A DNA stretch of 64,000 bases from Henricia sp. BOLD:AAB3569. Its lineage: Eukaryota; Echinodermata; Asteroidea; Spinulosida; Echinasteridae. The notes under the pieces are model-generated. The model saw nothing but the letters and a program-made list of their open reading frames with translations, did not search any database and was not told where the DNA came from. Below, piece by piece: positions 1 to 64,000 of the stretch (the stretch's first letter is position 1; every line of letters begins with the position of its first letter). Both the position numbers and the translations under genes were made by a program. The DNA is taken from NCBI GenBank assembly GCA_037783545.1, contig JBBELK010000635.1, positions 62,001 to 126,000 of the forward strand. Reading direction: 5' to 3'.

Positions 1-150
1 AGTTGTTGTTGTTGTTGTATATTTTATGGCATCTTCGGCAACTAAGGCCCTTTATGCCATCAACTATACGGTTTTAGCTTTAACTATACTATATTATCAA
101 CTTGAGATGACGAAGGAGTTGCAGTTTTAGAAGTGTTCGTGAATCAAGCA
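1..150 (-). repeat. tRNA-type SINE, 5'-truncated copy
   Basis: Shares the block GGCATCTTCGGCAACTAAGG through GATGACGAAGGAGTTGCAG with copies near 11.7, 12.9, 26.4, 29.3 and 61.5 kb. The longest copy (29.3 kb) ends in a B-box-like GGTTCGAATCC read on the minus strand. Confidence 0.6.
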
Positions 151-264
151 TGGAGAATTAAGAAAGTGGTGCGATCGTACGTTCAGGTTGCCTGACGCGT
201 CTTGTCTAAAGACACAACACGGTGAAATGTCCAAATATCTTCAACCATGCTGCAATGGGCGTCC

Positions 265-774
265 CTAGCTCCCAGTATGTTGTTCCATTTTGCAGACAAA
301 TCGAGAGTAAGAAGTGCACGGCCAGTCGTCCCATTTCCATCCGGAATCCCGGAATACGGCCGTGCAGTCGGCCCCGTCGGTGTCGTCCGGCTGATAGACA
401 GACCAGTCCGTGAACGAAGCCGTGGACCCATCAGACCAGGCAAAGAGACCCTCTTGTGCCACGTCGTTAAACCCAGTCCAAATGGACCCCGTCTCGGAAA
501 TGTCGTTGAAGATTTTCACCATGTCAATCACGAACTGGTTCTCCGCCGAACTGTGGATAGAGACCAAATGCGAATCTCCATATCGACGGCTTGATAAACC
601 CCGGCAGTAGTTATTGGCGTCGTTCCATGGCACCCAGTCGAGAATCAACTGATAGCAGTGGTTATCAAATGGGACCCAGTTTAACGGACAGGGCTTGCTG
701 CATCCGGCTTGAGCTTCATTCATTGAAACTGCCAAAATTGCGATCAGTGTTGTGAACCATACAAACGATCTCAT
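265..774 (-). CDS. Secreted C-type lectin (single CTLD, intronless)
   Basis: 169-residue uninterrupted frame. Residues 1-23 are a signal peptide (MRSFVWFTTLIAILAVSMNE, then AQA before a GC start). One C-type lectin-like domain fills the rest. It begins with a long-form Cys pair (CSKPCPLNW), then HCY, NNYC, SIWTGFND, QPDD, DC, WDDWPC and FVC near the C terminus. QPD is the galactose-type calcium-site motif of the family, and WDD stands where WND is usual, so calcium-dependent galactose binding is plausible by inference. There is no membrane segment. A TATATATA tract lies only about 15 bp upstream of the ATG, so the promoter is unclear. The intronless form could be genuine, or the gene could be a retrocopy; the frame is intact. 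Confidence 0.88.
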   Translation of the reverse strand: MRSFVWFTTLIAILAVSMNEAQAGCSKPCPLNWVPFDNHCYQLILDWVPWNDANNYCRGLSSRRYGDSHLVSIHSSAENQFVIDMVKIFNDISETGSIWTGFNDVAQEGLFAWSDGSTASFTDWSVYQPDDTDGADCTAVFRDSGWKWDDWPCTSYSRFVCKMEQHTGS

Positions 775-2138
775 GATGTCACTGCTATATATATGTAATT
801 GTTCTGTATTTGCGTAGGCCTACTTATTTCGGGTAGAGCATGGAGAGAGTTTCACCAGATATCAGGCAAAATTTCGACTGTCGACTTGCATTCCAGAAGG
901 TGTCAAACATTAACGTAGGCCTAAATTCTCAACGAGCAACACTGTAACTCAGATATCAGATCTGTTCCAAACCACGAACACACAACCGTCCAGCTATAAT
1001 ACTCTCGTTGTAATTAAATACATGTAGACCCTATGTTTATTATGAGGCACCGTACCGTATAATTGTTTGGATCCCGGAGATTAAAAATAGTCGATAATGA
1101 GGCTGAAAACTCATTGTAGGCGACCGTTCATTGTAGCAACGATGACGTTGACTGCAGGAAAAAGTCAGCTAAACGACCACTTGAAGGTCCTGGCACCGTA
1201 TAGCGTCTTAACACGCATTATCGATTACGGCGTTGTTGAGGCAAGTCGGGCACAACACTTGGCATGCAATTCGATATAGCCTTAAGACCATTTTGAAATT
1301 AAGCTTTTAAAGATAGATCACATGTTTGGAAAGCTTTCAAAAACAGGAACAGCGTAACTTGAGAAAAATTGATAAACTGCCTTGCAGAAATTTCAGCCAC
1401 GTAATTTGTGTGTGTGTTCAATTACTGGTAAAAAGCAATTTCTCCCACAAAAGTACGTGTACCACAAGACTTTTTAATAATAATTGTAGAATCTTCCTAA
1501 TTATACCTACTTTGTATAGGTATAACAAGCATTGTTAAGGCGTATTTTAACTCCACTAATGTAATTTTGTAACACGCCTCTCTCATCCGACAATCCTTTT
1601 TTCCCCTGACATTTTCTTTATTGTTTTAATGATGCTTTTTTAAGTTACACCTTCCGAGTCTAACCTATTACGAATGTTGACAATTTTTTTGTGATGTTGT
1701 AATGCACCTCTTTATCTTAAAATGTTTTACTTCCAATTTATCAATTTTTGTAAGTTCTCTCTCAATGAAATTAAAAATATCTCGCAAAAACACATCTCCA
1801 CTTTGTCCTTGTGTTATTCTTGTGCCCCACTACCATACTGCTATCCCCTCGTGCCGGGACTGGCAATGACTGGATCTTTTAACCGGTTGTCGGCTCCCAT
1901 CATCAGGCACTTTCCCGAACGGTTGAAATCCTTCATCTGCCACGGGGATCGTCCGATCGTCTCACGTATCGAGAGGTACGTAGTAGATACCTATATTTGA
2001 ACTTTAGGTTCATACAATCTTCCAAGGATACCATCATTGCTATCAACACTTTTAGTCGGATTTTTCTTAACTCATGAAGTAAAATGTTGGGTAACTACAA
2101 ATGATGAATTGGTGCTCGAATGTCTGCGATCAGTTTCA
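775..2138. other. No gene recognised
   Basis: AT-rich sequence with only short chance frames. The phrase CTTGCAGAAATTTCAGCCAC near 1,382 recurs near 33.8 kb (and in variant form near 37.6 and 41.1 kb), marking an old dispersed repeat. I see no splice-supported exon. Confidence 0.5.
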
Positions 2139-2390
2139 TATAGGGTGTTTCTATAAATTAGGGGTCCAAAAGTGTGACATTTGGTGTCCCCCGTTACACC
2201 TAATATGTGTTATTTTTCGTAAAAGAATCTTTAAAATGGCTTTTAAACCACTTTGTATGAATTGTACTTTATGTACTCACTCTTTGAGATGGAAAGTATT
2301 TGAAGAATGTGTCCTGAATTTACAAAAACAAGATGTAAAATGTAACAGGGGACACCAACACTGGACCCCTAATTTATAGAAAGACCCTAT
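2139..2390. mobile_element. MITE with about 28-bp terminal inverted repeats
   Basis: The left end ATAGGGTGTTTCTATAAATT continues into AGGGGTCC, and the right end is the inverted form (GGACCCCTAATTTATAGAAA then GACCCTAT). The element is about 250 bp and has no coding capacity. Confidence 0.8.
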
Positions 2391-2755
2391 AGCTGTTACA
2401 GCACAAAAAAGTCTAAGCATAAAGAATCTTTGCTTAATAAAATGAGGTTACGAGCCAAAACGTGCTTGCATCATCATCATGGTAAGCAAACGGCCTCTAA
2501 ATTTCACTAATACTATTCACACACATGTAGTTTCTATACAATTGGTAACCTAACTTGTATTAAGCAAGGGTTTTGTGCTGAGAAATGTTTGTGCTTGAGC
2601 ACCTGAATTTCGGCCGATTCACAAAATGGGCGCCACCAATAGTTTGACGCGGAAAGGCCATATACTTTTGCTGTGTACCTAACCTTGGTGAAAACAAATC
2701 GAACCTCACATTGCTGGACACGATAAAGGTTATAGCACGTTATATATTCTTGAGG

Positions 2756-2916
2756 AATAGACTACTAAAGTGAAAACGTCATCCTTTGTGTGCTGCCAAG
2801 GTTACTGGGTTCTACACTGAAACCAGTTAACTGTTTCCGTGCGCTTTAGCAATGGACGTTTTAGATTACCAGCGACTGTTACCATGGCAACTGATATCAC
2901 ACTTTAGTATTCTATA
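2756..2916. mobile_element. MITE, AATAGACTACTAAAGTG-ended family
   Basis: Starts AATAGACTACTAAAGTG and ends with the near-inverse CACACTTTAGTATTCTA. The same terminus occurs in the 45.55-45.95 kb element and in the repeated block between 55 and 59 kb (CACTTTAGTAGTCTATT). Confidence 0.65.
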
Positions 2917-3451
2917 AAAAGCATGGATTAAAAATTTCTCTTCGCGAAAACACCGTTAATCGTATTTTAATACTAGGCTACCATAAAACTCCAACCAAAT
3001 TGTTTTTCACATCAATTTTAAACCTTGTCAATAGATATAATTGACAAATACCGCCAATTTCGACTCTGATATAATATGAAAACACAAACAAAAGTTTAAA
3101 GAAAATGTGAGAAGGATTTATTTTACTTTTTAAAATGGGAAACGAATTACGTAAAAAAAATCCCAAAGCCAAACATCTCAAAAGTCATTGTATACCTTAC
3201 AGGCAATCGATATAGTCAAAAAGGTAATACAAGCCAGTTAAAGTTCTGGTTAAGCTTTACACAAAAAGATATTGTAAAGGTACATACTACACATGATATA
3301 TGCCTTTTGCGTGTGCTTCTGCACTTCATTTGTGCATTAGATATAAATACATTTGTATATCATGTCTATATATATAGCGCCCTCTGTAGGTGTTTGAGGG
3401 ATTTTAATACTGGGAAAAGAGTTTAATTTTGTTTCCCCCCGAAGTGCTCGT

Positions 3452-3900
3452 TAATGCATAGTTCCGACCTGTCAATCAAGCCGAACCCGCGACCAATCAC
3501 AACAGAGCTAGCAGACGGCGCCCACAAAGGTCAAAGTGATGCAATCATCACAAACAATCCGCGATGTTCTGCCCATACAGTTTGTATGTTGTATGCGCCA
3601 GTGACCAGGTTAATTTTGGTTTCAATGTCGGGCGATTCGCTGTTCAAAGGTAGGAAAGAGCATCTTTATGAAAGATATGTCATCTCTGCATTACTAGCCC
3701 ATCGCTCAGTGTGTGCTACGGTAACTGTCGACCTCAAAACATAAATACCTTTGGGTTTTCTCCAATGAATCTGTGCTTTCCATGCCGAGTCCCGTTGCTT
3801 TGTACGTAGTCTCGCCATTTTTTGGCGATGGCTTGTGAGCACATAGCAACAATATCCAAGGGGGCGGGGTTAACTGGGCAATCTCGGAACTATGCATTGG
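3452..3900. mobile_element. About 445-bp TIR element (ATGCATAGTTCCGA ends)
   Basis: Flanked by ATGCATAGTTCCGA and its inverse TCGGAACTATGCAT. A near full-length copy lies in the opposite orientation at about 50,881-51,318. The shared interior includes the GCGCCAGTGACCAGGT region and the CATGCCGAGTCCCGTTGC region. Confidence 0.75.
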
Positions 3901-4009
3901 GTAAAACGCGTTATTACAGTCAAACTTGTCTGTAATGGTAATTTTGATAAAAATGTAACTTACTTTAAACTCCTTTTCTGTGGTTGGTCCCAAACGAGTT
4001 GTGTACCCG

Positions 4010-4552
4010 GTACTTTAAAGGGCCTTAATTGGGATTTTTATCAATTAAATATATGCTATAAAACCAATATACTCAGTTTAGTTGTTATGCTAATGCGAAT
4101 AGGCATATTCATGTCACTAGAGGCAAACACAGGAAAATCACATCCAACTGTGCACAAAAGATTCTACCTTTTTTTCTCAAACGTCCTGGAACTTTTGTAA
4201 TCCATGACTGTTTGAGTTTGTTCTACATGTTTCCTGTTGTAAGCCATGTCCAAACTGGGGGAGAAAACTGCAATAATTTGCCACAAGTCCAACTTTAAGT
4301 CTTATGTTTTTTCTTAACTTTTCCCTTCTGTCTTCTTTACGTGATGCACTCCAAACAGCGCCCTTTGTCTGTGGTTTATTGCAATGAAATCTTCAAAGTT
4401 GAAAAAGGCTACCTTTTTATTGATTTTACATCCAAACGAACAATAGTACATGTATGTCTTGCTGAACAAGTAATCCATCATATGAAGCAAAGATTAGGCA
4501 ACAATTTGTTTAGCATGTCACAGCCCTTTAAGTTAACACTTCGTGAAGTGGC
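4010..4552. repeat. Dispersed repeat shared with intron 2 of peptide gene B
   Basis: Long collinear similarity to about 24,340-24,893, including CCATGACTGTTTG, GCCTGTTGTAAGCCATGT-like and AAGTCTTATGTTTTTTCTT. The ends carry TTAAAGGGCC-like and inverse GCCCTTTAAG-like sequences, suggesting a non-autonomous transposon. Confidence 0.65.
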
Positions 4553-4791
4553 CAACATATAATTTACAAGGTTTTTTGTCTAGCCCCGAATAGGCTTATT
4601 GGGCGATTCCCAACATTTTAAAAGTTAACACTCAAATTATAAAAAATATATTTCGAAACTTGATACAAAATACTGCCCAATTCCTAAAATTTTGTAATTT
4701 CTTCATCCATTAACATTAAAATCGTACAAGAATCACCAAAATAATGGAAATTGAATCCTCCAAAAGACCAAAGTAACTCCGGTTGGGGAAA

Positions 4792-4825
<34 letters not shown>
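4792..4825. repeat. Poly-G tract
   Basis: An uninterrupted run of more than 30 G immediately before a tRNA-derived SINE. Poly-proline frames across it on the minus strand are artefacts. Confidence 0.9.
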
Positions 4826-4826
<1 letters not shown>

Positions 4827-5130
4827 GTACCGTAACCGAGTGGTTTGGGTCACTGACTCGCAATATTCGGGCGAAAACTTGGGGTTGCAGGTTCGATACC
4901 CTTGAGCAAGGCACTTAAACACACTTGCTCCATCTTTCGGAAGGGATGTAAAGCCGTTGATCCAGTGTGTTAGGTAACGCACTTTAAAGATCCCAAAGCA
5001 TTCTTTCGTGAAGAGTAAGGGGATTCCGGTGTCTCTGGCCGTTTCTAATTCTGTCATCGTCTTTTCCTCACGGGTTTCCTCACGCTTGCGAGCGACAGTG
5101 CAATGAGCACTTTTGAGGAATCCGTGGTTT
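4826..5130 (+). repeat. tRNA-headed SINE
   Basis: Has an A-box-like head (TACCGTAACCGAGTGGTT) and a B-box-like GGTTCGATACC, then a body running to GAGCGACAGTGCAATGAGCA. The body matches the inverted copy at 11.95-12.31 kb (TTTAAAGATCCCAAAGCATT, GGATTCCGGTGTCTCTGGCC). Confidence 0.75.
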
Positions 5131-5229
5131 CAGTACCAGAAAGAAGTAACAGTAATAATAATAGAGGATGTTCTGCATTGTCGTTGAGTAAAGTCGGAAG
5201 CATTTCCCAAATTTCGAAACCTCTCTCGA

Positions 5230-5340
5230 AAAAGGTGTACTGTTACTTAAACCGTTCAACAATGGAAGCACAATATGTGCAACCATGCATGTCCTCAAGG
5301 AACAAAGAAACTGCCCCATGAAATGGCGGATATAGGCATA
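5230..5340. repeat. Partial MITE of the CGAATAGCYGCCAT family
   Basis: AACCGTTCAACAATGGAAGC through GCCCCATGAAATGGCGG matches, in inverse, the complete element at 31,984-32,132. Only one end is recognisable here. Confidence 0.55.
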
Positions 5341-6289
5341 GGCATGAACTATTTAAAGCGCAAGGTGCTCTTAAACCGCCTTGCAATGGGGAAAAACCCT
5401 CCCAATTTCCTTTTTACAGTTGACACTAAACAGCAAAAGCGAAAGTTATAAAAAGATGACAAGAACCATTAATTGCGAACACACAGAAAAATGTTGGCTT
5501 GCAGAAGGTAAAGGTGCATTTATTTTTAACGGAATGGGTTCCTGTTGTAACCCCTGTTGGGTGCTGTAAAAAAGAAAAGATAAAATGTCAGCATATCAGT
5601 GTCGGTATGGAATAAAAAAACCACTTAGCAGTAGTCCTTATTCTTGGGTGTCACTTTCTTGACAACCGGTTGCTATCCGTCATTACTGTCCATACTATGG
5701 CACGCCAAAGCGAAAATAATTTAAAAAAATGTTAACGAAAATGTTGCGCAAGAAAAAAAAAGGTTGGCATGACTTTTAAATAGTATGGACACATTAATGG
5801 CGGATATGATAGTTGTTGACGTCACGTCACGTCATGTGTAAGCACATTTGTAAACGGAGCCACTAGCACAGGAATTTCGAGTTACGAAGGTATTCGTGTG
5901 CACAAAAGCCTATTCTCATGTCGGGACTGAGCTGAGCGATCACTTCGAGGTAAACGGAGTTTCGAGTTATCCGGTTTCGACTTAACGCGATTTTACTGTA
6001 GCAGAAAATTCATTTGATTTACCATTTGATTATCCAAAATGTGACGTGTACTGTATTACGAATGACTGGTGTTAACGTAGGTGGACAAAATTGGCCGTTA
6101 ACTCAGTTTTGCTAAGCAAATAACTTTTGTCCTAAGCAAATTTCCGTGCTTAAAAGCTCCTTGAAATTGGTCAAAAGTGACGCACATGCGTCGGGCGTCA
6201 AGCGTCGTTTTGAAAACGACGCTGTTAACGCTCTGTGTAGAAAGCGTGAAGGCTATATATATACACACACACACCCACTCCATGGCCAG

Positions 6290-6545
6290 TCACACACGCG
6301 TCAAGCGTCGCGCACAAGACTTGCGTACCAAGATGCATTTAAAGAGATCTCTATTTCTAAACGTGCCAAGTTCACATTTAATCCGGAAATGGTGATTTTC
6401 AAATTTTAATAGAGATATATCCTTATTAGAAATAAAGATATCTCTATTTTGTGGTTGGATGTACGTCCAGAAGTGGAGCTATCTTTAAATGCTGGCCATC
6501 TTGGCACGACATATACTTGACGCGCGCGACGCTTGACGCGAATGT
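6290..6545. repeat. Imperfect inverted repeat
   Basis: CGCGTCAAGCGTCGCGC and AGAGATCTCTATTTCTAA on the left are mirrored by TTAGAAATAAAGATATCTCT and GCGCGCGACGCTTGACGCG on the right. Likely a foldback element. Confidence 0.5.
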
Positions 6546-6989
6546 GTTATACCAGAGGTCGATTTCACAAAAGTTAAGACGAGTTCAATGCGTCCTAATT
6601 CCCATACCAACGTACCAAGATAAGAGTGACCCTTCCCAAGACGCGTCTTAACGCTCTGTGAAACCGGCCCCGGGGGCCAGCCGTTCAGCAGAAAAAAATG
6701 CTTATAGCAAACTTTCTTTGCTTTGAAAACATGGGTTAACAGTAAAAATTGTATGTGATGTGTGTTACAATTATTGACTGTTTATCCGCTACTCTTATAT
6801 AAATACACAAGTTCCCATACTATTTTGACTGGTAACACATTTTTACAAAGCAAATACATTTTTGATTAAGCAAATGTTTCTGCTAAACGGCTTTATGAGG
6901 CTCGACACTTGCCAACATGTGACCACGCCTTAAATAATTCTAGACAATAACTAATATAGTTACGATAATCTGTAGTGATTTGTACTTAC

Positions 6990-7073
6990 ACATGCAGTCG
7001 TATCTTCTTTCGTCGAACTTTTCATATCTGTCATCGCATTGACAAATGGCCCCCGAGAACCAGTGACGACAAT
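6990..7073 (-). CDS. Gene D, cysteine-core exon
   Basis: 84 bp between TTGCAG and GTAAGT, phase 1 at both ends, four cysteines with the CQCD core. The minus-strand frame continues upstream of the acceptor only by chance. Confidence 0.7.
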
Positions 7074-8811
7074 CTGCAATCAAACGGACAAAATTATTGT
7101 AATAAACATCTCTGTGAGAAGCTTTTTTAGGAGTCGTTTTAATGATCTCGAAGTAAAGAAACCAAAGTCTGAATTGGTATACACGGTGTCTCCCCCTCCC
7201 CCAAAAAGTCCAGGCCAAACCATGAAGCCTCGGAATATAGGTTTCCCAAGGTTCCAAATCTTCTAGCACGAAAAATTAAAATCTGTCATCCAAATCAATG
7301 AAGACAATCAGACGTTATGTCATTGATTGTGCAGCAAAGTTACATCCTAGTTCATGAACAAGATATGATTATTTGACAAGAAATGGCCGTCCAGTTCAGT
7401 ATAAGTCTTCTTCTTTTGAAGGATTTTGCGACTTAAAGGGACACATCGGCTTTGTTGGGCTATTTTGGGCTCGAAATAGACCCATACATTATTCTGAAGC
7501 GCTTTCCAGAGTAAATTAGATATATCCTGAAAAGACGCCGTCAAATTTGGCTGTTTTTGAGCATTTAAAAAAAAATTCAAGGTCACGTGACGTTTTGGAA
7601 CCAGATTCTGGTTCCGAAAAGTCACGTGGTCTTGTGAGTTAGTTGCATTTCCAGCCGTATGAAAGTTTCTTACTGCAGAACTGCACCAAATTCGACTCTG
7701 ATTTTCCCCAAATATTTATAAGTAATTGACAAAAGAGAGACTATTTATACAGGTATGAAACAAAGTTAAACATAAGTATGAAAATTCGAACATAATTGTT
7801 GGTTTCGAGAGTCCGGAGAACGGGAGCGAGCGCGTGCTACGCTATATACGGCAGGCTACCGTGGAATGTAGGATATTTGCCCCGCGCAGCACGGCAATTA
7901 GCCTGAGTGCACACACGGCCGGGTGTGTTGCTCTGGTGTACGTTCGTGAAGAAAAAAACATGATGCCAACTCCTCAAATGAAACCGGAAATTCCTATTCG
8001 GTCGTCCGGGCTTACCAGTGAAATCGTGAGCGGAAAATTGGAGATATCCTGAGCAGGAGAAGAGCGAATCGTTTGTGACAAAGTCGTGAGGCTCGCGCGT
8101 AGTTGCAACGGCTGGTAAAGCGTTTTTGTTAATTTTGCACTTTTGTAAATTACGGGATATTTTGATCTTTTTTCACAACAACCATCAAAAAAGTATTTTC
8201 AATGCTGCTACATCACTAAATCATGTAAACAGTAGGCCGGTGTGTACCTTAAAGTCGTTACCCCTATGAGGTTCTTCAGCTTAGCCACGAAGTGCGAGAG
8301 AAATTCTTAGTTTTAGAGGTGGGAGGAAAACCCCACACACCAACGTGTGGGGAAAATCGACGGAATCAAGCAGGGACTGAGATAACCCAATCTACACGCG
8401 GACGGGATTCGAACCAGGGCCGCATTGTGGAAGGCGAGGAAAGATCCGCTACGCCAACCTGATTCCCCTATATATAAGACAATAGGCAGTCAACTGCTTT
8501 GGTCAATTTTAAAAGATTTCTTATCAGGATCTGGGGAAATATATATTCTGAGGTTGCTTGGCTTTGCCTTTGGGGTGGGGATGGGGAGAAACGCCCTGTA
8601 TATCCTTACTTTGTTGTTTTCTGCCACGTGATGACCCACGACCATGCGGGTACGCCCTTCTGTCCATTTGGAGGTCGTCCTCGTAAGCGTTTCGCTTCTG
8701 CATCTGCTCAAAAATGTCCGAGTCCAAATCTTCGTCGTCATCGTAAAATGCAGTTACCACCGAAAACAGCACAGCAACGGCTAAAAATGTAAGAAGTGTC
8801 CTAGACGCCAT
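6990..8811 (-). CDS. Four-cysteine cationic peptide precursor, gene D (two coding exons found, 3' end missing)
   Basis: Coding exons 8610-8811 and 6990-7073. Exon 1 encodes 67 residues: signal peptide (MASRTLLTFLAVAVLFSVVT, cleavage after AFY or earlier), an acidic prosegment (DDDEDLDSD), a KR site at 39-40, an RR site at 51-52, then an RG/K-rich run (HGRGSSRGRKQQ). It ends in phase 1 at AAA|GTAAGG. The second exon follows TTGATTGCAG and gives NCRHWFSGAIC, then QCDD and a final C, so C-x8-C-x1-C-x13-C. It ends in phase 1 at a consensus donor (ATGT|GTAAGT), so a further short coding exon should lie below 6,990; I could not identify it. Reading through the donor instead would end at 6,940. It has the same plan and intron phase as A, B and C; antimicrobial function is inference. 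Confidence 0.72.
8320..8472 (-). repeat. tRNA-derived SINE
   Basis: Read on the minus strand it has a GGCGTAGCGG head, a B box GGTTCGAATCCCGTCCG, then ATTGGGTTATCTCAGTCCCT. The body matches the plus-oriented copy at 47.5-47.65 kb. Confidence 0.7.
8610..8811 (-). CDS. Gene D, first coding exon
   Basis: 202 bp; ATG directly follows an acceptor-like AATCAAG, as in gene A where ATG follows GCAG. Signal peptide, acidic prosegment and two dibasic sites. Ends phase 1 at GTAAGG. Confidence 0.75.
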
Positions 8812-9099
8812 CTTGATTGATCGATTTTTTACCTGTTGTATATTGGGAAGATAATTTTTTACACTGATTACCATGAAATTGGATTTTAAATTACACCCCC
8901 CGCCCCCCCACACCCCACAAAAAATAAATAAATATAATAGTAATATTAATTTTAAGAAATAACAAACATTAAAATGTGTTATTGCTTTCGGTTTGGCACC
9001 GTGACAGAAACTGATATAAATTGCACCTCTTGTTTTATAACTTCTCTTTCGTGGACATAGTTTTTGATTAAAAAATCGATAAAACAAACAGTTACGTTT

Positions 9100-9940
9100 T
9101 AGTTACTCCAGAAATACAAATTACCATTTGTTATGACTTGGTGAATTTTACTCATGAAAAAGCTAATGACTTGGAAAAACTAAGAAAGGTCATCTTTATT
9201 ATAATTTATTATTTTTTTACAACGTAAAATGTAAAGGTCTCAATCCCAAGCAAGCACATGTGATTGCATCCCTTTAAACTGCCTTTAGTAGAAATGGGGA
9301 GCTTAATAGTCATCAATAATTGGAATTGAATACTGATGCCATAATCTCAGTGAAATATGTCCTATCAAGCAACTCGGAAAACGGAGCGATGCGCATAAAT
9401 CCCTTCATTTTGATCTTTGCGCAGAATAAGACGATTTCTCAAGGGACGGACTTGAGTTCGGTGTCAAGTGTTTTAGCACGTGTCTTATGACAAAAACCCA
9501 AATTAAATTGATTCATCAAGAGCATTTGGGTGAAGAATTATCCGACAAACCGATCCCCTTGGGTGACTTTGAATGATGGTGCGGAACTTTATTTTCTGTA
9601 TGCATTGGAGATGCTTCCGCAGGAGTCAATTACTCATTTTTTTCGCAAATGCTGTTTTGCGACGTGCTTGAAAAACAAAAGAAGCTTTGGAAAACTTGTT
9701 GCAGCCAGTTTCTTTTAAATCCATTTTTGGTTCTCTGCTTTTGAAATGAAATGTGGGGAAAAAATATCACAAAGGCTTTGTCTTTTTTGGCGTCATCGCA
9801 ATGTCACAACGAAAAATGTACAACGAAATTATAATAAAAATGACAGTCGATAGAGATTGATTTTGTAGACGAAAGATTCGCGCCGTGCCCCAAATGGTGT
9901 CTGCCCAGGGGGTACCGGTAAGAACATTTGCAGACATCAA
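9100..9940. other. No gene recognised
   Basis: AT-rich, with only chance frames. A TATA-like TTATAAAAC (minus strand, 9,032-9,041) is a possible promoter for gene D, about 225 bp above its ATG; the linking non-coding exon was not found. Confidence 0.4.
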
Positions 9941-9945
9941 CAACG

Positions 9946-10088
9946 GGGGGTAGGTCCTGTCGTTTTCAGACTTATTTCAAGTCTGAGATCGCGTATACTT
10001 CTCCAAATATAGGTACCCAATGCAAAACTGGTATATTATACACGAAGTCACACTTGAAATAAGTCTAAAAACGACAGGACCTACCCCT
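9946..10088. mobile_element. Foldback element
   Basis: GGGGTAGGTCCTGTCGTTTT followed by AGACTTATTTCAAGT is mirrored at the right end by ACTTGAAATAAGTCT and AAAACGACAGGACCTACCCC. About 140 bp, non-coding. Confidence 0.75.
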
Positions 10089-10099
10089 GTACCGATCCT

Positions 10100-11700
10100 C
10101 CCCCTCCCACCTCCCACCCCCCACTCACCCCGGTCTGCCGCGGGTAAATGTGCGTATCATTTCAATAATTTGTGATCGATCACTTGAGATTACATGTAGT
10201 GAAATGGTAGATTTAGAGTTAGTTAAATTTTAGGTCTTGGAGTCGTATTAAATTTTCATTAAACCTGTGGTTACATAAAATATGTATACTGTATTATAGA
10301 GTGCAGATTCCATTGATAAAAATAGCATATCGTGGCCCTTTAAACTTTGTCATATCCTCTCTACTGTTATACATGTTTTAGGCCTATCTTAGGTTATTGA
10401 CGCGATATAAAGATACATGTACTATATGGCACCATATCAAAACTTGCCAGAAAATTTACGAAACTGCGAATTATACAATTTATATATAAAGAATAAAACA
10501 CACCTTTAAAATTATACAAAAACACCACACTAAACAAACGCCCCAAATTATTTCAGTGAATTAATACCCAAAGTTTTATCGACAAATTCACATAGTTTAT
10601 TTTGGCTTATCGATGTCAAATTGTCTTTGTATATGGTCTGCTCTGTAAAGTTACACGCAGTACAAGACAATTCTGTAAAGGAATTATTCAAAGAATGTGC
10701 GAAATTTCCCTTCCTTACCTTTTGATAATGCCAATCTTTTAATATACTTAATTGCAACTCAATAGGAGGTTTCGTAATGAATGCAAACTCTACGCATACT
10801 TTAATAACAAAAGTTGCTCTGATGACGACAACAAAGCTTGTCCGGGGCTTGTCCTACCTAGCAACAACTATTGTATGCAAAATGAATTCCAACCATATAG
10901 ATTGAATTTAAAGTAACAGTGAATGAAATAGCTCATCACAATGTCACAAGATTTGGATTTGAATACAGGCATTTTAAAAACTGCCGAATTTTCGATTGTT
11001 AAAACGAAAATAATTCACGACGAAATAGTCAACCTTACCTGCTCAGAATACGCCGATCTCCTCTCGGTATCAAATCCATGTCCGAAAACCGACCAAAATC
11101 GTCATTTAAATAGTTTCGGGTAACTCCCACGAGAATGTTTTTCCAGAAGAAAAAAAGGCCATACTTCAGTGCGGTTCATAAATAGATGGGGCAACGCCCA
11201 CACTTCGCCAACACGCGAATCTGCGTGATGCAACGTTTCAGTGACTACGTGTGGCACGTGACGCCTCTCTAATTTTGCACCACACACCCTATCCCACGTG
11301 CAATTAAGAAATTTCTCCCTCGTTGTGTACAAGAAGATCGTTGGAGCATCTTAGATCAAACGACAAAAAGTACAACCGCCAACGTTTGACATTGAAGGAT
11401 TGGGTGAAACCATAAACCCATAAATTAGTGGAACACTTATACATAGTTGCAATTAATTTGGGAACCATGTGCGTGCGCGTACCAATAACTTTACGCAAAA
11501 AAATGGAAGGTGTGTCTACCCTAGTGTGACAAAATGTTTGACTTAAGATAGTTCGTATAGAGAAATCGTCATAGCTTGACGTAACTGCACACCCACCGAG
11601 AATGTTTTATTTGTATTTATTATTTTTATTTTATAACTTTAAGCTCGCCGAACCCACAAGGGTGACGACCGTGCCACGGGCAAACCGCCTTCTATCCTCG
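10100..11700. other. No gene recognised
   Basis: A minus-strand frame at 10,548-10,757 contains CTAC and KLCEF but has no convincing splice sites or homology, and I do not call it. The rest is AT-rich intergenic sequence. Confidence 0.4.
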
Positions 11701-11704
11701 AATC

Positions 11705-11880
11705 AAGTGACTTGTTGTTGCCGTATAGTTGGTATGACATCTATGAAGGCCTTTCATGCCATCAATACTATACGATATTAGCATTATTTTTAATTATTAA
11801 CTTGAGATGACGAAGGAGATGCAGTTTTAGAAGTGAGAGGGAATACCCAGGAAATCTCCTGGGGGAAATTCCATGGTTAG
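11705..11880 (-). repeat. SINE fragment
   Basis: Carries the AAGGCCTTTCATGCCATCAA, GATGACGAAGGAGATGCAG and TTTTAGAAGTGAGAGG blocks shared with the 26.4 and 29.3 kb copies. Confidence 0.6.
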
Positions 11881-11952
11881 TAACGTTACATAACTTACTG
11901 GAGTTCTTTTATCTGTTATATCAACACGCAAGCCTGTCAGTTCTCCATTTTA

Positions 11953-12313
11953 TTATTATTATTATTATTTCTTTCTTGGTATTCATACCAAGGATTCCTC
12001 AATAGTGCTCAGTGCACTGTCACTCGGAAGCGTGAGGAAACCCATGAAGAATTATAATTAGAAACTGGCCAGAGACACCGGGGAATCCCCTTGCTCTTCA
12101 CGAAAGAATGCTCTGGGATCTTTAAAGTGTGTTACCTAACACACTGGACCAACGGCTTTACATCCCTTCCGAAGGACGGAACAAGTATGTGATTAAGTGC
12201 CTTTCTTAAGGGCACAAGTGCCACAACCTGTCACGGCCCGGAATCGAACCCACATTCCAGTACTGGCACAGGAACTTGAGTTCGACGCGCTAGACCGCTC
12301 GGCCATAACACCC
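11953..12313 (-). repeat. tRNA-headed SINE, full length
   Basis: On the minus strand it starts GGTGTTATGGCCGAGCGGTC (A-box region), has B box GGTTCGATTCC, and ends in a TTATTATTATT-like tail. The body matches 4.83-5.13 kb. The head resembles a Leu/Ser-type tRNA but is not a folded tRNA gene. Confidence 0.8.
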
Positions 12314-12879
12314 CATTTTGGCACCGTCAATGCATCTCGCCAACATCTACTGGACAGTAATAACTAAAATCATCTAGCTCCGTTTTGTGAATTGTAATAA
12401 AAAATTTAATCTTGGTTAGTAACGTTACAAAGAAAGGACATTGAAAAATTCATGTCTTGAAAAAAAAGGTTCCCTCAAGTGGGACACAACTGAAACAAAC
12501 AATTATATTTCTTTCATTGCTTGTTTACTGGCGTGTGTTTTTGTAAATGCCAAGTCACACCTACTCTCACCAGTTTCAAGATCTGTTGACAAATCACGGT
12601 TAGTGACGTTACAGTTAGTCACGTTACAGCTGTCCCATGCCTACACAATTGATGACATTTCCCACACAAAATCAATTTGCAGTATTTCTTTCCACAACTG
12701 TTCAACACCAAACATGTTTTTGCAGAATCTGTTTACATAATGCTATCATTTAAGTAAGTTTATACCCAAAAATATAATTGCAAATTTTGTAGAAATGTCA
12801 ACCTGATCATGGAATTGCCCTGGGGAAAACCAGTTAACCCACGCGGTCAGATAGGACCTAATCCAGACATGTGATGATG

Positions 12880-12962
12880 TTAATTTTATGGCATCTTCTA
12901 TGGAGTACATTAGCTTTAACGTAAAATGACGAATAAGTGCAGTTTTAGAAGTGGAGGGACAA
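12880..12962 (-). repeat. SINE fragment
   Basis: Short truncated copy with ATGGCATCTTC and GCAGTTTTAGAAGTGGAGGG. Confidence 0.5.
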
Positions 12963-13560
12963 AAATAATCCGTTTTCCGAATATGTTTGTGGAATTACAA
13001 TACGGATAATACTGTGTGTCACTATAGTCCGTAAAATTATGGAACACGGTTCTTCAATAAAAGGGTAGGAGAAGTCCGTAAAAATTGTACGTTAAAATAC
13101 AGATTTTCCCGTAAAAATACGGATTTTTATTATTTGTTTTATGTAAACAGTAAAGGTTCTGCATGTCATACTCTCCCGTTGATATATTGCTACTGGATCT
13201 AAATGTTGTATTATATTGTACCACGCGGAATTTGTAAACCATGCAAAACCCAATCTCTAAAAGTAGTTTGGGAGGCGCAACTGACCAAATTTCAAAGATA
13301 AATCGTTTGTTATTAAGCGTGTAGCATTGTGTATCGTGCGCGTAAGCTGAAACGGCGCTTTTGCAATTTAATTTTCTCCGCCAACATCAGTTTGTTTATA
13401 CTCGTTTGATTTTTTTTTATTAATCCATAAAATTCCGTGCTGGGGTTTGTCCTATAAATTCCTTTAAAAACTAATAAATTTCCGCGTGCCGCCACAAAGC
13501 TTTAAAGGCGAGAGTGTAGCATGCAGTACCCATAAAAAAATGCTTTCAATTTCTAAGAAA
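12963..13560. other. No gene recognised
   Basis: Several CCGTAAAAAT-type words suggest a decayed repeat. I see no exon. Confidence 0.4.
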
Positions 13561-13579
13561 AGCGAAGGAATAAAGCAGT

Positions 13580-13768
13580 TCATTCGCGCGCAGTTCATTC
13601 GCGCGCATAGTTTGCTCGCGCGGATAGTTTGCTCGCGCGGATAGTTTGCTCGCGCGGATAGTTTGCTCGCGCAGTTCTGTCGCGCGCATAGTTTGCTCGC
13701 GCGCAGTTTGCTCGCGCGCAGTTCTTGCTCGCGCGCAGTTCTTGCTCGCGCATAGTTTGCTCGCGGGC
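13580..13768. repeat. CpG-rich tandem repeat, about 17-18 bp unit
   Basis: About ten diverged units of GCTCGCGCGGATAGTTT and variants (TCGCGCGCAGTTTGC, CGCGCGCAGTTCTT). Long frames rich in ARASKL/REQT across it are repeat artefacts. Confidence 0.85.
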
Positions 13769-13799
13769 AATTCATAATATATAAAAGATACAAGAAACA

Positions 13800-16700
13800 G
13801 TTTTCATATCAAACAAAAATCGCTTCAAATAATCGTACAATAAATTAGGATGTCGTAATTCGTCTGACCCCTGCCTTAGTGCCCTGGTTCTGGTGCCACA
13901 GCTTTAAAGCTCATTTTCGAGTCCGTGCTCATGAATATAATATTTTGTGTATGGTTCATTCATTACATAATATGCACTCGGTATTGCCTTATTCATTTTC
14001 TTTTGTGCTTAACGTAGTTCGGAACATTTAAACAAAAATGTTGCCATTCACTTAGGAAAAAAAAGATTTCTATATTTGTTTTTTTATAAGATAGAGTGTG
14101 GTTTTTTCTTAAGTCATCAAGCACTTTTAAAACGATAAGAATTTCGTTTAAAGTGCCTTTAAACGAAATTCGGATCTCTTTTAAATCAACAACGGGAAAA
14201 GAACGGCGTTTTGTGTACATATCGTTTTGCTGTATTATTGGCATGCACGAAAGAATAAACGCACAAACGTCAGTTTGCCAAATTTTCATACAAAATGGTG
14301 GCGCCCATATACAATGTATCGCTTCAATTGCCATTCTTTGTGAAGTTCGTGTCCACTTTTTAGTGGATCATTTGTTTATTTTTTGTTCTTTGTATAACGA
14401 TGTATACTAGTTGCATTTGCTTAGCACAATGTCGTTTGTTTCATGGGTATATACTTCTCCTTTAATCACGATGCATTCCGAAACGATTTCTTCGTCTTAA
14501 ACGGTCGATTTGCATATCCATGTGTTCACAAACATGAACAGAAAATTTACGTGGGACTTTGTCGGGGACAACCAACATGTTATAGATTGTCGAATTGAAT
14601 ACGCCATCTTTTGTTAGTTGTCTAGGCAATGGCTCTACACTAAAAATCACCGAACCGTGTCCACGTGCTTTTGCAATGGTACTTTTCCTGACGGCCATGT
14701 TTAGAGCAAATTACCATGGCAACTTGTGTCACACTTCGGCTGTCTATTGGTTGAAGCAGTGCTTACGTCAGAACATCTCTTGTTCAATACCTTCCTGTAT
14801 ATATAGTTATGTAACAAGGTTCTTGGAACATCGCTTGTTCAATGTCCCAATTTACCCCAGACATTATTAATGAGCAATTTTACCTTATCAACTTCATAGT
14901 AAAACCCGATCAGTTTCAGAGAGTTTCGCATTGTGATGTGTCCGCAACAACGGCGTTACTTTTTAAACTACAATAAAAAAAAGTATATATACAATACCTA
15001 TATAAACACAAAATGGTCGATGTTACTGCAATTCTTTATTTATTAGAAAAACAAAAAGGTGTGTAGGCCACCTTTTTTCCCCGGGACTGACAGATGTTAG
15101 TCCCGAAAAGACAGACCCGCAGACGGTCAAGTACACCCCGCATTGCCCGCATTGCGTGACGCGCGCGCGCACCACACGCAATCACGCCTACCACAACTAG
15201 CGACCATCGAAGCACGGCCGCCAATTTTTCTTAATAAAATTAACCTAATTAACAGCAAAAAGTCATAACACTGATAATTATTCCCACAGACGGGCACCAT
15301 TAAAGTTTATATCCCGTGACGGTTATGCAGTGATAAAGGGATTTATTGTTTTAACTTGCTCTTTTGATATAGACCGAAACACAAAGAGGCGTGGTCAGTC
15401 GTGCAGAAACTGCCACCTAATTTATTAATATAATAATGCACAACTTTAAACACTGATTACTGCAGTGCCCAGTCAACGTAATTAAAAATAAACACCTTTA
15501 CGATTTAAATTGTTGAAGCGTCCAATTTCAGACTTGGTGACATATAGGCATTTTTAAGTGCAAACTTTGAAACTGGTCGATAAAAGTTGGTATACCCGAT
15601 TTAAATTTCTCTCAATGCCTAAAAATCGCAGATCGACAAAAACGCACATTCACCCGGGTTGATTCTGGGGTTTTCAGTGCGTCGTTTCATCACTCCAAAT
15701 TCCCTCTTAAGGCGCGCGCGTCACAATTATATACGCGCGAAAAAACTGTGTGAAAAAGAGGGAAAAACCCGTGAATCCACCCTCACTTAATATCCGTCAG
15801 TTGTTTTAACAAGTTATCGGGAGAAAACGGGATAACTAAATACATAAATTGATTTATCAATACAGGAAATAAGTAAACACTCTCCACTTTTTAGACCTTT
15901 GCACCATTTGCGTATATTTGTATTAGACACCCGCGCGAAAACATGATATCTTTGATAAAGCGATGTATACACACAAAACGGCGACTATACCATCTGACCT
16001 TATCAACCAGTGGTAAATTTCCATGCTCAATTAACCGTTGTTTGTCACATTTCACGAGCGTCAGATCAGACACCTTTGTCGGTATTCTTGTGAAATACTC
16101 TCTTAATGGATAGGGAGGAGTCTCATCTATTGATAAATACATTTCCCCCCCCTTTATCAACTCCTACGCGTTATACCATTCAGAGCATCGGGCTCGTGTG
16201 TCATGACCGATTCACTTTCTAATGAATCAGGCTGGGAACAAGACCTCCTGAATGATTTCCTCAAAATCGTCTTCAAGAAAATTCTCTGAAACCGCGTCTG
16301 GAAACCACATTGCCTGCCAAAATGGTGCTTGCCAATTGGCAATTATCTCTCCTTTATCAATAAATTACGACCATTTTATTATCATTGGTTCTAATTACGT
16401 GAGAGTCGGCAGCCAGTGTCCCGCGGGACTGATGATGAAGAAACTAATTTCTTAATTAGTTTTCGCTTGGTGCATTTTGAGCGCTCCGGCGGAAGATAGA
16501 AGCGTGGAGTGGACACGCTTGAACCGGAAAGCGGCTCTCCGTAGACACAGAGGAACATTATTCCATCCTTCGTGTATCGGCGATGCTTGCTCATTTCTAG
16601 TTTATTTATTAATTGATAGGTCTTCAAAGGATAGTGCATAGTTAAGTCATGTTTTGTATGGACCAATTCAGGCATTCACCATTAATGGTACGACACTGTC
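13800..16700. other. Mostly no gene recognised; doubtful minus-strand coding near 16.2-16.6 kb
   Basis: Contains a repeat block near 14.6-14.75 kb similar to 41.3-41.5 kb (GTGCTTTTGCAATGGTACTT). At about 16,255-16,370 the minus strand has a short frame, NWQAPFWQAMWFPD then EDDFEEIIQE, ending in a stop, which looks protein-like. Another at 16,391-16,675 is basic. I could not join them with sound splice sites. Confidence 0.3.
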
Positions 16701-16708
16701 TCACGCGA

Positions 16709-16930
16709 GCGTTCTAAAGCCCGCCGCACACCTTTGCAATTTACCGGATAATCGGATCATCAGACCACATACCGGAAAGAAAGGTGCACTGTGCGCTGAA
16801 ACAATTCGGGCCGGTCTGACCGTACACCATAGACTGGAGCAAATCAAACTTGTTTTATTTTTCTGGATCCGATGGTCCGGTGTCCGATTTGCCGGTAAAT
16901 CGCAAAAGTGTGCGGCGGGCCTATAAGAAC
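16709..16930. mobile_element. MITE with CCCGCCGCACAC inverted ends
   Basis: GTTCTAAAGCCCGCCGCACA on the left mirrors GTGTGCGGCGGGCCTATAAG on the right, with TTTACCGG/CCGGTAAA inside. Confidence 0.7.
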
Positions 16931-16983
16931 ACGGCCCGCGCGTGTACGCGCAAATCACATACGCTGTTGGTTGAGGAGCTATT

Positions 16984-17408
16984 AGAGAGGTTTCGCAAGG
17001 TGACGAATACGGTTACGAATACGGATATGATAACAATAACTGTTTACGTTGATGCGCTGACTGAACTGGGTTTCGCACTGTGTGACTATGTGCATACATT
17101 TATCGGCTAAATCTGCTCTGCGCTTAGCTTTGTTTTCAACTGATTTTCCTCATTTTCACTTAGGCATGACTCATTAAATTCGATCGGTATTCATGGAAGA
17201 TACATCACAAAGAAACAAAATTTATTAATCTATCACGGAAAAAGCAAACAATCTGCATAACCGGTATCCGTTTTTATGCTACGCGTATGGAGGCCGATAA
17301 CCGTTATTCACGCGTATGAAAACATGTGTACTACGGTTACGCGTCACGAGAAGCGCATAAAGTCATGACGTATCCGTATCGGTATCCGTGACGGTGCGAA
17401 ACCTCCCT
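16984..17408. mobile_element. MITE with AGAGGTTTCGCA ends
   Basis: AGAGGTTTCGCAAGGTGACG and internal ATACGGTTACGAATACGG are mirrored by TATCCGTATCGGTATCCG and TGACGGTGCGAAACCTCCCT. About 425 bp and non-coding. Confidence 0.65.
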
Positions 17409-17951
17409 ATTCAACGCGTGCGTAACACCTGCTGCACACTCGTGTAATGACGTCTAATTCTAGTAGCATTTTATTTTGCTTTAACCACATAATTATATTG
17501 TGGCAACGCAGCAAACCATGGTACTATGTGGGCGTCTTCAATTTTGGCTAGTGCACCCTAACGAACAACATAGGGTCCAAATTTCCACCAATTGACAGAT
17601 TGTCGCACGGCGCAACAACGCTTGGGTACCCCCGCCCCGAGTGGGCGCGCGTGTTGTGGCATAAAATTCTCCCCATCCGTGAAACAAAAAAAATATTCAA
17701 TTAAATTTGGCGTGATTAGAAATACATAAGAATGTTATGAATTTGGCACGGGCTATTAAGTTTAGTCGCTTAATGAGGATCCAATTCATTTGCATCTGTT
17801 CAGAATAAACATAACGAACTGCAGTTTATGGACGAAAAAACGCTCTTGTGGTTTTAACTTGCAATTTATCATTCCGAGGACAAACTGATCAACAAGATTG
17901 GGCAGTTCTAACACCAAGGGAAATCAGACGAACTTATGACCGGATAATTTC

Positions 17952-18062
17952 CGCTATAAAATGCAGATGTCCTTTGATTCCGCGAGATAATAATTTGTGA
18001 GTTATTTGTGCGAACGGCGTTGAGTATTTATAACCAAAAGGACCGGAGAAGTTTGCTTTAAA
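17952..18062 (+). promoter_or_regulatory. Promoter and non-coding first exon of peptide gene A
   Basis: TATA box CTATAAAATG (about 17,954-17,963) with a start expected near 17,985. The exon ends at CTTTAAAG|GTAAGAC (18,062). A second TATTTATAA lies at 18,025. This mirrors the non-coding first exons of genes B and C. Confidence 0.5.
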
Positions 18063-18474
18063 GGTAAGACATTACAATGAAGTTAATATATTAAGACGAT
18101 TTATTTAATATTTCAGTGTTAATGTCATTTTTATTTTAATATTTATTTTATTTTATTTTTTATTTTTTTTGGTTAGTTTACTTTATGAAATTGAAATAAG
18201 TAAAGGTAATTTATATCACAGTTGAAGTACGGAAATGTTTACTGTGACTAAAACAAATTTCCCTGATGTGGTTTTGCCGAGTTACGATTCAATTTTGTTA
18301 CTAAATGATTTTTTAATATTCACCCATCTGTATAAGCCCGCGTAATAATGTCATTCTATATTTGCGAGTGCTCTTTTCTAAGAAAACGTTTGTCACACAG
18401 ACTCGGGGTTGCAGTCGAATCCATGAAAAAACAAATATTTAATGTGATTCTTACACAATTATTTATTTTCGCAG

Positions 18475-18646
18475 ATGATGGCGAGAAAATGTTTGTTACT
18501 TGGGTTTGTTTTCATGGCAATTGTCGCAGCGCCCTCTACGGCATATGAAAGCTCATCATCAGGTGATGACGTCGATGGCGAGTACCCAGACTTGTCTATA
18601 GGACAATACATAGACAAGCGAGGAACTGGGAACCAACGGTTCAGAC
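18475..18646 (+). CDS. Gene A, signal and prosegment exon
   Basis: 172 bp, ends in phase 1 before GTGAGTG. The frame runs on past the donor by chance to 18,726. Confidence 0.8.
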
Positions 18647-19115
18647 GTGAGTGTTTGAACTACTCTGACTTGGCCAAATATATTCATGTTACAAAATGTG
18701 TTGAAATAATAGACCGTTTCGAATAGCTGCCATCTTGTAGGGCCGTTTCTTTGTTCCTGGAAGACATGCATGGTTGCACATTTTGTGCTTACATTGTTGA
18801 CTAATATAAATATGAAAAACTGGCAGCTAGTAGACATTGTCTATAGTGGTATTTTGCAGAAAGGTTGTGTTCAAAACAGAAAATGTCCAGAAAATTATCA
18901 TGTCTATCGATCGCTTTGCATTAGTTTTAAATTATGTTAATGAATTAGAACAAAATGTAATTTCCACGTTTGCGGACGTCGTACACGCTATTTTATTTGT
19001 TTTTTCATTGACAGCTTGTGCGCATCCGTTGTACGGAAGGAAAGCTCGGTGTAGATGCGACGTAACTAAAAGTGTCCACGACACGAGATACATGCGATGT
19101 GTTAATCTTCGGTGA
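18475..19115 (+). CDS. Four-cysteine cationic peptide precursor, gene A
   Basis: Coding exons 18475-18646 and 19015-19115; predicted precursor 90 residues. Exon 1 follows TTTCGCAG and starts ATGATG: signal peptide MMARKCLLLGFVFMAIVAAP (cleavage near STA), acidic Ser/Asp-rich prosegment (SSSSGDDVDGEYPDLS), KR at 48-49, then GTGNQRFR. Donor AGAC|GTGAGT, phase 1. Exon 2 follows a T-rich tract and TTGACAG and gives PCAHPLYGRKARC, RCD, then two more blocks to a final CVNLR stop. Spacing is C-x10-C-x1-C-x13-C, looser than B and C. The released peptide would be about 41 residues and strongly basic. AATAAA at 19,367. An antimicrobial or signalling role is inferred only from architecture. Confidence 0.82.
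18709..18845. mobile_element. MITE inside intron of gene A
   Basis: TAGACCGTTTCGAATAGCTG on the left and a decayed inverse (CTGGCAGCTAGTAGAC, TGTCTATA) on the right. Internal words (GACATGCATGGTTGCACA) match elements at 31.98 and 40.95 kb. Confidence 0.7.
19015..19115 (+). CDS. Gene A, cysteine-core exon
   Basis: 101 bp from the TTGACAG acceptor to TGA; supplies all four mature cysteines. Confidence 0.8.
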
Positions 19116-19366
19116 CTTCGATGTCATATTTTATCCATTGTTGGTGCCTTCATATTTAAATTGGCCAAAAATCCTTCATTCTTAAAATAACTGTTTTTAA
19201 TACACCGCGAGATGCAATCTTTATAATTTTAATCAAAATTGTTTGGCCCCTGCAAGTGGGCGTAACGCTGCCTACTTGTACTTATTGCCGTTTTTATTCT
19301 TGGAAGATTGCACAATGCAATTATTTGTTGTGCCTTGAATTATTTTATGACTATAAAATGGACTTT

Positions 19367-19372
19367 AATAAA
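19367..19372 (+). terminator. Polyadenylation signal of gene A
   Basis: AATAAA about 250 bp after the stop codon, followed by a GT-rich stretch. Confidence 0.6.
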
Positions 19373-19819
19373 TTAAGCCAGTTGGTTGCGTTTTAATTTA
19401 ACGCCATGCAATCGTTTTTCTTTTGAAGCATTTTAATAACATGGCATCAATAACATGGAGCATCGTGAAAATGTTATTTGTAATGAAATGCCTTTGGGTA
19501 AATTGTCAAATTAACTGCTAAAAACTAAGAATTTTACTGTAAGCCGAGTTATACTTTAGATTTGTAGCGCACTTATAGTCAAACATTTGTGAATATTTCT
19601 TAGATCAGTTGGGCTGTTTTTCCGACAACAGTCCTGACTTCTTACCATGCAGTTGTCAGTGAGTTAAAAATAGACGTTAATAAAAAAACAATCTTAAACA
19701 TTTGCTCCTTTCTCTCATTTATGTGAGATCTTGTTCTTTGGGGTTTCGTAAATATTTAATGCAAGTTTGATAAAACAAATTGACAACTTAAAAACTAACA
19801 AAATATTATCGGACACATA

Positions 19820-20280
19820 AGCTGTGTTCAGACGGTCACAACCCCTCGGGGGATGGAGTGTCGGCTATAAAAGGTATATAAACATGTATAAACGCCCCCC
19901 CCCCCCCCATCCCCCCCGAGCTGTGTCCACACGATCACAAATGTACACGGTATATTGCATTCCCTCGAGGGTAAGTGCGTCCACACGGCAGAAGCCTCCA
20001 AGTTTCCCTCGAGTTATCCCCCGAGGGTGTGCGAATCCCAAAGTTTTTTTAGGGGGAAACTCGAAGGAATACCTCCCCCCACCCCCGAGTGCGTCCACAG
20101 GGTCACAAACTTCCAAGTTTCCCTCGAGTTTCCCTCGGCGTTTGAAACCTCAGTTTCCCTCAAGGGAACGGCGTCCGTGTGGACATGTCTATACAAAAGT
20201 TTAACATTTTGGACACAGACATCTGGGAAGCGTAAGTTTGTTTACACCACTGCGAGGGGAAATTGAGGGGTGTTGTACAT
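19820..20280. repeat. Diverged CCTCGAG/GTGCGTCCACACGG repeat array
   Basis: Recurring phrases GTCCACACGATCACAA, GTCCACACGG, TTTCCCTCGAGTT and TCCCTCAAGGG, ending with TTTACACCACTGCGAGGGGA. Probably a TIR element with subterminal repeats. Frames across it are proline-rich artefacts. Confidence 0.5.
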
Positions 20281-20899
20281 TGTTAGCGTCTTGAGAGGAG
20301 ACTATAATAGGTTAAGGTTTAGGGTTATGGTTTAGGGTTTATTTTAAAGGAATTTAGGGTTTTGAATGCGGTCAGTTTGAAACCAGCGTCGTGGTCTGGT
20401 TAGAAGAGAACTCGAATTGCAATCATAAGGTCCCTGGTTCGACATCTCGGTGTTGTTTGGGATTTGTCGAAATTTCTCGGTTTATTTTTTTTCTCTAATA
20501 GTGAGAGTAAGAGTTCTGGCTATTTCCAAGATTGTCACTTGAGAAGTATCAGTCATTGGAAACTTAGTAGACTCTATTCGGGTTGAAAAATTGGGGTGTA
20601 CCCCTGGCTGTGGTGTAAAAAAAACACGCATCCGGAAACTACAATGTTTCTTTTATCTTGTTCCCAGCTTCATTCACTTGAATATGAATAGGTCATGAAC
20701 CGGGAGCGCCGACTCGGTACTTCATTAGTTGTCATTGGTTGCTGTGGTTTCTCGGCAGATGTTTTCATCTGACGTCCCGCTGACGTCATCTGACGTAATT
20801 TCCGTTTCAACCAATAATCAGCTTTGGTAATTTAGCAATTAAAATATTTATTTTTATCGTCTCGAACGCGGTTTAATGTCGTAAAAGGTATTATTATTG

Positions 20900-21020
20900 T
20901 CTGTGATTACGCAATGACATTTTTGTGACATATTTTGTTTGTTATGGTAGTTATGTGCCGTGGCCACATTCGTGCTGAGAAAGTCAAATTGCTGATTCTG
21001 CTTGAGCAACTATTGAATGA
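20900..21020. repeat. Dispersed repeat fragment
   Basis: GCAATGACATTTTTGTGACA through GATTCTGCTTGAGCAA is similar to about 28,184-28,310 (AGCAATGACATTTTG, ATTCTGCTTGACCAA). Confidence 0.5.
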
Positions 21021-21219
21021 AAATTATAAATGTTCAGTTGGTTTTTTTTTTTTTTTTAAATTCCAATTTCACCAGTATGTTTACGTCACATGACGTAAAC
21101 ATATATTATAGATATGACGTACAGTGGAAACCTGAATTGCAACTCGTCCCTTTTAACATGCTAACCCAGGGTGTTATTTTGATGAAAAGACGTACTTTCT
21201 CTATTAGGTGACGCTTAAT

Positions 21220-21480
21220 TGGATTTTGTTTTGCTTCGGACTATTGCCTGAGCGAACCATCCATGACAATTCACCATCTGTGTATCTGCTTATATCAGGC
21301 AAATTATTGTTAACTCGACGCAGAGATTTAATGGGATTTCCCTCTGGTCAAAATAACCTGTCCCGTATATGCAGATCTGTTGCCAAACTGATCTCTCATT
21401 GGTCGGCAAGATTTGTCCGAGAACCAATCAAGACAAATATAAGATGTTTCCCTTTGTCGAACACAATAAAAACATGGTAA
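21220..21480 (+). repeat. Dispersed repeat, inverse copy at 29.69-30.07 kb
   Basis: Shares GCGAACCATCCATGACAATT, TATATCAGGCAAATTA, GGTCAAAAT and GAACCAATCAAGACAA with the other copy in the opposite orientation. Lies upstream of the gene B promoter. Confidence 0.6.
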
Positions 21481-21639
21481 TCGTTGTACATATAATTTTG
21501 TTAATCGTTAAGGCAAATAAATGTATGTTTATTTATCCCTTATGTAATAAAAGATTCACAAAACACGGCATCTTGCATTATATTTATACAGCATTCAAAA
21601 ACTATATCAAATAAGTAGGTGATCCTTAGTAAGTTTTAA

Positions 21640-21986
21640 GTGGTATATAACGGCCAATGAGACGCCCACGATAAGGAAAAATCCAGCTGAGTTAAAACTT
21701 AATAGATTTTGGTTGAACGCTTCGGTAATTTTGACCGACAGGAGGAGAAATCTTATAAGGGCACCGGGTTATGAAAGAAATATATTGTTTAATACTTTGT
21801 TCAAGACAACGCGTCATATCCATCAAATTAACGTATCGGCGCGCGTACAGACACGTGTTCGTTCTGCTTCGGTGGCGGTCGCAGTGAAGCGTAGAAGACT
21901 CAAAAAGTATATAAATCCAGGTGTTTTCGTTGCGGTTTCACAAATACTTCTCTCCTCTACCAGATCGACAAATCAACGCAGATCAG
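21640..21986 (+). promoter_or_regulatory. Promoter and non-coding first exon of peptide gene B
   Basis: Matches the gene C promoter over about 300 bp: CGGCCAAT (CCAAT element), AAAACTTAATAGATTTTGGT, GTTCGTTCTGCTTCGG, GAAGCGTAGAAGACTC, then TATA box TATATAAAT (21,909) and CCAGGTGTTT. The first exon ends AGATCAG|GTAAGC at 21,986. Conservation between paralogues supports functional sites; stimulus not deducible. Confidence 0.65.
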
Positions 21987-22444
21987 GTAAGCATATACAA
22001 TAGATTGTATTTTTTTTCTGGACTTGCTGCTCAAAAGTTGCGCCATGAGCATCTTTTTTGATGGATACCGGCGCATTATAAATGTTCATTATTATTATAT
22101 AGCAATTTACAGTGTAGTGTTGCACTACTTGGAAGCAACCCTACCCTGCACCGACGCTCCGTTTTGGACAAGCCGTTCCTTTAATTGTTTTAATTAATTT
22201 AAAGTTTTCGACTAAATTTCAAAAATATTAAACCTCTACAAGTTGCCCTTTCTAGTAGAGCCAAAAAACGGGATGAATGCACATTTAAGCTTTAGTGTAA
22301 AGCTCATAACCCAGATTTTGCTGGGCAAACCCAGAATATCTGGTAGGCCTACAGTTGGACTAATACGATCCCCTAGGTGCATCGTAGGATGGGTTTGATT
22401 CCTCCACAATTCTCTTTTATCGACAGTCCCATCAATAATCCACA

Positions 22445-22619
22445 ATGAGCGCCAAAGTTCTCCTGGCTCTGGCCCTAGTGGCCGCCCTGGTGGCTTTTGC
22501 CAGTCCATTCTACTTGGATGAAGACGTGGAGGAAGAGGGCGGAATTACTGAAGACGAACTGGAGTCAGCGGCTCTGCCATTCTTGCTGCAGAAGAGGGGA
22601 CGAGGCTTTAGACTTTCCG
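22445..22619 (+). CDS. Gene B, signal and prosegment exon
   Basis: 175 bp coding, phase 1 exit. 88% or so of residues in the signal segment are identical to gene C by eye. Confidence 0.85.
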
Positions 22620-24993
22620 GTAAATATTTCTCTTTATTGTTTTAAGCTAAATTGCTATTTTATTATAGAATATAAAAAGTTATCAGCTTTCATTTGGTAC
22701 TAAGAACGTAAATTTCCGTCAAGGATTAATGCCAGTCGATTAAAAACAAGAAATAATAAGACAGGGCCTGTCTTTTATTCGACAGGGTTATGACGTAAAT
22801 GTACATGTGCGCGTACATGTGTACATTGTACACATATTATGTACATATGAGCATACGCGCACATGTACAACATGTTTCAAGAAAAAGGCTTGTATCTCTA
22901 ATTCCCGACGTCGGAAATTTAATTTGTTAAAATATTTTTCGTCACAGAGACACGTAAGCTTTCTAAATTCGTTCGCTTGTGTGAATTAATTTTTAAAAAT
23001 CCTTTCACCCAAATACGGACAGTGCAACTTTAACAATTACATGTACCAGTTTGCAAATTCCTATTAGGGAAAGCGCTTGAAAAACGGATGATAATGACCC
23101 GGCTGGTTTTAAACATGCAAATTATAGTTTGGCTCTAATCAGTGTGTGTGGGGAATAACGCAGTCTTGTACCTACCTCCCACAGCGGACGTCCCATTGTT
23201 CCTCTTTTGTTTGGACTTAGTTTTTTTTTGGCGACTTCTCTAATTTGTTTTGTACACGATTCCAAATCGCGGACGTCTTTGGCAATCGCGGACCCTATTG
23301 TTCCTATTGTTAAACGTCCCCCATTTGAATACAGAAACCTGCACACACTATTGCGGAAAAAACCACGCTTGTGCACACTGCGCAGTGCTTACCGCATTGA
23401 ATGAGCTTTGAAACGGAAAATTCCACTCCGGTAACATGTAGCTTCTCTGGTGCCTCATTGGTTACGCGTTGGAAAGGTCAGCGCACCGTGGTCAAAGTTT
23501 AACCAATTTGAACTTTGACCCCAACTCAAAACTTTGTGCTCAGTGGACGCAGTGTCCGTGCTAAAGATACAGAACAGTAATAATTAGATGGGACGCGCGT
23601 ACAATACGCGCGTTTTGACTGGGGGCACCCATTGGTCACGTGAATAGGGTCAACAATTTGCAAAGGCGCATTGCAAGGCATGAGTCAAAGCATAAGGCTA
23701 CTGATTTATCATCCGAAATCCCTTGACCTCCATGTCAACCGCAAAGGCGCCCAAACAAGTCACGACAAATTAAACTATAAACCCCTTGTATATTCACCGT
23801 AAATGTATTAAATGCCTGTACCTTTACGGGAAATATTTACTGATTTAACCGTATATCCAAGGACTAAGCTCTGTATGATCTTACGATCTTAATAATAACG
23901 ACGGGAATACATATTTAAGCAGACAAAGCATATTAGACAGAATATATTCCTTAAAATTGAGACAGAAATCTTGATTTATTTTTGGCGCCAGAATTGACGT
24001 TTTTGCTCGCTTACTTCCATTTGGGTGACTGCAATTCTGCTGACAACCAAGACACAAAATTCCTCAAGTTAATTCTTAATTCCTGCCAAGTCGAGTTTTT
24101 GCACAGGGCATTGTGATTGGGGTTATTAAATTGCTCTACTATTTCATTACATTTGGGATTGTGCGGGCAGGTCCTGGTCTTTGCAAGGCCAACAATCTCG
24201 AAAACCACTAGCTATCCCAATGTAAAACTCTTTGAAAGAGGAAAGGTACATGTACACATTTGATTGGTTTAGATTACCTGCGACTGTGTATAGAGCAGTA
24301 TAAACATTAAATGGCCACTGAAATGGTATTTTTATCAATGAAATCTATGCTATGGAACTGTCCAAAGAAACCAAATTTTGAAGTTGTTTTGGGGGTTAAA
24401 ATCAAGTTTGTTTTGATTTTTAATGCCAATAAAATATTACATATTCATGATCAAGGTTGTGATGTCACATTAGGGAAACACAGGAAAATCTCACTCAACT
24501 GTACAGAAAATATTTCAGTATTTTCTCTAACTTGCTGAAACATTTGTAACCCATGACTGTTTGGGTTTGTTTTACAAGTTGCCTGTTGTAAGCCATGTGA
24601 AAACTAAGGCTGGAAACTGCAGCACTTTTCCACAATTCAATTTTAAAGTCTTATGTTTTTTCTTTGCTTTTCTGCTGCGTTCCTAAAGTGACATGCTCTA
24701 AATAGCGCCCTCTTTTTTTGTGAGTTTCTGCAAGAAAAGTTTCAGTTGAAAAGTTGAAAATGCCACCTTTTATTTATAGGTCATCAAAACAAAAAAGTGG
24801 TAATGTCTTTCTAATCGAGTAATCATTCATATTCAGCAAAAGCTGTGCATAAAGTTATTTAGCATTTCAGGCCCTTTAAGTCATTTCATTTGTTCTTTTT
24901 GTCAAAGGCTGTGTCGACCCCGAAACCGGCAGACGATGCCAGTGCGATCGCAAAAGTAAGGGCCGTGGTAACATGAATCAATGCAAGAAGTAG
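22445..24993 (+). CDS. Four-cysteine cationic peptide precursor, gene B
   Basis: Coding exons 22445-22619 and 24908-24993; precursor 86 residues. The first follows TTTATCGACAG with 18 nt of UTR. Signal peptide MSAKVLLALALVAALVAFAS, acidic prosegment (DEDVEEEGGITEDELE), hydrophobic LPFLLQ, KR at 50-51, then GRGFRLS. Phase-1 donor TCCG|GTAAAT. Exon 2 follows GTCAAAG: GCVDPETGRRCQCDRKSKG and on to QCKK, stop TAG. Spacing is C-x8-C-x1-C-x12-C. The released peptide is about 35 residues and very basic. The donor of a 3' UTR intron lies 5 nt after the stop (ATCG|GTAAGC). Intron 2 holds a dispersed repeat. Paralogue of C; likely host-defence peptide by architecture, but a hormone-like role cannot be excluded. 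Confidence 0.88.
24340..24893. repeat. Dispersed repeat in intron 2 of gene B
   Basis: Collinear with 4,010-4,552. Its right end (GGCCCTTTAAGTCATT) stops about 14 bp before the branch/acceptor region of the cysteine exon. Confidence 0.6.
24908..24993 (+). CDS. Gene B, cysteine-core exon
   Basis: 86 bp from the CAAAG acceptor to TAG; encodes CVDPETGRRCQCD and the final cysteine. Confidence 0.85.
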
Positions 24994-25067
24994 AATCGGT
25001 AAGCTTACCACTATAGGCTTGGGCGATCAGAGGTTGTAGTCGAGTCCATCATAAGTCCCTGGGTCTT

Positions 25068-25209
25068 TAAGGCACATGCTCGTCAGCAATGCGCGCGCGC
25101 CAAATTCGTGCCACGAAATACACAGCCCCACAGCAAAGGCATGGAACTGCGCATTTCTTTGCATTAATTTGGCGCGCGCGCATAATTGCTGACGAGCCTG
25201 TGCCTTTAA
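25068..25209. mobile_element. Palindromic MITE, GGCACATGCTCGTCAGCAAT ends
   Basis: Arms GCTCGTCAGCAATGCGCGCG and the inverse CGCGCGCATAATTGCTGACG. Same family as 46,979-47,118. Lies in the 3' UTR intron of gene B. Confidence 0.75.
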
Positions 25210-25561
25210 TTCATGTCGCAAGCTATTCAAATGAACTCCAACAAAGGCATTCCTTTGTGCGTGTTTATCCTTTGCTTCTTATTACCAACTTGTGATTTTA
25301 GCGGCTCTTGACTCGTGGTATACTTGTGACGGACTCGACTACAACCCTGGTCTGTAGGGCGAATCCTCGCTGGAGTGAATTAGCATTATCGATTCCCATT
25401 TTTGATTCTCATTATCGATTCTCTTCCAGGAAGTACCTGGCGATTCTGAATCTTAATGGTGCAGACATAATTCTAGTTCCAATTTTTGTTTTGAAAATGA
25501 AATCAAATGGAATCATGACATATGGAATAAACATATTCTGTATTTGGTGTTCAAATTTTAG

Positions 25562-25690
25562 GTACCGTTGGTGGACATCTTTTTACGTAGCCTTGAATAA
25601 AGTAATGGAGTTGACGGCAGTAGGACCGCAGAGCACCGCAAAAAATGGCTTTTAGGTGACGTCCTCTTGTGCCACACTTGAAATTAAATG
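25562..25690 (+). other. Gene B, conserved 3' UTR exon
   Basis: After CAAATTTTAG; matches the gene C exon at 36,047 over GGACATCTTTTTACGTAGCC, GGAGTTGACGGCAGTA and GGCTTTTAGGTGACG. AATAAA at 25,596 and ATTAAA near 25,683. Extent of the exon is estimated. Confidence 0.6.
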
Positions 25691-25929
25691 TTAAGCCCGA
25701 TGCCAAATTATCAGTAAGCATAATTTCTGTGCGTCATTTTGTAACAAAACGACGAGCATGATTTAAGTTGCATGCGGAAGAGAAGTATTTTCGCAAAATT
25801 TAACTTGCATTCTTGTCCAACTGCCATTGTCATATACAGCACGATATGCGGCAGAGGGTATCCCCCTACCATTGTTCCCCTATTGTGTCTTAAACATACA
25901 AGGAATTTTGAAGGAATTTCTTTGAGTTT

Positions 25930-25978
25930 GTAGGGGGTGGGGAGGTGGGGAGGTGGGGGGGGGGGGGAGGGGGGGGGT
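25930..25978. repeat. G-rich tract
   Basis: GGGGTGGGGAGGTGGGGAGG followed by poly-G. Frames with poly-proline opposite are artefacts. Confidence 0.85.
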
Positions 25979-26181
25979 TGATGCGTTAACGCGTTAACAA
26001 AAGGGAAGAGTGTGTTGAGGTATAGGGGCGTTAGGGGGAGTCCCTTTGCCACATATCGTGCCATTGTAATATAATTGTAACTATAGGTATTTCTTGGAAG
26101 AGTTTTTCCTGTGAAGTTTCCATTTATAATCGCTGGTGCTATATAGTATAGATAAATCAACGATGAAATTCGTCAATTTTT

Positions 26182-26333
26182 ATACACTGGTAAAAGGTTG
26201 TTTGAAGTTTTAAACAACCGGGGTTGTTCATGTTCCCTGGTTAAACAACTGTTTAAACACTCGGCCTGTTTAAGCAGGGCACATGAACAACCCCGGTTGT
26301 TTAAAACTTTTAAATAACCATTTTCTCTGTGTA
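26182..26333. mobile_element. Foldback element
   Basis: ACACTGGTAAAAGGTTGTTT and TTTAAACAACCGGGGTTGTT on the left, mirrored by AACAACCCCGGTTGTTTAAA and AAATAACCATTTTCTCTGTG on the right. Confidence 0.75.
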
Positions 26334-26339
26334 CCATCA

Positions 26340-26530
26340 ACTCAATACGGTATTAGCCTTAACTTTGCTTTTGTTTTATTATCATCTAATGAGATAACGA
26401 AGAAAAAGATGCAGTTTTAGAAGTGGGAGGAAAACCCCCAGAGAAATCTCCTGGGGGTACCCAACGCAGTCAAGTAGGTACTGCGAACCCAATAAACGCC
26501 CCGGTATCGAGCCTGGGACGCCAGAGATTA
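26340..26530 (-). repeat. tRNA-type SINE copy
   Basis: Contains GATGCAGTTTTAGAAGTGGG, CTCCTGGGGGTACCC, CGCCCCGGTATCGAGCCTGG. Same family as 29.25-29.49 kb. Confidence 0.6.
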
Positions 26531-26752
26531 ACATAGGGGAACATCTTTACAAGACATTAAAAACCCCAACATTGTCTTTTAAAAAAATATATATTGTCTG
26601 AATCCTCCCAAATACCCGAACAAAAGCATTTTTTTCCCTTCTATTTTGTCATAGACAACTAAATGTGCTTGTGCTAGCTTATTAAACTGATTTATATAAC
26701 TGCAACAGTTACGTTGTTTGATGGTTTGGTTAATGGTCTAAATACCTCTGCA

Positions 26753-27451
26753 TAGTCTTGGCCCAAGACTACTCTAGTCGATATTGGTTTGTGTACGCGT
26801 TGGCCATTCCCAGTAGTGGGCCCTCTTGCAGCACTAACTGGCCAGCCCTTTGCTCACTAGAGTAGTCTTGGAAATTTCTCCCGGAAGTTCAGCATTGGGG
26901 GCGGTACCGTTTTATGTAAATAGCTGCAGAGGGTTTTACGATGGCACACAAGGGACATGGCATACCACAGATATCTTTGCAAATATTTGCAATGTCGCAA
27001 TTATCTTCATAAACAAATGTATTTTGCGATGTCATACGCCTTTGCAAACATGTTTGTAAATATATTCGCAAACATTTGCCAAGAAACTTATGCCACCGAA
27101 AATATTAGCAACGATAAAACGGTCATGTTCGATGATTCTTGTAAGCCGCCTTATATTTTTCAAACCATTCGAAGCGCGTGCACGCGGTGTATTTGGGTCA
27201 CGCTCTGCGGTCGACGCGCTGTATTTGGGTCGCTCGCTGTATTCCCACGCTCTGCTGTATTTGGGTCACTCGCTGATTGGTTCCCTAGGAAAGCCTAGGC
27301 AAAAACAAAGAAAAAGTTAAAACTTCCGGGAGAAATTCCCAAGACTACTCTAGTGAGCAAAGACTGGTCCGTTAGTGCTGCAAGAGGGCGCACTATATGG
27401 CCAACGCGTACACAAACCAATATCGACTAGAGTAGTCTTGGGCCAAGACTA
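26753..27451. mobile_element. 699-bp non-autonomous DNA transposon with long TIRs
   Basis: Ends TAGTCTTGGCCCAAGACTAC and its inverse; the inverted arms continue, with gaps, for more than 100 bp. Flanked by a 9-bp direct repeat ACCTCTGCA at 26,744-26,752 and 27,452-27,460, read as the target-site duplication. No transposase frame. A 9-bp duplication suggests a Mutator-like origin, but this is inference. Confidence 0.85.
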
Positions 27452-27495
27452 ACCTCTGCAAAGAGTTGGTGTCCATAATACATTTCTTGATATCA

Positions 27496-27693
27496 GGGGC
27501 CAATTTCATGGCGCTGTTTAGCACAAACATTTGCTGAGCACAGACTTGATTTGCTTTGTCTTAAAAAATCGTATGTGGTACGTTTTGCTGAAAACACAAT
27601 TTGACATACAATTTTGGATGGAAAATCATTTTACAAAGCCAAGAAATTCTGTGCTAAGAAAATTGTGCTAAACGGCGCCATGAAATTGGCCCC
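27496..27693. mobile_element. MITE, GGGGCCAATTTCATGGCGC ends
   Basis: GGGGCCAATTTCATGGCGC and the exact inverse GCGCCATGAAATTGGCCCC bound a 198-bp element. Confidence 0.85.
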
Positions 27694-28183
27694 AGTTTAC
27701 CCACCAGTCCCTTTTTAATTGTTTACGTCACGTTTGAGTGATTGCGCGCATGCTCAATAAGCCTTTCGCGTGTAATATTTCAATATTGCTGACGCCCTGA
27801 AATCACTTTCAAATGGAGGTAGGCTACAGTTTACAAAATCCACATACATACTACGCTGTGTTTGATACGGGGTGCACCCTAATGCCCAGCTACCAACAGC
27901 CTGGTTACTTTATGCCAGTCTCTCCTACAGTGAACGCAGTATTAATTCTGTACTATACACCTGCCACGTGCACCACATAGCAACAACAATTTAGTCTGAT
28001 CAAGTGGATACCGAGTGTGCACGTAAAAGGACGTACGTCAATACACGAGATGCTATTCATGCGAAACGCGGAAAAGGCTACTGTGACGCAGCGACGCAAA
28101 AGGACAGCTATCTGCTGCCACCATATGTCTCAGTTAAGCCAACCCCTTGCCGCCCAGCCCCCATTGTGCCGTCTGTTTTGCAG

Positions 28184-28310
28184 ATTTAGCAATGACATTT
28201 TGAAAACCGATTTTGTTTGTTGTGGCAGTCATACAGCGTGACCACCCTCGTGCTATGGAAGTCTCATTATATTCTGCTTGACCAAGTTCTAAGTAGAAGA
28301 TGGAATAGGA
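28184..28310. repeat. Dispersed repeat fragment
   Basis: Similar to 20.90-21.02 kb. Confidence 0.45.
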
Positions 28311-28799
28311 TTTGCTGTACGAGTCATTAACAAAATGCACCTGCATAATTATGCTTGGGAAATATTTCGGCTTAAAATGCGAAATGGTACTTGTAACAAT
28401 TCAATGTATAGGATTATTTCGTATGCACCCAATATTGCGCTTTTCTGAGGTATACACGTATATTCCTCACCCCACATTTACATTTGTGGAGTTATTTTAT
28501 TTATTTATTGAATTTATTTATTCACCACATCCAACAGCGGAAGGACCGCCAATTACGGGAATGGGATCAATTAACATAAATAATTATCAGTAAAAGTTCT
28601 GTAAACATAAATGAAGCATTTAAAGCATTCAAAATAAAACATAAATAAACAAAATTAAACAAAAAGAACGACCAACAACTAAAAATTAATGAACATAATA
28701 AGAATTTAAAAAATTACACCGATTTGATTATGTATACAAAAATAAAGCATTCGAACAAGTACATACATGTACATAAAACAATACCCAGGAGAGGATACA

Positions 28800-29168
28800 T
28801 TAACATGCTATGCAATTAAAAACTGATAAATTGACAATGGTCAGGCTTAGTGAGACAAAGGATAATATAATACATGTTTTACACAGAAATTGTACGTACA
28901 TGTAGATTTTAGCTAAAAAGAGCATGGTTAACCGTTTGCGAAAGGAGTTAAGAGAAGGTGCACCAAACACATCACATTTCCCATGGAGCCCATTGTAGGT
29001 GGACGAAATCCTTGAGATAAAGCCACGCTTTGTCACCTCAATGCGACTCCATGGGACGTGGAGGATGTGTTTGTGTGCATGCCTTGTCTGTATTGCTGGA
29101 GAGTGTGAGCTAAATGGGTTGGCATCTGTAGTAGTAAAAAAGTTGTGGAAATGTTTATACAAAAACAA
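28800..29168 (-). mobile_element. Fossil LINE: C-terminal end of reverse-transcriptase ORF
   Basis: The 122-residue frame has the tail pattern of non-LTR retrotransposon ORF2: an HNFF..TDANPFSSH segment, RHAHKHILHVP, RGFISRISSTYNGL and APSLNSFRKRL. The WNxLP box has decayed to YNGL. The AT-rich tract to about 28.48 kb fits its 3' UTR. Upstream polymerase motifs are absent, so it is a 5'-truncated dead copy. Confidence 0.65.
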
Positions 29169-29249
29169 TCATTAACATATCTTCTGTGTTTTATATGTTA
29201 TCTGCTGTCTTGCAGTTATTCTCTTTTAAATAATTTCTTGTCAGTCAGA

Positions 29250-29495
29250 ATTGATGATGATGATGTTGTTGTTATGGCATCTTCGGCAACTAAGGTCCTT
29301 TATACCGTTTTAGCTTTAGCTATACTTTATTATCAACTTGATATGACGAGGAAGGAGTTGCATTTTTTAGAAGTGAGAGCTAGGGAAAACCCCAAGAGAA
29401 GTACCCGGGAAAACCCACGCGGTCAATTAAGTAGGGACTGCAAACCCAATCAACATACACGCCCCGGATTCGAACCCGAGGAATTTTTAGACACG
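29250..29495 (-). repeat. tRNA-type SINE, longest copy of its family
   Basis: From GATGATGATGTTGTTGTTAT to CGCCCCGGATTCGAACCCGA. The minus strand reads a B box (GGTTCGAATCCGG) near the 29.49-kb end. Abuts the LINE fossil. Confidence 0.65.
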
Positions 29496-29689
29496 TCACA
29501 TTTTAGTAGTCTATTATAAAATTTAAAAGTGTTGTATAAATTCACAGTGGACGCTCGACATCGACAGGAAGACTACGGAATCACAACACCTTATCTTAAT
29601 TATGATTTGCAGTGATTTTAAAATAAATTGCATTTACTGCTATTATATTTCTATTCTACATGAAAGCTCCGAACCTACCATTATAACAA

Positions 29690-30065
29690 ATAACACACCT
29701 AGATTGTTTTCGACAAAGGAGTTGTCTTGATTGGTTCTCGGATAAATCTCGCCGACCAATGAGGAATAAATTTAGCTCCGAACCTACCATTACAACAAAT
29801 AACATGCCTATATTGTCTTCGACAAAGGGGAATATCTTGGAGTTGTCTTGATTGGTTCTCGGATAAATCTTGCCGACCAATGAATGATCGACTTAGCAAC
29901 AAATTTGCAAAATGTGACAGCCATTTTGACCAGAGGTAAATTGCACTATAAATCTGTGCGCGTCACGGTAAGCGTAATTTGCCTGATATAAGTGGGTACA
30001 CAGATGGCGAATTGTCATGGATGGTTCGCTCAGGCAATAGGCCGAAGTCGGAAAAGTAGTCCAAT
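29690..30065 (-). repeat. Dispersed repeat, inverse copy of 21.22-21.48 kb, internally duplicated
   Basis: The block GAGTTGTCTTGATTGGTTCT then CGGATAAATCT.GCCGACCAATGA occurs twice (29.71 and 29.84 kb). Confidence 0.6.
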
Positions 30066-30397
30066 TAAGCGTCTCCTGATAAAGCAAAATGCGACTTTTC
30101 ATCAAAATAACACCTTGGGTGTCACAAATTTGGTTTCCACATTACGTCTTATTTATAACTACAGATGTTTGTTTGACGTGACATCGTATTATTCTTATTT
30201 AATTTACAGCATCCCGGAACGACATCACATCGTTCCTCCGCGACCACGCGGCTGTGCTGGACAGTTCGTCAAGTGGAACTATTCCCGAACCGTCGAAATG
30301 GTTTCTCGTGCAATTGCCTTTTGGTAGAATCTGTCCAATGTTAGGCCCGTACAACCGAGGAAAGTTTGCTGTAATGACATACAGCCTCCTTTGGTGG

Positions 30398-30530
30398 GGT
30401 ACCGTGGCCGAGTGGTTAGGGCCATTGACTCGCAATCATGGGTGAAAACTTGGTTCGAATCCGGCTGCGGTACCTGTGCCCTGGGCAAGGCACTCAACCA
30501 CACTTGCTCCATCATTCCGTTTAGTTAGTG
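30398..30530 (+). repeat. tRNA-headed SINE
   Basis: GTACCGTGGCCGAGTGGTTA (A-box head) and GGTTCGAATCC (B box), then CAAGGCACTCAACCACACTT as in 4.83 kb. Not a foldable tRNA gene. Confidence 0.7.
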
Positions 30531-30559
30531 CAAGGGCATGTTCTCCATCACCCTGTTTA

Positions 30560-31980
30560 CACTTGATCCCGAGCTCAGGGTCGAACACCGAGCTCGGGAT
30601 CAGCCCCGGATCACAAACTGAGTGTAAAATGCTCTCGGGACCAAATTGGCCCCGGATCAGTCCCCGAGAATTTGGTCTCGCGATTCGGTAGCCCCGCGTA
30701 GCAAAGACCTCCGCGGAAACGATCATAAGCTGCATCAACCCTCCTCATCTGCTGTTGAGTGAGTGACCAGTTTTGAGACGAATAACAAACGTTTCGAGAA
30801 ATATGACAACAATAAAACTAAACATTTTCCTACCGAAGGAGCAAAACGAAATAGGCTATTCATCATGATTTAGGGGCCATCCATAAAGTACGTACGCATG
30901 AAATGCGGACTTTTTAGACACTCCTCCCCCTGTACGTATGGCTTACGCAGTGGCTCCAACCCCCTCACCCTTTACGCATTCCATATATACCGTACCTCAG
31001 CATTGGTAAGCATTGGTAAATGGTTCAGTACTACATGTAGTACGATTAGCATCTCGCCTCCTAAGTCTGAAACAAATGACAATGTATAGATTTCTGTTGC
31101 ATCAGTAACTGCAAATTTAATGGAAAACCTAAATTGAGGAGTGAGACAAATGTGAGATGTGTGAGAAAAATGTGTGGATTGTCTATGTTTTGTACATTTC
31201 GGTTTGCGTACATACGCATTGGCTTGGACCCCCTCCCCCTGTACGCATGGTGTACGCAATGTCAACATTGGTGGGGTACAATGGCGGACGGTGGCTTCAA
31301 TTTTAGACGACGTTGCTATATCCAGTGTATATATATCGATGGTTGACACGCATGTTTATGCACACCATCCAGTATTTGTTGGCGTACGTAGTGGCATTTA
31401 AATTCCCTTCACGCCTGGAGTAGCCTTTTGTGATTGGATGGTCATGTCAGTTAATTAATCCAGTGACACCGTCAATCTGGGGTTCATTTATGAATATTTA
31501 TATATTAGTGGAATTTAGACTCAAATACAAGTCGTCGTTTAATGGATCAGTTGAAAAATAGGGTCATATTTGGTCTAAAATGATCGCCTTTTGAGTAAAC
31601 TCGAAAGAACAGCCACTTTTTTGAGTAAACAGGAGTTTTCTAGAGTTTTATTTTCCTGACAACATCGTATATTTACTAACCGCATAATACCTCGAGGGTG
31701 GAAAGATTACAGCAATGCATTTTGCTCCATTTTTGTTTCAATGATAACAAAAATGCTAAAGTCGTCGGAAAAATTGTGTACTGTTTGCATTACACAATTA
31801 GTCTTGAGTATTGACGACTACATGTGCATTGCGGAATATAGAGAGAACCTAATGCACATACAGCAAGTTTGCTGCATGCAAACACAGTGTTGAATAGACG
31901 AACCCCAAATTAGCCCGTTCTGCGCATTAAAACCGAGGCTTTTCGTGTCAAATCCGCAGTACGCCAGTGCGTTTCAAGTA
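30560..31980. other. No gene recognised; repeat-rich
   Basis: A small hairpin (TGATCCCGAGCTC / GAGCTCGGGATCA) lies at 30,561-30,602. Phrases CCATCCATAAAGTACGTACG and CCCCTGTACGYATGG (30.87-31.25 kb) recur, suggesting a decayed MITE. No exon recognised. Confidence 0.4.
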
Positions 31981-31983
31981 CTG

Positions 31984-32132
31984 TATAGACCATATCGAAT
32001 AGCCGCCATTTCGTGGGGCAGTTTCTTTGTTCCTTGATGACATGCATGGTTGCACATATGTGCTTCCATTGTTGAACGGTTTAAGTAACAAAAGGTGCCC
32101 CACGAAATGGCGGCTATTCGATACGATCTATT
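31984..32132. mobile_element. MITE, ATATCGAATAGCCGCCATTT ends
   Basis: TATAGACCATATCGAATAGC and CGCCATTTCGTGGGGCA at left are mirrored exactly by TGCCCCACGAAATGGCGGCT and ATTCGATACGATCTAT at right. The best-preserved member of the family also seen at 18.71 and 40.95 kb. Confidence 0.85.
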
Positions 32133-32389
32133 GTACATGCAGTGACTGAATGAGTATATACGTGCGTGTGCTGTTCTGCGTGGCATTTTGGAGTGATCGT
32201 GCATTAAAGTGCGTATACGTTCACTTCTAGGTTTGATAAAGAGGCTCTTCGTGTTAAGCAACGGCCGGAAATGCACGCAGACCGTATTGGGGATTTGTCT
32301 ATACGTTTCTTCTAATTCTGTATAACACACGTACAATATAGTAACTAAAATATCCGGCCTTGCGGACAGATTAAACGCCTACTACTAGT

Positions 32390-32648
32390 ATATATATCGG
32401 CCAATTAAACGCCTACGATTAAAAAGAGGGTCCGTCGAAATAAAACTTAATACATTTTGGTTGAACGCTTTGGCGATTCAATTCTCAAAGAGAGGCGTGT
32501 TGTTCGTTCTGCTTCGGCGGCGTTCACAATGAAGCGTGGAAGACTCGGAAGGTATAAATTCAGGTGTTTCTGTTGAAGAAGTGCCATAAGTACTTCCCTG
32601 CTCATACATCATAGATGCTCTAAGATCGACAATATCAACACAGTACAG
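32390..32648 (+). promoter_or_regulatory. Promoter and non-coding first exon of peptide gene C
   Basis: CGGCCAAT, AAAACTTAATACATTTTGGT, GTTCGTTCTGCTTCGG, GAAGCGTGGAAGACTC and TATA box GTATAAATT (32,552) parallel gene B. First exon ends AGTACAG|GTAAGG at 32,648. Confidence 0.65.
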
Positions 32649-32864
32649 GTAAGGATACGCTGTAGACTTTCTGTATTTGGTGCTCAGTTACACATTGTGA
32701 TAGTGTAGGATTAAATATAGTATACATGATTGGTAAACTGTTACAAATAGTTTTATCCCCCTGTGTGATTGAAGATATGCATGATTAAAACCAACCTGAG
32801 CAAAAACCAGCTCCGTACTTCGTCTATAACTTTTGAGAAAACAGTAAAAAAAGGGTTTGCAGTC

Positions 32865-33025
32865 ATTTCGTCCCAAAACCACTTCGCCCTGAACCATTTC
32901 GCCCTGAACCACGGCCTGTGCACGAAGTGGTTTTCGGGCGAAGTAGCATTTGGACGATGTAGTGTTTTGGACGAAGTGGTTTGGGGGCTAAATGACACTT
33001 GGGCGAAATGGTTTTGGGGCGAATT
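32865..33025. repeat. GGGCGAARTGGTT repeats in both orientations
   Basis: ACCACTTCGCCCTGAACC, ACCATTTCGCCC, then CGAAGTGGTTTTCGGGCGAA, CGAAGTGGTTTGGGGG, CGAAATGGTTTTGGGGCG. A mirrored short-unit array in intron 1 of gene C. Confidence 0.7.
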
Positions 33026-34050
33026 GAATTTGTCTCATGAGACGAACAATAATTGTTTTACTCATTTCTCAAAGACTATAGCACTTCAGACAAAACCATT
33101 TATGGGGAGGTTTTCTACGGTCATCATGTTTATATTGTGTGGGTTAGGCTGTGAACATTTCTGATTTTCGAGATACCAATCATGTATACATGTAATGCCT
33201 TTAAGGCGCATTTTCCTTTAAAAGTAATTTCTTATTCTTTGTAAGGACATGTAACTACTTTTTAATTTTATTTGAAGAGTGCCTCGTTATACAGTCGAAC
33301 TTCGTAAATAAGACATTTTCCCTGGGACTTTACATATTACCATGATCACCATTGAAATGAAACAACCAAACTTGAGATGAGAGAAAAATTGCAAGGGCCT
33401 TATCGGGATTCGAACCCGATACCTTGTTATACGAGGAATGTTGTATTATCAGAAATGAAGCACAATAAATTAGAACCCATCATTTCCTTGTTGTACTAAT
33501 TTCGTATTACTAGTGGTCTTATTGAAGTTCTACTGTATATTAATTATGCTTTATTGCAAAAAGTTAGCCTAATTAACTATTATATGGGTCTTTTATTGCA
33601 TCTACATGTATAAGAATACTTATACTTTAGCGGATACTTTAGTGGATTTAATTTCACACTATTTAGTGGAAAATGTCTTAGAGGTAGGAGTTGTTTATGC
33701 TTGTCTTACATTGGGACTTAAAGACAGATTATGATTGGTAAACCTTTAAAAACAGGAACAGCATTACGTAACTAAAAAATAATGTTGATAAACTGCCTTG
33801 CAGAAATTTCAGCCACACAGATGCAGCGATACTCAAGGAAACCATAAAAATCCATGCATGATTTTTGTGTTAAATGTATGGTAAAAACAATTGTCTATAC
33901 CGACAATTTCTTTTTTTAAAGTAGCATTTTTTACGGAAAAATCACGTGGTACGTGTTTGTTACTATTGCTGTCAAAACATTTAGTTAGGGTTTTTCTTGT
34001 CAACTCATGAACTTAAGTACAATTTCGGGTAACTGCAAATGGTACACTTC

Positions 34051-34640
34051 CATCAAAACTTTGGAAACACCTTGAAAGTTTTAGGTTTTTGAGAGGGAAG
34101 TATTATTTTGTTTATTCATAATAAACCAAGCTATTAAAGCAAACGGAGGTGTAAGGGGTATCTGCATGAGAGAAAGCAGTCATCTGGAGTGCTGTCCATC
34201 ATGGAATGGCCTGCCCAGTCACCTGATCTCAATCCCATTGAGATGCTCTGGGAGGAGTTGGATCGTAAGGTCAGAAAGAAATGCCCAATCAGCTCAAAAA
34301 AAAACTTTGGAGAGTCTTAAAAGAGGCGTATTTCCACTGAATGTTTGGAGAAACTGACAATCGGGATGCAGAGATTGCGTGTATCTGTCAGCTGCTAAGG
34401 CGCGATTCTTTGATGAACATCAAGTTTAGCCGTTTCTTTTTGCATGCTCTCCAGTTTGTTGATAAAGCCCACTGCTGAGGCCGAAGATGGCACTAAAATT
34501 AACATCTATATATTGCTTTTTGTTAGAATACACCTACATTTGCTTTCACAAAATTTGCTTTCACAAAATAAACATTCACAAAAGTATACGTTTTCTTCTA
34601 AAAAACCTGAAACTTTCAAGGTGTTTCCAAAGTTTTGATG
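34051..34640 (+). mobile_element. Tc1/mariner-type element, internally deleted
   Basis: TIRs CATCAAAACTTTGGAAACAC and its inverse; TA dinucleotides near both ends fit a TA target. The interior encodes the Tc1 transposase signature WPAQSPDLNPIEMLWEELDR (about 34,203-34,262) with no upstream DDE catalytic region; a frameshifting poly-A follows. Lies in intron 1 of gene C. Confidence 0.85.
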
Positions 34641-34793
34641 GGTAGAGTATATTTTAGGGTTTTAAGAACCATTAGGATGCTTGTCAGAATGTGAGATCCC
34701 TCCACAATTCGCACAATATACAAATGAAGGTGAAGGGTAAAATATTGCATGCTATACTTATTGTTTTATCAGCAGTCTCGGCACGAATCTACA

Positions 34794-34974
34794 ATGAGCG
34801 CCAAAATTATCCTGGCCTTGGCCCTAGTGGCCGCCCTGGTGGCGTTTGCCAGTCCATTCTACTTGGGCGAAGACGAGGAACAAGACGTGGGCGCAGTTGC
34901 CGAAAACGAATTGGAGGCAGCGACTTTGCCATTTTTGTTGCAAAAGAGGCGAAGGCCAGGCCAACGATTGTCAC
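34794..34974 (+). CDS. Gene C, signal and prosegment exon
   Basis: 181 bp coding, phase 1 exit at GTAAAT, the same donor word as gene B. Confidence 0.85.
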
Positions 34975-35508
34975 GTAAATATTTCAAAACTATACTTTTT
35001 ATAGCCTAAACTATACTTTTTATATCCCGTACATGCAATGTCCAAACAGCATAGGTAGGCTACCAAACTCTTGTGAGATACTACTTTGACTGCAAGTGAA
35101 TGATATTTCGAGCCGTCTGAAATATTTTGTGCTGTTATTTATCAATTGGGGCATGGCAAACAGCTTAATTTGTGCATAAACATATGGGGCCTGCCAAACA
35201 ATCTGTGCTTACCCTGGAATATCCGAGTCAAGTTTTACTAAGGCTCAAAGGTGCACCCACCATGTTTTAGTTGGGTCTATCTGAACGGGAAACTTGTGGA
35301 ATTTGAACATTTTGGGCTGAAAAACCTAACAGTAATTAAAATATAAATAAATAATAAAAAACAGAACAAAGCTGAAACTATTCTTTTAATCTAATCTGGT
35401 TTTTTTTTCATCAAAGGTTGTATCGATTTTGAGACTGGGAAAATCTGCCCGTGCGATCGTTCCAAGGCTCGCGGTATCGCCCTAAATAATTGCAGAGGAC
35501 GATTCTAG
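34794..35508 (+). CDS. Four-cysteine cationic peptide precursor, gene C
   Basis: Coding exons 34794-34974 and 35417-35508; precursor 90 residues. The first follows TTTTATCAG. Signal peptide MSAKIILALALVAALVAFAS, acidic prosegment (GEDEEQDVGAVAENELE), LPFLLQ, a KRRR processing site at 51-54, then PGQRLS. Phase-1 donor TCAC|GTAAAT. Exon 2 follows TTCATCAAAG: RCIDFETGKICPCDRSKAR and on to NNCRGRF, stop TAG. Spacing C-x8-C-x1-C-x12-C equals gene B. As in B, a donor lies 5 nt after the stop (AATTG|GTAAGT). Close paralogue of B about 12 kb away; charged tail differs (CKK against CRGRF). Confidence 0.88.
35417..35508 (+). CDS. Gene C, cysteine-core exon
   Basis: 92 bp from the CAAAG acceptor to TAG; CIDFETGKICPCD core. 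Confidence 0.85.
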
Positions 35509-35766
35509 AATTGGTAAGTAATGAGCATGCGTACAAACATTATTTTCAGTTTGAGGTCACATGTTACTGTCGTGGCTCCAGCATTGGCTGAGACGTTTGA
35601 CGTCACGCGGGGTGCCTTATTGAACGGTGATCCTTCTGAGCATGGCACTGCCATTAGTCTTGAGTGATTATCTTAGTAACATCATATGTGCCTATATGTT
35701 TTGTATATGCATGCTATTGAGCTCGTGCCAATGACATCATTTTGGAAGTAAAACAATGCCGCGTCG

Positions 35767-35902
35767 TTGTGGAAGCAATGTGCGTGCGCGTTGTGTGTGT
35801 CCATAGCGCGCGTAACGCGCTATGATGAGGCTCACATTGGTGAACTAAACCGCGTTACGCCCACCAGACACACACACAACGCGCACGCACATTGCTTCCA
35901 CA
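35767..35902. mobile_element. Palindromic MITE in gene C 3' UTR intron
   Basis: Arms TTGTGGAAGCAATGTGCGTG then CGCGTTGTGTGTGT, mirrored exactly about 70 bp later. Non-coding. Confidence 0.85.
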
Positions 35903-36046
35903 ATGACTCAGCATTATTTGACTCCCAAAATGGCATATTCGCACGTGTTCGAAAGGGGTCAATTCTGTGCACTTCCATCTCTTCAACATTTGTTATATTT
36001 GTGTCGTGCAATTATCAAATAAATATATATTTTTTATTTATTTCAG

Positions 36047-36175
36047 GTGCCTTTATTGGACATCTTTTAACGTATAGCCTTGTGGAAAAGCAGTGGAGTT
36101 GACGGCAGTAACGCTGATCTTGCAAATTTTCGAACGGCTTTTATGTGACGCCCTTTTGTGTGAGACTTGAAATTT
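36047..36175 (+). other. Gene C, conserved 3' UTR exon
   Basis: After TTTATTTCAG; similar to 25,562 in gene B (TTGGACATCTTTTAACGTA, GTGGAGTTGACGGCAGTAA). End estimated. Confidence 0.6.
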
Positions 36176-36587
36176 AACGCCGACGCCAAAGTTATCCATA
36201 ACTATGAGCTTTTGCGTTAGACGTGATTTAAGTGATTTTTCCAGCCAATTGCGACCACTATAAATTATTGTGTCATCAATGTAAATAACAAGGGTCCATT
36301 CGGTGGATTTCCTTCCTTGTCTAACAATGGTTTAACAATGAGTACTGCGCCAATTAAGTATAACTTGCAAATTTAGTCCAAGTGCTATTATACAGAAGTG
36401 TTTTTCTTGTGAAGCTTTCTTTTATAACTGATGGTGCTATAGTGTCACTGATTTAACGATAATCTACAAGTCAATTTTCTTGTTCCTTTATAATGATATA
36501 ATATATCCCTAAAAACATAAATAAGGACGATTGCTTTCTTACTATTTAACTAATGAGCTTGTGCTATATAGTTTAATAAACTGATTT

Positions 36588-36776
36588 GTGACCCGCTCTG
36601 AAAAAGAAAAAAAACAGGATCCACGCTCATTAAAATACAAAAACACAATGGTAATTCCTGGCAGTGAAATTTCCATTGTGTTTTGGTATTTTAATGAGCG
36701 TGGATCCGCCACAGATTTCTACTCATGGTCGCGAAATCTCGCGACTTATAATACCCTTTTCCAGAGCGGGTCATAT
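36588..36776. mobile_element. Foldback element
   Basis: GACCCGCTCTG ends; GGATCCACGCTCATTAAAAT followed by ACAAAAACACAATGG is mirrored by CCATTGTGTTTTGGTATTTT and AATGAGCGTGGATCC. Confidence 0.75.
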
Positions 36777-36799
36777 TTATATAACTGCAACAGTCACGT

Positions 36800-39270
36800 G
36801 TTTGGTAGGCTAAGTTCTGCCAAAAAGTTAACACTTTTTACAGATAAATAAAAAATCTCTGAAATTTCGGGTGTTTTGGGTTTGCTTGTTACGTGTTTAA
36901 AATGGTCCATAAACTTGGGGAAAAAATACTTGACTCGAGTATAGAGCCATTTGGGCCGTTTACTCGTTTCCAGTCATTTCATTAGTTTCGGAAGCTCGAG
37001 TTCTGTCTTTTGGTTCGTGATTGTAGTAAAGTTAAATAAGTGACTGGAGGCAAGTTACTCTATCCATACGAACCAATGGGTTCCCTGAAACTCATACAAA
37101 AAGCGCACACGTAACAAAGGCTGACGTCACTAATACCAAAGTTATTTCTACGTGATCGCCTCCAACGTATAACGTGGCCAATTATAACCCACCGGTGGTT
37201 TTTGTCTCGGGAGGAAAAACTGCGTTAATTAAAGCTATACGTGGGCAGTTTATAGATTTTATTCATTTTGGCATTTTGATATTGAACAATTCAGCTTCTG
37301 AGCACGACCGTTGAGGCATGATATTAAAAAAAACCATCGGAGCAGTGAGACGAAACTCTGTTTCGCATGCGTGCATGCGCGCTTTCATATTGGATCTGTC
37401 CCACAAATTTCTTTTGATTTCCATTAATTTTGAAATCAAAACAACGGATTTAAAGGTAGAACACATACAGTGAGGAAAGAAGGCTCGGAGCTAAAAGTGT
37501 TAATAACAATGGTACCAAACACCACATGGTTTGATTTCAGTCCAAAATGATATTTGGTCTTTTGCAAAAAACATTTTTACCTTTCAAATTTGCACCTATG
37601 TGGCTGAAATTTCTACATGGCAGTTTTATCAACATGGGCTTCTAATCACGAGTGGGAGTAACGCCCATTTTAACAGTTTACCAATCATGTGTTATACTTT
37701 TAATATCTAATCCCTGCTGTTGTTCAGTGAAGATAGGCCTATACTATCTTGCTTTTTGGGGGAGATTTAGTGATGCTGGTTTGCAATGGGCAACATCGCG
37801 GTTCTGTGCAAGGGACGAATATTTATTAGCGGGTTCGAATAAACGAAGTGTACCCAAGAAATAAACGAAGCGTACCGTACATTGTTTATGCAATTAAAGA
37901 TGATCAAAAAATGTGAACCCCCCCCCCCCCCCCCCCCCCCGAAAAGCAGATACGAACTTCACAGAGAATGACAATTGCAGAGATGCCTTTTTTCCCCTCA
38001 TAGCAATACGTGAAAATGTAAAATTGTTCAAATAGTTTTCGGGCAAAATGGCGCCACCCACACTGCAAAAACTGTCGTCTTATATAAAACTAAGCCTGGT
38101 GTTAATTTGTAACACCACAAGTATTAGTTTTAACACCTATGGTGTTAAAAGTAATGCATTTATTCCAATTGTGTATTGGAACATCGTAAGAATTATATCA
38201 CGACGATAAATAAATGAAATGAAATTTGTAATTTTGTGTTTTAAAGCACCTGTATTTATAGTCTCCGTGACGGTTCGTGTTGGGTCCGTGTTGGGTCCGG
38301 GATGGTTCAGGGTGCATCCGTAGCTCTTTCGGGACAGTTCGTGTTGGGTCCGGGGCAGTTCGTGGTTCGAGTAGTAATATTGGAATAGGCACAAATCTAA
38401 TAATTTAACAACAACTTTTGTCGAAAAAGTCTTACATTAATGTCGGAATTGAATTACATGTAGTCAACTAATAAAAATATTAATGTAATCAATTAGGCCT
38501 ACAAGATAACTTTATGTAGCTAATTCACATTAGCCGCGGTTAAAAGGATGATTGGGAATTAACGAGTTAACGAAGATCGGTTTTCTCGATAATTGAGAAT
38601 TTAACACATGTTCCCTTCCCATTCACGTCCCGAGCAAGGTTTTACGGGTTAGCTGGTAACCTAAAACATCCATTGCTAAAGCGCGAGAAAACAGTTCACT
38701 GGTTTTAGTGTACACCCAGTAATCTTGGCAACAGATAAAGATAAACGTTTGTACTTGGAATATGGTACTACTCTCTGCCATGTGCCAACAAGACTCAATT
38801 TGCGTGCCGTCGGGTTGAAGTTTATCATAGTTGGTGCCAAAATGTCATAAACACGATCAATAAGACGCCATAAATCTGTCGTTATTTATTTCTGTTATAT
38901 GTTGACAGGGTAGCCCCTTCAGTTATAGAACTGCTATCCTTGAGGGCCCTGTATAAAATAAGGGTAAAACTATAAAGTATAAAAGATTAGTCTACTTAAA
39001 ATGTAAACATTCTTAATTAAGAATCTAAATACATACATTTATATTTAAGGCATTAATAAAATTACAGACAAATATACACACAGGACGCGAGATTAAAACA
39101 AGGCCACTTGAAATGTGCAATTAAAGAAAACGTTATAAAAAAAAAATAAGTTAAAATACAATGGACTACATGGACTACACGTATAATAAATAAATACCCG
39201 CGTCACGCGTATTTTCTTTCATTTAACTATAATGACAATTGCCAAATTTAACGATTTCTTATCGCCTCAT
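36800..39270. other. No gene recognised
   Basis: Holds a poly-C run (37,919-37,940) and a short GGTTCGTGTTGGGTCCG tandem array (38,270-38,365). A tract at 38,905-38,960 (ACAGGGTAGCCCCTTCAGTT, GAGGGCCCTGTATAAAATAA) looks like the 3' end of a LINE on the minus strand. No exon is supported. Confidence 0.4.
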
Positions 39271-39402
39271 CGAAACAAAAGCGAGATAAATATTGGGGAA
39301 AAATGCACCTGTTGGTTTTTCCCCCTCCAATCATCAAATAAATCGAGAATTTGAGCTCGTGTTGAAGCAGTTTTTGTCGTCCTGTGCACTGAAGTACCAA
39401 TC

Positions 39403-39451
39403 ATGGAGCTTTGCCTTGCACTGTTGTCTTTGGCTGTTCTGGTGGGGCTGG
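39403..39451 (+). CDS. EGF-like gene, signal-peptide exon
   Basis: 49 bp coding, phase 1; AGATAAATA TATA-like word near 39,282. Confidence 0.65.
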
Positions 39452-41872
39452 GTGAGTATTCTGTTTGCCGATCTCTAGTTTGTTTTCTTAAAAATGTAAC
39501 ATTTAGGGTGCATTATTACCGCTACTATCAGGGAATCACCAGAACCATTTAACTTCAACTAGGTGGCCACCTGGTCAAGGCACACAACCCTATATCGTCA
39601 GCAGTTAGATTGTAGCATTCCCCTACTCCCGGCACTGTTGCCATTATTACCGCTGCCATCAGGGAATCACCAGACCTACTTCACGTCATCTAGGTGGCTG
39701 CCAGGTAAAGGCGCACAACCCTATCAACACTTGGATTGTGGCATTCCCCCTAACAGCTTCCCAAATATCCCTAGGGTTGACGAGACAATTGAGATTAAGT
39801 GTCTTGCCCATCAGAGCGTCGAAAACGGCTGCGTACATGTACATGTATCCACTAGACCAGAAATTGAGAAACTAAAGGCCCGGTCACACAGCGCTTTACG
39901 GCTTAATCACGGCCAAAACCCGTCCAAAAGTGGTCTCCCGTGAAGCAGACGATGTTGTTCGCGTTGATGTCGAGTTTAAGACGAGCTACAGTCGATTTAT
40001 AGACGTGGCAGGACGCGGGGAGAAATCGGAACGGCGTCGGACGCGACAAAAAGTTTTAAACTGCTCAAAATTTTAGCCCGCGGACAACCACGGGTGGCAC
40101 ACGTGGTAAAGACGTGCAACACACGTGAAACACACGTGATAATCCGTGTTCCGGCAGTGATTAAAACTTGGGGAGACGCAGTAAGACGCAGTAAGACGCG
40201 AAAGTTTAGCGGTCTGTCACGGGCAGAGCACGGTCATCGGACGGGTGTTACGCGTTGGTATCAAGGAAAATAGCGTGTGTTTTGCGGCTTATCACTGACA
40301 AGTGAACCTATTTTTAACCTTACACGTGGCTGGACGTGGTTAGCTGTGCTTAGGCTGTGCTTAGGCAGTGCTTTAGCAGTAGAACAGCCGCCGACTGCCA
40401 TACCCGTACAAAGCACGGCCAAGCCAAAATTGATCAAAATTTACCACTTACGACCACGTCCACCAGATTTTCATAACTTTTTGTACGTGATTTAGACGTG
40501 GAGTGCTGTGTGACCGGGCCTTAAGGTCTGTGCTGTACTGAATGGATAGTGTGATTCGAGTCAGCATCTAGCACTGCGCCCTACCTTAACAAGCCAGTAT
40601 GCCTTATTTTCCGTTATCATATTCTGCGTTCTCATTGGTCAGGTTTGGCGGGTTGTCCTTCGTACAACCCGCGTCGAAACGGATGTATACGTGCTACACG
40701 TCATATCATGGAATGCGTCCCTACTTATGCCGGTGCTGCATGGTAGCGCAAATGTAGGATGTATTTGAACATAGTGTAATCCCTCTTTGTCTGTTTTTGT
40801 TTGTGGTTTTAGCCACTGGGGCATGCCCAATTAAGCCCTGTTTGAAAGGCGGCACATGCCGGCGTTCGTCCCGTGGCGTCACGCCTTATTACTGTGAGTG
40901 CCAGCGAGGATACACCGGCACATACACTGCAGCGAGACAAGTAATATTATAGAGCGTATCGAATAGGTGCCATCTTGTAGGGCAACGTTTGTCATTTAAA
41001 ATGGTCGACAATAGCACAAAATGTGTAACCATCATGCATGTCCTTAAAGGTAGTATATACATGATTAGTAAACTGTTAAAATGGGCGTTCTTTCCACTCG
41101 TGATTGGAAGCCCTTGTTGATAAAACTGCCCTGTAGAAATTTCAGCCACATAGGTGCTTCAGTAATACTTCAGAAAACTTGAAAAATCCATGCTTGGTTT
41201 TTGTGTTGGTAACGGCCTTTTTTTTAATAGAACAAGTTGTTAATTTCTTACATAAAATACCATTTTGGACTGACAAAAAGATCTGCCGACGTGAATACGT
41301 CATCATTTGTTTGTTGCCTAGGCAATTGGCTCTAAACTAAAAATCACTGAACCGTGTCCCTGTGCTTTTGCAATCATGGTGCTTTTGCAATCATGGTACT
41401 TTTGCAATGGTACTTTTGCCGACGGCCATGATGCCGATTACCATAGCAACGCACGTCACACTTCGTCTGTCTATTGTTATTAACACTTTTGGTAAGGTTT
41501 TTCTTGTCAACTCATAAAAACAATTGGAGTCACTGCAATTGATGTACTCTACATTTTAATTAACAAAGAAAAACTGCAACACAAGATGGCAGCTATTCGA
41601 TACGGTCTATATAGCCCCATTCATTATAGTAAAATTAAAATGCAGTCACTGTCTTTAATGGGCGGTTGGGTTGGCGTAATGAAAATTTTGAGATAAGGCC
41701 CATAGTTTTAAATGTATTCATACATTTTGGTAATGTACACCTTACTGGCGTTTTGTGTTGGTTTAAAGTGTGACTGTGTATCTTTGTCTTGTTTTAGGCA
41801 GTTAAAGAGTCAACTGTCAAACATACGAGAAAACACCATGTCCAAAAGCCTGACGATACGGGAAACAAGTAA
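39403..41872 (+). CDS. Small secreted EGF-like protein
   Basis: Exons 39403-39451, 40813-40940 and 41798-41872 join in phase (1, then 0) to 83 residues. Exon 1 is a signal peptide, MELCLALLSLAVLVGL, with donor CTGG|GTGAGT. Exon 2, after TGGTTTTAG, is one EGF-like module: ACPIKPCLKGGTC, then YYCECQRGYTG. The expected sixth cysteine is replaced: GYTGTYT where GYTGTC would be usual (TAC for TGC). Exon 3, after TTGTTTTAG, is a basic hydrophilic tail (KHTRKHHVQKPDD) ending in TAA. No membrane segment. A TIR element fills most of intron 1, and a MITE starts about 8 bp after the exon-2 donor. Either a growth-factor-like peptide or a decaying paralogue. Confidence 0.68.
39873..40523. mobile_element. 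About 650-bp TIR element in intron 1 of the EGF-like gene
   Basis: TAAAGGCCCGGTCACACAGC and the inverse CTGTGTGACCGGGCCTTA. Rich in ACGTG words inside; no transposase. Confidence 0.8.
40813..40940 (+). CDS. EGF-like gene, EGF module exon
   Basis: 128 bp, phase 1 in and phase 0 out at GTAATA; five of six EGF cysteines. Confidence 0.7.
40948..41611. mobile_element. MITE (CGAATAGSTGCCATCTTGT family), enlarged by nested repeat
   Basis: TATAGAGCGTATCGAATAGG at left, ACAAGATGGCAGCTATTCGA and TACGGTCTATATA at right. The interior contains the 14.6-kb-type repeat. Confidence 0.75.
41798..41872 (+). CDS. EGF-like gene, terminal exon
   Basis: 75 bp after TTGTTTTAG; basic tail and TAA. Confidence 0.55.
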   Translation, partial: AVKESTVKHTRKHHVQKPDDTGNK

Positions 41873-42125
41873 TTTTACCCGAATGTAAGAAGTGATGATA
41901 AATCAACTATTTGTATCGAGTTCATTAACCCCGGCGGTCCCTGGGTCATAATCCCTTTTAAAAAATATAACTTATTCATAAAAATATTTAGTAAAATTTG
42001 ACATAATCTTAAGTCATCGTGAGGTATGATATCGTACCTGAAGTGCATTTGTTTTGTTCTTATTGGTGGTAAGGGAAAACGTGAATGTATGGCAACGAAC
42101 ATTTTCGCCGTTATAGTTTTCCTAG

Positions 42126-43707
42126 TGATTATTTCAGAGTGTGGAGATTGCGCATACAAGTCGCACATTTGAAAAGCATAACGTTGGGCGTCACAGCTAG
42201 CTCAGCTGTACAGCATCAGCCTGATTAGACGTCATAACTCGGCATCAGCCCGATGTGCCTGAAATATTATCCAAATTACTATAGAGTCTATACGGATTTT
42301 TTCACTTGTAAAACATTTAAAAAGGTAAGAATTCAGCATACCCGACCTTCACTTATATACAACATGTATAACATTTGGGGTTTCTATCAAACCTGCATTT
42401 AATTAAATACATTATAAACAAATGTTGCCAATCCCGTTAAGTTTTAATAAGTCGACTAATAAATCGTACCAATAGTCAACTTTCCGTCTGTATGTGTGCT
42501 ATTTTACGTAATAAGTACGAAGGCGAAATAAGTCAAGTGGCCGATTTAAATCTATTAACTGTATGCTCTAAAAACAACACAAATGCTCTTTCCACATGTT
42601 ATACAAAAATACATTCTGAAAAAGGTCCATTCACACACATTTTCTTGCAATTTAAAAAATACAAAACTAATTTTATAAATATAGATATATAAAGTTATTG
42701 TTCACGAAAATGACAACAGACAAAGCGAGAACCAAATCGCCAGCAATTTGTTCGTTTTGTGACACTGTATAGAAAACTGATTATTTCAGAGTGTGGAGAT
42801 TGCGCATACAAGTCGCACATTTGAAAAGCATATAACATTGGGCGTCACAGCTAGCTCAGCTGTACAGCATCAGCCTGATTAGGCGTCATAACTCGGCATC
42901 AGCCCGATGTGCCTGAAATATTATCCAAATTACTATAGAGTCTATACGGATTTTGTCACTTGTAAAACATTTTAAAAGGTAAGAATTCAGCATACCCGAC
43001 CTTCACTTATATACAACATGTATAACATTTGGGGTTTCTATCAAACCTGCATTTAATTAAATACATTATAAACAAATGTTGCCAATCCCGTTAAGTTTTA
43101 ATAAGTCGACTAATAAATCGTACCAATAGTCAACCTTCCGTCTGTATGTGTGCTATTTTACGTAATAAGTACGAAGGCGAAATAAGTCAAGTGGCCGATT
43201 TAAATATATTAACTGTATGCTCTAAAAACAACACAAATGCTCTTTACACATGTAATACAAAAATACATTCTGAAAAAGGTCCATTCACACACATTTTCTT
43301 GCAATTTAAAAAATACAAAACTAATTTTATAATTATAGATATATAAAGTTATTGTTCACGAAAAGGACAACAGACAAAGCGAGAACCAAATCGCCAGCAA
43401 TTTGTTCGTTTTGTGACACTGTATAGAAAACTGATTATTTCAGAGTGTGGAGATTGCGCATACAAGTCTCACATTTGAAAAGCATAACGTTGGGCGTCAC
43501 AGCTAGCTCAGCTGTACAGCATCAGCCTGATTAGGCGTCGTAACTCGGCATCAGCCCGATGTGCCTGAAATATTATCCTAATTACTATAGAGTCTATACG
43601 GATTTTTTCACTTGTAAAACATTTAAAAAGGTAAGAATTCAGCATACCCGACCTTCACTTATATACAACATGTATAACATTTGGGGTTTCTATCAAACCT
43701 GCATTTA
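42126..43707 (+). repeat. 653-bp tandem unit, 2.4 copies, with exon-like signals
   Basis: Copies start at 42,126, 42,779 and 43,432; the third stops at 43,707. They are about 98% alike by eye. Each opens with an acceptor-like TGATTATTTCAG followed by TGTGGAGATTGCGCATACAA, and about 190 bp later has a donor-like AAAAAG|GTAAGAAT preceded by ATGTGCCTGAAATATTATCC. The short frame CGDCAYKSHI-stop follows the acceptor in each. Could be a triplicated exon of the neighbouring EGF-like gene or of an unrecognised gene. Confidence 0.8.
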
Positions 43708-43808
43708 CTGGAAAGGACAAAATAGTGATATAGAGTACTTTTAACATTTTTCAAATGAAATCATCACACCAAATAATACATATCCATCAACAAAAGAAAC
43801 CTAAACGT

Positions 43809-43814
43809 TTTATT
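43809..43814 (-). terminator. Polyadenylation signal of the ZU5-Death gene
   Basis: AATAAA on the minus strand, about 115 bp after the stop codon at 43,929. Confidence 0.65.
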
Positions 43815-43928
43815 CACTTTATGATTGAAAAAGCAGTCAATCTGAGTGGTAATTTTCGATGTCAAATGTACAAAAGATTATAACATTTGCGATGTTTAGT
43901 TGCTCGACAAAGATTGTTTGAAAATCTC

Positions 43929-44180
43929 TTAAAAGGAGTGGGCAAGGTCGTAGCGATCAACTTTTTCGAGACTTGACTTAAGAAAGGTCTCATCTAATTT
44001 TTCGTGCCTTTGTCGCCACTCCATCAGCATGTCAAAGATCTGGTTCTCGACGCTTAGTATATTTTTCTTTATATTCTTAATTTGGGGGTATGAAAAGCCC
44101 AAGTAGGTGGCTAGTCGCTCCCATTCGGGTCCCAAATCCTTTGCCAGACAACGAAATCGCTGCTCCTCGGCAATCTCCGC
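43929..44180 (-). CDS. ZU5-Death receptor exon: terminal Death domain
   Basis: 83 codons plus stop after TTCCAATTCCAG. AEIAEEQRFRCLAKDLGPEW, ERLATYLGFSYPQIKNIKKN, DMLMEWRQRH and LEKVDRYDLAH: a six-helix Death domain with the usual W in the first helix and MLxxW in the fifth. Phase 0 entry matches the linker exon. Confidence 0.85.
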   Translation of the reverse strand, partial: AEIAEEQRFRCLAKDLGPEWERLATYLGFSYPQIKNIKKNILSVENQIFDMLMEWRQRHEKLDETFLKSSLEKVDRYDLAHSF

Positions 44181-47100
44181 CTGGAATTGGAAAAGTCGAT
44201 GTCGTGGTATTTCTTCAGTTTTCGAGCAATTTTTTGATTTTATAGTACTGAGAATGTCTTTTTGAAAGCTAATTTTCCAAATTTGAAAACAAAAACCTGC
44301 TGTGCAATTTCGCTATTGATTGCTTTCCGTGACGTTAAACATCCGGGAATGTTTGGTGGTCAACGGTCAAGCGCTTACACGCGTGCGCAAATAGGCGCAC
44401 ATGAACACGCGTAAAAACATTGAACTCAATGCAATGTATAGGTGCGTTCAGACGATGGTTGTTAACTTAAAGTTAAGTCGTTGTAATAGTGGGCACTCGT
44501 GAGTAAACTCGTAAGTAGTGACCGTGTGGACGCACTTACTTACAAGTTACCAACGACGATTTAACTACAAGAAATCTTATGAGTAGCGCGCTACTTACGA
44601 GCGCGAACAGTTTGTGTATATGGGCCGTGTGCATGCTTGCGCGTCGTTGTTAAAGCACCGCGTGGACACGCGTCGTTGGTAGTGCGGCTGTCGTTAACTT
44701 TACCTTGGAAGGTACCGTAGTGCCCGTCTGAACATGCATTATGGGAATCTTTGTGTAAAGCATACTCACTGGCGTACTTTCATTCGAAGATGCCGCACAC
44801 GCACGTTGCGATACGTTCAAATGATTGAGCATGCACTCAGCTTGTTAAAACCAGTGTTTTACTTGATCACAATTTTTAGCCTGAAGAAAGACATTTTTAT
44901 CTTCATCGATACAACAGCCATGACGCAACAACATAAAGCAATGTTAAGTAACGGAGGTAAGTTCAAACCATTGCGCTTTCTTGCCTTTTTTTGGCCGGTA
45001 ATAACTCGATTTACGTGCGTCATGAAATATGGAAACCAAAATGGTGGATAGAAGGCGTTACGTCACCGGAAAGCAATCAATAGGTACGCATCCTCATTAA
45101 CTATACTCTCCCAAAAAAGAAACGCAAAAGAATAATAAAATATCAATTCTTTTTTCACAAAATGTTTTTGCTAAATACAGTGAACTTGTGGATAACAAGG
45201 CACTGATCGACCAATCACTTTGGAATCGCTTTCAAGACTGTTCTGCTTCAGTGATTTCCTCTAGGTGCAAGAGGACCTGTTTGAACAAGAGGACCTGATT
45301 TCCACAACAATGAAATGTAACATTGTTTTTTTCTGAGAGAATTCTGTTCTCAGATAACAATCATGCGATACACAAACAGCCCTAGAAGTGCAGGCTCAGG
45401 GAGGCACTTCAGGCAGAGTGGCGCCCCTGCCTCAGCGGCTTTTACTAGGGCTGGTGCAGTCAGCCTTACAACAGTAGGTGTTTATACACGTTACTGACAG
45501 ATACATGTATATAACATCCCTCAGTCTTCTTGATCTTTCGGCCACAGTACAATAGACTACTAAAGTGTGACGTCATCAAATTTTCTTTTTTGCATTTCAG
45601 CATTATCATGACCATATTTCGGTAGAACATGATGAAAAACCCTCACACATCAAATTTGACATGAATTGGTTCATGGTGGCCCGAGATATGGCCGCATGAA
45701 TACCTAATTAGCCCCATTGAAATCAGTGTAAATTGGCCTGGGTCATAACTGTTTGGAACCGGGCCAATTTACACTGATTTCAATGGGGCTAATTATGTAT
45801 TCATGCGGCCATATCTCGGGCCCCCATGAACCAATTCCCACCAAATTTGGGCTGTGGATATTTTTCATCATGCTCTACCGATACATGGTATCCAAAACGC
45901 TGAAATGCAAAAAAAGTTTTTTTGTGACGTCATCGCTTTAGTAGTCTATTTGCGGTTTAAACAAAATCCGAACCGTATATACTTACTGCGATGGCGGACG
46001 GTCCGGGTTGGGCGGCGGACGGGCCGGGATGGGCGGCGGACGAGCCGGGCTGGGCGGCGGACGGGCCAGGTTGGGCGGCGGACGGGCCGGGTTGGGGGGG
46101 AGATCTCTGTAACTCTAATTTTTGTCGCTTCACGGTATTTCCGGCGCCATCATCGAAACTGTCTAAATCTTCAACATTATCCACTGCACAAAAAGTAATG
46201 AAGATCGTGCGTTCACATTAGGAATCAGTTCTAATTTTTGAAAAAAGAGAAGCCTTTATTCTCAGTGTGAACAAGGATCATCTCACCTGGTCTTTTTCTC
46301 TGAATTTGTTGAAGAGCTGTGTCGCCGAATGTCGACAGCAAACGACGTACTGTATCTTCGTCTGTGCAACCATCTGCTCTGCCCCTCGCACAAGAAATCT
46401 TTAACATTTCTCTAAAGTACCGTGGTGGGTGTTCAATGTGATTGTAATTGGCCTCTTTTTGTATCCAGTCTTGACTTACTGCACTCTCAAGATTTTCTAT
46501 CGAATCTTCCGGCAAACCAACGAAATCACCGTGTCGTGATTCTGCTCGTTTGTCCCTCAAGGAAGTTCTCAAATTCCTCTGAAATAAAAAACAAGGTTGA
46601 ACACACATATTGCAAGTGACTAAGAGTGACTTTATTAAGGTATATGAATAATTATGGACATGACCTTTTTTGGAAATAAGTCAATAAAATACCCCAACAA
46701 AAATATATTACAGAAAATGTCACTTGTTGTTATTCTTTAAGTTTTTTGTCACTTACTTATCATAAGTAAGCCAGACAAAACTCACTCATTTATTAACATG
46801 ATTCAAAATACTCTAAAAATTACAAGGGTATGAATAATTTTGAGCACATTCTGTACATGTATGTTGGTTTTACTAAACATTTCACCACTAGCAAAGACAC
46901 ACAAACTTACCTTGCATTGTCCACAAAGCTCATCAACAACCGCACTCTACGCAAACAAACAAAAATAAATTTAGCTGCTTAAGGGCACAGGCTCGTCAGC
47001 AATGTGCGCGCTCCAAATCTGTGCCACGAAATACGCAGCTCCATAGCAAATGCATGGAGCTGCGTATTTCGTGGCACGAATTTGGCGCGCGCGCATTGCC

Positions 47101-50100
47101 GACGAGCCTGTGCCTTTAAATCTAAAAATAATCTTGAAGTAAAATGTTATTAATGCAATATTTACAGAAGCTCTATTCATCCTATGCAGCACATTTTGGA
47201 GTCACGTCATGAATAACATTTGAATGGATGAATTTAAGTATATATGTGATGAATTTTAGTTGATTCTCATTTTGTTAATTTGTAATTGTTTATTTCATGC
47301 TTTTACCGAAGCTTAGAATGGACATGCTATTGGTATTATGCCACTGTACTGTTATATAGGTAATTGAGGAGAAATGTCTCGGAAAGACCTTTTTGAAACC
47401 TTGAACCTGCCTCATAATTTCATAGACCTGAATTGAAGGTGTTAAAAATGGTAAAATATTAAGGCGGTAGGCCTATGTAATGTATTTCTACTAAGGGCAA
47501 TCAGGTCGGCTCCTTCCTCGCCTTCCACCTCCGTGGCCCTGGTTAGAATCCCGTCCGGGTCGGTATGGATTGGGTTCTCAGTCCCTGCTTGATTACATGG
47601 CCGGGTTCCCCCATGTGATGGTGTTCCCCCACCTCTTAAACTCCAAAATTTAGCATTTCTTCCTGACAGGTTCTCCGGTGCATGGCCGTGATAACGAACC
47701 TCTTCTTGTTTTAGAAAGGTCTCGGAAAGATTTTCGGCTGTGTTCCACTCAGCAATCCTGTTTACAACACTGATAACAGGCATATGTCTTACCTTCCCAC
47801 AATTACATCCTCTGCGCGGACGTGATATCTGTTGGGAATAAGCACGATTTAGAAAATAAACATTTGACATCCCATAAAATGCTTTCGGAAGATAGGGTGC
47901 TTTTTAGATGGCCCATTTTTGTATAATTTGTTTTAAAGGGATTTAGGGGGTGGAAATCTCCTTTCACTTTCATGGTTTTCAACACTATTCCTTTCTTTAT
48001 ATAGTCCTTTATGTACTAAGAAATTTTTATTCGGAATTTCATCCTGGAAAGGTCAGACAATTTCAGTATTTTTTCGAGACTCTTTTCACGCGAAACTGAA
48101 AACGGAAGGTCACGTCAATCAACTCGAGCTATGTGTGTGTCGTCATAGCGAGGAGACACACAGAGCTGCTTTCTGACTGTGGTCGTGTACCTAGCTCCTC
48201 GCAGCAAACACGTACACGTTGTATGGACGCACAGAACCGCGGATTTTCCACAGAGTTGCAAGTGTCACCACCAACAAGGCGCGCACAAAGCTGGCATTTT
48301 ATCGACATCAAAAATGAATTCAGTGTAATAACCACTGAGAAAATACACCGAAAACGTTGAAGACATTTACAGAAAAATTACGACTGGTGGTTTATGCTAT
48401 GCAGAAAGCAAGCAAATTGCTATGCAAAATAGTGACTGTCTCCTCGCTATGACGTAGCGGGTCAATGTATATCATTATTACGTCATCACGGTTGACGAAC
48501 ACGGTCTAGTTTTTCATTTTTCTCTCTAATATAAAGTTAGCAAAAAAGGTAAGAAAAATGCAACTTTATTCAGTAACATCCGTTTTATAAAATAACTTTC
48601 TTCCTTGCCAAGTAGCTTCAAGCTTTCAACCCGGCTTTAATCACTAAAACACCTCTAGGCCACTTCTGCTCAAACTCCATGTAATCCTCAATCGAAACTC
48701 TTGTTAGAGCTTGTATAGTCACCTTTAAATTAATGTTTAGTTCACTCACCAGTCCGGCAGATTCTGGGATATCTAGGCATCTAGCCAAGCACCATGTACC
48801 GTACACAATAATAAATGCTACCAATCATGCTATTTCTGGCCCAGTGACACAATGGGAACAGCTTCTTTCATGGGGAATCATGCAGTGTAACTTGCTCGAG
48901 GCGCCTTCCATCCATCAGCGAGTTTGTTCATGTCAGTATAGGTTCTTAGTGCGTTCCTGATTCCGTGGGGTTTTCTACACTTGTCTTGGGTGGGTTTTTC
49001 TTCCACCTTTAAAATTGGGACTTTCTTGCACATGGTGCTGGAGAACTTCGAGCTACAGGGCAACGACTTAAGTCGGCTTAATCTCAACAACCTGATTCCT
49101 TTAGGGATCATACAAAAGAAGCTTCCTTTGTGAAAAAAACGGTTTTGGAGGCTGTGGCGTGAACCACATTTGACTCGGGAAAGTGTTACAGGACCGGTCT
49201 ATAGGCACAGTGACACATTGTAACGTGCTTTTGACCAATTAAATTGGTTTTTAAACTTTTAGATGATTTGAGGTCTACAAAACTACATAGGCATACTTCA
49301 TACATGGCTGAATCGTAAAATACACTCAGACTTTTACAATAATCGTCTTACGTCTTTGGGCTTGATTGACAAGGGGACGCATTCTCCGTCTGGGTTTTCT
49401 GTGTTTTCTGGGTTGAGCTGTGAAACTTTGCCGTGGCAAGAGAACACGTCCGGGTTGGGAAAGGTTCTCTCAAAATCAAATGTCTCCGAGATTGTTGGAT
49501 ATTTCCATAGTCGTGTCTTGGAAAACCGCCTTATCTGGATATACACAAAACCGACAATCATTTTTTAGCTTTTAAAAGCATACAACCATCTGGAGAGTTT
49601 GCGTGTAAACAAACCTTCATAAAATCATACATCGACCCTGGCTTCATCAGTAAAGCCCTTTTCACACGACATAAAATAAAATAAAAATCGCAAGGTTTGA
49701 GACAGAATTTACTTTATGATTACACGGTAGGGCCAGTTGGCGTACTTTCACATGACACAGCGAAAACATCACTGGCTTTCCTTGAGACGAGAATGCTTTT
49801 TCCGTTGGTCGCTGTCAGACCATTGATTTTGCGCATAAATGCTGCCGAAACAAGCAGCCAAAGGCCAATAACATACCCGCGAGAAAGTGTACTGCGACAG
49901 CCGAGGAGACGAGATTGTCAAAAAGAAAAATAAGTCATGGGGCTACGATGGTGGCGTCCAACATCCAATCAAAAATGGATGGCATGGTCATAATCCAGAA
50001 TCGGAACGGTGATCAGAGCCATGACCGGTGGACGTACTTGCTAAATACTATCGCTTTAAATTTCGCGGGACGTGGCATGTGCATGTTGTGCTGGGACAAG

Positions 50101-53100
50101 GGTTGCGTACGGTGTATAAATGTATCCACGCATGCGCATTGCGTCGAGTGTCGCGAAGGACGTTGTACAAATCGTTTCACACGATAGTTGTCAACAATAC
50201 CTTGAGAAATCTTCCGAATATTTTGTCACCGGGTCCCTTTTGAAAAATATTTCCTCCCCGTTCAGCGCTATAGCCAAACGAAATATAAAAAGATTTTTAG
50301 AGGATGGTTTTGTCAGTGCAGTGAATATCACTGATATTTTTGATTTACCGCTGTCGTATTAGTGTCCAACTGCCAACCATCTTTTATCCCTTTGATAGTA
50401 GCTTCCACGTCCCCCATGGTGTACAGCACAATCATATTCTTGATGGCGTCAAGTTGTCTACTCCGCAGACCATTTTCACTTTCGAGGACTTTCTGTTTAA
50501 AAAGAACATGGAGATTGTCTCGGTTACAATTAAAATGCTGTCTCAATCCATTTTGTACCGTATATTGGCATATATGACCCAGTTGTTGTAGTCAAGTACA
50601 TTTTCACGAGTACGAGTACAAGGAGATGTTTTTTTCATGAGTGCGAGTACGAGTGCGAGTAGTTAACATGCAGACATTGCAGGATTTCAGCTGGCAAATT
50701 TTAAACATAGCTAAGTATTTTTTTTAGTTAAAGGAGCGTGTTTAGATCACAAAACTGCGCCTCCCCATACCTTATGGGTGTATACATTTTATACCATAAT
50801 CATGTTATTTTTTCTCAGCATTCTGAAATTTCACGTTATTGCAAGGATATTAAACAAAATAAAATTAATGATTGGTGAGCCAATGCATAGTGCCGAGATT
50901 GCCCAGTTAACCCAGCCCCTTAGATACTGTTGCTATGTGCTCACAAGCCATTGCAAAAATATGGCGACACAACGTACAAAGCAACGGGACTCGGCATGGA
51001 AAGCACAGATTCATTGGAGAAAACTCAAAGGTATTTATGTTTTAGGGTCGACAGTTACTGTAGCACACACTGAGCGAAGGGCTAGTAATGCAGGGATGAC
51101 ATATATTCATGCGCTTTCCTACCTTTGAACAGCGAATCGCCCGACATTGAAACCAAAATTCACCAGGTCACTGGCGCATACAACATACAAACTGTATGGG
51201 CAGAAAATCGCGTGATTGTTGTGATGATTGCATCACTTTGACCTATGTGGGCGCCGTCTGGTAGCTCTGTTGTGATTGGTCGGCGGGTTCGGCTTGATTG
51301 ACAGGTCGGAACTATGCATTTGTTCAGAGAATAAAATTAATTAAACAGCCTGGTGCCCTGCTTGGTCCATATCCAAAATGAAGATTGAATTATATTTGTG
51401 CATCCACAAAGTTCCATGGTGTGTCATTTTAACTGTAGTATAATTCACAGTAAAGCAATAAACCTATAAGCCCCTTGCATACTAGTAATGTTTCTCGAGA
51501 AACATTTGAGCTTCGGTGTGACCAAAACCCCAACGTTTGTGAAAGACTTTCAGCTATAATGCAGTAGTCCAGGTTCATATTGCGCATACGACATACCGTA
51601 CATGTACATGTATAACATTTCAAAAACGACTAGTTTTGCCTCCAGCCAAATCTCTTTGCATCTCAAAAATATTAACGCCGGAAAAAAACTGACTTCGACA
51701 CCAACTTGAACTTTTATCAGACCAACAAGAGGAACAAACTGAACACAAATGTGGACAGAAGGTCATAGGCATAAAACCCCCGTCTGAAGCACGTGTTGGC
51801 ACGAACGGGTATCTCGGGTAAGCACAAGGTTGTTGTCACAGTTGACATTTGTATTGTTTCTCAAAAAAGAATCTTATGCATATGTATGCGTGTGGATATT
51901 GGCACGATGAAGGTTTCAATGTGAGCACATGCGAGTAATTATGCCAGTTGAAATGGCGTGATGAGTTAGAGAAAAATACATTTCCCAAAACAATCTTAAC
52001 ATGCTCCTTTACTTTTTTTTCATAAGTACATTATCACGAGTGCCAGTACAGTACGTGTACAAGAAAATATTTGTTCACGAGTACGTGTACAGAAAAATGT
52101 ACTCGAGTACGAGGGAGAGTGTATAAGTACGAGTACGAGAACTACAACAGTATGACCATTAGGTCGCTCTTTTAAACACCCCACCTCGAAATTTTTCTTC
52201 AATTTGGCAAATGTTCAAGCCTTCGTGTTCGACAACAGCAGAGATCCGTCACTTGCAGGTACATGTATTATGACAAAAAAAATTATTGCGAAACGGAACG
52301 CCATGATGCAATGACGCCCCTGCTGAATGGTTAGGGACTTTTGATAGTAGTTGTTCTCGAAGAATGAGTTTAAATGTGTTTTGACTTTTGAAATTATTTT
52401 TGTATAAACGATAGACCTACCTCTTTGGCAACAGGATCGTCGTTCCACATGTATATTCTTGCAGCATATTCCTGGTCGGATAAGTCGAAACGTGGTCCAA
52501 ATACGCCAACCTCCATTATCTTGCTGCAAGCCTGATCGGGTGATGTCTGTCCAGTGAGGGTCACTCCCGTGAAATGCTTCAGTAGAAGAGTAACTTTTCT
52601 GTTCTTGGTCGATACCATGGTGCCATCTTTTTCGTCGTCCATCGGCTGCCATGTTTTAGAAGAGGACTCGTCATTCAAACACATCTTCGGCTGAAGTTTC
52701 CACCCGCTGTCTTCCTGTGCGTAATGGGGGAACATGAGTACAACGCTGTCTTGGAAGTTAAGACCCGTTGGACCGCTCTGGATCATAGGAGCCAAAGCAA
52801 CGTCTGCGGGGTTTAGACCATCCGTTGGCGGTGCACTTGGATTGACATAGATGTAAACTTTCTGCAGATCGCCCAGAGGTATGGCACCACGTGGGATGTA
52901 CAGATGAACGTTGTACGCCTCCAAAGCCAAGCTTCCGCCGTCCTCGTCAAAATAGCTGATGGCAATGTATGGTAGTTGGAAAACCTTCTTACGCTTGTCA
53001 CGTCTGTTGAAATCTGCGACAAGGCTTTCGTGCCACCGAAGAATCTTCTGCAAGTGAGTGAGTGTGGCGTCTGAAACGTGAAATGTAACGAACGCATTTG

Positions 53101-56100
53101 TTGAACAGTTTCTGTTCTGAGCGTGTTCAGATTTTTCCAGAAAATAAATGTTGTTTTAATCTAAGAATCATATAAAATACCTCCCCAAAATACTATCCAT
53201 TAGAAGAAAACAGAAAATGGCCAATTATCAATTTGGATGTGGAAGCAAAAATGTTGGAGCCATTACTGTATGGGACGACATAATTTAGTTTACAAAACAT
53301 CAGTGTTTTTTTTATGATATCCTTGAAAATACGGATCGAGAGCGCGAAATTTGAGGTAATGGTAAATAATGAGAACAAATATGAAACATGATATCATCAT
53401 AATCTCAAAACCCACGGGCAAAATGGGGGTGGGGGTGGGGGGGGGGGGGGGGTTCAAAAATGTGATCTGGTCACGCTCCTTTAAAGCTGTGGTATTGGCT
53501 GGATTAACGTCGACTATAGCTTTGTTAAAAATCGCAAATCGAAGAAACAATATTTTAAAATCAATTTTTACTGATTTGCTTGAAACACACGATCAACATA
53601 ATTGCAATATATCGGCTCACAATATTTGTAGGCCTATTGCTTATATAAAACGCTATGAATCTTGCTTTTAAAGTAACTATAAGGAAATCCCCATGTCTAT
53701 AATATTTTCGTTGTGTTGCATACTCATAAAACAAGACTCGCGTTATAACAACATGATTTGTAAAGTCCCAAGTCCCGTTAATTCTGAAATTAAAGAAAAC
53801 TTGGTTTTTTGTTTTCTTTATGGAGGAGTTTAAGAAATTAAGGTATGACCTCCATTACATCAAACAAATTACCTTCTGAACGACCGCTCTTTTGTATTGA
53901 TTCCAGTGTAGTCGTTATATCCGGACTGGGAACTGACTTAGGAGCACTCCTTAATATTAACTGTGAGAAAAATGGGAAGAAGTATGAGGACTACTGTCGT
54001 TCCGATAGCACAGCCAAACAACTCAATAAAAGAAGCATTGTGGTTTAATTATTGTTCTTCTTGTAAATTATTGATTGCTAATGAGCTATTAAGTACGAAA
54101 GCGTGTAGCTGTCAACTTTAAAATAAAATGTTTATATTTATTTTAATGTCGTTAACAACGTGATAGATAATTCAATTCGCAGGAAATTTTCAAACCACAC
54201 ACTTCGTCATTCGAATTCATATATGGGCAGACGTTTGTGGAATTAGTGCACCTAAATTTCACTAATTTGCAAAAACTTTTCCAGTGATATCTATTATGTC
54301 CAAGCATGAAGCAAAGTAAATGATTACAAGGACAAAGTGCTTGCTATGCGAAATATCGAATACTGATCGACAGCGGTGGATCGATGCGTTTGAAGGGAAT
54401 GACGTGGATTATCTCGGGGTTGCAGATAATCTGGGTATCAAATAGTCCGCGGTATGATCAATTGTTGCCACCTTTATTGAATTATGGAAACATAAAAAAA
54501 ACTCACGTAGAGACACACAAGAGACGTGTTTATCATTCAAATGATTTAAATAAAGCAAAGATGAATAACACAATCGGTTGTCTTTTCCAAATTGTCAATT
54601 TTGCAGCATTTTTTTCCCCGTACTTATTTTGATTTTCATTTTGTGAACCTGGTTGCTCTTAGATGAAAACGAAAATGACGATTTCAGTTAAAATCGGGCG
54701 GTTTGCTAAATTGGACGACGACTTTACAGCACTAAACTGACGGACAATGCGCTAAATTGAATAGCATGCTAAATAAATTCTTCCGCACAAAATGCTCTTT
54801 TTGACAATTTGAAATGGACTTACTGCAGGGGACTTAAAACTGCTTTAATATGGAATCATATAAATGAAATTGGTCGCTTGTTTGCTGAAATTGGCCGGGA
54901 AAACCTACATTGTAAGTATTTGAGCCAGCTGGAGAGGAGAAACTCCTCGTCGGTTTTGTTTAGGTAGTCATTTAGGCTCTGACTGGTTTCATTGTTGTTT
55001 TTTTAAATATTTGTTTTCCCGTGTTTTGACTAAGGAAGTTTCAGATTAACAGCCATTGTTGAGACCCAATAGACCAATGACATAATGACGTCACGCAGGT
55101 GCATTATGGGTGAAATGTGGGGACGAAATCTCTGCATCGTTAGTTTGCACAATTATTGCAGGGCCATTTTTGCCGCCTTTTGAGCCCTTAAAAGTTAAAA
55201 CCATAGTTCCGGCGTCTGTCGTGGGCTTAAAATTTACGAAGGCACAACTAAGTTAACACGAACCATTTTAGAAATTTACGATCTTTGTTTTTGACTTTTT
55301 TGCCATCGAATCGGTTAGTAAGGTCCACAAAGTTACGTGCATAATACGCTGGGCGCTTTGCATGCAACGCACGCAAACTACTAGAGATGCAGATATTTCG
55401 TCCTCACTTTTCACCCATAATGCACCGCGGTAAACATTGCGTGACGTTATTACATTGCAGGTCTATTACTTTGACAACTTACGTCACTAACACTTTAGTA
55501 GTCTATTGCACTGGTGGCAACGCAAACATGCTCTTTTGGATGCAAAGTGTAACCTAAAAATTAGAATTTGAGTGTAATAGCAATTTGGCCGTTTTATAAA
55601 GAAGCTAAATGAATGACATTTAAAAATTATACAGCAAATTCAAAAATTTAAATAATTAAACCTGTATACTATACCTACATGACCGTCTGTGCAAAAGATT
55701 TGCAAATTGAAAATCAACCTTTACTTACATATGCATGTTATATTATATCATTATCAGACGGAGGAGTCGAAGGCAGGCGTGATATGCAAAACAACAACAA
55801 ACATTATGTTAAAGAGCTAGAATCCCCCTTGAAGGAAAATCCAGCAGTTAGGTTTTTTTCGATAGTCCAAACATCCCTGTTCCCGACGTGGATTTTTATT
55901 TTTTTTTATTTTCGGTTTTAAGTGGATAAATCGCAAGCAAAAGTGCGCTTTTCGAAAATGAAATTTTCGCGATTTCTGAAACGCTCATTGGTATTCATGA
56001 TATGCGCGTGACCCCGTGACGCAATCCTGAGAAAGAGAAGTCAACACGATTGATAGCTCCATACGTTTACACGCAAAAAACTTGGAAAACCGTCTGTTAG

Positions 56101-59100
56101 ATGGTGTTTTTTAAAGATTTGTTTGGTCCAAAAAGCCAGAGATATGCCCAGTAGTTGCGTGGTTGTATGTTTTACCACACTATAACAAAAAGGAACTGAA
56201 ACATTTTCTTTATTATTTCGAAGAATGAGAAAAATGAGTCGCGCAAAGGCGAACTTGTACCGGGTAGGCTGCTGTGTGTGCGCGAGTATAGGGGAGCGGC
56301 ATCACATCACAATTTTTGAACTAGCTGTCTATTCATTTTCATTGACAATTCCGCACGTAAATTTGACGCAATTTAACGAGCATAAAACAGCAACCGCTTG
56401 ATGAATTTTTGCAACAAAGGTATTTTTGAAATCTGTTGCAGCTTGTCTGTTGTTTGAAAGTGGTTTTAACTCAAAATATATATTTTGATTTTTTTTCCCA
56501 AGTCGCTAACAACGGTCGAGCTGGTGCAACAGTCAACTTGAAGTTGAACAAGTACAACGCTCGACCGTTTGCCAACTGCCGCTGTGGCACTCATGTGTTT
56601 TGCTTCAGTAAAAATCATAACTTTGTCTCAGTCGTTCAAATGTCTTTAAACGAAATTAAATAACGTGAAAATGAATAAGAACTTCCGTTTCCTTTAGGTA
56701 ATCCTTCGCGCTCTGACTGGTTTCATATTTTTTCAAAATCTTTGTTTTTATTATGAACTTTTTAAAACCAGCGAACTGTTTTCCCGTGCTTTGACTAAGG
56801 AATTTTCAGATTAACAGCTAATGTTTAGATCCAATTACCCTGACAACTTACGTCACTAACACTTTAGTAGTCTATTGCACCGGTGGCAACGCAAAAATGC
56901 TCTTGAAAAAGATGCGGAACATTTTTCAAAATTGCAAATTCTTAAAACAGTCCCCTTTAAAATAACGCACTCCGCGATCGTGCGTACCGAGGCTCTGTTG
57001 AAACCGGCCCCATTTCGCGGGGAACAAGCGACAGAAATCTTGTCGCCTCTGCTGGACCAATCAGGACGCTTGGGCAGTGCATTGCAGGCATTCAAATGTA
57101 TAACGCGCGCAGATTGTAAACACCGTGCATGCATGCATGTGATACATTTACTCGGTAATGCTGGCCGTTGTCCGCGTCGGCGATTGGCTGCTATTTAAAA
57201 CATACTGGGGAATCCGTTCCATTACATTCGTCAGCATGCATCCCTGTTATTAATTTGAAAAACTGCGGAGTAAATTAAGATCGTCGTCGGAAATTTTGGT
57301 AGATCTAGGAATGGGACAGTCATAAGGAACAGAACCCAATACAATTTTTGGAAAGTATAAAAAATCGTTTCTCCTCGCAGAGGAGAACCTCTCGACAGGA
57401 ACTTCGGTTTTTTTAGGTAATCCTTCGGGCTCTGACTAGTTTCATTATTTTTTAATCTTTGTTTTTATTATAAACTTTTTAAAACCAGCGAACTGTTTTC
57501 CCGTGCTTTGACTAAGGAAGTTTCAGATTAACAGCTAATGTTTAGACCCAATTACCCTGACAACTTACGTCACTAACACTTTATAGTCTTTTGCACCGGT
57601 GGCAACGCAAAAATGCTCTTGAAAAAGATGCGGAACATTTTCCTAAAATGCAAAGTGTAACCTAAAAATATAATTTCGTATAATACTTTTAGCAATTTTG
57701 CCGTTTTATAAAGAAGCTAAATGAATTACTTTTAAAAATTAAAGAGCAAATTCAAAGATTTTAATAATTAAACTTGTATAACCTACATGACCGTCTGTGC
57801 AAAAGATTTGCTAATTGAAAATCAATGTTTTATTTACCTCAAATCCGCCCTTGTTGGACAAGAAATTGATGCTTTCCAAATCGAGCTCCTGGGGCGCGTA
57901 TAGTGGTATATATTTGCAAAACAGAAACAAACACTATATGTTAACATCACTTAATATAATATTCCTCGTTTCAACTGTGCATCGTTCATCATACTGAACA
58001 CATTTCGTTAAAGCTTGCATGCGCTGCATGATTTTCTGTTTTCTATATTCACGCATGCTTTTTATTTAAGAATGCTATATTATTGGTTTTATTCATTTTA
58101 GTGTATGTATATATATCTAGCCCTTGTTTTATTGAAGTTTTTTCCATATGTATGTATTTAAAGATTATTATAGGTTTTCTCGCTCAGTTTTAACAAAGTA
58201 CCACCACATTTGTTTCAGATGCATTCGTTTTAGCGCAAATTTGAATGCAGTTTGGGATCATCCAAGTTCATTCAATTTCGTCACAGCCAGCACCAACGGG
58301 CTGGTCGACTATTCATGTTCATCAACTGGCAAACATTTAAAAAATGTTTGCATTCAAGTTCGTTTCTGTGGTATGCGCCTTTTGGTACAACAACAAAGTA
58401 CAAAATCGCATTGCGCTTCGATGACTCTGAATTTGATTGCACCTATTGGGAAAAGGTGGTGGATATTTAACCCAAAAATGGCAAACTTGTAGTCTTGAAT
58501 GCCTATTAACGAAATATAGAATGAAAAGAAAGGAATCATGGGTGCACGAAAACGAAATTGAATGCAATAATATCGAAAGAGTAACCCTATACTTTGCTTG
58601 AATTAGAGAAATCGCGTGAATTTGAAGGCGCAATAATGAAATTGAATGATCTTTTGCTGAAATTGGCCAGGAAAACCTGCTCAGGCCCCGAGCTTGTGCT
58701 AAATTGAATGAAGATTCGATGCTTTGTATTTGAATGACGCAAATACTAATCTGGATGTCTTAGCAAACAAATGTCTTTAAAACGAAATTAAATAACGTGA
58801 AAATGAATAAGAACTAGAGAAACGGCGCCCTGATCAAAATCACTTGAATACGCACTTTCATAAACGAATTCGAATGCATTTCTGATGAATTCGAGCGAGA
58901 AAACCTATATTATTAGTATTTGAGCCAGCTGGAGAGGAGAACCTCTCGACAGGAACTACTGTTTCCTTTAGGTAATCTTTCGCGCTCTGACTGGTTTCAT
59001 ATCTTTTCAAAATCTTTGTTTTTTATTATGAACTGTTTAAAACCAGCGAACTGTTTTCCCGTGCTTTGACTAAGGAAGTTTCTGATTAACAGCCAATGTT

Positions 59101-61749
59101 TAGACCCAATTACCCTGACAACCTACGTCACTAACACTTTAGTAGTCTATTGCAACGGTGGCAACGCAAAAATGCTCTTGAAAAAGATGCGGAACATTTT
59201 CCAAAATTGCAAAGTGTATACTTAGAAATTATAATTTGTGAGTGATATATAGCAATTTGGCCGTTATAAAGAAACTAAATGATTGACTTTATATGCAAGT
59301 CATTTTTTTAATTACAGCAAATTGAAAGATTGTTTTTGGCTTTAAATAATTAAACCTATACTAACCTATACACGACCGTCTGTGCAAAAGATTTGCTAAT
59401 TGGAAATCAACCTTTTACTTACCCTGTAGTCATGGGAGGAGAACTCCGAGAGGCGCCGAGGCGGTACTGAACAATATGCAGACTGTAAAAATAAGTTAGT
59501 CAAAATAACGTTAATTAGTCATTCACCATTTCGACTTAAATTAGTAAAAATATGTATCATTTGACTAATTAACGTTATTTTGACAAACTTATTTTTTATA
59601 CAAAAAAATAACAAACACTGTGTTAACATCACTTGTCGACAATCTCTCGCATGTGGACAATTTTCGGGGAAAATTAAAATGCACAAACAATGCTAAAACG
59701 TGTCTCAATGCGCCAGCTAATCAGGTGGCAGCTTTTATTACACAAAGATAGCGCAAACCACGGTCATTAGTAACCCTGCTCCCAAGGTTCTATCGCCGTA
59801 GGGAAGCATGGAAATAGCAGTTCAGAAGCTCAGGGAAGGAGCTATTGTCTCTCTTTAATCTCTTTTTAATTGTATAGATGTGGAACGCAGCCGTGAACAC
59901 ATTGTTGTTCGTTGAAGCGCGCATGCGCTGCGTGATTTTCTGTTTTCCATGCAACCTTTTACGCATGCTTTTTAAGAACGCTATATTATTGGTTGTATTC
60001 ATTTTAGTGTATGTACTTGTCTAGCCCTTGTTTTATTGAAGTTTTTAAAATATGTATTTGAATATTTTTATTATAGGTTTTCTCGCTCAGTTTTAACTTT
60101 TACTTACCCTGTCAGGGGAAGAGATCACCTGGATGCGCGGAGGCGGTAGTGAACGATATTCAGACTGTAAAAATAAGTTAGTCAAAATAACGTTAACTAG
60201 TCATTCATCCTTTCGACTTATATTAGTAAAAATATGTATCATTTGACTAATTAACGTTATTTTGACAAACTTATTTTTTTATACAAAACAATAACAAACA
60301 TCACTTGTCGACAATCTCTCGCATGTGGACAATTTTCGGGGAAAATTAAAATGCACAAACAATGCTAAAACGTGTCTCAATGCGCCAGCTAATCAGGTGG
60401 CAGGTTTTATTACACAAAGATGGCGCAAACCACGGTCATTAGTAACCCCGCTCCCAAGGTTCTATTGCCGTAGGGAAGCATGGAAATAGCAGTTCAGAAG
60501 CCCAGGGAAGGAGTCAGTGTCTCTCTTTAATTGTATAGATGTGGAACGCAGCCGTGAACACATTGTTGTTCGTTGAAGCGCGCATGCGCTGCGTGATTTT
60601 CTGTTTTCCATGCCACCTATTACGCATGCTTTTTAAGAATGCTATATTATTGGTTGTATTCATTTGTGTGTGATATATCTATAGCAATTTGGTCGTTAAC
60701 AGTTTAGAAGATAACTCTTTTGATTTTGGTGAAAAAAGGTTGTTTGCATTTTGGGGAAAAATGACATTTTGTCACGAGAAAAAAAGGAATGGGGGTTGTG
60801 TGCACGTGAGACTCACCTTGATGTGCCAGCACAGAAGACAACAGCACAGAAGTACTATTGCAACAGCAGCGACTAAGCCGACCAAACCTAATATAAGTCC
60901 CAGGTTCCTAAATTCATGCGAGTTGCAGGTTCCGGTGTCAATTCCATCAACGGGCGTGTACAATTCGTATCCATCTTCGCAGGCGCGGCACTGGTCTTTT
61001 TCTGGGCCCACACATTCCAAGCAATTGATGGTACAATTGCCACAGTATTCATCGGTGCAGTTACTCTCAGCAGTGGTTGTGGCCACAGTAGAATTCTGTA
61101 TATGAATAAGTATTGTAAACGAATGTTTGTAATTTATTTTTGTTTGTTTGTAAGCAATAGCCTATATGAGATACATATGCTTTAAATATAATGGGACTCA
61201 AAAACAGTTAATATTTGCATTACAATGCGTCCTACCTGGCCCTTCTATACCCCCCTCCCCCTTCTATACGTTTTGCAGAACCGTGAAAATGTTGACAACT
61301 TTTGACGGCCCCTAATAAATTATTCTGACAAAAGACAAAACACCTTTCATTTGTTATTTACGAGCAATCGTTTTTAAATGTACGTGACTGTCGAGTTTGC
61401 TCGATTGTATACCTAAAATATGTCGTAGTTCGACATCATTTGTATGTTACTGTATTAGCCCGTTTGAAAATATGTTATTGTCATTGTTATGTTGGTGGCA
61501 TCTTCGGCAACTATATAAGGACTTTTTATGCAATCAATACAGTATTAGCTATATATGTACTTAATTTAGTTATTACTTTTTTATCTTTATCGACTTGGGA
61601 TTTAAGTGCGAGGAAGATTCCCAAGGGTTTTTTGTCACGATTTATACATGGAGTTAATTACATACCTGAGTTGGTGCTGAAAAAACACTTCCCGTCAAAA
61701 GCAGGAGGCATACAACTAGAATAATCTGGAAAATGTTGCATCCCGCCAT
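43929..61749 (-). CDS. Transmembrane ZU5-UPA-Death domain receptor (multi-exon)
   Basis: Assembled from exons at 61749-61666, 61095-60817, 60164-60108, 59482-59423, 57888-57838 (weak), 53070-52421, 50492-50349, 49534-49352, 47828-47793, 46946-46911, 46578-46287, 46183-45987 and 44180-43929. Order: signal peptide; about 60-residue ectodomain with eight cysteines; one TM helix; juxtamembrane mini-exons; ZU5; UPA; two zinc-knuckle-like micro-exons; death-fold-like segment; PGPSAAQ linker; Death domain. ZU5-UPA-Death is the intracellular layout of UNC5 netrin receptors and PIDD/ankyrin relatives, but Ig and thrombospondin ectodomains are absent here, so it is not a canonical UNC5. All checked junctions agree in phase except the link into ZU5, which needs a phase 0-to-1 exon that I did not find. 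Signalling by Death-domain assembly is inferred. Confidence 0.72.
44441..44740. mobile_element. TIR element (GCGTTCAGACG ends) in Death gene intron
   Basis: GGTGCGTTCAGACGATGGTT, TTAACTTAAAGTTAA and the inverse GTTAACTTTACC, GCCCGTCTGAACATGC. Non-coding. Confidence 0.6.
45550..45951. mobile_element. About 400-bp foldback MITE (AATAGACTACTAAAG)
   Basis: Nearly the whole element is an inverted repeat: AATAGACTACTAAAGTGTGA at left, TAGTAGTCTATT at right, with GGCCAATTTACACTGATTTC and AATGGGGCTAATTA in mirrored arms. It begins six bases after the read-through stop of the linker exon. Confidence 0.85.
45987..46183 (-). CDS. ZU5-Death receptor exon: acidic stretch and PGPSAAQ linker
   Basis: 197 bp after TTTTTGTGCAG. 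VDNVEDLDSFDDGAG, basic VKRQKLELQR, then five heptads of the PGPSAAQ type. A consensus donor GCA|GTAAGTATA gives phase 0. If unspliced the frame ends eight codons later (stop at 45,957). Confidence 0.68.
46287..46578 (-). CDS. ZU5-Death receptor exon: death-fold-like helical segment
   Basis: 292 bp after TTTTATTTCAG; RNLRTSLRDKRAESRHGDFV, GLPEDSIENLE, PPRYFREMLK and DEDTVRRLLSTFGDTALQQI look like the helices of a diverged death-superfamily domain. Leaves in phase 1 at CCAG|GTGAGA, which fits the next exon. Confidence 0.55.
46911..46946 (-). CDS. ZU5-Death receptor micro-exon 2 (CxxC)
   Basis: 36 bp, 12 codons SAVVDELCGQCK between TTGTTTGCGTAG and AAG|GTAAGT, phase 0. With micro-exon 1 gives CxC...CxxC, a possible zinc site. 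Confidence 0.5.
46979..47118. mobile_element. Palindromic MITE, same family as 25.07 kb
   Basis: AAGGGCACAGGCTCGTCAGC and inverse GACGAGCCTGTGCCTTTAAA; CTCCATAGCAAATGCATGGAG loop. Confidence 0.85.
47495..47650 (+). repeat. tRNA-derived SINE
   Basis: GGTCGGCTCCTTCCTCGCCT, GGTTAGAATCCCGTCCGG (mutated B box) and ATTGGGTTCTCAGTCCCTGC. Same family as 8.32 kb, opposite orientation. Explains the long open frame on the minus strand here. Confidence 0.7.
47793..47828 (-). CDS. ZU5-Death receptor micro-exon 1 (CxC)
   Basis: 36 bp, 12 codons ISRPRRGCNCGK between TTCCCAACAG and AAG|GTAAGA, phase 0. Confidence 0.5.
48600..49100 (-). other. Unresolved coding-like frames in Death gene intron
   Basis: Minus-strand frames with IRNALRTYTDMNKLADGWKA (about 48,900) and VSIEDYMEFEQKWPRG (about 48,660) look protein-like; the first resembles the UPA-to-Death linker of UNC5-type proteins. 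No phase-compatible acceptor and donor pair was found, so they may be an alternative or dead exon. Confidence 0.3.
49352..49534 (-). CDS. ZU5-Death receptor exon: UPA domain, part 3
   Basis: 61 codons after GTATATCCAG. Contains SETFDFERTFPNPDVFSCHG and CVPLSIKPKD; the latter aligns with the PLSIRQKI-type end of UPA in UNC5 proteins. Donor GAC|GTAAGA, phase 0. Confidence 0.8.
50349..50492 (-). CDS. ZU5-Death receptor exon: UPA domain, part 2
   Basis: 48 codons after TTTAAACAG (KVLESENGLRSRQLDAIKNM, then LYTMGDVEATIKGIKDGWQL), donor GCG|GTAAAT, phase 0 to 0. Confidence 0.8.
50881..51318. mobile_element. Inverse copy of the 3.45-kb TIR element
   Basis: Begins AATGCATAGTGCCGAGATTG and ends AGGTCGGAACTATGCATT; collinear in inverse with 3,452-3,900. 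Confidence 0.75.
52030..52140. repeat. ACGAGTACG-type simple repeat
   Basis: CACGAGTGCCAGTACAGTAC, CACGAGTACGTGTACAG, ACGAGTACGAGAAC; a similar stretch lies at 50,600-50,665. Confidence 0.6.
52421..53070 (-). CDS. ZU5-Death receptor exon: ZU5 domain and start of UPA
   Basis: 650 bp after CACGTTTCAG, entering in phase 1 (two bases), leaving in phase 0 at GAG|GTAGGT. ZU5 core: GGSLALEAYNVHLYIPRGAI, VYIYVNPSAPPTDG, ALAPMIQSGPTGLNFQDSVV, LMFPHYA. Then LLLKHFTGVTLTG and FDLSDQEYAARIYMWNDDPV, the start of UPA. The frame shows no stop. Confidence 0.88.
53425..53453. repeat. G-rich homopolymer tract
   Basis: GGGGGTGGGGGTGGGG then poly-G within the intron above the ZU5 exon. Confidence 0.85.
53845..54048 (+). 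CDS. Doubtful small plus-strand ORF or terminal exon
   Basis: The frame ends INCEKNGKKYEDYC then RSDSTAKQLNKRSIVV and a stop, followed at about 54,121 by AATAAA. An acceptor-like TGATTCCAG lies inside. No upstream partner exon or homology is recognised; it is antisense within an intron of the Death gene. May be chance. Confidence 0.2.
   Translation: MTSITSNKLPSERPLFCIDSSVVVISGLGTDLGALLNINCEKNGKKYEDYCRSDSTAKQLNKRSIVV
55068..55468. mobile_element. Foldback element nested in the tandem block
   Basis: AATAGACCAATGACATAATG, GTGCATTATGGGTGAAA and GGGGACGAAATCTCTGCATC at left; the inverse GATGCAGATATTTCGTCCTC, TTTTCACCCATAATGCACC and AGGTCTATTA at right. Confidence 0.8.
57838..57888 (-). CDS. Possible juxtamembrane mini-exon, older copy
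   Basis: 17 codons (ELDLESINFLSNKGGFE), acceptor CGCCCCAG and donor GAG|GTAAAT, phase 0. Lies at the equivalent place of the repeated block but lacks the MITE-derived acceptor. A fourth copy near 55.73 kb has the donor (TAT|GTAAGT) but no acceptor and a stop, so it looks dead. Confidence 0.35.
59423..59482 (-). CDS. ZU5-Death receptor juxtamembrane mini-exon, copy 2
   Basis: 20 codons (SAYCSVPPRRLSEFSSHDYR) between TTATTTTTACAG and AGG|GTAAGT, phase 0. Tandem duplicate of copy 1; may be used together or alternatively. Confidence 0.62.
59481..59602. mobile_element. Short MITE abutting mini-exon copy 2
   Basis: CTGTAAAAATAAGTTAGTCA and AAATAACGTTA arms with inverse TAACGTTATTTTGACAAACT and TATTTTTTATAC. 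Absent at the equivalent place near 57.9 kb. Confidence 0.75.
60108..60164 (-). CDS. ZU5-Death receptor juxtamembrane mini-exon, copy 1
   Basis: 19 codons (SEYRSLPPPRIQVISSPDR) between TTATTTTTACAG and AGG|GTAAGT, phase 0 both sides. Homologous to the 59.42-kb exon. Proline- and serine-rich, cytosolic by position. Confidence 0.62.
60162..60285. mobile_element. Short MITE abutting mini-exon copy 1
   Basis: Same element and orientation as 59,481-59,602, with a few substitutions. Confidence 0.75.
60817..61095 (-). CDS. ZU5-Death receptor exon: cysteine-rich ectodomain and TM helix
   Basis: 93 codons after TATACAG. Two N-glycosylation sequons (NST, NCT), eight cysteines (ESNCTDEYCGNCTINC, LECVG, QCRACEDGYEL, GTC), like one furin/TNFR-type module. 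TM helix LGLILGLVGLVAAVAIVLLC followed by CCLLCWHIK. Donor AAG|GTGAGT, phase 0. Confidence 0.8.
61485..61620 (-). repeat. SINE fragment between the first two Death gene exons
   Basis: GTTGGTGGCATCTTCGGCAA, ATGCAATCAATACAGTATTA; truncated copy of the 29.25-kb family. Confidence 0.5.
61666..61749 (-). CDS. ZU5-Death receptor exon: signal peptide
   Basis: 28 codons: MAGCNIFQIILVVCLLLLTG then SVFSAPTQ, donor CAG|GTATGT in phase 0. A clean signal peptide with predicted cleavage near VFS-A. Confidence 0.78.
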
Positions 61750-62204
61750 AGCTACATGTATAGTCAACTTCCTCAGAATTTGGAGTCACAAACTGAAATG
61801 AGGACAAAATCGCGGAGGAGCTCCACATCAAGACCTAGCTGGAGGAAGTGGATTCATAAATATATCGATTGCTCAATATTGCAAGTGAAAATGAAATCAA
61901 TCTGGAAATCCCCGTTTTTTTGTGTTGAATGCCGTTACATATTGTGAAAAATATTTGCATACAAATTATTCTTGTAAAAGCACCTTTATTTGGGATTGCG
62001 AAACCATGGGAAACCCCCGTCTATGCTGCACCGCACAAACACAATTTGGTGGAATCCATAATTTTGCTGTTATTTTGTGTAAAGATCAAAGCGCCTCATT
62101 GCCACACGATTTGCGTCATAGGCCTGCGTCGCTTAACATTGACCGCCACAGGAATTTGCTATTATATGTTTTGCTATGCAAAAATACTTATACAAACATT
62201 AAGG

Positions 62205-62255
62205 TACACTGCAAAAACGTTGAGTAAAATTTTACTTAACATTTTACTCAACGTT
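62205..62255. repeat. Small palindrome next to the CACTG element
   Basis: AACGTTGAGTAAAAT and inverse ATTTTACTCAACGTT, preceded by ACACTGCAAAA. Looks like a miniature relative. Confidence 0.6.
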
Positions 62256-63992
62256 CACTGTAAAAATTAAGTAGTCATTTTGCACCAAACATTAGTCAAA
62301 TTGGAAATAAAAATTAGTCTTTGAACACGTGACTAATTTTTCAATCTAAAAGACTAACTGGAAATTTTTTGACTAACCAATTTCAGGAAAATACTAATCT
62401 TAGTTTATGCAAAGACTAATGCAGATTTTTCTAAGACTAATTTTTTTGAAAGACTAATTATATCACATCCAAATTACTAATCATGTTAGTCACCTGAGTT
62501 CCGGAAGACGAATTAAATTCCAAATGACTAATTGTATGACTAATTAATTCGTGAAATACTAATTCCTTACAAAATTAGTCAGGCTTTGGAAGATTCCAAG
62601 GTTTGACGTCCCTCCCTCTGAACACTTACGTTAAATGTCTTTCTTGAAGAAAATGAGCACGGCTCCATTGTCAGCTGGAAACTGTTAATTTGTTGTATTT
62701 CAAGCCAAAAACACAAAACAAAAATTTGCCCTTTGTGCAGCTGCTTTGAGCTCTTTGTGCACCATACGTGTAACTTATGTTGAGGTACTAGTAGTTAGTT
62801 CGATTAGTAGAACAGCTGAGTGGCGTGATATTCTTTTTGGCGCTGACAAACGTAACAGCGTACATACGTACGTGTACAGTACACACAGCGTTTAGCAGCG
62901 ACAGATGCAGCCACGGCGACAGATCAGACTCAAAAGAGGTAGGGATTTCGTCCATAATTACCCGATATATGTCCTTCAATCTCGGTAACTTTATGGCGTG
63001 GACTGTACTGAGAACTATAAGGCAGCGGCAACGTACGGATAATTTAGCAAACTGCAGGATTGTGCATGAATCCCGCGAGTCCAAATCGCGCAGCTAGGCT
63101 AGGCTATGTGCATAACATAGGCCTAGGCGCCCTACGTACGTACGTGTAGGCTACGTACGTTTGTACCGTGTACTGTGACTACAACATACATACAAACGTA
63201 AGTATGCAAGTTGTAGTCACAGTACACGGTACGTACGTACGTACGTGGAATGAAAATGTCTGTCTGCAGTACATGTGTTTTACATGCATGTTGACAAACA
63301 AAGCGATCATGTTTAGTATCGTATGACGAATGTACGTTCTACATTGCAAAAGGTTTCTTCATACGTCGATTAACATGTAACTCGAACGTTGAATGGAATT
63401 TGCCTCACAAAATGGCTGTGTTACTCGTGTTAATATTTTTCACAATTTGTTTCAAAAACATAATTAGGCCTATTAATATGCGTGCGTGTACGTACGTGCG
63501 TATACTCGTTACAGTGCTTTGCTTTATTGTTCTCAGTACATGTACATAAATTAAAATCCACGCTATTAAAGTTACGTTGAAAGAGGTAAATCGGGCGAAA
63601 GCCCTACCTTACGAATACGAGTCTGATCTGTCGTCATTCGGTGGAATACGCTGCTTATCGCTGGGTGTATTCCCAGCAGGAAAAATGAGGTCGAAATGTC
63701 AGACTAATTTAGGGTACAAAGACTAATTAAAAGACGAATTATTTTTCGGAATTGACTAATTAAATTTGTTGAATGACTAATTAATTTTTTTGGAAGACTA
63801 ATTAAATTTGGTAAATGACTAATCACTCGAAAAATTAGGCAAATTAGACCATTTTTAAAGACTAATTATTATTAGTCATTGCACACATGTAATGACTAAC
63901 CTTTCGACTGGGTGACTAAATAAAGATTAGTCAAATTATACCATGAAATGACTAATTTTTTTTCGTCAATTGACTACTTAATTTTTACAGTG
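62256..63992. mobile_element. 1.74-kb CACTG-ended DNA element
   Basis: TIRs CACTGTAAAAATTAAGTAGT and the exact inverse at 63,992. Both ends are packed with subterminal GACTAATTA words over about 330 bp on the left and 300 bp on the right. The interior holds a long hairpin (GTACCGTGTACTGTGACTAC and inverse, 63,163-63,232) and no transposase. CACTR termini recall EnSpm/CACTA elements, but the class is uncertain. Confidence 0.8.
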
Positions 63993-64000
63993 TTGTCTAA

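Follow-up and report, generated by a model that had tools for sequence, protein, structure and literature searches.

Four small genes in a 64,000-nucleotide stretch of starfish DNA (the window) would each specify a secreted peptide with four cysteines. Are the four kin, and if so what would a starfish use such peptides for? Their kinship is well supported, and genes D, A, B and C, so ordered along the window, are best regarded as one gene family. As to use, we consider it quite probable that they form a paralogous host-defence peptide locus of the starfish CrAMP kind, with at least three further paralogs elsewhere in the genome. Were this so, PpCrAMP, now isolated, would become a gene family, represented here by two loci, of four and of three paralogs, and the expansion, polymorphism and charge divergence of that family would be open to study in starfish immunity.

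Build of the four genes

The sequence-only reading had placed a cluster of four such genes here, and exon mapping with splice signals confirmed their places and their common architecture, in which a signal peptide and an acidic prosegment lead to a dibasic site and a short cationic stretch, with the intron and then the cysteine module after these. Gene D lies on the reverse strand. Its exon 1 (8610..8811; signal peptide, acidic prosegment with both KR and RR, basic tail, phase-1 GTAAGG donor) is defined by splice signals and frame, by its being the same in the second haplotype and by a feature scan, and its cysteine exon (6990..7073) reads C-x8-C-x-C-D-x12-C with a GTAAGT donor after it. The other three are on the forward strand, each with a first exon encoding signal peptide, acidic prosegment, KR and basic tail, and a cysteine exon ending in a stop. 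For A these are at 18475..18646 (phase-1 GTGAGT donor) and 19015..19115 (C-x10-C-x-C-D-x12-C), preceded at 17955..18063 by a TATA box and a 5′ UTR exon (GTAAGA donor), both putative and proposed from motif and splice signal only. For B they are at 22445..22619 (phase-1 GTAAAT donor) and 24908..24993, and for C at 34794..34974 (phase-1 GTAAAT donor) and 35417..35508; both of these cysteine exons read C-x8-C-x-C-D-x11-C, with 3′ UTR donors following at 24999 and 35514, respectively.

All four introns are GT-AG and in phase 1, with exon 1 keeping one base of the codon that precedes the first cysteine. The module can be written C-x8-10-C-x-C-D-x11-12-C, with Asp directly after CxC in every case; the earlier spacing, with its last interval of 12–13, counts that Asp and so agrees with the recomputed one. 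The split of charge was also borne out, the prosegments (residue 21 to the cleavage site) having −7 in A, −10 in B, −8 in C and −10 in D, and the predicted mature peptides +8, +7, +7 and +3 in the same order, D being counted only to the end of exon 2. Two further statements need amendment for D alone. Release at KR, which had been proposed throughout, stands for A, B and C, while in D it is RR that is nearest the cysteines and KR is upstream; and the range of 35–41 residues given for the mature peptides does not accommodate D, with at least 43.

Because the GTAAGT donor of D comes almost immediately after its fourth cysteine, this gene probably has a further coding exon beyond the cysteine exon. 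Reading through past the latter meets a stop in this haplotype that is absent from the other, and a similarity search based on the B and C 3′ UTR exons found no third exon for D, or for gene E of the second locus considered below.

Chance assembly and a second locus

Since the exons are known from genomic DNA, one may ask if A–D are exons assembled by chance and not genes at all, a thought that we find scarcely credible in view of three sets of observations. One is provided by scans of 176 kb of the contig concerned (C635), which were designed with A–D already known and so, for these four, measure specificity rather than blind discovery: the cysteine-exon pattern C-x6-12-C-x-C-[polar]-x9-15-C had four matches, exactly A–D, all with Asp and all with a correctly placed AG acceptor, against a mean in 60 order-2 Markov controls of 1.75 matches, 0.117 with Asp, 0.05 with the acceptor and none with both, and a second scan, based on the features of exon 1 only, likewise recovered exactly A–D, its loosened form having no match in 40 order-3 Markov controls. 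Another is that the frames of all four remain open in the second haplotype. The third is that an identical build was met independently at a second locus. Feature-only scans of 308 kb yielded first exons and cysteine exons in equal number, 11 of each, and every one of them pairs, to give seven genes, four of them recovered in both haplotypes (the corresponding Markov controls had 0 and 0.075 per 176 kb for first and cysteine exons).

The additional genes, E, F and G, are on contig C935 and are built like A–D. The phase-1 intron is in the same place, with the CxCD core, in all seven, and all have the spacing C-x6-10-C-x-C-D-x9-13-C (for gene D as far as exon 2 reaches), a prosegment of −4 to −10 and a mature peptide of +2 to +8, the mature lengths running from 35 to at least 43 residues. 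The cysteine cores are strongly diverged, the cysteines and the Asp being the only residues in common, and three of the modules are net acidic (D −1, F −3 and G −4). Self-matches aside, D and E score best against each other, at a weak level (E-value 1.25, and 0.345 and 0.915 in a separate comparison), and E has in common with B a cleavage block, FLLxKRGRG. That A–D are one gene family, as was claimed at the outset, thus draws on intron position and phase, on the spacing of cysteines and Asp, on the paired-exon scans and on E as a linking gene.

The end of C935 matches C635 at 11–23 kb with 96–99% identity; a physical linkage of the two loci was considered from this and set aside, the match being read as shared repeats.

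Defence, signalling or venom

From the starfish Patiria pectinifera a cysteine-rich antimicrobial peptide, PpCrAMP, was reportedly described by Kim et al. in 2018. It is reported to comprise 38 residues, four of them cysteines, with an intron that separates the basic from the cysteine-rich part of the sequence coding for the mature peptide. On that description the likeness is considerable: a starfish cysteine-rich peptide with four cysteines, a length which gene C matches with its predicted 38 residues, and a mature region split into basic and cysteine-rich parts in all of A–G. What differs is the presence here of seven or more paralogs at two loci, the lengths of 35 to 43 residues or more and the acidity of some cysteine modules. 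Membership of the CrAMP kind is most likely, as judged by architecture, PpCrAMP having been compared by its described features.

The starfish peptide alluded to in the sequence-only reading does exist: according to one review PpCrAMP is the sole sea-star antimicrobial peptide known (PMC11767717). Elsewhere it is classed as a beta-hairpin peptide (PMC12466427) and as the prototype of an echinoderm family (PMC11273428, where the reference given leads to an unrelated paper). Our literature search, with most subscription papers outside its reach, recognised no description of a starfish antimicrobial peptide gene cluster. The sea urchin strongylocins are also small secreted cysteine-rich cationic peptides with signal and prosequence, but have six cysteines and three disulfides (PMC4805251) where the A–G modules have four cysteines. 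Sea urchin centrocins resemble A–G in plan, with an anionic prosegment and a cationic antibacterial peptide (PMC10608444), but comprise two chains and one disulfide (PMC10608444, PMC11767717), A–G being predicted to be single chains with four cysteines.

Host defence is the role that we prefer for the locus. The CrAMP reading is favored by the intron and CxCD core fixed in all seven, the scan controls, the charge split, likewise in all seven, the open frames of A–D in the second haplotype, pN below pS in the pairs B–C and F–G, as in translated genes, and a Patiria-like myorelaxant precursor encoded in the same genome. Against it are the acidic modules of D, F and G, a helix in a model of C and a near-significant match of G to conotoxins. 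The model, of the cysteine exon of C with Gly before the first cysteine (the genomic frame) instead of the spliced Arg, is of low confidence (pLDDT 65.5), and would have strands at 2–4 and 26–28 with a short helix at 15–19 between them, and no clean hairpin. A sequence search of solved structures, with E-values up to 10, had no match for mature A, B, C, E and F; one for G (an autotransporter, 0.82) and three for D (best 0.13) were taken as chance.

Might A–G instead encode precursors of neuropeptides or hormones, cut at dibasic sites and holding two disulfides, that serve signalling and not defence? Signal peptide, KR or RR sites and disulfide-type cores would fit such precursors, and yet we think it improbable given seven cores so diverged and the opposition of charge between prosegment and peptide. 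Polymorphism points both ways. The starfish hormone RGP is described as without polymorphism among ten populations (PMC6442644), in contrast to the six replacement changes between the two haplotypes in mature A, though mature B and mature C do not differ between haplotypes, which counts against that argument. Less probable still, in our estimation, is that A–G are venom-like toxins directed at predators or foulers, the precursor plan being conotoxin-like. The match of G (residues 4–66) to the Pfam conotoxin profile PF02950, at an E-value of 0.03 and with 15.7 bits where the cut-off is 25.1, is the only near-significant one among the seven genes; it spans signal and prosegment, features common to many small secreted precursors, and membership of that superfamily was rejected for G, as below the curated cut-off, and for A–F. 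A, B, D, E and F have no Pfam match at an E-value of 1 or better, C has a single one to an unrelated profile (0.27, under the cut-off and taken as chance), and a second profile for G (0.27) is likewise under its cut-off.

Possible divergence by exon

For a host-defence locus the following course may be envisaged. The precursors of A–D would enter the secretory pathway, the acidic prosegment keeping the basic peptide neutral pending cleavage after KR or RR by a furin-type protease, and two disulfides would form in the folded four-cysteine module. Once set free, the basic peptide would bind to negatively charged microbial surfaces and damage them, presumably at the coelomic epithelium or in the coelom. 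Duplication and divergence of cysteine exons would diversify the set, with exon 1 staying alike, in B and C perhaps via gene conversion. With the modules of D, F and G net acidic, activity may reside in the tail. A bolder and quite tentative extension, which we would sooner bet against, is of a modular arsenal in which exon 1 is conserved and gene-converted between neighbours, the phase-1 intron is fixed and the CxCD modules, some acidic, diverge fast, so that the tail kills and the module determines what is targeted, how stable the peptide is or which partner it binds; starfish would then diversify their defence peptides one exon at a time. Positive selection left no sign in the B–C and F–G pairs, where pN is the lesser, and the haplotype comparison involves small allele counts.

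Kappa-B-like sites within 3 kb upstream are uninformative (one in B, one in G and none in the other five). The surroundings of B and C are more telling, and from them the two are read as tandem copies with a common promoter and UTR exons. Upstream, 21856–21995 and 32501–32657 have 72% identity (E-value 1.7e-17) and contain for each gene what may be a TATA box and a 5′ UTR exon (21910..21986 with a GTAAGC donor for B, and 32553..32648 with GTAAGG for C). The first exons of the pair have perhaps been homogenised by gene conversion. Behind the genes, 25555–25712 and 36040–36196 are again 72% identical (E-value about 1e-17), and there a putative 3′ UTR exon with an AG acceptor can be placed at 25562..25712 for B and 36047..36196 for C, the right ends being approximate.

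Gene build and the extent of the family

Rebuilding the four predicted secreted peptide genes, A, B and C (+) and D (-), at 6990..35508, from the genomic DNA bore out the architecture proposed in the sequence-only reading. In each, one coding exon holds the signal peptide and acidic prosegment, followed by a dibasic site and a short basic stretch, the phase-1 GT-AG intron falls after base 1 of the codon preceding the first mature cysteine, and the second exon encodes C-x8-10-C-x-C-D-x11-12-C, with the anticipated Asp after CxC. Counting this Asp in the last gap, the outer cysteine spacings are 10/13 for A, 8/12 for B and for C, and 8/13 for D.

Searches of the 740.7 Mb assembly (2104 contigs) extend the family. 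A weak match to D (E 1.25) on contig C935 is a fifth gene, E, with its intron placed as in A-D and a CTCD core, and the remainder of that contig carries F and G, whose cores are C-x7-C-x-C-D-x9-C. Queries with A, B, C, D, E and G (F was not used) returned A-G plus the alleles on C348, a contig which, reversed, carries a second haplotype of the window region; the sole further match was to A, on C43 (E 2.56), inside an open frame of 1033 residues. Seven is a lower bound on the number of genes, since distant members escape single-sequence queries, as when the query with C recovered B and C alone. No second alleles of E, F or G were found by these queries. As E matched C348 at D alone, the E-F-G locus would either lie far away from A-D or be absent on the second haplotype. 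The end of C935 (45-52 kb) matches positions 11-23 kb of C635, the contig of the window (JBBELK010000635.1, the window being its positions 62001-126000), at 96-99% in several overlapping ways, probably as a young repeat.

A cysteine-exon pattern scan of C635:1-176000 gave four matches, exactly A-D, with Asp and an acceptor in place in all four; both features together occurred in 0/60 order-2 Markov controls. Scanning the same span for exon 1 by features alone likewise returned exactly A-D. The scans were designed with A-D known and loosened once E had been recognised; F and G alone were discovered by them. The loosened versions, run over 176 kb on C635, 80 kb on C348 and all 52 kb of C935, yielded 11 matches for the first exon and 11 for the cysteine exon, none unpaired, which make up seven genes (4/7 present in both haplotypes); order-3 controls (n=40, 176 kb each) averaged 0.075 cysteine exons and had 0 first exons.

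Charge and comparison with known peptides

The basic tail has a positive computed net charge in 7/7 genes (+2 to +7). For the cysteine part the values lie between +6 (A) and -4 (G) and are negative in D, F and G (D counted incomplete), so that in the predicted peptides A-G it is the tail that is consistently cationic.

PpCrAMP, the cysteine-rich antimicrobial peptide of the starfish Patiria pectinifera, reportedly has four cysteines in 38 residues, and its gene is said to have an intron within the mature region. Reviews describe it as the only known sea-star antimicrobial peptide (PMC11767717), list it as a beta-hairpin (PMC12466427) and name it the prototype of an echinoderm family (PMC11273428, whose citation number points to an unrelated paper). 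From these descriptions and features A-G are probable CrAMP-type genes, PpCrAMP having been compared by description. Unlike their four-cysteine modules, strongylocins have six cysteines (PMC4805251) and centrocins two chains. A weak match of G to a conotoxin profile (E 0.03, under the cut-off) concerns mainly the precursor plan and does not identify G as a conotoxin.

Haplotypes and the B-C pair

The reading frames of A-D are open in 4/4 on both haplotypes, which differ at 15/273 coding bases in A, 1/261 in B, 5/273 in C and 7/286 in D. Mature B and mature C each have the same sequence on both haplotypes; in mature A six changes are replacements and five are silent. The intron of D (7073-8610) has a large insertion-deletion polymorphism, being 1536 bases long in the window versus 134 on C348. 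Among 32 haplotype blocks of >200 bases, 24 aligned at 91-98% identity and eight at 79-90%; for P. pectinifera PMC10511450 gives a heterozygosity of 5.16%, with which these blocks agree, though not in a way diagnostic of that species.

Genes B and C are tandem copies. A promoter plus putative 5' UTR exon is common to both at 72% identity (E 1.7e-17), as is a putative 3' UTR exon (72%, E about 1e-17), the UTR exons being called from B-C similarity and splice signals only. Silent divergence (pS) between them is unequal along the precursor, 0.30 in the signal plus prosegment (replacement divergence, pN, 0.10) and 0.82, saturated, in the mature part (pN 0.30), which suggests that exon 1 has been homogenised. 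Where the two alleles of C align in and around exon 1, they differ at seven places; three of these, all close to the start codon, agree with B, as conversion would leave them, and the remaining four do not. Between F and G the precursor parts do not contrast in this way (pS 0.69 and 0.60). Within the putative 3' UTR intron of C lies an inverted repeat (35738-35932, 77% identical), perhaps a small mobile element, and a frame directly upstream of C (about 34170-34300, +) resembles the end of a Tc1/mariner transposase.

Other reading frames

A C-type lectin frame lies at 265-819 (-) (Pfam Lectin_C, E 2.9e-18), and perhaps has a local duplicate, given a second match, 81% identical and about 2.7 kb away, in the other haplotype. 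Death-domain (43929-44312, -; E 3.2e-10) and ZU5-domain (52394-53155, -; E 1.1e-15) frames are possibly immune or apoptosis signalling genes. The cysteine-rich frame at 60772-61161 (-), with nothing over the cut-off in a Pfam search, has a hydrophobic, transmembrane-like stretch. Elsewhere in the genome, a starfish source, probably close to Patiria, is supported by the P. pectinifera myorelaxant peptide, its sequence taken from PMC5656890, where Asterias rubens peptides differ from it near their N-termini: this query gave 12 overlapping matches (93-94%) in one 471-residue open frame on C497.
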